Source: Bugula neritina (taxonomy: Eukaryota > Bryozoa > Gymnolaemata > Cheilostomatida > Bugulidae). From it: DNA of 64,000 nt. The notes under the pieces were generated by a model that searched no databases, was not told the origin of the DNA, and worked only from the letters and a program-made list of their open reading frames with translations. A program made the position numbers and the translations under genes. The DNA is taken from positions 18,919,759 through 18,983,758 of the forward strand of contig OZ037767.1 of NCBI GenBank assembly GCA_964035545.1. Reading direction: 5' to 3'. Positions 1-64,000 of the stretch are shown here, one piece after another. The first letter of the stretch is position 1. Every line of letters begins with the position of its first letter.

Positions 1-142
1 ATTATATCACTAGGCATTTTATACAAAGCACTAAACTGTATGTTGAGTTAATCATATAATGAAGGTCAAAAATTGGAAGCTTCAATTAACTAAAACGTTT
101 GGCAACATCAACACGAAGTTTACTGTAAATATAACAACTTAC

Positions 143-3100
143 TTGTAAAGTCTCGGAAATCTAGTCTTAATTTCACAGAAGCCTAGTCCCTGCCTGGTTT
201 CTATGAACTTCTGTATGTACACACTTACGAGTCTCCTCCAAGGGTTCCGCACCAGAGCAAAGGAAAAGTAGCTAAGAAATTCTTTCGTGTTTCCAACAGC
301 GATCCTGTTGCCTCTTACTAAATACCTGAAATATTTTATTGAAACTGGTATGACTACTAAACTTATTTTGAATATATAAAATACATAGTATATCTGTTAA
401 AATAGAAATAGGCTACATGTCTTTCTCTGTTTCATTTTACATATATTTCATTATTTCAGATACAATGGTGTTATAGAAACAACGCAGTACTATTTTTATA
501 TTTTTAGTGTAGTAATAAGTTATGAAATCAAATGGTTGTTTTATGTGTAATATTCTATAATAATTTTACTTTTGTAATTAAAAAGTGCATCAAATTATTC
601 TTGTGGTATGCAAAAAGCCTTCTAGTAATCTAAATAAAAAAATGTTTTTATCAATTAAACTTTAGATATATTTTAAAAAACCATTAAGCAGACGAATTCA
701 ATGCAATCAATGACCATTACATAATTACTATAGCTCTTCCCTATGTACCCAAGACTTCTAGCATATATACTCAGAACTTTTAGATGTAACTAGCTACAAG
801 TGTGCTTTAAGAAATGCACGTAGTTGTGGTTTGTCTTTCTAATATCTATAGACATATTGTTAGGCAATGGAAAGAGATTATATTGTAGAGATTAGAGTGT
901 TTTAACATATTAAGTAACAGTGAATTGTGATTTACAGGCTCTAAAATGAGGAAACCTATCATATTTAGATTCTTCATTTTTAAGTCTAACATTAGTTGAC
1001 AAACAAGTTCGATCGTGCAAACACAATTGCATTGTTTTTAGAGATCCTAGAAAATGCATTTGTTAGATAGTCTTTTAAATTAAAGTAAAACTAAAGGGTT
1101 TGCAAAACACTTGAAAAGTCACTTTGAGTTTTATGTCTAACATTTTCTAATATTTTGTGATAACCAGTTATATAATAGTAATATAATATAACAGCATTTG
1201 ACTACTCCTCCTAGTAAGACAATCTAGGATAGTAATTGTTGCAGCTGCATGGTCCCATGTAGTGCATTGGACCAACTCAATGTAATGTAAGATCTGTCAT
1301 CCAGTCATAAAAATCTCTCTCACAAAAACTCCATAACCTATACGTATAGCTTATAACGACATTTTTTGATGTGTGGCATATATTGGTAAAACTGGCAACA
1401 CTCTTAGTTGACAAAAGCAACTCACCGGGGCACCATATTGTGTGGTTTTAGGTTTTTTATGTTGGAGCAAGGAGGGCCCCTGAACCAACACAGAAGTCTA
1501 AGAATGTTGGTGCTTCCAGCCTTGAGTATTGGACAGAAGAGGACATGTTTGTGTGTAGAGATCAAAGATCTGTGACCGGCTGTCACTCCGAGTATGTACT
1601 CCTTGACATCAGGTCTTTTGCAAGTCTGAAATACACAACTTAACCAATCATCTGCTTTGTTACACTTAGTCTACCAATCATATGCTCTGTTACAATTAGT
1701 TTACTAATCACATACAAACTTTTAATTAATAACTCAACTGATACAAGTTTAAGCAATGTTACTTCACCAATCATTTGCGCTGTTTGTAACCGTTTGTAAC
1801 TCTTATTTAGCTTAGGTTTTTGTTTGAGATATATGGTCTGTTTTACTCTCACAAGAGTAAATGAATATTTGCTAGAGCTCATATCATTTTTGTAATTTTA
1901 TTATTCAAATAAGAAACAATACCGTCTGTAGCCGAAGAGCCTATAACCTGAAATTACCTGTATGGGTTTTGAAAAGCGCTGAATAGTAAAACACTTTTTT
2001 ATGAAAGCAATTTTGTTGGAAATACCAGAAAACATAATCAAAATAATATATTTACTAGTTGAAAAAGTGAGATTTTAGTAAAGTAAAGTAACATGCAAGT
2101 CATGAATCCATGTTTGTACATAACAAGACTATTTTTGACTCCATCAAATAACAACATGGAAAATGTGAGAGAAAGAAAAGTCAAAGTTTAATATCAAGCA
2201 TTTGCAGCAAAGTGTGTAGCTTTTTAATGCAAAGCAAAGGATTACCATAAAGGCTTTGTTGTGAAATTACGAGATGATAAAATAGAGATTTCCTGTTCAA
2301 CTATTGCAATAGAAGAAGACTATAAACTATAAAGTATCAGATACACATGGAATAGCAATAAAGTTACAGCTCCTTCACTGTTTTAGTATTTTAATCTGCC
2401 ACGGCTACATAAAGATATATAAGTGACTCACCTCTCTAATTAACTGATGCCTTTCTACCTGCTGCCGAGCTACCAGACTGGCGTTGTAGGGCAGCTTATC
2501 TGAATCTCGAGTCAACCAACCCTGGTATGGCCTGCTTTTCATCTCTAAAAACAACATAGCATGAACTTCATGTGAAAGTAGAACTGGCTGTAAAGCTCGT
2601 AAAGGTAGTTATAAAAACGCTGACTGCTCGGCTCCTATTAAAGTGATTTGTGATGTCAGACAGTGCGCTCAGTCATGGTTACTGGTATGCTGATGTAGAA
2701 AATACATCAAACTCAAAAGTTGTAAATTTATACAATTAAGGAGAAGAAATTAGGTCCAATCATAAAAATATTCTATCAAGATGGTTCAGCAAAAACAAAG
2801 ATACCGCAGCTTCTTCCAACAACATTTAATGCAAGGCTGTAAATATTAAATCAAATTATATTATGCATGACAGCTGGCTGCTTCAAATCATAATGCATTT
2901 AAAATAATCGCTCATTAGTCGTAGTATAATTTCTAAACTACAGCCTTAATTTCATAGCTCTAAGCGCTTATAGAAAGTTAGTAACCATGGTGTAGATGAA
3001 AAGGCTTTCATAAGAATTTTGCTGATTATAAACAATTTAAGATGAATGCACTGTGACATAATATTTACCGATGCATAAGCCTTGTATATCTATATCTATA

Positions 3101-4648
3101 ATGCAACGTTCTTAGTTTTTACTATAGTAAAAAAAGCATATTTAAAGTGAGGTATTATATATTTAACTTTTTCACAAACTCAATGCATTGGTTATTAAAC
3201 ACGTAACATTTGGCGGAAATCTATAAGGCTTAATGTAGCTAATATCTGTAGCAATGTGCCACATGAATCAAAAGATTACGTTCAGAGTGATACGGTTGGA
3301 CTCTGTTGATTCAAGTTGATTTATATTCGTCACCAAGTTAGAGAAGCAAAGACAAAGTGAAGATGTAGTGTAGCAGGTGATTTATGGACCATTAGTCTAC
3401 ATTACTCAATGCTGCATATCAACTGTTAGAAACTATATGCTACTAAATAGTACCATATATTTCTACTAAATTGCATGGTTAAAGGATTTTTGTTTGTTTC
3501 TCATATAAATACAGGTGGAGCTTGAATGAATGGGATTGGTGACACAAACAATGTGCTTAGCTTGTGATATTTACAAAAGCAGAATGATATGCCATAGTTA
3601 GATATATACAGTAAGGAAATCACAAATTGTTTTTACAAACTTCATCTGTTTATATCCAGTCATTCTAATGTATAATATATTCTAATAAACAGTACAGAAC
3701 TGATAAATCCTAAAAAGGTTTATTTAGAGAAGGAGAAGTAGTTACTTTACCCTCTAATGTAAGTATCCTAGAGGAAGCTCTCTCCCCTACAGCATTGTCT
3801 ATTAAAGAATCTGCAGTTGTAAGGACTTGTGTGTTGCTATAGTCACCTCTCTTTGAGATGACCTCTCTAACTGGTTTGTGGGAATTACTTGCTGAAGTTT
3901 TTAGATTGTCTTGTTGTCTACCAAAATTATCTTTTTCTATTGCTATACTATCACCTCTGCAACCAAAATATCAGCTACATTCTATGAATCGTAACTTAAT
4001 AAATTTGTGTGTATATTTAGTACACAGATATAGTAATCTGCTGTACACAAATTTCATATAACTTCTTTTGTGTACAGCAGCTATTTCAAGTTTTGTTCTT
4101 TAATTAGAACAGCTTAGAAAACCATGGTTGACTTTGCTTTATTGACGAGATTCGAAATTTGGTTTTTGCTACTTTACTTTTCAAATATGAAAGCACAGAA
4201 ATTAATAATATTTATTGCCAGCTATTATACCACGCTGTTTAAAATGTCAAACATAAAATATGTTTAAGTTTTTCTGCCATGTGTGCTTTTGCCAACATGC
4301 TGAAAAGAATATGGGGAAATTTCATAGACTCGTTGTAGGTAAGAAAAGTTATGCTAAAGTGTAGTCACATTCTGCCATATGATGCTCAGCAACAACTCAA
4401 GTGAATATTTGTAAGATGTAGCAGCAACCAGGAGAAAGAGAAAGTTCTAACTGCAGAAGTAGATTACTTTAAGAAAAGTTTTAGGATACAATATCAAAAC
4501 TAAAAAAACTAACTGATCAAGTAAAATCTTAAATATTGGTGACAAAAACTTACCTAGATTTAATATTTTTAGAGGACAATGAAAGCAATAATAGGGAGAT
4601 AATCCCAACTGCTGCCACTATTGAAACTCCCTGTTTGGCAAGAGCCAT
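143..4648 (-). CDS. Carbohydrate sulfotransferase, type II Golgi membrane protein (5 exons; 3' end beyond window)
   Basis: Exons joined by matching GT-AG phases: 4648-4554, 3956-3751, 2544-2432, 1625-1426 and 325-143; the last donor leads off the left edge. The start at 4648 gives a short cytoplasmic stretch (MALAKQG) followed by one hydrophobic segment of about 18 residues, a signal anchor. A hydrophilic Ser/Asn-rich stem with little conservation follows (exons 2-3). Exon 4 holds VLFCPILKAGSTNILRLL, the usual 5'-phosphosulfate-binding loop, and exon 5 holds FALVRNPWRRLVSVY, the 3'-phosphate-binding motif (RxPxxRLxS.Y). Both are hallmarks of the Sulfotransfer_2 family, which moves sulfate from PAPS onto glycosaminoglycan or HNK-1-type glycans in the Golgi lumen. 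The exact acceptor sugar cannot be told, because the C-terminal part is missing. None of its introns shows a junction array, unlike those of most other genes here. Family assignment is firm; subfamily is open. Confidence 0.85.
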
Positions 4649-5465
4649 CTTGTTTTTCACGGCAGACCGTAACTTGATGTCTATTTGTATCTCCTATGGA
4701 GAAGTTGCTAAAAGTTTGTATATTGCCATATGCAAGGAATACCGTGATAGTTTCCCTTGGTGGCTAGCTTAGACCTAACTGAATTTCAGCTGTTACCTAC
4801 CAATACATACAAAACTTATTCTTTTAATGACGATCCATCAACATAGGCTTTACTGACTAATCTTTAATAATGTCGGTGAGGAGCAGTCAACCTTGACACT
4901 GGTATGGTGCTGCACCAGTCTACACTCAAATACATATCTTAATCCGGTTGCATTACTCAATCGGAGCTGTAATTCACATATGGTCATATGCTGGTTTGTA
5001 GAACAGTAATATGCTGGGTACCTTCATGCCACCAATGTTACCTTAAATATTAAATTTTGTCTTCAAAAACCGTTTGTTAATCTTTTTTTTCATATGAAAC
5101 AGAATAGTAATTTATGCTGCAGTTTTGTATAGATGTTACATCTCAAGTGTTGAGTAGTTTAATTCATGCAGGAGAGCTATTGGGTACAAAAACTTATACC
5201 TTATTTATATGAACTAGTTTTAAGATACACGCAGACTTTAAAATAATTACCATTAGATACTACACTGCATTTGCCTTTGCACTGCAAGTAAATTGTTTTA
5301 GCTAAGACTGGTTTTGCTGAGTAAATCAGAGAGAGGAAATATATTGAGGATTAGCCAGTAATCTGTCTTTACTAATCTCACATAATGGCACTTCAGCTGA
5401 TGAGAATACATTGGCCATAAATCATAGGATTAGATATTGCTAATCACCAGCCAGTGACTGTAATG
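4649..5465. other. Intergenic stretch upstream of the sulfotransferase
   Basis: AT-rich sequence containing the presumed promoter and 5' leader of the leftward sulfotransferase gene. I see no coding exon, RNA gene or clear repeat in it. Confidence 0.5.
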
Positions 5466-5609
5466 TTTATTGTGTGGTATAGTACAGAGTAGAGTAGTAT
5501 ATAAAATAGTATATAGTATAGTATAATATATGGCATAGTATAGCACATAGTATAGACAGTACAGTATAGTATAACATAGTATAGTATAGTGAGTTATAGT
5601 GTAGTATAG
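5466..5609. repeat. Degenerate TATAG pentanucleotide array (left block)
   Basis: Tandem TATAG/AGTAT units with many single-base changes. The matching block at 6891-7080 lies across a 1.3-kb inverted-repeat element, which suggests one original array split by an insertion. Confidence 0.8.
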
Positions 5610-6890
5610 TAGGGGTAACAGGGGGGAGGGCACAACGGTCATAGGGGTACAAAAAGCCGGCCAAATTGTGAGAGAACTTATTGACTTAAAATTGTGATTT
5701 TTTTTTCATAAAAAGGTATTGACATAAGTATTCAGTCATTGTAGTTTCAACACTTGTGCAGCATACGTGTTGAAAAGGCGAGACAAAAACTGTTTTTATC
5801 TACTTTTTGTAAATTTTTTAAGATGTCGTTGAAGCTTTATAACTTTTTACACTCAAAGGCAACAAGCCTAGATTTTACTGATATTGTTGCTATTGCTTGT
5901 CTCTACATTGCTTAACTAGTATAACAGCAAACTCTAAAATAAATTTTCCTTGAGGCACATTTATGTTTAATTTGACCATCCGGGGCACAATGGGCCACCT
6001 GATTATTGTACCCTGATCACTGGTTTTTGTTTGTTTGCCCAAAAAGTTGGTTGAAATGTTGCTAAAAACTATATATATAGCCATTTCTGATCTTTTTGTA
6101 ACATATCAAAGACATCATGGTAAGACTACAAAACTACAAGGTGAAGCTCCCCTAATATATACATCTGGTGAGGTTAAAGCTTTGCTATTTTATACATAAT
6201 ACAAAACACTCTGCTGTTGCTACTTAAGTAGATAGTCACGATAATCATTATGCATTATATCATTGAGGGAATATACATGCATTTGACTAAAATAAATTGT
6301 AATTTACTCATTTGCTCCCCCCTCTCCCTTCCGTACCCCAGCCACAAACCGAAGCCATGCACCTTAGCTACAGTTCATAGAAAAAAGTCCACTCGGAATT
6401 TTGTAGTACATGTTACTAAAGTCTTTTTTCTGATAAAAGTTCCTCTGAAGTGTAAATAAAAAATATTTTTAGTTTGAAACAGTAATGATAATGGCACCGT
6501 AGAACTGAGTGATGTGCGTTTGATTTTGCCTTCCTCTGCTATCCGTGGCGGCACAAACTGTACAGCTAAAACATGAATTTTGCTTTGGATCTGAAAGAAT
6601 ATTTTTTATTTATTTATAATATTAAATAAATAAAGATCAGATGCAACAGATGCAAAGTTTCAATATAGTTGTTGTGTCCCACCCAGTGGCACAATGGGCC
6701 GATTTTTTCGTTACGAAAATTTCATTATTCTGAAAGCTGTGAGAGAGATAGAAACAGCAAACTGATACCTGTAATAGACAACAAATGCAGCATTAAGACT
6801 AGAGATTATTGAACAAGTAACTTGAAAAACAGACGAATGAGAGCAAAAAATGCAAAATTCGGCCCGTTGTGCCCCCCCCCCTTACCCCTA
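5610..6890. mobile_element. 1.3-kb inverted-repeat element (MITE-like) inside a TATAG array
   Basis: The left end (5610-5640: TAGGGGTAACAGGGG, then AGGGCACAACGG) matches the reverse complement of the right end (6860-6890: CCGTTGTGCC, C tract, TTACCCCTA) over about 30 bases. Both ends abut TATAG array sequence. Further copies of GGCACAATGGGCC sit inside near 5985 and 6672. There is no long open frame, so it is non-autonomous. The superfamily is not identified; the target duplication is masked by the array. Confidence 0.65.
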
Positions 6891-7080
6891 TAGCATAACA
6901 TATTATTGTATAGTATAGTTGGAGCAGTATATAGTAAAGTATAGTGTAGTATAATAATATAGTATAGTACAGTATAGAGTAGGATATATAGTATAATGTA
7001 CAGTACATTACAGTATAGTGTAGTACCTACTGTATAACATATTAGTATGATTTAGTGTAGTATAGTATAGTGTAGCGTGG
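6891..7080. repeat. Degenerate TATAG array (right block)
   Basis: Continuation of the pentanucleotide array seen at 5466-5609 (TATAGTATAG with substitutions), on the far side of the inverted-repeat element. Confidence 0.75.
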
Positions 7081-8094
7081 TACTCAATTGGGCAAATACT
7101 TGGTGACGTTTTAAAGGTGATGATTGCACAATAACATTTTTAACCGTCATGAAATTTTTGCATCCAGCAGGAAAATTACTATAGTTGTTGTTTATCTCAG
7201 GTGTACTTGTATTTCTACTTAATGTATAGAACCTTTGGTATTGCAGAGAGAGGATAATTTCCAATTCTTCTGTCAACTGCTTATATTGTGTTCTTAAGGT
7301 CACCAACCAGTTGTAATATTTCAAGTGTTACACTGAGCTTGTTGAAAATAGCTTTAGTGAAGCTAATTACCATGTAAAATATAAGATAACCATGAAGTAT
7401 GCTGCAACTTTGATAAAATAAAATAAATAAAAACTTTACAAAGAGGCCAATGTTAGGGAATTAACTAGAACAAGCACACCAGTTCCAACCTAATAGGTTT
7501 ACTCACTGAAACATGTAAAGTCACCATTCAAGATGAGATTGTTAACTTGAGAATGCATTATCTATAATATAATTCTAATTAACAAAACTCTGAATTTTTG
7601 TGTGCTGCTACAACTAGCAAATTCCTGTTACTTTTTCAAAGCTAAACAAGCTTAACAGTAACTGAAAGTGGTTAGCTTTGTTGGCGTTAGATGATACGTG
7701 TCATATAAAATAGTGTATGCTCCATTTGGTAACAAACTGAATGTATTTAGCGTGCTGAGTAGCCTGTATAATATAAACTTCACGTAATAGAGGCACAATC
7801 ATAATTTTTTTTATTTTAATAACAGCCTGAAGTTGGCAGCACAGAATGTATGGTTCTGTTAAAAAAGAAACACGATTGGTATAAAAATAATTTTTTACAA
7901 ATTTACTGCACATAAATTCCCAATTGCTAAATTTAGCAAATAACAGGAATTATTGGCTCTCATGTAAGTTCACATTGATATCTTCATTTCAAATGCAAAC
8001 TCATTAACCTCGGCTTTAATCAGTATAACATTTAATGCATTGTGTGCATCTGCAACGCCACAGCTACTCAACTATATTTCTTTCCTTCCGAGAT
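7081..8094. other. 3' flank of the release-factor gene
   Basis: AT-rich. On the minus strand an AATAAA lies at 7815-7810, about 280 bases beyond the release-factor stop codon, and is a plausible poly(A) signal. A 90-codon minus-strand frame (7324-7052) reads through part of this stretch but resembles no family I know and ends in the TATAG array. Confidence 0.4.
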
Positions 8095-11000
8095 TCAAGA
8101 TGGTCGATTCTGTAGTTGAAGCTCACTCAGCCACTGAAGCAGTCGGTCGTGTTTGTCCAATTCTGCCAACTTATACAGGAAGTCTACGAGCACCGAGTCC
8201 CCCGCCAGCAGTGAAGAAACCCCTGCTAAGGTGACCTTGACCCTGTGATCAGTGACCCTGTCTTGCGGATAGTTGTACGTGCGAATCTTCTCATTCCTGT
8301 TAGCCCCGCCTATCTGCAGACGTCTCATGTGACTCGTGTTAGCCTGCTGTTCGCTCAACTGCTTCCCGTATAATCGTGATTTCAACTCTTCTAAGGCTAG
8401 CTTTTTGTTTTTAATTTGAGAACGATCTTGTTGGCACTCTACAACCGTCCCTGAAACAACAGATAAACCCTCCATAGAGAAACTGAGCTAAAACAATGCA
8501 TCTATTCACATATACAAAAAAAAAGAAACATAAAATTTTTTTTAGCAAATTATATCTGAGCCGACAACTCTAAGGGCCAATAATTTTTAAATGCTAAAAG
8601 TTCATTGCTTGATGATAACTTCCATTGACAAAATGTTGAGCCAGAAATCTGTACTAAACATCATACTAATACAACTAACCTGTGTTACGTGTCACTTAAC
8701 GTGACTACTAGACACTCACCTGTGTTATGTGTCACTTATACATTACTACTAGACACTCACCTGTGTTATGTTTCACTTATACATGACTACTAGACACTCA
8801 CCTGTGTTATGTGTCACTTATACTAGACACTCACCTGTGTTATGTGTCACTTATACTAGACACTAACCTGTGTTATGTGTCACTTATACATGACTACTAG
8901 ACACTCACCTGTGTTATGTGTCACTTATACATGACACTCACCTGTGTTATGTGTCACTTATACTAGACACTAACCTGTGTTATGTGTCACTTATACTAGA
9001 CACTAACCTGTGTTATGTGTCACTTATACAGATGACTAACCTGTTGGTAGATGAGTGATTCTCACAGCTGAGTCAGTTGTATTCACACTTTGACCTCCAC
9101 CACCACGAGACCTGAATACGTCAATCTATAGGAAAATAGAGATATTTTAATGCAAGAACAAAGAAGGACGACCTCTTTAGAACAATTAAAAATAGTGCAT
9201 CTATGCAGGCAAAAGTGAGTAAGAGCTGTGAGTAAGAGCTTGAATCAATAATGAAAGGGTCCAATTAGAGATTTAGAGAAATCTAGTTAAGCTTTATATA
9301 CTATATTTATATGTACCTAGAGGGAGCAGCCGTGGTCTAGGCGTTAGAACACTGGCTTAGTAAACACGAAGTCATGGGTTCGAAACCCAACAAAGGCCAT
9401 TGGTGATGTTAGGAAGAGCATCCAGTCATAAGTGCTCCAGGAACACATATGAATAAGTCCTTAGCCCGATTTAACAAAGAAAAAACTATTTCCATCAGGG
9501 GTTTCTTATAGGGATGGCGACTATAAACTTATGTGAGTTTTATTTACATTTAACTGGCTTCAAAACGAAATAGCAGTGTGAAATATTTAACACAACACTA
9601 GCTGGATCCCCTACAACAGCTAGTAGCAGAAACAAAAGCATTATGAGCTGATAGAGTATAAGCAGAACGTCATGACTTAAGGGCTAATCATTACATAGAA
9701 TAGTAACAGAACCTTGAGATCTTTCTTGTCAATTTCAATATGAATATTCTGTGGCTTGGGGAGGACAACCACTACAGAAGTGCTGGTGTGCATTCTTCCG
9801 GATCTTTCTGTGGCTGGAACTCTCTGCACACGGTGAATACCACCTGGAACAAACAACTGAATACTTCAGTGTATGTGTGTGTGCTACAATGCTTACACTA
9901 CAATCATGCGTGTGCTACAGTGACTATATATTTTTAAAGCAAGATTTTATATTGTCCTCACCCAAACATGTCTCAATATAAAACTATCCATGATTATAGT
10001 GTTTAGACAAGAAAGATTTAAAAAGGAAATGACACAAAACACACAGCATAAAGTAAGTAAATTCACTCAAACCATCAAGCGCTGTAACAGTTCAGAACAA
10101 CCAACCAAATAAAAGACATACTCTCAAACTTGAGTAACTTGTAGGCCTGGTGACCAGAGATCTGGAGCTGCACTTTATTAATAGACTTGGAGGAAGAAGT
10201 TGACTCCATTTCCTGTAAGTGAGTCACGGAATATCTCCACCCCTGACTCATGCACAGCCTGCGAATGAATCACACTAAATGATATCATTAGATAGCATAG
10301 CAGACGACATGATGTCACAAGGTATAATCTCTTCAATCATATCAACTAATTTGAAAATGTTTGCATTGAATTTCTCATGATGAGTTAAATGTTAATAACT
10401 CTAAAACCTGAACTTGTTCATTAAAAAGTCTTAATTCTAGCAACAATATCTTCATTTAATTAACAATTTACTACCCAAAAAGGTCAATTAAATCAACATT
10501 GAACAGTTTCAATTACAGCTTAACATACGTACTTTATTGACGGCAAGATTTGAAAAGGCTGTATAGTATTCAACTAATTTAAATGAATAAAAGTCCAAAA
10601 AACTCACACTATAACTAGAATTATCATAATATATATTTAACAGTATATCCTGGAAGTCATAAATGAAGACTTGTCAATCCTTGCCTTCTTCCCAGCATAG
10701 AAACTGGACCTCTCAACTAACCTTTCATACATACAGTAGAGGTCATAAGTGAAGAGCCCCGCTTCAACCCCGCCCACACCGGCATGAACTTCCAACAGAA
10801 CATCCGTCACCTCATCTGAAATTATCATAACCACAACTACACTGTGATTCTACCGCAGGGCCTTTACATGATATATAGTACATCTTATAAATTTGTCTCT
10901 GGTTGTTTAAAAAGCATCTCTATCTACACTTCACCTGCAAGAGACTTAGTTTTAAAGTGAAAACCAACACCAACTAGTATTTCAAAACACATTGAGCAAT

Positions 11001-12677
11001 TTAAAAACTACAACTTTTTGAAAATCTGTTGAACTCTAATTCTCAAAACTGCTAAGAAAGAATGTTGGTAAAAAAGTGAGGTTATTTAGCAGGGGACAGA
11101 ACTACCAACTTTACTGAGCCGAGAGTAATGAAAATTAGTTGAAAAGATCATTGCTTTAGTCATGTGACTTTACGACTATTTCTAACCAATTTTAAATAGA
11201 AAGTTTAAACGAGTAATCCACAACTACTACATATATGCATTACCAGCTGATGAGCAACAAAATGCTAGAGTTGTTTCTCCATCTGTCACAATGAAGCTGA
11301 GATGTTTCCAGAGCTGGCACACGGTAACATATGACCCACCTGTTTCCAGGGCTGGTACACAGTAACTAATGACTCATCTATCTCCAGGACTGGTACACAG
11401 TAACTGATGACTCATCTATCTCCAGGTCTGGCACACGGTAATTGATGACCCACCTGTTTCCAGGGTTAGTACACAGTAACCGATGACTCATCTATCTCCA
11501 GGACTGGTACACAGTAACTGATGACTAATCTATCTTCAGGTCTGGTACACAGTAATTGATGACCCACCTGTTTCCAGGGCCGGTACACAGTAACTGATGA
11601 CTCATCTATCTCCAGGTCTGGTACACAGTAATTGATGACTCACCTGTTTTCAGGGCCGGTACACAGTAACTGATGACTCATCTATCTCCAGGTCTGGTAC
11701 ACAGTAATTGATGACTCACCTGTTTCCAGGTCTGGTACACAGTAATTGATGATGTCAGAGTACAATTGCTGCTGAGATTCTAGAAGAGTTTTCTTCTCGT
11801 CTCTCATCAGTTTCTTCATGCTATCATCTTCTTCCTTTTCCATCGCCAAATTGATCTCTTCGACATCACTCTCAGACTTCTTGACCTCTTCATACTGCAT
11901 TGAGAAAAAGAAATAATCTGCAAAACTCAATCAAGCGTGGTGATGCATTTACTTTGTAAATCGAAACATCAGCTCAAATATATATAATCTGGTTTCTGGG
12001 GCCTTTAAACTTTTGCTGGTAACCACTTTGCAAGGACTTTAAAACAGGATAACAATTGTATTATAGATGCATTTGCTAACTAGCTATTCCAATTGAAAAA
12101 TTTGATCCGTGCCATGTAATTGTGGTGAGAAGGTGCTCCTATTTGGCAGGTCGAAGCTTACAAAAAAACTTCAGAAGCTCTCTAGGAAGTCCATTTTAGT
12201 GAATAAATGAAGCTGAAATTTGATTCTGCTAAATTTCGCTTTGATATCAACATAGAATGACGGCACAGTACATCAAAACCAACCAGCTTTGCAGTTTCAG
12301 TTATCTGCAATAGTTTGCGTCTGCTGTTGCCATCCAGTTTAGAGGTCATTGCTTCAGAATTCAGTCTGTGATAGTCACTTAGCAAATCACTCAAATACTG
12401 CTTGAACTTTGAGTTCTCAGCAACTGAAGAGGTTGAGGAGTAAGTGGATACACACACAGCTGGCTTTAACAAACTTTGTGGAAATCTGAAACCAACACAT
12501 ACACAGATTTATGACTGTATGTACTGCAATCGATATTTATCCAGTCTAATATGTAATCTACATAGCTAACTTTAGGTGACAAAAAGTGTAGTTTAAAATA
12601 CATAAATACTTGATAAAAAGCTTGTAATATTAGGCCTACCTTGGTCTTTGACGGAATCGCGATAATATTTTATGCAT
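8095..12677 (-). CDS. MTRF1L: Mitochondrial translation release factor 1-like, complete, 8 exons
   Basis: Exons: 12677-12640, 12485-12272, 11894-11720, 10815-10722, 10258-10122, 9843-9713, 9125-9041 and 8450-8095. All phases agree, giving 1230 bases and 409 residues, close to the family length. The start gives an Arg-rich presequence ([19 protein letters not shown]) expected to target mitochondria. An N-terminal helical region follows, then [14 protein letters not shown] (domain 2 of class-I factors) and GIHRVQRVP. The catalytic loop [15 protein letters not shown] carries the GGQ tripeptide that triggers peptidyl-tRNA hydrolysis, and the C-terminal part includes [17 protein letters not shown]. 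It should terminate mitochondrial translation at UAA/UAG. MTRF1L and MTRF1 cannot be separated with certainty; the length and absence of insertions favour MTRF1L. Introns 3 and 7 begin with arrays that copy the splice donor. Confidence 0.93.
8687..9040. repeat. Minisatellite repeating the splice donor of release-factor exon 7
   Basis: Ten units of about 32-42 bases, each holding CAGGTGAGT or CAGGTTAGT on the minus strand. The array runs up to the authentic donor (ACAG|GTTAGT, exon end 9041) and fills more than half of the 590-base intron. Reading past the donor meets TAG at once. Confidence 0.9.
9321..9540 (+). mobile_element. tRNA-derived SINE, copy 1
   Basis: The head has an RNA polymerase III A box (TGGTCTAGGCG, 9333-9343) and B box (GGTTCGAAACC, 9377-9387). 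It is followed by a body shared with two other copies in the window (GATGTTAGGAAGAGCAT, AATAAGTCCTTAGCCC, ATCAGGGGTTTCT). It lies in release-factor intron 6. Confidence 0.85.
11306..11760. repeat. 38-bp minisatellite built from the end of release-factor exon 3 and its donor
   Basis: Twelve 38-base units. The unit nearest the gene body is the last 30 or so coding bases of exon 3 plus its donor (GAAACAG|GTGAGT on the minus strand, exon end 11720). Some units alternate as a 76-base dimer: those with CAGGTGAGT keep a donor, and those with TAGATGAGT have lost it. Confidence 0.92.
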
Positions 12678-14116
12678 TTCCAATAGCCTGCAAAGGAGAG
12701 TTGCACAATCAGACAAAGCAAGATATATATTTATGAAACCAAACGAAGATGTACTTTTTACATGAGTTTAGATAGTCAAACAAGTCTTCTATGATAAACA
12801 CGATGTCATAAAATACGAAACATTAATGATCAAATCTAACAAGAACCGTTGATTAGTCTAACTGTGAATATAACAATAACGACAGTTAGGAGTGACTTTT
12901 GACCTAGTGATGACCTCACATCTATTGACAGCAACCTTGAATGAATTGAATTAGCAGTAGCAGTAACATCACTGACTTAGTAACAGAATCAAGGTAAGTG
13001 AGTTAACCTCACAGTCACTGTTAGCTATATGATTACGACCACATAAAACTCAAATTATACTGTAACTGATACCGTGGCTAATGAGTTATACTTATATTCA
13101 TATTGAATTCGATAATGATATTTATATTGATAAGAAATAGAATATTCAACTTCTATTTTTAAGCCTAAAAGTTTTACTGTAAAAGTAAATGAAAATGAAA
13201 AAGAAGTTGTATTACTTCAGTTTCAGTATTAATATCACTTAGTAGTGCATACAGAATTATTGGTAGCTATAAGTAAATAAGCAATACCAAAAATATTAAT
13301 ATACTAATATACTAATATACATAAATACATATTACGCATGTGATTAATTAATTCATTGCTATTCTGATTCCTTTCAAGTTCATCAATGAAATTTAACGCA
13401 GGAAACGCTTGGGGAACTTTCGCTTTAGGACTCTGATAGACTAATTTAAAGCCTTATAATTTTGACAATTTATTTCGCTGTTATTACGGCTGAAATAGGT
13501 AATAGTTAGTTCGAAAACTCTCAGGTGGTACTTTAAATAGTGAGAGAAAACTCCAACATGCAAAATTAGATCTTTGATAACACCGAACTACGATGAAATT
13601 GGTATTTCCGTTCATTGGTTGATAACTTGTTAGAAATTTAACACTTATTATGTAATTGTTATGTTAACATAGTACATAGAATGATATCATTATATATTTG
13701 AACTTCTACCCTTTGATAATACTGAGATTACTAAAAAGCACTATACTACTATGTTAACAAAAATACTAAAAGTTTATGCTACAGTACCAAACCCTCTGAG
13801 CAATTTCTGTCATTGTGCTAATGTTGAAAACATCAAAAGCAACAAATTTTTTAGAGCCACATAAAAAGGGCTCAAAGCTACCAATTACACAAAAAGCATT
13901 AAATGGAATAACAACTCAAAAAACGACGCTTCTGTATCTCAAAATACAATAGTATTATAATAAGAAACTTATTATTTGCATTTGTGCAATGAAAATGTTT
14001 GCTGATTTATCTACAAATTGATCAACTGTAACTCAAACTTATACGAGTCAATACATTTGCATATAGCATATGAATAATAGGGCTGATTCATTGTATATTT
14101 AAAAGACTCTAGTGAG
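12678..14116. other. Intergenic, 5' of the release-factor gene
   Basis: AT-rich, with the presumed promoter and 5' leader of the leftward gene. No exon or RNA gene recognised. Confidence 0.45.
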
Positions 14117-14330
14117 TTTAGAGTCGCTAGTCCCGTAAAAACCCCTGATAGATTAGGAAGGGAGGAGTTGGGGTTGAAACGGGCTAAAGACTTGCTTTCT
14201 ATATTGTGGAAAAGGAATTCTTCCTAACACGATCAATTATCTTTACTGTACTAATTTGAGTCAAACTGAATTTGTGTTTACTAATCTAGTGCTCTAATCA
14301 CTAGACCACTGCTGCTATTTCATTCACTTT
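14117..14330 (-). mobile_element. tRNA-derived SINE, diverged copy
   Basis: The reverse complement shows the SINE head (GTGGTCTAGTGATTAGAGCA), then GTTAGGAAGAAT, CTTTAGCCCGTTTC and ATCAGGGGTTTT, in the same order as the copies at 9321 and 32051. It ends just before the TTAA border of the 5.2-kb element. Confidence 0.75.
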
Positions 14331-14335
14331 ACAGC

Positions 14336-17300
14336 TTAAAGGCGGTAAGCTTCCAGGTTATTTATTACATTTGAGCAAAAGTTTGCATGCTTTTCAACTG
14401 TTTTATCAGCATTTTATCCAATTTCTTATACGAAAATACTACAAAAATGTAAGTAAAAGTGGTCATATTAGGTGTCTTGGACTTGCCCAGACTTGCCCGC
14501 GAGCGTGCCCTCCGTGTCCTATTCTGACGTGGGGATGGCAAAATAGCCCTATTGTAGCGTGAGTTTATATCGCGTAAAGTTATTAAGAAGCGGGTTTGTC
14601 ACAGATTCTCGTTATTCGTAGTTCAAATCACATGAATGTTACTCTTCGGGCGGCTACTAATAACTAACGTTAGCTACGCAACATCAAGAAAGGTAACTAA
14701 TTTGACTGTTTTCAAATAGACAATTCCATTTTGCTAGTTTGTAACTATCTGTAAATCACAAAATAATTATTTTCCCTATTTTAATTTCAATTATCATGTC
14801 GACCACACTACCAGAAAATTACTCTTAAATATGCAGTAAATGATGATTTTCAACCGTTTTGTGATGAATTATAGGTTAGTAGTTGTCTACGTAAAACCAA
14901 GTTTTAAAATTTGTAACTGAATCAGTGAAACTGAATCACAGTATGAGTATCAGTATGAGTATCACTAGTCTATGTCTATGACTCTCACTCTAACTCTAAG
15001 TCTATGACTATCGCCTATTGGTGAACTATTATTAATAATATTCAATGGTTATATTTATTAACACTATTATTAGTCATAATGATAATCATATGGCAGTATC
15101 AGTTTCGAAACTAATACTTATAATATTAGTTATAACTATAAGTATAGGTTATACCGATAGCTATATTTATATTAATATAAATATTTATATTCATAGTAAT
15201 ACTAATAACAAATGTAATATTATTATGTTAATCGTTATACTTGTAAGTTATAATATAAAGCAAACGACACAAGTATTAATTTGAACTGCTGGTCTTAAAA
15301 TAAAAAGTAAAATAAATAATAATATAAATAATAAAATATAAATTATAATAATTTAATTATACTAATACTAATAGCAATACTTATACAGTAATATAATTAG
15401 AATAAATTTATAAAACTTAAACAACTTTAAATTTAAGGAACAACTTTAAATACAAACAAAGATAATATTAAATAATTATAATCATAATGATCATAACAAT
15501 AAATATAATTATGATTCCAATAATTATCAATATATTATGTAATATTTAAATTATTTTAATCTATAATTATAATCATAATTTTTATAGTTATAGTGAATAA
15601 ATTCAATTTGACATAATAACTATAATATTATAAAGCAGTCAGCCTATCTCTAATGCTGATTGATATTCAGATTGTTATGACTGTATCATTATTCACTAAC
15701 TCTAAGAGTAAGTGGCTACAATTATTAGTATCAATGTTGTGTTAGAGTACTATACCTATTGGAATTTTGATATATCCATTATATTTACAACTCTGCCTGT
15801 TACAGCTATTAATAAATTGAACCAAAATACCAACAGTGCCTAATAATCGCCTTATTTATAAAATAATCACAATCATAATGCTCAAGTTAATAGATTGGAA
15901 ATTATTGAAAATTATGTTGTTGCCAATATAAATATGACATTGTATGCATCCAAGTAGTGATGTTGTAATATATCTTGGAAGATAATTACATTATAATAAG
16001 AGTTAAATTCCTCTAAGTAACTTTTTTTGCAATTATTCCTTAGAATAACTATAACTTATACTCCTAACATTTAATAGCGCATTAGTTTTAGATTGAGCTA
16101 CTAATTGTATTTATTGCATGTGAAAGTTAGTTATTCTCCGCCAGCTGCATGAATGTGACTGGTAAATTTTGTAACCTTTGGCAGTAATAACTTTGTAGCA
16201 TAAATTAGACAAATTTTTATGAAAATACATAATTTTAATGCTATAGCTGCTAGTAATTTTAATGGGTGTAATAATATTACTTTCACCAGCATTAATTTTT
16301 ACTTTGTTCATGCTTCATAAAGCATTTTCTAAATTCTTTTTTGAATAAATATATGTATATAATGTGCTGAATAGATTACATATGTTGGGGTTCTTCCTAT
16401 ACTGCAGCTCAGCCTACACTCCCCGCCACAAATGTTCCTAAACTACTAGCTTCATCAGGATACAGATTGATGGAGCTGTATTGATAAAAACTTCTCTTTT
16501 AGCAGTAGAGGCATCATAAAAAAAGGCAAGTATTTTACTCAATAAGAATGCGGTTTTTTACTTCTACAAATTTGATAGCCTACACGATTCTATTTAAATG
16601 GAAACTGGTCTGACATAATGTGTCTGCAATTTATTAGTTATAATATAGTAAATACTATGCGGGTCTATAGATCAAATGGCTCAAAAAAAATTAAATAAAA
16701 CATTACACAATGCTGTATTTATTAGCAATGTAATACTTAGCAAGTAATTTCACATTATTATTGTTTGCAAAGTTTCATATATCTACATATGTTTGTTCAA
16801 TTCAGTGTTCTGAAGTAGAAGGTTCCAACAGCAGGGAAAAGCCTTGAACAAGATATTATGTTCTACATCTCCAACTCATTTTAACTTTGCTGGTCAGTTC
16901 ATTGTGTATCTGGAGCATAGTTTTGTATTTTCAAGTAGTCCATCAGATACCTTTGTAGATAGTAAAGATTAAAATGCTTGTGCAATGATGTCCATAATGT
17001 TGAACCGATTTATTGAAACTAAAACTGTTCTTAATTATAACAAAACTTGACAATCTTTACGTAAAGAATAATGTCCTATAATCTATCTTCATTGTAAACA
17101 AAATTAGAAAGTTCCACACCAGCAAATTGTTTATCATCATCTGTAGGTGGAAGACGCGTGCACTCAGTTTTAAAGGCAAGCTGGCAGTGGTTTTCTTTGC
17201 CTTCTATGAAGATTTGGAAAGAGCCAGAAAATTAATACTCTATAACTGCAAAACCATGTTGTAGTGTCTTGTGTTATTGATTGAATCGTCTAAAAGAAAA

Positions 17301-19588
17301 ATTGTTGTATCATTATAATTTTACTGTTGATGAATTAGCAAATCTACTTATCTTGGTAAATATATTCAAGAACAAATACTATAGTGTAACTCAGTTTTGG
17401 TTATGTGCATGCTCCTTAAGTGAATTTACAGCAGATATCAAACTATATATTAGAGACTGATATAGGAATTAAATTTAAGCTAACCATGATGATGTAAATA
17501 GCTGTTGTATGTGACTTCGAGAACTCTGCTGGCCATGTCAGTTCAAATACACCAGGGTGATCTGTTACGAATTTCATGTCATTATTGAAATTCAGCTTTT
17601 TCAAGTGCCTCTTCACAACTCTGGCAGCATTCTGACTGCTACTTAGCTTTCTGCGCCTGAAATTTCTTCTACTTGCACCATTCTTCTATTGGTGGAATGT
17701 TAGCCTATAACAAACAGGTGTACCAAAGCTAAAAAAATATCTAATTCACTGCACTAGGATATTATTCAACTCATTTAAATTTAATATATAGCAGTAAAAC
17801 AATCACATAATTGTTTTTATTTTATCAGCTTTACTTTACAAAGCTGAACCATATAATTTAGTAACTTGTCACCATAATAAACTTTGTACAACATACAAAT
17901 TGAAAACCTGATGTGATTGCTTTTTTAATAGAATATACATCAAAAACATGTTACTTTGATAAGCGTGTTTATAATAAAAGTATTAAACCAGTTAAAAAAA
18001 ATTATTTTGTTATATAAGGGATCACAAAACTACATCATTTTAGACCTGTAGCTCAATGTTCCTCAAGCAACGGGCTGCTATGACTAATTAATTTTCTATC
18101 ATTGCATTTGATTGTTCTACTCATAGTGTATTGGCGAGTTAAAATTATTGGTAATTTAATGTATATTTTAGCTACCTCTGTACAATCAATGTCATAGTAA
18201 TATCAATTAGGTTTTAAATTTCACTGAGTTTATAGTAAATTACTGCAACCGTTACATAACATTTGGCTAGTTCTCTAGTTCATTAAATAACCATACGAAC
18301 TTAAATTTACAACATGAAAAAAACACACAAAGCAAAATCAAAATAAGCATATTATGAACCAATGTAATTGATAAGCGATAATGCTGTTATATAACATAAA
18401 TTATCAAATTGAAATAGTTATTATTACTATTAGTATTACTATCATTATAACAACTATAATTATTATTAGTATTACTATTACTATTAGTATTAGCATTAGT
18501 AGTAAAAAATGAGTCGAGTTCAACATAATATACAATCTAGCTTACTATAAAAGTAGAAGTAGAACTTTTAAAACTATCATCTGCATCATTATCAGAACTA
18601 TGAGTAATACTAGTAGTTGTACTAATAGTAATACTAATTATTAATAGTAATAGTATCACTATGAGTATGAGACTTGGGCTGGCAGTGATTATCACGATCA
18701 GTATCAACATCGTCATAGTCAAAAGTTACAAGAATAGAAGCCATATTCATATTGATATTCTCATTGAGTTATGCATAGTCATATTCATAGTAATACTAAT
18801 AGTCAATCACTGATTGAGTTTATGTCATAGTGATACTCATACTCATAATTAATTTATACGATACTCATACTCATAGTGATACTTCACCGTGAATTTAATA
18901 ATAATTTTAATTTAATATTATCATTGTTGCTAATATTATGTCTTACTCTTAGTCTAACAGCAGCTCTATGAAGAAGTTAAACATAACTGATAACAAAACA
19001 AATTAAAAAAATAATACTGCAACAATCAATATAATGTATATCAATATGCTAGCAACCTAATTTTCAGCTCACTTCATTAACTTTCCGTGCAGTATTGTGA
19101 ATTGTGATAAAATAAATTTATTAATGGTGACCTTGACATCTTCGTCCAAATGCCTTTCACGTCAAGCCCCGAACCAATTTGTAAAAATTTTGGATTTTTT
19201 ACTTTTGATTATTTTTTACGAAAAGAGCTTCAAAATAAATTTAAAAAAAAGTGAGCTGTTGTCCACATGAAAAGAAATATATGAGCTAATTTTCTAAATT
19301 CAGGAAGTTACCAGAGGGTCACAATATTTTTTTAAAAAAATCTTTATTTTCACGACAAGCTCTATATATTAATATAGAAAAATAGAAGACAACTCTTTTT
19401 TCAGATTTTTCATGTGCCACGGTCACGTCAATATCAGTGCTATTAACACATATATTTTAATTCATTTTTTCTGGTATATTGAGTTGAGATTTTTTGTATA
19501 TATTTTGTGAATGCAACTAAAAAAGTATGATCTTTTAATTAACAGTAATTGATTTTATCAAAATAACCTGGATGCCTACGATGTTTAA
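14336..19588. mobile_element. 5.2-kb TTAA-bounded inverted-repeat element, copy 1
   Basis: Near-identical to 43781-48944 along its whole length. It begins TTAA-AGGCGGTAAGC-TTCCAGGTTATTT and ends with the reverse complement of TTAA-ACATCGTAGGC-ATCCAGGTTATTT, an imperfect terminal inverted repeat of about 27 bases between TTAA sites. TTAA target sites are typical of piggyBac elements, but the terminal bases are not the usual CCC and no transposase frame is present, so the class is unsure. The inside is AT-rich, with chains of TATTAGT/ACTAATA-like words and two relic exons on the minus strand. It also holds about 330 bases (near 18205-18532) that copy 2 lacks. Confidence 0.85.
17076..17685 (-). 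pseudogene. Relic exons of an unrecognised protein carried by the 5.2-kb element
   Basis: Minus-strand open segment 17685-17443 (about 80 codons, no Met start) reads RRKLSSSQNAARVVKRHLKK..., then GVFELTWPAEFSKSH, and meets a GTTAGC donor-like site. A second segment, 17203-17076, follows a good pyrimidine-rich acceptor. It reads EGKENHCQLAFKTE..., then DDDKQFAGVELSNFVYNEDR, and ends in TAG. Both segments exist in copy 2 with mostly amino-acid-changing differences, so they do not look constrained now. The source gene is not recognised; gene capture by the transposon is inference. Confidence 0.45.
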
Positions 19589-20026
19589 ACCCTGTTCTTG
19601 TAACCAATATTAAATAAGAATACTTGACTAGTGATAATATAGCAAGTGCAACTATTAGCGCTTGTCATGTTTTAAAAGATTTCACATTGTATTTTATGGC
19701 AATGCTTTTATGAAATCAGCAATATTTTAGTTACGACTGTTGATTTAAAGTATTATAGCTAATGTCATTTATATAGAATACCAAGTGTGTAGCAAGTGGT
19801 GCAATATGCCTGTACATGCTCTATATCTGTATAATATATTGTGTGTCTTCTTAGGAAGTCATTCTCAGGTGACCTGCCAACATGACGCAGCACCTGTTAT
19901 TCTTACCAGTGATTATTGTTGTATAAACAAGCAGAGTGTGAGGGTTGGCAATGGTGAAGTATGCAGAGCCAGATTCCTTATACTTGGATGTAGCTTTCCC
20001 CCACACATAAATACACAGATTGAAGT
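19589..20026. other. Intergenic flank of the 5.2-kb element
   Basis: No supported gene. Sequence around 19785-20026 is open in one frame only because it leads into the GT array. Confidence 0.4.
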
Positions 20027-20270
20027 GTGTATGTGTGTGTGTGTGTGTGTGTGTGTTGTGTGTGTGTGTGTGTGTTGTGTGTGTGTGTGTGTGTGTGCCT
20101 GTGCACGCGCACGTGTGTGTGTTGTGTGTGTTGTGTGTGTGTGCGAGTGCGAGTGTGTGTGTGTTGTGTGTGTGTGTGTTGTGTGTGTGTGTGCCTGTGC
20201 ACCATGTGTGTTGTGTGTGTTGTGTGTGTGTGCGAGTGCGTGTGTGTGTGTGCATGTGTGTGCGCGCTAT
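20027..20270. repeat. Interrupted (GT)n microsatellite
   Basis: About 240 bases of GT runs broken by single T and CC/CGAG interruptions, with a partly duplicated internal block (GTGCCTGTGCAC twice). Long Cys/Val or Thr/His frames on both strands are artefacts of the repeat. Confidence 0.95.
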
Positions 20271-20390
20271 GATGGCAAGTTAGCTTGCCTCTAAAATATC
20301 AAATGTGACAACTAAGATACTACAGTATGACATTGTATGGTTGAACATCTTTGACTCTTGAAATAATTAGAAGAATTATTTGTATGTTAT

Positions 20391-20410
20391 ATATATATAT
20401 ATAACATACA

Positions 20411-20477
<67 letters not shown>
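20391..20477. repeat. (TA)n microsatellite
   Basis: Pure TA run of about 80 bases, preceded by a small palindrome of ATTATTTGTATGTTAT. Confidence 0.95.
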
Positions 20478-20481
<4 letters not shown>

Positions 20482-23023
20482 ATGTAATGTAATATGTTTA
20501 CTGAAGCTGGTATTAGGTTGATAGACTCACATAATAATATCATGCTTTATACCTATTATAGCTAGAATAAAGATGTTTGTTTATTTTGACATGGTACACG
20601 TAATATTGTGCAGCTGGTGGTGTTACTAACAACCACTGCTTTGTCTCCCCACCTGATAATTAGACTCCTGGCTGAATAAGCAGTCAGCAAGTGATGTTTA
20701 AATACCAACACAGTTTAATCTAATAATATTTCTATTACATCTGCATAAACATACCTTTGAAACAAAAGACCTAGTACAAATAATTGAGCTTCTTTTTTCA
20801 CATGACAGAGTATAGAGTTGCTGACCTGATAGGTAATATCTACCTGTGCATATCTACCTGCACTCTGCAGGATGTTCTCTACTGTGGCAGCATTCACAGT
20901 TTGAAATGTCCAGCATTACTGGTCAGTAATTAGATTGACAGCAGGCATCACAGAAACACTGCAGGCTGTAAACTCTATCATAGCAGTAGGAAACTTGGAT
21001 AGTAAACCTGTAGCACAGTAATTACTCTATTTTACAAATAAAAGAAATATTATTCGGAAATAAAGACTGTAAAACTACACTCCAACCCATGGGCCATTCT
21101 AGCAATACTACATTTCCCCTTTGCATTAAAAAATTGTATATCTGTATCGAGTGCATATAACCCCTCCCCATAAGCATATTTTCTTACCTTCATCATCCCA
21201 AGTTTAACATAAAGTAGGATTTGGCAGTTTTAACTACAATTAAGTTTTAACAAGCTAAGTTAGAAAGGGTTTAAATCAATAGAGTAACATACAACTGCAG
21301 GAATGATGAAACTCTAAGAGTATATATAAAACAAAGAAAAATTGACAACAATAATTACGATTGCAAAGAACTTATTCTTATCTGTAAAGTGTAATCCAAA
21401 AAAATTTTGATTTAATAAATAATAGAGTAAATTGTAATATTAAGCTTAATGCAATTTCTCTTTTACTCTTTGCATTATAATACATAAATTAAATATACTA
21501 TTAATAGTTCAGTGTAATTTATCATTCTGGGTTTGGTCTACAGCAAACTATCTTTAACTTAGCTATGGTAATTGACCGCTGCTGCCACAGAAGCATGTGT
21601 GGCAGCAGTTGTATGTAATACACAGGATATCCTGTATTTTGATACTGTCAGTCTAAAAGTACTCGTGATTTCATTCATGAAAAGTATCCCTATAGATAAA
21701 ACAGCTGTGTGCGCCAGTTGGAGCCTGTCTAAGTATAAACTCCACTATCAGTATGAGAACATCTATACACATGCATCAGTGTAGAGTGTAGATGTAGAGT
21801 GTAGATGTAGAGCATGTGGAGTGTAGATGTAGAGCATGTAGAGTGTAGATGTAGAGTGTAGATGTAGAGCATGTTGAGTGTAGATGTAGACTGTAGAATG
21901 TAGGGCTTCATTCATTTATTCTAGAAACTTCCTTTGGTTTGAAGTCGAAATACCTGTCAGAGATTATATGTAAGCCTATAGGGTTTTCCTGGGTTGGCTA
22001 AGAACTGTGCCCCCCTCCATTTTGGTGTGGAGGGTTTAATGTGGTACAAGAGAAATTGTGATCAGATGTGTTTTCTGGTTTCAGCAATGACCTTGCTAGA
22101 ATTTACCTTGCACAGGTGTATCATGCCAAATCAGTACCTCAACTAACAAAGCCTTGTTATGTTTATAAACTAAATTTTAATATTTACTCTCCAATAGCTG
22201 GGTATTAAATTGTCTCAAGCAATTAATACAATAGCTTAATTTTCGAAATAAGAATTCAATACTTTAGCATTTAAAATATTTCTACCTACATTTAAAACTA
22301 CCTATATTGACATTTTTATCAATTACTACCATGGAAATGCTTTTTATTGCAGCTGGTAATTAGTTATATTACTATTATAACTTGTTTAAAATAGTGTTAC
22401 CTTGAGAGTCTATGTGATGTATAACTGTGTTGTTTATTTGGTGATTAGCAACACAATGGTTTAATAATATCAATCAGTTACTACTAACTGCAAATCATTT
22501 ATATATCGACGGTATAGATCTTTAATTATGCTACAATCTTTAGTCTGCACTGGAAGTGCAAGCAGATTGCAAATCTATATATAAATATATTAGTGTTACT
22601 TGATTTTACTTTGTTAACAGCCCTCAAAATATATTTGATTTCCATTCTAAAATATGCAACAAAAAGTTGTTCAAAATCTATTAATATGAAGATAATTTAT
22701 GTGCGTATCAGTAAACCTCATCTTTTACACATAACCTCTACCATTCCCTCCACCCACAATATTATTACAACATTAACAGCTATAATAGCAAAACGCCTTG
22801 CAGACGTAAAAACTAAGCAGGCAGGTTTAACCAATAAGCACATTGCTAAAGCAAAACGATCAACGAATCAGAGAGTGTACATGAATCATCAATGGAATAC
22901 AGATATTTCTTTGCCTGATACATTGTAGAATGAACACATAGCGTACACACTTTATTGCAACAGCAAGCAACTGCAATTTCTTTTCAAACCACTGGCAGCC
23001 AGCAATCACTTGCCTCAACAAAC
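20478..23023. other. Intergenic region upstream of the FABP-like gene
   Basis: No exon recognised. It contains the small minisatellite at 21782-21900 and presumably the promoter and 5' leader of the FABP-like gene. Confidence 0.4.
21782..21900. repeat. GTGTAGATGTAGA-type minisatellite
   Basis: Units of 12 to about 20 bases (AGAGTGTAGATGT with or without AGAGCATG) repeated about eight times. Confidence 0.85.
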
Positions 23024-25074
23024 ATGTCTTCATCAGCAGTAATTCAGTCTCTTCTGGGCAAATGGAAGGACTCTAGTGCTGATGCTGAAAACCTGGAGGC
23101 CTATCTCAAGGCAATAGGTAAGACAATTATTAATTAAGAAATAGAAAACTTTTTTCCTGGTCTTTCAGATCAACTATATACCTAACGCTGATTAAAATTA
23201 TAATCTATTGTAATTATACAGTAGTGTCCTTAATTAGCAGCTGTAAACTTTGTAGGGTTTCAAATATGTGTAATTAAATAATTTTGACTTCCTTATTTTA
23301 ATAGAAATATATATTAACCAATAAGTCTATATGTAAATATAGTTGCTAAAACTTGAAAGGTTCTTAAAAACATATAAATTATAAGTTTTCACCTTTAGAA
23401 AGGTCATAATATAAGTAATGGCTATGTCTAATTACTGTTGTTCAACAGGGACACCCATTGCATGCTGTTACCTGAGTTTAAAATGATATTTAATTTCTTG
23501 CTCGAAATAATATTCTCAAAAACATCTAAAGAATAGTTATAATTTTAAAAACATAAATCAAATCCTTATGAACTATGTATACCTTTCTAAAATAACCTTC
23601 TGCATTGATTGATCGCCAAAAGAGAAAAAAACTCATTAATTGATGAATTAATCTTGTGCAAAAAAACCTAACAAATATGTATAAACTATCTTGTGTTTAA
23701 TATGAACACTTTCACAAACACTTAATGGTAATTAAATGTTGCTAAAATAATTTTTCTTTGTCCTTGAAACTTCGATTCAGAATAGCATTTATCAACACTT
23801 CTGCACAAATTTGTTTTCATAGTATTGCAGCACAAATTGAGAGAATAAAGCCGCTGTAGTACTACTACCATGTGTAGTGTAGATATATACCAAATAAATA
23901 CTGCTACCACATGTCTTGTAGGTGGACTAAATAAATACTGCTGCCACATGTCTTGTAGGTATGCCAGATGAAGCGGTAAAGGCAGCCTGTGAGTCTGAGG
24001 CCACAACAGAATGGACTGCTGATGGTGATGCAGTGACTTACTCTTTTGAGTCGAGCTTCAAGCCCGGCAGCGTGCGGAGTATTACCTTTCAGCTTGGACA
24101 ATCCTTTCAAGAGAACACAATTACCGGCCGATCTCTTCAAGTGGGTGTCTTTACCAATTCCTTTTAGTTTACAGTCTAACTTTTTATGACAGTTTCCAGG
24201 TTACATTAAAAGACTTACTCCCTATAAGACATACTTTGCCGTATAACGTAGGCCGTAACAGCAAAAGTAAACCATTTTTAAAAATGACCGAGCTTCTCGT
24301 ACGGCGTTACGGTACTTCAGGACCCAAAAGATGTACTTAAAATAGTTATAGCATGTATTTGTTGAAAGACCCTATTACTTTAATTCTTGAAATCAAATCT
24401 TTAAAATTTCAAATAAACTTTAAAGCTATAAATAATAGAAGCATAATTCTCATTCGTTTAATAAAAAGCTGCTTTTTGAAAAACAAGTGGCTCGCAAAAC
24501 ATGACAGCATTGCATTATTTTCGATTGTTCAAAACAAACAATTGTTCTAAATAAAGCACACAAAGTAAATCAGCACTGCACTCACATTACAGTACAGAAA
24601 AAATTTTCAAAAATATATGCCTATTTTATATTTCACTCTTCGACATAGCTGATTATTAAAGGTAAATCGAATAAAATAATTAAGTGACCTTGAAATGAAG
24701 GTTGCTTTTTTCTATATTCAGCCATATTGTCATAGCATAAACATATGGATATACATGTTGTTACAAATGTTACAATTGAAGCAATTAAAATGGTATTTAA
24801 AATATTCATTATGCAAACCTGCCACAATCCAGAATAAATTAAAAATTGAAAGCGTCACTGCTCACTGCCAATAGCGTCACCATTTTTGAATAATCAATCA
24901 AATGAACTTTAGTACATCGTGCATTTTCACTGAAAAAATTAATGTTATGATAGACTAATTTCTTTGCAGACGACTTACACTGAGGAGGGTGGGAAGCTAG
25001 TGAAACGGCAAATAGGCGAGCCCTTCAACTGTACAATTACAACAGAAATTGTAGAACCTGGGCTAATTGTGGAG
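23024..25074 (+). CDS. Fatty-acid-binding-protein-like (cytosolic lipocalin), last exon not found
   Basis: Exons 23024-23117, 23959-24140 and 24970-25074 join in phase and give 127 residues. The N-terminus MSSSAVIQSLLGKWKDSSAD, then NLEAYLKAIG, matches the FABP opening (GKW..., ...YLKALG). The middle (EWTADGDAVTYSFESSFKPG) and KLVKRQIGEPFNCTITTEIV fit the beta strands of the 10-strand barrel that carries fatty acids in the cytosol. Intron positions match the classical four-exon FABP plan, in which a last exon of about 17 codons follows. I could not find that exon before ALDH4A1. If the donor at 25075 is skipped, translation adds about seven residues and stops. The acceptor of exon 2 is duplicated 37 bases upstream. 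Confidence 0.8.
23892..23965. repeat. 37-bp direct duplication of a splice acceptor
   Basis: Two copies of a unit from AAATAAATACTGCT to CACATGTCTTGTAGGT. The downstream copy supplies the real acceptor of FABP-like exon 2 (AG at 23957-23958). The upstream copy ends in an identical TTGTAG at 23921 whose use would bring in a stop. Confidence 0.9.
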
Positions 25075-27426
25075 GTAAGGCCATATGCTATTAAATAATT
25101 TATGTGGTTCCATTTGGCAAACTTATTTTTAATTTCGATCATCCATTTATTTACATGACCATTTGAAAAATGTCTAACTTTTTATTCTGCTATCAGTCAC
25201 AACCAAGACATTTTTACTTATATGTGTTAGGAAAGATATTGGTAAGGATAAGTGAAAAAAAAAGATGTTATTTTACTTGAAAATATTGCCTCAAAGATAT
25301 ACAGTATTAATATAATTTTAGCGAAGGCACAAATTATGTATACTATTGAGTTGGATTACAATTAATTCCAATTCAATGCTGTGAGCACCAGTACCTAAGG
25401 CTAAAAAGCAGCGGAAATTATTGAATCATTCTATAAGCAGCTCCGAGTTGGGTGTGACTGAGTGCAATACTTTGAGATTTTTGAGTTTAAAGTTGTGGGC
25501 TTTAAGTCCCAACTTAAACCTCCTACTTCAAACTTGATTATTTCAAACTACTGCACAAAGTCGGAACATTCGAAATTGTTAAGCATGCTTGTAATCACCC
25601 TTGCCCGGTGTTAATATGATGTGTATTGTACTATTCAATGAATTTGGTGAATAGCCCCGAATTAGCTGAATTCACAATGAATAGTGTGCCGGTATTCATG
25701 ACACTTCGGCCTTGCGTAATGCCACATCCTGTAACTATAGCTGAGTTTTTGCTAGACATCCGAATTTTATCTCACAGTTCATCACCGATAGCCTTGGACT
25801 GAGGCTAAAAGCTGTACACGACTGAACACTATGTATTTAGTAGCTAGCTGAAAGAATGTCAATAAAGCTTGGAAGTTTACTCTATAATAATTAATAACAC
25901 TTGTAACTGAGTTATATAATCTGATTTAATAAAATTACTCCAGTTAAAACTAGTTAAGGTTAAATCCTGAGAGTAAGAAATTTGGCTTGATACAGGTTCT
26001 TCTGCACAAATTCAATTTGAAATTTTAATATAATTGAATTTTGAGCTGCATATAGCAGGCCATTGAAGGTGCTGGTGGATAGAGCATTATCTATAGTAGT
26101 AGAGTTAAGAAAACACTGATGTCCTGTTTATACAATAAAAAGCTGTTTATGCAAGATGAAACCTGTTTAAAAAATAGCAATGACTCATTTTGGAAACACA
26201 ACTTCAACACGGGTATAAATAGTGTGATTCTATTATAGTTTCAGATGAGTAGTCACCACTTTGACACTTTTATAAGTGTACTCCCTCAAGTCATCTACAT
26301 TAATTCTAATCCTGTGAACGTCACAAGTCTTAAAATTAATTTTAGATCCGATATTAAGGTTTGACATGTATGTTGTCCTTTTTTGACACTCCAAATAACT
26401 TTAATAATATATAATATATCCTTAAGATACATAACTTGAAGCAATGAGTATATACAATAGTAGATATTATGATACACATAATTTAATGCAGGAAGTGTTT
26501 CTGGTTTCAGACCATGATTTGTGACAGCAACCCGCCTACAACATGCAAGAGGAAGTTGAGAAAGCAATAATGGCCTTGACATAGTGTTGCTCCCACCAAG
26601 ACTATATTTGCTGCAGCCTTTACAGACAAGTCATTAGAAGGCGCTAGCTTGATAGTAATTATGAATTTATTTTTCTATTTCGTATTATGTAGCACAGAAA
26701 CATTTAGATGTTTCTGTGAATGATTAATTGAATTGAACAAAAAGTGATGTATCAGTAAAAATGTTATTTCTGTTCCTTATGCGTAGGCCTACTGCAGTTG
26801 CTTTCACATTTTTTTTAAATCCTAAAGCCTGCTTGTATTTATATACTATTTCGTTACAATAAATCCACCTAAATATTATGTCTGAAAAGCTCGTAGTATT
26901 ATGTATATCTGAAAAAAGTATAAAAAATGCATTCAATACAAGAAATAAAACATTGATGAGCTGATATATAGGTGATTGTATTTGGAAGAGAAGTAATATA
27001 GGTATGCGGGAGTATAACAAGGAGAAATATTTCCATCAGAATGACATGCATGATTGTTGGCACCAAACACCAAATAACACAATAGCAAAATAAGGTAACA
27101 AAATATACAAGGACTGTCAGAGGAATATTAGCAGACAATGGAATTCATCTCATATACATCTTCACTGTGTAAACATAAACCCTCTCAGTAACCGAATTAT
27201 AATGTGAGCAATAAAACAATAATATTAATAAAAAGATAAAACTCTACATGATTGTATCCAGTATGCGGTAAAGCACCCATACTTTGATTGTGCACCAGTA
27301 ATCACAACCCTTTAAAATGAATGTTCAAAATAAATCAATAAAGAGATAAAATCATAAATCATAATTCCACAAAATATAAATAATTCATTCTGCCTTGTAA
27401 ATAATTCGATTAGAAGTTGTGTTTTC
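25075..27426. other. Region between the FABP-like gene and ALDH4A1 (convergent)
   Basis: Should contain the last FABP-like exon and both 3' untranslated regions, but I see no convincing exon. An AATAAA occurs on the plus strand near 27330. Confidence 0.4.
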
Positions 27427-39085
<11,659 letters not shown>

Positions 39086-42000
39086 GCTCAATATCTCTCT
39101 CTGCAACAGTAAAATAAAAATTGCAGCATGGGCATGCGCGGTTAAGTTTTCAGAGCAGAAACAAGCTGCTGAGTTGTTTTGCTTTTCATAACAAATAATA
39201 AATATGCCTAAGGAAAAACATAAATGCTACCAAACCCGTAGCTAATAGAGCAAATACTTTGTTTCAATTGTGAGCTGTTAAACAATAAATATGTGTTATT
39301 CCAGTGGTATATCTGTATTGTACAGTAGGCAAGTAGCTGTGGTGTGGAACCTAATGACTACAGGCTAGATGAAAGAGATTCAAAGTGAGGGCTACTTTTA
39401 CTATTACTTTCATTAGACTCTCATTAGAAATATAGGACAGATCAGCAATATCTCACACTTGTGAGTAAAAGTTTTAGTATACTGAACTGGGGAACAAAGA
39501 GCAAACACAAGTGTTGATTTAAATTAATAAATGAATGTCTTTACAGTTTAAGTTGAGTGAATCGGCTTGCAAGTAACACTACTCTTAGTGCTATAACTGC
39601 CGCAACTACTAGGACTATTATTACTATAACACAAAAAAAAATTAAATCTAGTTTAATAGTCACTCTGACTCCAAGTTTAGTTTGAAAGATATCATTATGA
39701 TTATCATCAATATTGTAATTATCTTTATCAACAAGTACTAAAAATTATAAAGATATATTATTATTATAATATAAGTATATCAATAATCACGATAATCAGT
39801 ATCATAATAAATGCAATTATGATATATGCATAATGATATTGATAAGTCTAAACTCAAAGTCGGCTAGAACTAGGTGAGTAACTGGCTAAAAGTAAATCTA
39901 AGACTAAGTTAAAGTACAACTACAATGACTCCGATGAGTGAATGACAAAGTACGAGTATTTCTATCAGTATTTGACAGTCTCAGTCTGTAATATATGAGT
40001 AGCACATTAACACATTATGATAGTTACTATCACAATGATGATGAAAATTAATATAATTATCACAAAGACAATCAGCATGAGTATCATTATCACTCAATCA
40101 GTATCACTACCAGTACCATAACGATAACCAGTCAATCATAATGACAATGTGAATGATTCACACAATATTCATTATTAAATTTAAAATTTATATTAATATT
40201 ACGATTAATACTATCCCTAGGCTTATATGCCTTATAGAATAACTCTAAGAAGGTAAGGTTATCATAATCATATTGATTATCAAAATTTAAATATTATATT
40301 TATTATGATTAAATTTAATGATTATCAATATGAATATCATTACTGATTACATTTATATGCTAAAGTTAATGATAAGTGTAACAGTAAGACTAAGTGGCTG
40401 AACCAAAACTAATCGTTCAGTAAAACCATTTGTAAAAAGGTGCTTCAAGGTTTACCAGCTTATAGTTTGTTAACACAAGGAGTCCTGAACCAGTGCTTTC
40501 TGGAATTGAGCAATTCTGATGTATTCATGCAGTACAAACGTATTGTTATGAAAACACTAGTAGGTCTAGAAATACCCCCTTTTCGGTGAGTGTAGTGTAA
40601 CATTTATAAAAAAAGAGCTCAATGCCGGACATGTAACCGTGACTTTCATGATTGGATATAAAATGATCTCACACCTTAGCAATCTACCAATTAACGATTG
40701 GAAAAGTTTTTGTTTGGAAAGGTCGTTTCACTGTTACCCACTCCGAAAGAACACCCACTTCATAACTAGCAAGCAATAAAGTTCTACGAGTCCGTTTTCT
40801 AGCTTTAGTTTTTAGAATACATCCTTTTCCATAAATAATAATTATAATATATTATACAATATGAATACAATTTATAAATATAAAATTCAATTTGTAATTG
40901 CTATGTATTTTTATAATCACGCTCAATGGTTTCGATTTATAATTACTTCTATAGATTTGACTCAATACTATCAATAAATTTAAAGCTTGTAATAAATGTG
41001 TTAGTTTAATATTTTTTGCTACTCATATTGATATAGTCATAATGATAATTTGCTCAATATAAATATTTTTAATTTATAATATTAAATTTGATATTAATAA
41101 TAATTATAATATTGAAATTAGCGATTTCATTTTCATTTCTGGTTTTACTAGTACTTTCAACTTTTCAGTTAAAGTTTCAACATGATGATTATCATATGAT
41201 TATTATTAGGATTGTCAACGGGATTTTTATTAATATTATTATTATGGTCAACTAAACTAAAAGTAAAACTTATAGTTATATGGCAAAGTTTAATCTAATT
41301 AAATTTTCACTAACTGATTAGGATTATTTTTATGTTTTAACAGTTTGAGTTACACTTTGACTTACTGAACTATATTTACAATTACTGTTTAATTTTACTG
41401 ATATTTATACTGATAGTGATTGACTATTAGTATTATTACTACTAGTAGTACGAGTAATAGTGCTACTGCTCTAGTATTACTTTTAGTAAATGTAATACTA
41501 ATTATTGCCTAATACTAATAGTAATAATTATAATAACATTAACTGTAATAAAAAATAATAAATACTACGTCTACTGCTCTGATAGTAATATTAATTGTAG
41601 TACTACTTTTATTTTTAGTAATATCAACTATTGCCTAATATGAACTGCAATAATAATTAGTAAGTGCAATATTAAATTGCTACTATTGCTACTAGTATTA
41701 GTAATATTAATTATTTCTTGCTTAAAACTCAATACAAATATAATATTATATTTATTATTTGTAAATTTATTAAATGTTTTCGTTAGTATTACTATAAGTA
41801 TATTATAATTTTAAGCAGCCGCAGTAACTGTTGCTCAGTTTGAGTCTCACTTTAAGTATAATTTAATTTGATTATTTCCTCAATTTGCAGTGTAGATTTT
41901 CTGCCTCGGGCAGGCTACATTGCTTTACCAGGAGTTTGTCTTCATATTCAACTGCTTGAAATGCTTCCACCGAGCAATAAACCTCTAATTATCGAGTTCA

Positions 42001-43323
42001 CTGGCACATTAGGATTTGGCAATTATATTAATATGTATTACTTGAACTGAGGCAGTAATGGAATAGGTAAATAATAAATTCCAATTAACCACAATAACTA
42101 ACAAGGTAATAACTAATGGTATAACAATTTTACTTGCATAGCACACACTTCTATATTCATAGTGATTATTTAATGACAACACTATAATTATTTTAATAGT
42201 CCCAATAAAATAATACAATATAATTAAACGCTACTATATACTATATAGGTGTATTGCTACTGTCCACTGATGTTATAAACTTTCTCTGTTTACTATTTTT
42301 TCTACTCAACTAATTCCTCTCTCAATCAACCTAAAGGTTTTCTGGTGTTGTCGTTATACAGTTGTTTCAACTACATTTTTAACCCTCAACTTTGCTTCTT
42401 GAAATTTTACATTATTTTAGGATAAACCTCTTGGTAGTAACTTTCTATATATATGATCTCATCTTCTATAAAAATATTGCAAATTTTGGATGGCTATTAT
42501 ATACTAATATTGACTTAATACACTTAGTAACATTTCTTGTAGGATTCAAACCACCAGGCCAGTGTGATCTATTATCAGAGTGGCGTCTTTAGGGCGTTGT
42601 CCGCCTATTTTGCTACTTGTAGTAGAAGGTGTGGCTCATATTACTTTGTGTTTACAGTGAATAGTTTCGTGACAAATTCATCTATTTTTTATAAGTTTTT
42701 GCACTTTTGCTACATGTTTCCACAAAATATTTACGGCGAAAACTATAAATACAATATTTAATTAAGCAAATTATATCTAATTATCAACAGAAACTTGATT
42801 TAATTGCAGTTTAAATCTGTGCGTATTTTTAATTCACACATCTTATTGGCACTCAACATGGTTGTAATTTATGAGCTTAACTCTTAGTTTTTTATACGTT
42901 TTGATTTTATTCACAAATTTAAAAACACTATTTTCTTTTACATTAACAAAAAAAAATTTAACTTAAAGCATTCAATGAATTATTTAATGATTGTTTGTAT
43001 GCCTAAAAACGGATGAATTTAGTAAATAAATTTTTTTTAAAAAATAAGAAATAATAAATAACAAAAGCCGCAAAATTTTCCCTTTATAACTTATATAAAC
43101 TCGCGACACAAAAGTGACATAATGATGTCCCCATGGTGAAGGTCAAAAGCGCCATTGACAATACTTTGAACTTTAACCCTTTGCACCGGATTAGCACCAC
43201 ATATGGCTGGCCAAGCATCAATAACACTGTTGGTTTAGTATTTCACGAAAGACTAAGATTTTATTCATACTTAGAATTTATAGCCTAATGCATTTTGAAT
43301 TTACACTCATCAATTTTGAAGTG
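39086..43323. other. Intergenic region between ALDH4A1 and ATG12 (divergent)
   Basis: Contains the presumed promoters of both genes. From about 39550 to 41870 it is extremely AT-rich with chained ACTAATA/TATTAGT and ATCATTATGATTATC words, like the interior of the 5.2-kb element but without detectable TTAA-flanked ends. No gene recognised. Confidence 0.5.
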
Positions 43324-46300
43324 ATGGCTTCTCAAGAAAATTTGGAGAGTGCCGAAATAGTGATGAATAAAAATGAGGCTCCCGGCAATGATAAAGGTGG
43401 TGAAGAGACAAGTTCACCTCCAGCTCAAGAACCACAATCTCCCGCGAGTGACAATCAGCATATTTCTGGCAACCAAGAGAAACAAATAATTCAACTGAAC
43501 ACATCACCTTCTGATAAAATCCGACTCATATTAAAACCCGCAGGTATTGTACGAAGACTTGACATCTATTTCTATTTGTAGACACAGTCTTATCTCTTTG
43601 AATCAATTTCAAATTTACTTTTTTGCTTGAAATAGCAAGAACAAGAATCTGTGTGCATCTAGGCACATGTCTGTGCATGTGTAAAACATACTGTACTCAA
43701 GCTATATTATATCACTACAAGTAATTGATTAGATTTGTGACATCTAAAAACATTTTAGTATGACTTAAAATTTAATATATTTAAAGGCCGTAAGCACCCA
43801 GGTTATTTATTATATTTGAGCAAAAGTTTGCATGCTTTTCAACTGTTTTATCAACATTTTATCTAATTTCTTATACGAAAACACTACAAAAATGCAAGTA
43901 AAAGTGGTCATATTAGGTGTCTTAGACTTGCCCAGACTTGCCCGCGAGCTTGCCCTCCGTGTCCTATTCTGACGTGGGGATGGCAAAATAGCCCTATTGT
44001 AGCGTGAGTTTATATCGCGTAAAGTTATTAAGAAGCGGGTTTGTCACAGATTCTCGTTATTCGTAGCTCAAATCATGTGAATGTTACTCTTCGGGCGGCT
44101 ACTAATAACTAACGTTAGCTACGCAACATCAAGAAAGGTAACTAATTTGACTGTTTTCAAATGGACTATTCCATTTCGCTAGTTTGTAACTTGCTGTAAA
44201 TCACAAAATAATTATATTTCCTATTTTAATTTCAATTATCATGTCGACCACACTACCAGAAAATTACTCTTAAATATGCAGTAAATGATGATTTTCAACC
44301 GTTTTGTGATGAACTATAGGTTAGTAGTTGTCTACGTAAAACCAAGTTTTAAAATTTGTAATTGAATCAGTGAATCACAGTATCACTATCACTATCAGTA
44401 TGAGTATCACTAGTCTATGTCTATGACTCTCACTCTAAGTCTATGACTATCGCCTATTAGTATTGGTGAACTATTATTAATAATATTCAATGGTTATATT
44501 TATTAATACCATTATTAGTCATAATGATAATCATATGACAGTATCAGTATGTTAATGTTACGGAGCAGGATCAGTTTCGAAACTAATACTTGTAATATTA
44601 GTTATAACTATAAGTATAAGTTATACCGATAGCTATATTAACATAAATATTTATATTCATAGTAATACTAACAGCAAATCTAATATTACTATGTTAATAG
44701 TTATACTTGTAAGTTATAATATAAAGCAAACGACACAAGTATTAATTTGAACTGTTGGTCCTAAAATAAAAAGTAAAATAAATGTAAATAATAAAATATA
44801 AATTATAATAATTTAATTATACTAATACTAATACTATTAGTATTAGTATAATTAAATTATTATAATTTATATTTTATTATTTACATTTATTTTACTTTTT
44901 ATTTTAGGACCAACAGTTCAAATTAATACTTGTGTCGTTTGCTTTATATTATAACTTACAAGTATAACTATTAACATTAGTAATAGCAATACTTATACAG
45001 TAATATAATTATAATAAATTTATAAAACTTAAACAACTTTAGATTTAAGGAACAACTTTAAATACAAACATAAAGATAATATTAAATAATTATAATCATA
45101 GTGATCATAACAATAAATATAATTATGATTCCAATAATTATCAATATATTATATAATATTTAAATTATTTTAATTTATAATTATAATCATAATTTTTTTA
45201 GTTATAGTGAATAAATTCAATTTGACATAATAACTATAATATTATAAAGCAGTCAGTCTATCTCTAATGCTGATTGATATTCAAATTATTATGACTGTAT
45301 CATCATTCACTAATTCTAAGAGTAAGTGACTACAATTATTAGTATCAATGTTGTGTTAGAGTACTATACCCATTGGAATTTTGATATATCCATTATATTT
45401 ACAACTCTGCCTGTTACAGCTATAAATAAATTGAACCAAAATACCAACAGTGCCTAATCATCGCCTTATTTATAAAATAATCACAATCATAATGCTCAAG
45501 TTAATAGATTGGAAATTATTGAAAATTATGTTGATGCCAATATAAATATGACATTGTATGCATCCAAGTAGTGATGTTGTAATATATCTTGGAAGATAAT
45601 TACATTATAATAAGAGTTAAATTCCTCTACGTAACTTTTTTTGCAATTATTCCTTAGAATAACTATAACTTATACTCCTAACATTTAGCAGCGCATTAGT
45701 TTTAGATAGAGCTACTAATTGTATTTATTGCATGTGAAGGTTAGTTATTCTCCATCAGCTGCATGAATGTGACTGGTAAATTTTGTAACCTTTGGCAGTA
45801 ATAACTTTGTAGCATAAATTAGACACATTTTTATAAAAATACATAATTTTAATGCTGTAGCTGCTAGTAATTCTAATGGGTGTAATAATATTACAGCATT
45901 AATTTTTATTTTGTTCATGCTTCATGAAGCATTTTCTAAATTCTTTTTTGAATAAATTTCTACAATACATATAATGTGCTGAATAGATTACATATGTTGG
46001 GGTTCTTCCTATACTGCAGCTCAGCCTACACTCCCGCCACAAATGTTCCTAAACTACTAGCTTCATCAGGATACAGATTGATGGAGCTGTATTGATAAAA
46101 ACTTCTCTTTTTAGCAGTAGAGGCATCATGAAAAAACGGTAAGTATTTTACTCAATAAGAATGCGGTTTTTTACTTCTACAAATTTGATAGCCTACACTA
46201 TTCTATTTAAATGGAGACTGGTCTGACATAATGTGTCTGCAATTTACTAGTTATAATATAGTAAATACTATGCGGGCCTATAGATCAAATGGCTCAAAAA

Positions 46301-49300
46301 AAAATTAAATAAAATATTACACAACGCTGTATTTATTAGCAATGTGATACTTAGCAACTAATTTCACATTATTATTGTTTGCAAAGTTTTATATATCTAC
46401 ATATGTTTGTTCAATTCAGTGTTCTGAAGAAGAAGGTTCCAACAGCAGGGAAAAGCCTTGAACAAGATATTATGTTCTACATCTCCAACTCATTTTAACT
46501 TTGCTGGTCAGTTCATTGTGTATCTTGAGCATAGTTTTGTATTTTCAAGTAGTCCATCAGATACCTTTGTAGATAGTAAAGATTAAAATGTTTGTGCAAT
46601 GATGTCCATAATGTTGAACTGATTTATTGAAACTAAAACTGTTCTTAATTATAACAAAACTTGACAATCTTTACATAAAGAATAATGTCCTATAATCTAT
46701 CTTCATTGTAAACAAAATTAGAAAGTTCCACATCAGCAAATTGTTTATCATCATCTGTAGGTGGAAGAAGCTTGCACTCAGTTATAAAGGCAAGCTGACG
46801 GTGGTTTTCTTTGCCTTCTATGAAGATTTGGAAAGAGCCAGAAAATTAATACTCTATAACTGCAAAACCATGTTGTAGTGTCTTGTGTTATTGATTGAAT
46901 CATCTAAAAGAAAAATTGTTGTATCATTATAATTTTACTGTTAATGAATTAGCAAATCTACTTATCTTGGTAAATATATTCAAGAACAAATACTATAGTG
47001 TAACTCAGTTTTGGTTATGTGTATGCTCCTTAAGCGAATTTACAGCAGATATCAAACTATATATTAGAGACTGATATAGGAATTAAATTTAAGCTAACCA
47101 TGATGATGTAAATAGCTGTTGAATGTGACTTCGAGAACTCTGCTGGCCATGTCAGTTCAAATACACCAGGGTGATATGTTACGAATGTTATGTCATTATT
47201 GAAATTCAGCTTTTTCAAGTGCCTCTTCACAACTCTGGCAGCATTCTGACTGCTCCTTAGCTTTCTGCGCCTGAAATTTCTTCTACTTGCACCATTCTTC
47301 TATTGGTGGAATGTTAGCCTATAACAAACAGGTGTACCAAAGCTAAAAAATATCTAATTCACTGCACTAGGATGTTATTCAACTCATTTAAATTTAATAT
47401 ATAGCAGTAAAACAATCACATACTTGTATTTATTTTATCAGCTTTACTTTACAAAGCTGAACCATATGATTCAGTAACTTGTCACCATAATAAACATTGT
47501 ACAACATACAAGTTGAAAACCTGATGTGATTGCTTTTTTAATAGAATATACATCACAAACATGTTACTTTGATAAGCGTGTTCATAATAAAAGTATTAAA
47601 CCAGTTTGAAAAAATTATTTTGTTATGTAATGGATCACAAAACTACATAATTTTAGACCTGTAGCTTGATGTTCTTCAAGCAACGGGCTGCTATGACTAA
47701 TTAATTTTCTATCATTGCATTTGATTGTTCTACTCATAGTGTATTGGCGAGTTAAAATTATTGGTAATTTAATGTATATTTTAGCTACCTCTGTACAATC
47801 AATGTTATAGTAATATCAATATACAATCTAGCGTACTATAAAAGTAGAAGTAGAACTTCTAAAACTATCATCTGCATCATTATCAGAACTATGAGTAATA
47901 CTAGTAGTTGTACTAATAGTAATACTAATTATTAATACTAATAGACAATAGTAATAGTATCACTATGAGTATGAGACTTGGGCTGGCAGTGATTATCACT
48001 ATCAGTATCAGCATCGTCATAGTCAAAAGTTACAATAATTAGAAGCCATATTCATATTGATATTCTCATTGAGTTATGCATAGTCATATTCATAGTAATA
48101 GACATAGTCAATCACTGATTGAGTTAATGTCATAGTGATACTCATACTCATTATAATTAATTTATACGATACTCATACTCATAGTCATAGAGTATCATAG
48201 TCATAGTGACACTTCACCGTGAATTTAATAATAATTTTAATTTAATATTACTATTAGCAACAATGATAATATTATTATCATTGTTGCTAATAGTAATATT
48301 ATGTCTTACTCTTAGTCTAACAGCAGCTTTATGAAAAAGTTAAACTTAACTGATAACAAAACAAATTTAAAAAATAATACTGTAACAATCAATATAATGT
48401 ATATCAATATGCTAGCAACCTAATTTTCAGCTCACTTCATTAGCTTTCCGTGCAGTATTGTGATGAAATATATTTATTAATGGTGACCTTGACATCTTCG
48501 TCCAAACGCCTTTCACATCAAGCCCCGAACCAATTTGTAAAAATTTTGGATTTTTTACTTTTGATTATTTTTTACGAAAAGAGCTTCAAAATAAATTTAA
48601 AAAAAAGTGAGCTGTTGTCCACATGAAAAGAATTATATGAGCCAATTTTCTAAATTCAAAAAATTACCAGAGGGTCACAATATTTTTTTTTAAAAATCTG
48701 TATTTTCACGGCAAGCTCTATACGTTAATATAGAAAAATAGAAGACAACTCTTCTTTCAGATTTTTCATGTGCCACGGTCACGTCAATATCAGTGCTATT
48801 AACACATATATTTTAATTCATTTTTTCTGGTATATTGAGTTGAGATTTTTTTTAAATATTTTGTGAAGGCAACTAAAAAAGTATGAACTTTTAATTAACA
48901 GTAATTGATTTTATCGAAATAACCTGGATGCCTACGATGTTTAAGCGGCATAAGGGCATGTGCACTCCAACAATAATCAGATTCGTCTAATGGCATGGCA
49001 ATAGTAGTAGTTCTAGAATGTTATTTTGATATTGGGTGCCAACTCCCTTTGCTTATCTTCAACATAATTATTCAAATCCATGTCAAATATTTAGTAATCT
49101 GGTATGATTGTAGGTTCCACACCAGCGCTCACCAAACCCAAGTGGAATGTTACTAGAGACAAGACAATAGGATCTATAGCAACTTTTGTGAAGAAACCAT
49201 TAAAAATGGACGCTGCCCAAACCCTGTTTATATATGTGAAACAGACCTTTGCTCCTTCAGCTGATGTGTGTGTTGGCCAATTATATGACTGCTTTGGTAG

Positions 49301-49349
49301 TGACGGCCAACTAGTCCTTCATTATTGTGCTACTGAGGCGTGGGGCTGA
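43324..49349 (+). CDS. ATG12: Ubiquitin-like autophagy protein ATG12, complete, 2 exons, 151 aa
   Basis: Exon 1, 43324-43543, and exon 2, 49114-49349, join at a Gly codon (G|GT). Exon 1 encodes a long acidic, Pro/Ser-rich N-terminal tail and the first ubiquitin-fold strand (KIRLILKPAG). Exon 2 encodes the rest of the fold: KPKWNVTRDKTIGSIATFVK, LFIYVKQTFAPSADVCVGQL, and the diagnostic end YDCFGSDGQLVLHYCATEAWG. The final Gly is the residue activated by ATG7, passed to ATG10 and joined to ATG5; the ATG12-ATG5 conjugate then drives lipidation of ATG8/LC3 during autophagosome formation. An in-frame ATG at 43288 would add 12 residues; 43324 (MASQENLESAE) is preferred because it resembles a normal start. 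The 5570-base intron is almost entirely a copy of the 5.2-kb transposable element. Confidence 0.95.
44691..44977. repeat. 287-bp palindrome, 143-bp arms with a single central base
   Basis: The arms read as exact reverse complements by eye from ATGTTAATAGTTATAC on the left to its complement on the right, with centre at 44834. Copy 1 of the element has only the left arm, followed by unique sequence, so the right arm is a new inverted duplication. Confidence 0.93.
46690..47300 (-). pseudogene. Relic exons of an unrecognised protein, copy 2
   Basis: Counterpart of 17076-17685. Both open segments are kept (QNAARVVKRHLKKLNFNND..., and ...DDDKQFADVELSNFVYNEDR then TAG), with several replacement differences from copy 1 and no frameshift seen in these segments. 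Confidence 0.4.
48244..48301. repeat. Second, small perfect palindrome in copy 2
   Basis: Arms of about 28 bases (AATATTACTATTAGCAACAA and its complement) around an AT centre. Copy 1 has just one arm (ATTATCATTGTTGCTAATA). Confidence 0.9.
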
Positions 49350-49525
49350 ATGTATTGCTGACACCTGATTAAATCTTTCAATTTTAACTTATTTTTAGAC
49401 TAAAAATTTATATTCATATGGAGTCAATGAAGACAGTATTATATTTTATATAATATACAAATATTATATTACATAAGTATGTAAGAATGTATATGGTCTC
49501 TACTATAATTACAGATTAAAATTAC

Positions 49526-49531
49526 AATAAA
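49526..49531 (+). promoter_or_regulatory. Candidate poly(A) signal of ATG12
   Basis: AATAAA 177 bases after the ATG12 stop; the only good candidate before the AATAAAA at about 49710. Confidence 0.4.
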
Positions 49532-50224
49532 TGCAGTTGATTATGTTGCGTTACAATATCACTTGTTGAGAAGATTGTATAAAATTGAACTACAATTTAT
49601 TAGTAATATTAAACACATAATGCTAAAAAGTCTGTAATGCTGATATAAATATGTCACTAACTTTCCAGTACAAAGTTTACATCACAAATTATTTCAATAT
49701 TAATTATTTGAATAAAAAAATAACATACAATTTAAAAAAAAATACTCTACAGTTGAAACTAGAAATAATATATTAAACAAATTTCCGATACGTAACAAGA
49801 TGCTTAAGTTATGCATTTGATAATTTTCGAAGAGCTGCAAATAATAATGTATCATAAATTTTAAATCTACAATTTTAGGCAGCTGTCACATTAGCAGTGT
49901 CTAGTGTCACATTGCTAACAAATGGTGCATAAGAACAATCTCTGGTCTAACTTTGAGTATTATGAGAGTTTTGAACGAAGAAAATTACATTTGTTATGAA
50001 AATAAAGCTTAACAAATATTATAATGAACTACAACTCCATACAATAATATACACTGTAATATGCATTGCCTCTACACTTAAATTTACACGTACATACAAG
50101 TTGATCTAAATTTTTCACCGGTAAAATATTCACAGAGGTAGATAGTTTTTAGATTGTCAAAATGCATGTTTACTGACTAGTGAACACATTAGAGGGGGAG
50201 GGGGCGTGCAGTGAGCCCCTTATG
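49532..50224. other. Intergenic space between convergent ATG12 and Artemis genes
   Basis: AT-rich 3' flanks of both genes. A G-rich stretch (GAGGGGGAGGGGGCG) lies at 50192-50206 just past the Artemis stop. Nothing else recognised. Confidence 0.5.
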
Positions 50225-53200
50225 TTAATCAGCATTTGCAGGTGCTTCATTCTCTAAGTCACTGGAGTCGGACCATAGACTAAGTTCTGGAGTTGCTTCT
50301 CGAGAGGCAGTAGGGGTACTCTGCTCACTCTCATTGTCTTCAATTTCTAGCTTAGGCCTTTTAGGTGATAATAGGCCTACGGACATTTCATAAAAAACAA
50401 TGAAACAAAATTTAAACTGTGAATAACTGCTTGCCAAAGCTAATTTGTTCAGATGTGAGGGCATCCACCAGCATAACCAATTTATAACTGAGGTGCCCTA
50501 CTTATGTACAAGTAATGATGCTACTGAAAACATTCACTATCTGTTGATATATCCCAACCAAACCGCCACATACAGTGTGTTTCATGACAATACTTTTAAT
50601 CCTATAGATATTTTAAACTCTTAAGATTTCAATAACAGTAGGAAAACTGAAAAAGGTGAACACATTTTAAGGTAAACACTATGCCTAGCCTATAGCATTA
50701 CACCATTAAAGTGATGTAACACCTGCTCACCTGTGTTGTTTGTCGACCTTTTTTCTGCTATCCACCAACTATCAATTTCACGGACTGATTTCCAAGAGCT
50801 AGTATTACAAAGTTCGGGGCTTGCATCATCAGCTCGTTTAGAGAGAAAACTATTTAGGAGGTGCTGAGTCTATGACAGAAGAGATATTATATTTTATAAC
50901 TTTTAACTCCAGTACGACAAAGAAAATATTCAAGTTAAACAACCTACATTAGCAAAAAATGACTTGCTAAAAATGCACTGGGTATATTGAATCCAGTGCC
51001 AAAAGATATTTCATTTGGATTTGTAAATATATTTAGAAACTGTACAATGGTGGAGTAGAGATATAGAAATTGTAGATTTTATAAAGCACCTGTTCCATAG
51101 TGGCATCAATTGGCAGGACATTCGGGTAGATATAACACGGGTTTATATACCTGATGAAATCCTGTATCTCAGAGTAAGAGGAGTGGAATGAGTAACAGCA
51201 CCTCACTACAGATATAAATAAATTCTATACATGTATTCTATCATATCATATTATTTTATAATACATTACAATATATTCATATTCTATTATATTTAACTAT
51301 AATATATCATATTCTATCCTGTTATATTTCATTATAATACAATAATATATCATATTAATTATATAAACAAATGCTGAATTGCAACAAGAATATATATCAG
51401 GTAATATTTCATAATATTACATTGAGTTATATTACACCATCTAATATTGTATTGCACGATATTCTATTGGCTTAATGTTGCATTATATTATATCATATCC
51501 CTTTATTTAAAAACAGATGCTGCATTACAAAATGCAAGTAGACAGTTGTAGTTATGTGCAAGGTGAATCTAATTTACTTAGTCTGATGAAGGTAGGAAAT
51601 CAGTGAATCTCAGAAAACAACAGCAAGTGAATACACAAGAATATAGACAGAGAAAACTATGCACGCACCTGTATTAGAGTCAACCTTGACACTTGTATGC
51701 TTGTTATCTGTGAGTGCGAACCACATAGTAGAGAGATGAATGACCTTCACCTGAACCCCTGGTCTATTGAGTGTGTCACATCCGCCTTGACTAACCAACC
51801 CAGTAGCATTCTTATTCTACAGTATTAGGAGAGAGAGAGAGGTGCATAAGTTGATGCTGCTGCTTTCTCAAACCTGCTTTAGTGTACATCTTGAAGTCGG
51901 TTTAGAGCTACACAAGGAATCGTTTCTCTGATATTGGTTAGACTACAAGACTTTGACCAGTCCATCTCACTAAGCTGTGGGTCTTGGAACTTCAATTCAT
52001 GGCATAGTAGAATACCAGAGTTAACTCACAGATCTGTTGAATTCGGCCATTTATCCTATACACACATATATGAGCTACAAAACAGGGCCTAAGCCCTTCT
52101 CCCGACCTATGGAATTTCGTGGGAAATGGAACCGTTAGATATGAAGAGAGCACTGTATTTAATAGAAAAAGTGATTGCAACACACCTTGTAAAATTCTAC
52201 AATGTGGCATTGAATAAACCATATGCTATAATTTCCATTCCTAGAGGCGGAGGGGGGGGGTGGGTGGGGTTATGGTGGGAGATTACCTGTAGTCCACCGC
52301 CCTGTACACTCCTCCAGCAAGTGTGGATCTGAGTCCGACTGTTTAGAGTCACAGTCTCACTGATCTCAGGTATCCCAGAGTACACATCTGCATCTTCTGC
52401 TTTCACGTGAGTCTGTCAGATCAAGATAAGAATCAAAATAAAATAAATAAAAAAATTTATGATTATTCACAAGAAATTGGCAGACCGTATTTAACAGAGA
52501 AATACAAGAGATTCAATAACTCACCTTCATTCCAAATCTTTCATACAATATCCTATAGACATTTTCATATCCTAGCTTTGCCTTAGTTTTCATCACAACA
52601 TGGTAGTTATTTCCCCTTGTTATATGAGATTTAACTTGGTCTACTATTTCCTCTTCGCATTCCGCCCTTCAACAAACTAAATGGTTATAATAGGAGCATC
52701 TACGCTTTTTTACAAAATACTAAAATGGCTGACAGGAAACGTCTGCATGACATCACTCAGCGACTGGCTAGAACGAATCCTCAGCTCTTGCACTACATAG
52801 TTACTCAGTGGTGTGGAATCAGTTCTTAGCAGCTGCTCTATAAGATTAACTTCAAACAAGGAAGACTGAACAGTGAGCTTACTCCGCACTACAAAAAATA
52901 TTCTGGTTGATTCCAAGTATACTTCCCATTATATATCACCACTGCCTACTAAAGTGCCAGTAGGAACATGCAGTACTTTTTTCTCAAACCAATTACAAAT
53001 TTTTGTTGCTCATTTGGAGTTTCGAGCTTATAACCCAAGTATATTTCCTGTTGCTGTGGTGAAACCAAAATGAAGCTCACACATGTCAGATAACCGGTTT
53101 ACCTGCTAACAATGTTCATAGTTTTCCTGGTCAGAAATGTCGTATCACAATACAAATGGTCAACTTTCTTGACTCCACCAAAAGAGTCATGCAGAGCGGG

Positions 53201-55263
53201 TAAAACACTGGCAGCACCTTTATCCAGTCTGAAGTCCCCCGTGTAGAGAACTGTACCTTCTGCTCCCTCAATCAGCAGCATGGCTGACCCTGGACAATGT
53301 CCAGCAGAGATGGCTGTCAGAGTGACACATACACCCTGTCAGAGTGATACAGACACCTGTCAGAGTGACACAAACATCCTGTCAGAGTGACACATACACC
53401 TGTCAGGGTGACACAGACACCTGTCAGAGTGATACAGACACCTGTCAGAGTGACACAGACACCTGTCAGAGTGACACAGACACCTGTCAGAATGACACAT
53501 ACACCTGTCAGAGTGACACATACACCCTGTCAGAGTGACACAGACATCCTGTCAGAGTGACACATACACCTGTCAGGGTGACACAGACACCTGTCAGAGT
53601 GATACAGACACCTTTCAGAGTGACACAGACACCTGTCAGAGTGACACAGACACCTGTCAGAATGACACATACACCTGTCAGAGTGACACAGACACCTGTC
53701 AAAGTGATCGTTCTATGAGAAAATTTATTATTTCTTTAGAGAAACAAAACGTTGTGTTTTCAAAGTTATTGAAAAAAGAAATTGGCCTTTGCCAAAGTTA
53801 CTCCAATACTTCGATATTGGTATTGATATTGATACAATTAATTTATAATTTATGTTTTCATATCACATATGATATTGATTAGGCATCACATCAATTGAAT
53901 CTAATTACAAACTGTTATATACATTATACAACAGCTTATGTTTTATAATTGTTTGAAAACAATTGCAGCATCAACAGTTGTGATGTTCTCTCTATTTAAA
54001 ACAATTTTAAAAGTCTTATTAAAACATCATTGCTCTTTTAAAGGATAAGACAATGGGAAAGATTTAGAACAGATGCATATATAATAATATTCTCGACTAT
54101 AATATAACACAACATAATATACTAAAACACAACATAACAATTTATAATACAACATAACATAATATAATACAACATAACATAATACAATATAACATGACAT
54201 ACCTGTGATTGGTCATTTACTGGAATAAGTACCGGAGTAGGTTCATCTATCAGTAATGTGACCTTAAACAATATACGCATGTGATGAAATAGATTGTAGT
54301 GTCCATAGTAGTACTAAGAGTAGTAGCAGTAGTATTAGTAGTGGTACTACTAGTAGTACTAGCAGTACTAGTAGCAATAGTATTAGTAGTGGTACTACTA
54401 GTAGTCGTAGTAGTAGTAGTAGTAGTAGTAGTAGCAACAGTAGTAGTAGTAGTAGCAGTAGTAGTAGTATTAGTAGCGGTAGCAGTCGCAGTAGTAGTAG
54501 GAGGAGGAGTATTAGTATAGTACTAGTAGCAGTAACTATTTATGTAATAATAATATTCAGAGTTTATAGCCTGAGTAGACCTACCAGGTGTCTGTGAAGA
54601 TGTTGGTATCCCTTCATATGTCTCAACAGTTTCTTAGTGATATCTGTACAGTAGATCTTTACACTAGGACTACAAGTCAACACATGCATGTATCTGAGCT
54701 AGTTTGCAGCACTACGGATAATTAAACTATTATTAAAAAACTTTAAACGTAGAGATTCTGCAGGGCAAATTGGGTCTTATTTTGAAACCTCCAACTCATT
54801 TACCAACCAGTTTTTTTAGAGAGATGCGAAAACACAAGAATGCGATATTTCTTAAAGAATCCCTGACACACTTCACTTATGCAGTATTAAAATATTCGTA
54901 TATATGTTAGTTTTCATCTACATACTGTCTTAAGATTGGATGCTTAAACAATTTTGTTTTACAATGGATATTGTGAGAATTTGCACTGAAATGATTTGGG
55001 ATTTCTGACCACTTGCGGATGACATTTCCAGTAGGCTTTGACTTTACCGCTACTATAAAACTTATACTAATTATAGCTAACTTTCATTGCATGCAAATTT
55101 TAGCTGCTGCACTGCACAGCCTAATCAAAAATATGACTTGGAATTTGAAAGTTTTAGCTTTTAGGACATTTCCAAATCATTTCAGCACATACTGGCACAA
55201 ACTTAATTATATTAAAACAAACTGTTCACGCATACAACCTTAAAGCAGTATGCAGATGAAAAT

Positions 55264-55302
<39 letters not shown>

Positions 55303-55431
55303 GAAATAAAATGAGATTTGATTAATATAATGGCATTTATTACTAGTAGTTTCGTACACAAGAACGATGTGCACTCGTCAGATAAATTAGCCACTAATAG
55401 CACTCTAGTAACGTTTTATAAACACTCATTT

Positions 55432-55492
<61 letters not shown>

Positions 55493-56236
55493 ACACTGCA
55501 TAAATGAAGTGTGCCGGGGATTCGTTAAAGATTTTTCTGCTAAAAGATCGAAAAAATGGAAGGTAACAATCACTAAACACTCACTTTGAGATTAAATGTT
55601 TAGTCAACTCGTGGCATTCCAGCCCTTTCATATGATCTACAAAATGCATGTTATTACAAGTTACACCGCTTGCTATAGTGTAGAATTATTCTCATTTGAC
55701 CACTAACTTGAAATACAGCAACTCATACAGTACATACACATCTACCTAATCGGTAATCTATGCTGAAATAAAAGCACTGAATGGTAAACCTCAGCAACTT
55801 TCATTCCCAACTAGTCTTGACCAGGAATTGTGAGTGAATACTGGGCAATGAAAATTTTCCAAACCTGCTTTATTCAGCTCCCATTATTCACATTCAAACT
55901 AATAACCTCAGAAATTAACACTGTTTACAATCAACAAGTCAAATATTTAAAAAGTTGAGACAGATAAACTTCTTGATATATCAACTGAACCAAAGAATAT
56001 TTAGCAACATTAGTTTTATTAAACCAATTTGACATCTACTAATATAACATGAAGTGAGTAAAACCAGTAACTGCTATTGATTATAACTATGATCAGAACT
56101 CACCACAATGAGCATGCGACAACCAATAGAGAGAGCTCTTTAAGTTGTCACCATCAAATCTGTCCAATGAAATAGCCTCATACAAAATATTATGGTTGTC
56201 ATCACCACAAACAAGTTTTCCCCCAAAAGAAGACAT
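50225..56236 (-). CDS. DCLRE1C: Artemis-type DNA repair nuclease (SNM1C), complete, 11 exons, about 461 aa
   Basis: Exons: 56236-56104, 55636-55585, 54669-54585, 54262-54203, 53335-53103, 52666-52525, 52412-52287, 51816-51669, 51205-51090, 50869-50731 and 50376-50225, all in phase. The family is a metallo-beta-lactamase/beta-CASP nuclease that opens hairpins and trims ends in non-homologous end joining. Seen: MSSFGGKL and ISLDRFDGDNLKS at the N-terminus; the metal-binding motif LSHAHCDHMKGL, assembled across exons 1-2; AGHCPGSAM; LYTGDFRL; and the beta-CASP parts HVVMKTKAKLGYE, RTQIHTC, HLSTMWF and RCCYSFHSSYSEIQDF. The tail is short and acidic (ESEQSTPTASREATPELS...), so the protein lacks about 200 residues of the vertebrate C-terminus, the part that carries autoinhibition and DNA-PKcs/ligase IV contacts. 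Exon 5's acceptor lies at the edge of a 21-base array; the chosen copy (53335) is the one that keeps the frame. Confidence 0.92.
52247..52280 (+). repeat. G-rich run beside an Artemis splice donor
   Basis: GGCGGA, a G run, TGGGTGGGG and GGTGGGA on the plus strand, starting some seven bases inside intron 7. Four or more G tracts could form a quadruplex on the non-template strand. Confidence 0.6.
53315..53702. repeat. 21/22-bp minisatellite repeating the acceptor and first codons of Artemis exon 5
   Basis: About 18 units. On the minus strand each reads GTGTCTGTGTCACTCTGACAG or close variants, that is, an acceptor (CTGACAG) plus codons of the VTLT strand of exon 5. Units 3-10 and 11-18 form two nearly identical blocks, so a block of eight was itself duplicated. 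Four units (the first, third, tenth and eleventh) carry an extra base (22 bases). Confidence 0.93.
54080..54202. repeat. AT-rich array at the Artemis exon 4 donor
   Basis: ACAACATAACATAATATA units repeat about six times and end at the donor (CACAG|GTATGTCATG on the minus strand, exon end 54203). Confidence 0.8.
54297..54540. repeat. (TAG)n array filling Artemis intron 3
   Basis: TAG/CAG/TAC triplets like those of 34630-35283. It covers about three quarters of the 322-base intron between exons 3 and 4. Confidence 0.92.
55267..55490. repeat. Two (TA)n tracts in Artemis intron 2
   Basis: Runs at 55267-55298 and 55436-55489. Confidence 0.95.
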
Positions 56237-56589
56237 TGCTATATTGTCGTATATCTATAAACTGAAATTAATCATATTTGGTTAGAATTATTGATTTACA
56301 AAGCGCAGAAAAATTATGGCGCCAAATCTACTATTACATCTTACACGTGTATCAATAAGTTTTATTTACACCTCTAACAAATCTGATATTGTTGGAAAAG
56401 TTATTAACATACTTTTAACTTATATTTATGAAAATTCTACAGAAAAAAATTAGCCATTTTAATCCATATATTACAATATACATAATATTTAGGACATGTA
56501 ATCAAGCGAAGTTTTAATCAATGAGATCGTACAAATATGGTAATCATTGTTATTAGAGACCATACTAACCCATCACACTTATATTCATA

Positions 56590-57100
56590 ATGATTTGAAA
56601 ATAATGCTCAATGGCATGCCACTAACTGACTGCCACAATGGTATGCTTTTATAATAGTGACTAGCAAACTTTCAGTAGGGAGGGGAAAGTTATCAGTGAG
56701 TAAAGACAACCAATTCCTTAAATATGACTTAGTCAGTTTAGATGCAGACGTGAGCATGAGAGTCTGAATATTAACCCGCCCAGAAGCTAACCTCCAAATG
56801 AAATGTAGGGCCAAAGAGAATGCGATACTGACAGTCGACTAGTAAGCCTCAAAACCGGTTCTCAAAACTGGTTCTCCTTCTTGGTTCAAAGGGCTGTAGG
56901 CAAAGCTGTTTCATGGCACTTTCGGCATCTTCACGGCTTTTAATATTGGCGACGGATCGCACTGCATCTACTTGCATCTGTTCTAAGCCAGAAACATCCT
57001 TCTTGCAGGTTGGGTTCCAAGCTGCGCTACTATACGCAAGGTGCGGTAGACACAATGCACAATGCTTTGCATGCAATCAATCGTGCTTTGTTAGAAGGGG
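56590..57100 (-). mobile_element. LINE relic (3' end of a reverse-transcriptase ORF)
   Basis: Minus-strand frame 57076-56849 reads LPHLAYSSAAWNPTCKKDVS, then GLEQMQVDAVRSVANI and FEPRRRT. This matches the tail of non-LTR retrotransposon polymerases (LEYAS.VWDP...I..LE.VQRRA.R...L..RR). A shifted frame (56814-56608, ...LTKSYLRNWLSLL...) seems to continue it. Truncated and frame-broken. Confidence 0.75.
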
Positions 57101-57109
57101 GGGGGAGGG

Positions 57110-59330
57110 GGGCAGTAAAGAGCTTTTTCAATCATACGCAATTGTATTCTAGCATTTAGTATTTGATTTGATATCTTGATCTTCTTTGAACCTGCCATAT
57201 GATTAGATTTACTATTAGTTTTACTATTAGTAATAGTATTATATTCATTACTGTTATTAAAACTAAAACTAAAACTGTTAATATTATTGTTAATATTATT
57301 TATATTATTAGTTTATATTATAATTATAATTAATTAATTTAAATTATTAAAAATATAATAATTTAAATTATTAGTACAATTATCATTATGAATTAAAAGA
57401 ATAATTAGATTAATATTAATTATTATAACTAAACTTATTATTTTAATAAATTATGATAAATCGTGGAATAAAAATTTATTTCTATATTAAATATTAATAA
57501 TATCATTATTATAATATTAAACTAAAACTAAAAGTAAAAGTAAAACTAAAAGTAAAAGTTAAATTTGATACTTGATAGCATGGATATCACAAATATTATT
57601 TAATTTTATACTTAAATTAAAGTAAATCTTATAGCTACACTAATACTAGTATTAATAATACTAAATCTAATACAAATTATAGTAATCTTAAATCTATACT
57701 AGTAGGCATGGCACTTATAGTTATACTTTGAGTTTGAGTGAGAAATATTGTTTTTTTAAAACGGATACGGAAACGCACCTAACGAAGCTGAATCGCAGCA
57801 AATGCGTTGTAGCCTTGGATAGCAATAACAGTTTTAAAACAAGTTACTTCTTCATAAAAGTACTCAACAAAAATCTCACACATAATTTTTTTATCAGGAA
57901 ACTAGTCTATAAAAACTAGATAAAGTTGCTGTTACTTTGAGAATTACAGAAGTAAAATTAGATTAATACATTTTGATTTAAGGACCGATTACAATCAATT
58001 GTTAAAGTATCAAAGATTTTATGCTTGTAATATTCAGCTTATTTTGAAGCTGTGAAATTACTATAGTACTTGGTTACTATAACATTACTGTTTTCGTATT
58101 ACCAAATGTAGACGGGAGACATGAGAACGCATGAAGGCACCGACAGTCACAATTGTAAAGTAATGGCTATACCAGTAAGTTTCATTCTGTTTCTGACTGG
58201 TCATTGAAATTAAAATATTTCAATACCTCAATTTTTGACTTTGCTGTTATAATTATATTAAAGCAACGTGAAAATTGCCATATGGTTAATCGTGTTATTC
58301 AGATAAACTTTTAGTTTTACACGTGCTCGCAATAAAATTGAAATTAAATGGTTGATATTGATTATCATTATGATTATGATAAAATAAAAACATGATGATA
58401 ATTACTATTGCTATTAGTGATTACGATTATGATTTATGTGTAATGTTGTTATTTTTCTTATAATTATAAACAATATAAATAGCTGTAAGTCAGTGTCACT
58501 CAAAAGAGAACCCTAAGCCCAAGGGCAAATCCAACACCAAGTAACTGAGGTAAGTTTAAGACCAACATGGCCACTGATATAAATACCAGTAGTAAGTCTC
58601 AGTAATTGTAAGTGTAACTGACAAATTTCAAGTTCAAGTAAAATTTAATCTATTATTTAGCCTACCACTAGTTCATTTTATGACCTGTTGATGAAATGAC
58701 ATTTAGTTTCACATTGCTATTGTTATAGACTTATAGTTATACAGAGTAACAGTACTGAAAGTAAAAGTAAATTAAAGACTCAAGGCCAAGTACTCACTGT
58801 CATACTTATAGTTATAGCTTTAAAATAAGAATCAAAATGAAAACAAGACTTAAACTCAGACTGAACTGCTTCATTGAACTTGAGATTGTCAGCCTGATTG
58901 GTGATTGTTAATGATAACTATCACCACAAATTGAGGAAAGTAGATGATTATTAGACGAAATCCTTACAGTCACACAAAAAAATATTGCATGCAGTTTAGG
59001 CTAAGTATTTACACTCATTTTTAGTATAGTCATGAGTTGTATTTTAGCATTGTAGCTATACAAACTTTCATAGCTAAGTTTAGTAATGCTACCAGACTTA
59101 TATTTTTGTGTAACCCAACCATGAAAAAGCTGCCAAGGGCTGTATCATTTAAATAATATATTTTTATGGCTAATGCTGATGTTACACTAATTTTTTCACC
59201 AATACTTTTAGTCGTATTTATACAAGAGTTCATTTTATTCAAGTTGTTGTATTTAATTGAATTATTATTTTAAACACTAGTGTCGATACTTGATGTTATT
59301 ATAAACCACTAACAAGTCAAACTTTGGCAA
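57110..59330. other. AT-rich intergenic stretch between Artemis and USP47
   Basis: Starts with a G run (57098-57112). From about 57200 to 57720 and 58330 to 58900 it consists of ACTATTAGTAATA, TAAAACTAAAACT and ATTATCATTATGATT words. It presumably includes the Artemis promoter region nearby and upstream USP47 sequence. No exon recognised. Confidence 0.45.
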
Positions 59331-59339
59331 TTATTTTAT

Positions 59340-59953
59340 TTTAAATCTTGATCCTATATGTGGATCATTTGCTGGCGTTGTTTGAGCTGTGACTAAAGAG
59401 AACATTTGTTCAATGATTTCACCTCTGCTTCTATCACCATTTCCTTACTAATCATGCTGACAACTTCTGCCCCTCTTTGTCCATTGTTTCAAATATGAGA
59501 TATATCGGTCTTCTTATTGACCAAATCAGGGTGAAAATAATAAATATGTATAGCTTATATAACATTGTGTAATTATAAAGAACAGCGCCGTACTTATAGT
59601 TATGTGTAATTTAATTTACTCTCTGGTAAGCTATTGAGATTTTTATATAAACCTTTTTACATAAAGCACGTGGTCTAAGTTGTGCCTTCACCATTTCAAC
59701 TGGCAGATTATATTTTTGTACTAGCTCTGCTTGGTTGGTTAGTTCTTCAAGGTACAACCTTTAGTTATGATTTTGTCTTTTTAATTTGCAATTTACTGTC
59801 AAATTCTGTCTGTTTGGTTTGTTTAAAATGTCCTTCTTGAGGCATATTTGGGAAGAATTTTTCAACTGCAAGGTTAGAGTGATGCAACTTTCTACTGGAC
59901 TCATGCAGTGCACTCAGTTTTACATAGTACCATGTTGGTAAATTTTTATGCAA
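59340..59953 (-). pseudogene. Decayed coding-like segment, origin unknown
   Basis: Minus-strand pieces read like protein but are broken by stops and frame changes: PTWYYVKLSALHESSRKLHH, then LAVEKFFPNMPQEGHFKQ (59953-59765); LYLEELTNQAELVQKYNLPV, then EMVKAQLRPRALCKK (near 59757-59660); and EVVSMISKEMVIEAEVKSLN (near 59470-59400). No Met-to-stop gene or splice signals are obvious. It could be a processed pseudogene or a transposon remnant. Confidence 0.35.
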
Positions 59954-60267
59954 AATTAGATAAACATATCAGAGCCTATTTGGATTTTGAAGTTGTCAAC
60001 TTTTTATTGAGTCTAATGAAAACATTGAAAGCATAATGTTTTAATTGGAATGTCTTGCCTTGTGAAGTTCTACCACACAATTATGTAGATCCAAGTGATA
60101 TATACAAATTGAAAAGTCTAGGGTTTTGATTTCTCCCCTCTCCTTTTTCACAAGATTCTCTTTAGGGGCAGGCTCTAACAAACTGATATCTTATTCTCTT
60201 GCATTGACTGGTGGCTTTTACTTTTACGGCTTTCAACAACTCGGGTGTTTGTTTCTATGATTTGAAG

Positions 60268-63200
60268 GAGAACTCTCAAACCAATGATGAGCCACGAGTC
60301 ACATGTGTCGTCCGAGACTTGACTTCTACTACCTCACAGCTGACAACAGTCACTCTGCCAACATCATACAGCGTAGATGATCTTGTCACTCATATCAGTA
60401 AACAATATGGCTACCAGCCGGCGTCCTTCAAGTTACTGTATGAACGGAACCACCAAATGGTATGTCTTCTGCCAACTAGCTCCTGTCTGGTGCAGAAGCT
60501 GCATTGCCAGTTCTAATCAGAGTAGTTTGTGAACTGGCTGGAAGTTTTGCATCAGTTAGCCTTTCATTTTTGAGTTATTTTGATTCATTTATCATTTCAG
60601 AAAGCCTCAAATCTCACTGCCTTTAGAATTTTTTTACCAAAGTCTTATATGAAGCTGAAGTCCGTGTAACTTAATAGATTGGACAGTCAATTCAGGCTAC
60701 AATTTTGTAGGAGGAGTTTAACTATACAGGAAGTAAGCTTGCAGATGTTCTGAGTACGTCTGACAGACGGATAAAGCACAAATTTCAGCTGACAGAATTA
60801 GAAGATGGTGTTCTTCCTGTCAAAGTTCAGGTTAGTTGTCTTCCCCTGCTATTGGTTGTCTCTCTCCCCCTCACTATTAGTTGTCTTCCCCTGCTATTAG
60901 TTGCCTCCCCACGATTAGTTGTCTCCCCACTATTAGTTTCCTTCCCCACTATTAATTGACCTTTGCCCTTTCATTCAGTGATTCTAGAATCTAGAACTTG
61001 TAATAATATTCATACTCAGTTCACTCTCAGTATTATATCACTACTGACTGACCTTCATGAGCTGCCAATGTGGGTTCACACCCAGCTACTACAGCGTTGT
61101 GTCTCTAGCTGTGCAACGCTCTGGCATATACAGTGCTCCCTTCATATCTCACCAATTCAGTTCCCAATAAGCTCCATAGGCCACGAGAAGGGCTTAGACA
61201 CCGTTTCATGGTTTATGTATGTGTGTTATATAGGGACAAAATGGCCGAATTTAACAGATCTGTGAGTTAAATCTGGTGTTGCTCTATGTCACGAATTGAG
61301 GTTTCAGGACCGTAGCTTAGTAGGATATAGAAGGAGCACTGTAGCTACATGATGTCTATAGTTACTTGTACTGTCACTCAGTCACTATCTTCTGAGGATT
61401 AAGTGTAACTGTATGGGTGATCTAACACAGCTCATAGAAGGTGTTATCTCTGTGGTGTTTTAGCTCGATATTTGTACTGTTGTGAGACACTTTTATCAAA
61501 CCATTTCTTATTTCCTCATATGAAATGTATTGCTATGTTATAACATAGTTTCACATCACTTTTTTTATTTAAACTTTGTTTTTTATCTAGAAGGATAGTA
61601 ATTGATTTATTTTATGTAATATACTATAATATATTGTATTATATTATATAACACTGTCATATGTTATATTATACTATATCATGTTATATAATGGTGCGTT
61701 ATATTAAATTATATCGTATTACACTATGTTATATTACACTGTACTATATTATATTTGAAGGAGGCAGGTGACATGTCTAATAATAGAACGGCGAGCAAAT
61801 CCTCCGGAAAAGTGGCATTTGATGACTTCACCCCCAGCAATCATATTCAGATGGTGAACCCATACCTCTGCATTATCAACCTCTGGCCACTATATTGAAA
61901 CTATTTGTATAGGGATAGTTGTATTATTAACATTCATCCAACATTTTCTCTAGTCTAATTGAATATAAGATGAGAATGCAAATAGTGGAAACAAAGCGAA
62001 GCCTATTGTTTATAGTTGCCCCCTCTCCCTCCTTCAAACCCTCCCTCCTGGTGTCTCATCTCTGTTAGAGAATTATTATTTACTATCTTAGTTCAGTAGT
62101 AAGATATTGCAGCTTGGAATATAACTTGAGGCCTCCTCCTCCCTACTCCATCAGCACTCTATGGTATACCCTGTCACTAATGTGATCACATGAGCTGGTC
62201 AGTGGGGGTGTTTTGGTATCTTTCTGTTACATGTTGTATTGTTCTGTAGAATACCTACGGTCCAGTGAACAATGTAGGCAGCAGTGGTGACAGCAGGTAT
62301 ATAATGCCGAGCTCAAGCAACTCGCTGCCAGATGCTGCTGACTTTTGTGGTCTGGTCAACCAGGCCATGACTTGCTACCTCAACTCACTGCTTCAGACTC
62401 TGTTTATGACCCCCGAGTTCAGGAACGCTCTCTACAGGTCAGTATATATTCTCTACAGGTCAGTATATACTCTCTACAGGTCAGTAGATACTCTCTACAG
62501 GTCAGTAAATGCTCTCTACAGGTCCGTATATACTCTCTACAGGTTAGTAAATACTCTCTACATGTTAGTATATACTCTCTACAGGTCAGTATATACTCTC
62601 TACAGGTTAGTAAATACTCTCTACAGGTTAGTAAATACTCTCTACAGGTTAGTAAATACTCTCTACAGGTCAGTAAATACTCTCTACAGGTTAGTATATA
62701 CTCTCTACAGGTCAGTATATACTCTCTACAGGTTAGTAAATACTCTCTACAGGTCAGTATATACTCTCTACAGGTCAGTATATACTCTCTACAGGTCAGT
62801 AAATACTCGCTACAGGTCAGTATATACTCTCTACAGGTCAGTAAATACTCTCTACAGGTCAGTATATACTCTACAGGTTAGTAAATACTCTCTACAGGTT
62901 AATATATAATGTATATATTATTGTATGTGTTTAGGTGGGAATATCTCCATGGTAACCAGACACAAACACCTGAAGAAAAGTGCATCCCATATCAACTGCA
63001 GAAACTTTTCCTGCAGATGCAGACAGGAAACCACAGATCTGTGGAGACAACTCCCGTGACCAGAAGTTTTGGGTGGGACAGTAGTCACTGTAAGTATTTA
63101 CTCTGTAGTCACTGTAAGTATTTCCCCTGTAGTCACTGTAAGTATTTACTCTGTAGTCACTGTGAGTATTTACTCTGTAGTCACTGTGAGTATTTACTCT

Positions 63201-64000
63201 GTAGTCACTGTAAGTATTTACTCTGTAGTCACTGTAAGTATTTACTCTGTAGTCACTGTCAGTATTTACACTGTAGTCACTGAGTATTTACTCTGTAGTC
63301 ACTGTAAGTATTTACTCTGTAGTCACTGTGAGTAAATACTTTGTAGTCACTGTAAGCATGTAAAGTGTAAGTACCTACTATGTAGTCACTGCGGCATATA
63401 ATACAACATTTTATAATATAATATAGTATTATATTATGTAATACTGCATTATATTACATAATACTACATTATATTATATAATACTACATTATATTGTATA
63501 ACTATACATTATATTATATAATACTGTATTATATTTTGTATTATATTCAGCCTGGCAGCAGCATGATGTGCAGGAGTTGTGTCGAGTCATGTTTGATGCC
63601 TTGGAGATCAATTGGAAAAAAACAGACCAAGCAGACCTCATCAACAACCTCTACCAGGGAAAGTTGAAAGATTATGTCAAGTGCTTAGAAGTAAGTTTTG
63701 TAGTTGTATTCTCGCTGTTTAAAATGTGGAGTCTTTTCCAAATAAAATTAATTTAAATCATGGTTATAATGTTTCTCTACCCTTCACTTGAATGAGTCGC
63801 GTAGTGGGCGGGGTTAACCATATTATGGTTGTCATTTGTTTAATCAAATGATTTTCCGGAGTTGTCTTTTCCAAATAATATAATTCCCTCTTAGTATTAC
63901 ATAGACTAAAGTTCCATACTGATTGAGGGTATGGAAATACTGTAAATCTGTCATCCCCCTGTCCTATTTATAGTGTCACACTGAAATGAGATCCAATAGT
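60268..64000 (+). CDS. USP47: Ubiquitin carboxyl-terminal hydrolase 47 (N-terminal part; runs off the right edge)
   Basis: Exons: about 60268-60459 (upstream limit uncertain), 60711-60830, 61761-61853, 62250-62437, 62935-63089, 63551-63690 and 63974 onward; phases agree. USP47 is a cysteine protease that removes ubiquitin, for example from DNA polymerase beta in base-excision repair. Seen: [13 protein letters not shown] and the following N-terminal domain. The Cys box [20 protein letters not shown], then [12 protein letters not shown], has the nucleophile Cys in exon 4. [45 protein letters not shown] and [15 protein letters not shown] follow; the last holds the first zinc-ribbon Cys pair. The catalytic His/Asp lie beyond the window. 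About 35 N-terminal residues are missing, presumably on an unseen upstream exon; the acceptor at 60267 (TTTGAAG) is a guess. Introns 2, 4 and 5 start with arrays of their own donors. Confidence 0.92.
60831..60960. repeat. Degenerate array starting at the USP47 exon 2 donor
   Basis: The donor itself begins the first unit (CAG|GTTAGTTGTCTTCCCCTGC). ATTAGTTGTC plus a C-rich tail repeats about six times, with GT lost in later copies. Confidence 0.85.
61600..61750. repeat. AT-rich degenerate array before USP47 exon 3
   Basis: ATGTTATATTATACTATAT-like words repeat up to the acceptor region of exon 3 (start 61761). Confidence 0.65.
62438..62907. repeat. 21-bp minisatellite of the USP47 exon 4 donor, about 22 copies
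   Basis: The unit is the junction itself: CTCTCTACAG|GTCAGTATA. It fills about 470 of 497 bases of intron 4. Most units keep CAG|GTCAGT or CAG|GTTAGT. The exon frame stays open (LYRSVYT repeated) until a 19-base unit near 62860. Confidence 0.96.
63090..63385. repeat. 24-bp minisatellite of the USP47 exon 5 donor, about 12 copies
   Basis: The unit contains the exon end and donor, GTAGTCACT|GTAAGTA, then TTTACTCT. Most copies retain GTAAGT or GTGAGT. The exon frame continues for eight copies (SHCKYLLC repeated) until a copy with a 2-base loss near 63280. Confidence 0.96.
63400..63540. repeat. AT-rich array before USP47 exon 6
   Basis: Five units of ATAATACTACATTATATTAT type end at the acceptor (ATATTCAG|CCTGG). 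Confidence 0.85.

Follow-up and report, generated by a model that had tools for sequence, protein, structure and literature searches.

Tandem arrays lie at the exon-intron junctions of unrelated genes of the bryozoan Bugula neritina. Across 118 introns, 16 of 30 arrays were found within 3 nt of a splice site, compared to 2.85 expected when each array was re-inserted at random into its own intron (P = 8e-13), and 11 contained at least 5 exon nucleotides, compared to 0.95 expected. The association with junctions is real, and chance is excluded. We consider it very probable that these arrays are "mirage"-type minisatellites, i.e., that a short tandem duplication whose unit spans the exon-intron junction has been amplified within the intron. 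The first unit (donor side) or the last one (acceptor side) comprises the exon edge and its splice site, the remaining copies are intronic, and the units vary between introns.

Gene Models, Sample and Counting Rules

The window is a 64,000-nt stretch of chromosome 3, in which exons were modelled from the homology of ALDH4A1, Artemis, mtRF1L and USP47 to solved structures, together with enumeration of GT..AG pairs. The counts omit an uncertain mtRF1L intron after 10815 and the part of ALDH4A1 from 32578 to 30682. Also outside the counts are the FABP-like gene, whose identity we presume from inspection by eye, and two further loci, L002 (by eye, presumably septin-like) and L003 (likewise, presumably transporter-like), because both were found by their likeness to a junction array.

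In addition, 25 random stretches (L004-L028) were sampled, in which splice sites were assigned by an in-house gene finder that had been trained on the window sequence, and introns were obtained from 13 of them. Stretches in which no gene call reached a score of 50 were excluded, as were weaker opposite-strand calls, L018, L020 (where calls on the two strands overlapped) and L028. Any intron next to an exon with a coding score below 4 was dropped, along with parts of L004 and one L019 exon. One of the L014 introns so removed carries an array 19 nt after its donor; a second L014 array is situated past the final exon. In L017, one donor was shifted manually from 7204 to the first copy at 7226. 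Stretches L029-L032 were used only in the chromosome comparison, to which they contributed 15 introns (none from L032). In the re-insertion test, the array was excised, placed back at random in its own intron, and the distances were re-measured. The assembly is of HiFi type (132x, QV 53.7), and sub-kilobase arrays should therefore be spanned by reads.

Junction Arrays in the Window

A sequence-only reading of the window had named 13 array edges at splice sites, giving intron numbers without coordinates; the pairing of introns with arrays was made in this analysis. Ten of these edges hold, whereas two in ALDH4A1 and the (TAG)n array of Artemis lie away from the junction (Table 1).

Table 1. Tandem arrays of the window (a slash marks the splice position)
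Gene	Positions	Strand	Unit	Relation to junction
mtRF1L (mitochondrial RF1-like)	8706..9044	-	33 nt; stacked CACAG/GTTAGT and GTGAGT	4 exon nt; last exon base at donor 9041
mtRF1L	11307..11752	-	38 nt, ~32 exon nt + GTGAGT	33 exon nt; last exon base at donor 11720
FABP-like	23860..23958	+	acceptor duplication CTTGTAG/GT, 2.6 copies	stops at last intron base; exon base 23959 next
ALDH4A1	27638..28204	-	24 nt x23.6, 99% identical	off junction, 51 nt inside intron
ALDH4A1	29193..29279	-	22 nt	off junction, 30 nt inside intron
ALDH4A1	32766..32976	-	22 nt	ends exactly at acceptor (0 nt), TACTGTAG/GGAAAC; exon base 32765
ALDH4A1	34639..35280	-	(TAC)n	3 nt past donor; last exon base 35284
Artemis	53314..53707	-	21 nt, GTGTATGTGTCACTCTGACAG	acceptor side; last unit is the exon's own first 22 nt; acceptor exon base 53335
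Artemis	54099..54201	-	AT-rich	donor side, 1 nt past donor; last exon base 54203
Artemis	54306..54534		(TAG)n	off junction, intron ends 44-51 nt away
USP47	60832..60958	+	~20 nt	begins 1 nt past donor; last exon base 60830
USP47	62428..62908	+	21 nt x23, CTCTACAG/GTCAGTATATA	opening 10 nt exonic (NALYR); donor after 62437; acceptor exon base 62935
USP47	63081..63384	+	24 nt, GTAGTCACT/GTAAGTATTTACTCT	9 exon nt; donor after 63089; acceptor exon base 63551

Junction arrays were found in three USP47 introns, and the protein alignment with USP47 8itn runs without gaps across the junctions of the two that contain exon bases. In mtRF1L, the junction at 9041 is gapless with respect to both 7nqh and the Watersipora orthologue; the latter also aligns across the junction at 11720, a few residues after a one-residue gap. 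The acceptor-side and donor-side arrays of Artemis occupy opposite ends of one intron, and the residues VTLTAI are also present in the Watersipora artemis P0122. A diverged array adjoins the ALDH4A1 array at 32766-32976 and reaches ~33130.

Placement Relative to Splice Sites

The 27 introns of the window held 14 arrays, nine of which lay within 3 nt of a splice site (1.8 expected by re-insertion, P = 3.7e-8), and four straddled the junction by at least 5 nt (0.63 expected, P = 8e-5). Among the 16 arrays of the random stretches, seven lay within 3 nt (1.03 expected, P = 4.5e-6) and seven straddled (0.32 expected). When seeds were assumed to fall uniformly, 4.6 straddling arrays were expected compared to the 11 observed, an excess based on 30 arrays; for uniform one-unit seeding in the random stretches, the values were seven observed and 2.7 expected (P = 0.007).

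The arrays within 3 nt of a splice site were 12 donor-side and four acceptor-side (P = 0.08), and junction arrays clustered by gene (P = 0.03). Array-bearing introns were longer than the others (median of 497 vs. 355 nt, P = 3e-5). No array lay wholly within the curated internal exons, which amount to 13.4 kb. Compared with intron windows free of arrays, the array units showed a sense-strand bias of donor-like sequence (P = 0.001 for the net sign and P = 0.018 for the mean). An annotation-free donor-motif test on the unit consensus of all arrays in the 25 random stretches gave a weak signal, with 5 of 67 at P <= 0.05, which is near chance and counts against the mirage-type interpretation.

It is very improbable that ordinary intronic minisatellites simply reached the ends of short, nearly filled introns. 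Such introns do exist: all but 26 nt of the 497-nt USP47 intron 62438-62934 is array, so that re-insertion alone gives it a 58% chance of touching, and only 54 nt of the L019 intron 4618-5111 lie outside the array. Furthermore, 14 of the 30 arrays make no contact with a junction. However, the re-insertion test allows for this slack and still returns P = 8e-13, which rules out a chance effect of short introns; where the slack is at least 70 nt, 14 of 27 arrays touch a splice site and nine straddle it; and the array units hold exon sequence. Array edges therefore coincide with splice sites far more often than intron length explains, also in random chromosome 3 genes, and, given units composed of exon bases plus the splice site, the proposal of seeding at the junction followed by outward growth is supported.

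Recurrence on Chromosome 3

In random stretches of chromosome 3, junction arrays were present in 7 of 44 introns (ATM, PTPR, ZFYVE26 and DNAH6), all of them confined to four stretches, whereas none was present in the 62 introns from random stretches of chromosomes 1 and 2. This split does not bear out a genome-wide pattern; one chromosome 2 gene with a junction array came up through DNA similarity. With 8 of 27 introns, the window did not differ from the random chromosome 3 stretches (P = 0.23), and the earlier restriction of the phenomenon to one 64-kb stretch was thus too narrow.

Homology backs the sampled junctions in ATM, PTPR and DNAH6, and two of the four in ZFYVE26. In one ZFYVE26 array, only the donor of the second copy (7204) leaves an open frame into the following predicted exon, while the counted donor is the first (7226); the array straddles the junction under either.

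Both the excess over uniform seeding (11 vs. 4.6) and the richness of chromosome 3 may reflect a mutational preference or a better survival of arrays that carry splice sites. A far broader reading, tentative and on the unlikely side, would make the splice junctions of B. neritina, those of chromosome 3 above all, hot spots of tandem duplication. A large proportion of the introns on that chromosome would bear junction-born arrays, which would extend older introns and occasionally give rise to new ones out of exon sequence, and the spliceosome would pick the site nearest the exon from dozens of identical decoys.

Independent Origin of the Units

The longest exact word common to the units of different junction arrays is 9 nt, which argues for separate origins. 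The description of these events as repeated and recent is supported in part, by this and by the near-perfect copies of some arrays (in ATM, 18 of 23 further copies are identical to the exon copy), but other arrays have diverged.

Insertion at splice sites of a dispersed mobile element, or of an introner with splice-like repeats, is extremely improbable. Although a DNA search with the mtRF1L array matched two other loci, both are junction arrays of other genes (L002 and L003) with their own exon ends and units of 34 and 20 nt, and the likeness among the three amounts to an AG/GTGAGT core. As the matched loci have units of their own and at most 9 nt are common to units of different arrays, a mobile-element origin was rejected.

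Growth of Existing Introns and Candidate Gain

At least 100 nt of non-array sequence was kept in 11 of the 15 introns with junction arrays, which therefore look like growth within existing introns; the arrays mostly lengthen introns that were already there. According to the Rogers model of intron gain, an exonic AG/G(T) segment is tandemly duplicated, the donor arises from its first copy and the acceptor from its last, and the intervening array is a newborn, expanding intron. That the arrays arose in this way is unlikely in view of the sequence retained, yet a minority of introns offer hints of the gain by AG/GT duplication that the sequence-only reading had invoked.

In particular, the 138-nt PTPR intron L019:1130-1267 consists of exon copies (a 29-nt unit of 27 exon nt plus GT) and 23 nt of acceptor tail. 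GAGT from the exon itself completes its donor GT, and neither domain 2 of that gene nor the L016 paralogue has an intron at the corresponding position. It is a candidate intron gain, although its unit is unlike the downstream exon (1/6) and intron loss could also explain the absence from the paralogous positions. In the USP47 intron 62438-62934, the unit is similar to the downstream exon (7/11; P = 0.017 in a set of 16 comparisons), and AG/G flanks were more frequent in junction-array introns (8 of 15) than in the others (19 of 103; P = 0.006). However, when the intronic part of each unit was compared with the exon on the other side of the intron, likeness to the downstream exon at an uncorrected P < 0.05 was limited to two of 12 donor arrays (USP47 62437 and mtRF1L 11720), and none of the four acceptor arrays resembled the upstream exon.

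Proposed Mechanism and Known Systems

In mirage-type growth, the exon-adjacent copy would keep the frame and the splice site, so that extra copies would be spliced out and tolerated. Copy number would rise by replication slippage or unequal exchange while purifying selection holds the exon copy, and the expected result is longer introns, with equally strong decoy splice sites stacked beside the true one. Competing donors of a strength equal to that of the true one number 20 and 9 in two USP47 introns and 22 in the ATM intron; in 5 of the 15 junction-array introns there are none.

Such stacks might themselves be selected, because they buffer splicing or offer alternative open 5' sites, a decidedly unlikely reason for the persistence of the arrays. 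Apart from the competing donors, it draws on the longest upstream frame, which is open through at least five copies in 7 of 12 donor arrays (6, 22 and 8 copies in USP47, ~25 in ATM, 55 in ALDH4A1, and 5 each in Artemis and ZFYVE26). Nevertheless, a stop occurs within about one copy in the other five, and several units are not multiples of 3 (20, 22, 23, 29 and 38 nt).

Amplification from the junction has precedents. Mirage minisatellites are described in amphioxus Adh3 and in the globin genes BflGb6 and BflGb9, with normal splicing and length instability; the Adh3 unit measures 10-72 nt and was linked to intron gain (PMC3087553; Canestro 2002 NAR, cited there). The Bugula repeats likewise span the boundary with exon bases in the unit (at least 5 nt in 11 of 30 arrays) and affect both 5' and 3' boundaries, a likeness seen in the DNA, with protein homology running across the junctions. 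Unlike the cephalochordate cases, which are reported gene by gene, they belong to a bryozoan, occur in 8 of the 27 window introns and in 7 of 44 random chromosome 3 introns, and are backed by a placement test. Intron gain by tandem genomic duplication, the AGGT model (PMC3443670), shares the duplication of AG/GT sequence and is matched in part by PTPR and one USP47 intron; in contrast to it, most Bugula cases add copies to introns that keep other sequence. In human segmental duplications, variable internal tandem repeats alter introns (PMC2812944), and introns derived from tandem arrays have been described (Zhuo 2007, as cited therein). There, too, minisatellites at exon-intron boundaries change introns, but the human cases are paralogue-specific, with exon repeats becoming introns, whereas the Bugula arrays lie beside otherwise conserved exons. 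Our literature search found no comparable junction arrays in bryozoans.

With these data, a phenomenon described in a few genes of amphioxus is extended to a distant phylum and, on one chromosome, to many unrelated genes. As a rule, recent intron growth and gain are already too old for reconstruction; here, many introns with fresh copies of their own junctions offer intermediate stages within one species, in which intron growth, and perhaps origin, can be studied directly. They also provide natural tests of how the spliceosome chooses among many identical donors and, if chromosome 3 truly differs from chromosomes 1 and 2, the cause can be sought. For annotators, these arrays carry a warning: the Artemis protein predicted in another B. 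neritina record (P0121) begins just past the array.

Placement of tandem arrays relative to splice sites

Junction arrays, i.e., tandem arrays within 3 nt of, or across, a splice site, are a real and strongly non-random feature. In a curated set of 118 introns from 17 genes (27 from the window and 91 from a random sample), 30 arrays in 27 introns were counted (period of at least 10, TRF score of at least 80), and each was cut out and put back at random in its own intron (up to 60 replicates per array). The proposal that array edges lie closer to splice sites than shuffled positions do was borne out, as 16 lay within 3 nt of a splice site, with 2.85 expected (P 8e-13). Furthermore, 11 arrays contained at least 5 exon nt (straddling arrays) versus 0.95 expected. 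The corresponding values were 9 versus 1.8 and 4 versus 0.63 for the 14 window arrays, and 7 versus 1.03 and 7 versus 0.32 for the 16 sample arrays. Under a harder null, in which a single unit was seeded uniformly across the intron and its edges, 4.6 straddling arrays were expected overall (P 0.002) and 2.7 in the sample (P 0.007).

Twelve junction arrays were at donors and four at acceptors (P 0.08). On the sense strand, array units exceeded array-free intron windows in donor-likeness (net sign P 0.001, mean P 0.018), with values for acceptor-likeness of P 0.019 and P 0.055, respectively. However, an annotation-free donor-motif test of 67 sample arrays was close to chance, which counts against.

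Anatomy of the arrays

The window (C3:18919759-18983758) belongs to an analyzed assembly of 215.8 Mb in 295 contigs; for tzBugNeri2.1, chromosomes 1–3 of 35.64, 33.58 and 32.42 Mb, a total of 216.00 Mb in 320 scaffolds, 132x HiFi coverage and QV 53.7 are reported (PMC11480708). Gene identities were assigned via solved homologues (ALDH4A1, 3v9j; Artemis, 7afs; the release-factor gene mtRF1L, 7nqh; USP47, 8itn), and GT..AG pairs were enumerated and checked against the expected protein. The mtRF1L protein was closest to that of the bryozoan Watersipora subatra (52% identity, E 2.4e-108; second-best 2.3e-73).

The sequence-only reading placed arrays at splice sites in five window genes. This held for USP47, mtRF1L, Artemis, two ALDH4A1 arrays and the FABP-like gene, but failed for two further ALDH4A1 arrays and the Artemis (TAG)n array. 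An exonic reading of the Artemis VTLTA residues, which lie in the last unit of the acceptor array, is supported by Watersipora artemis (QVTLTAIPAGHCPGS). In the mtRF1L (unit 38) and ATM (unit 23) donor arrays, the unit consists of the exon tail plus about six donor nucleotides; the repeat therefore breaks directly after the U1-pairing stretch.

Tandem arrays in the window and elsewhere in B. neritina (slash, exon-intron boundary; FABP-like, septin-like and transporter-like are names given by eye)
Gene	Coordinates	Unit, copies	Position
USP47		CTCTCTACAG/GTCAGTATATA, 23 copies	last 10 exon nt + first 11 intron nt
USP47, following intron		GTAGTCACT/GTAAGTATTTACTCT	
USP47, earlier intron			onset 1 nt past donor
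mtRF1L		about 32 exon nt + GTGAGT, 11.8 copies	
mtRF1L, second intron		stacked CACAG/GTTAGT	
Artemis, acceptor array		21-nt unit	last unit = first 22 nt of exon itself
Artemis, donor end of same intron		AT-rich	onset 1 nt past donor
Artemis		(TAG)n	away from junctions
ALDH4A1		(TAC)n	onset 3 nt past one donor
ALDH4A1		22-nt array	end exactly at one acceptor
ALDH4A1	29193-29279		away from junctions
ALDH4A1	27638-28204		away from junctions
FABP-like		2.6 copies	acceptor duplication
ATM		TTACCTACTGTTACCAG/GTATGT, 23 copies	straddling
PTPR		27 exon nt + GT	straddling
ZFYVE26			straddling, three donors + one acceptor
DNAH6			straddling, acceptor
Septin-like exon	L002:1053-1376, L002:1489-1715		both ends; apparent 8 exon nt (acceptor), 18 (donor)
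Transporter-like	L003:1506-1780	20-nt TATACAG/GTAAGTGTCATAC	donor

Random sample and distribution across chromosomes

The sample comprised 25 stretches of 10 kb (20 + 5). Genes in them were called with a home-made exon-chaining finder, for which 1,535 codons and 25 splice pairs of the window served as the training set; 9 of 10 predicted (partial) proteins matched a Pfam family. Protein alignments ran across the array junctions of ATM (6k9k), PTPR (PTPRS 4bpc) and DNAH6 (9fqr), and 8yad covered two of the four in ZFYVE26.

Junction arrays recur along chromosome 3 and also occur on chromosome 2. On chromosome 3, 7 of 44 sample introns, spread over four of the five usable stretches, had one, compared with 0/27 introns on chromosome 2 and 0/20 on chromosome 1 (P 0.005); 15 extra introns from the latter two gave none either (0/62 in total, P 0.0016). 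The window (8/27 introns) did not differ from the chromosome 3 sample (P 0.23), so that the sequence-only reading, which spoke of one 64-kb stretch, was too narrow. Chromosome 2 is represented by the septin-like locus, located through its likeness to the mtRF1L array. Any intron array was seen in 14/44 introns on chromosome 3 versus 2/47 on chromosomes 1 and 2 (P 0.0007), as might be expected if genes on chromosome 3 gained repeats more readily. These chromosome P values count introns, the independent units being stretches, and the contrast therefore calls for whole-genome data.

Three of the 25 random stretches (L008, L009, L027) were almost all satellite, made up of a 321-bp family or of 20-bp units repeated about 507 and 500 times. 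In the MVB12-like gene of stretch L014, arrays at 5841-6047, 9214-9716 and 9929-10000 start 19, 12 and 6 nt past predicted donors, as though halted just short of the splice signal.

Gain or growth of introns

Human repeats are located at exon-intron boundaries (PMC2812944), and C. elegans minisatellites are reportedly linked with alternative splicing (PMC4039745). The B. neritina arrays fall within an already known kind of feature, the mirages (junction-spanning minisatellites known from amphioxus). Among the literature matches listed, which left most subscription papers beyond coverage, there was no report of bryozoan mirages. The words minisatellite, tandem repeat and intron do not occur in the Flustra genome paper, nor does intron in the Bugulina genome paper or the available text of the Bugula one (PMC11480708).

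Tandem genomic duplication is a recognized route of intron gain (PMC3443670), and AG/GT duplication had been put forward here. Against it as a general account, 11 of 15 junction-array introns kept at least 100 nt outside arrays. The other four (two USP47, one ALDH4A1, PTPR) had 26, 26, 33 and 63 nt left. Hints in its favor come from several small tests: the PTPR domain-1 intron is built of exon copies and an acceptor tail of 23 nt, and domain 2 and the L016 paralogue have no intron at the matching place; the intron part of the unit at USP47 62437, the last exon base before the donor, agrees with the downstream exon at 7/11 positions (P 0.017); and AG/G flanks occurred in 8/15 junction-array introns versus 19/103 others (P 0.006). 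Intron gain is possible in a minority of cases, for which it is now open to testing.

Possible consequences for splicing

Array-bearing introns were longer than those without (median 497 versus 355 nt, P 3e-5). In junction-array introns, competing donors about equal in strength to the true one numbered 22 in ATM (the maximum), 20 in USP47 and 18 in ZFYVE26, compared with a median of 0 (mean 1.7) in other introns. The longest upstream frame stayed open through at least five copies in 7 of 12 donor arrays and met a stop within about one copy in five. In one ZFYVE26 array, an open join to the next predicted exon was obtained only from the second copy's donor; this copied site may be in use, or the acceptor may be wrong.

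P0121, a predicted Artemis protein from another B. neritina record, starts at residues just beyond the acceptor array, and the array may therefore have broken that gene model; it differs from the window's Artemis protein at many residues. Elsewhere in the window, 14300-19500 and 43800-48900 hold near-identical translated pieces in conserved order, about 29.5 kb apart, which suggests a duplicated or mobile block of about 5 kb.
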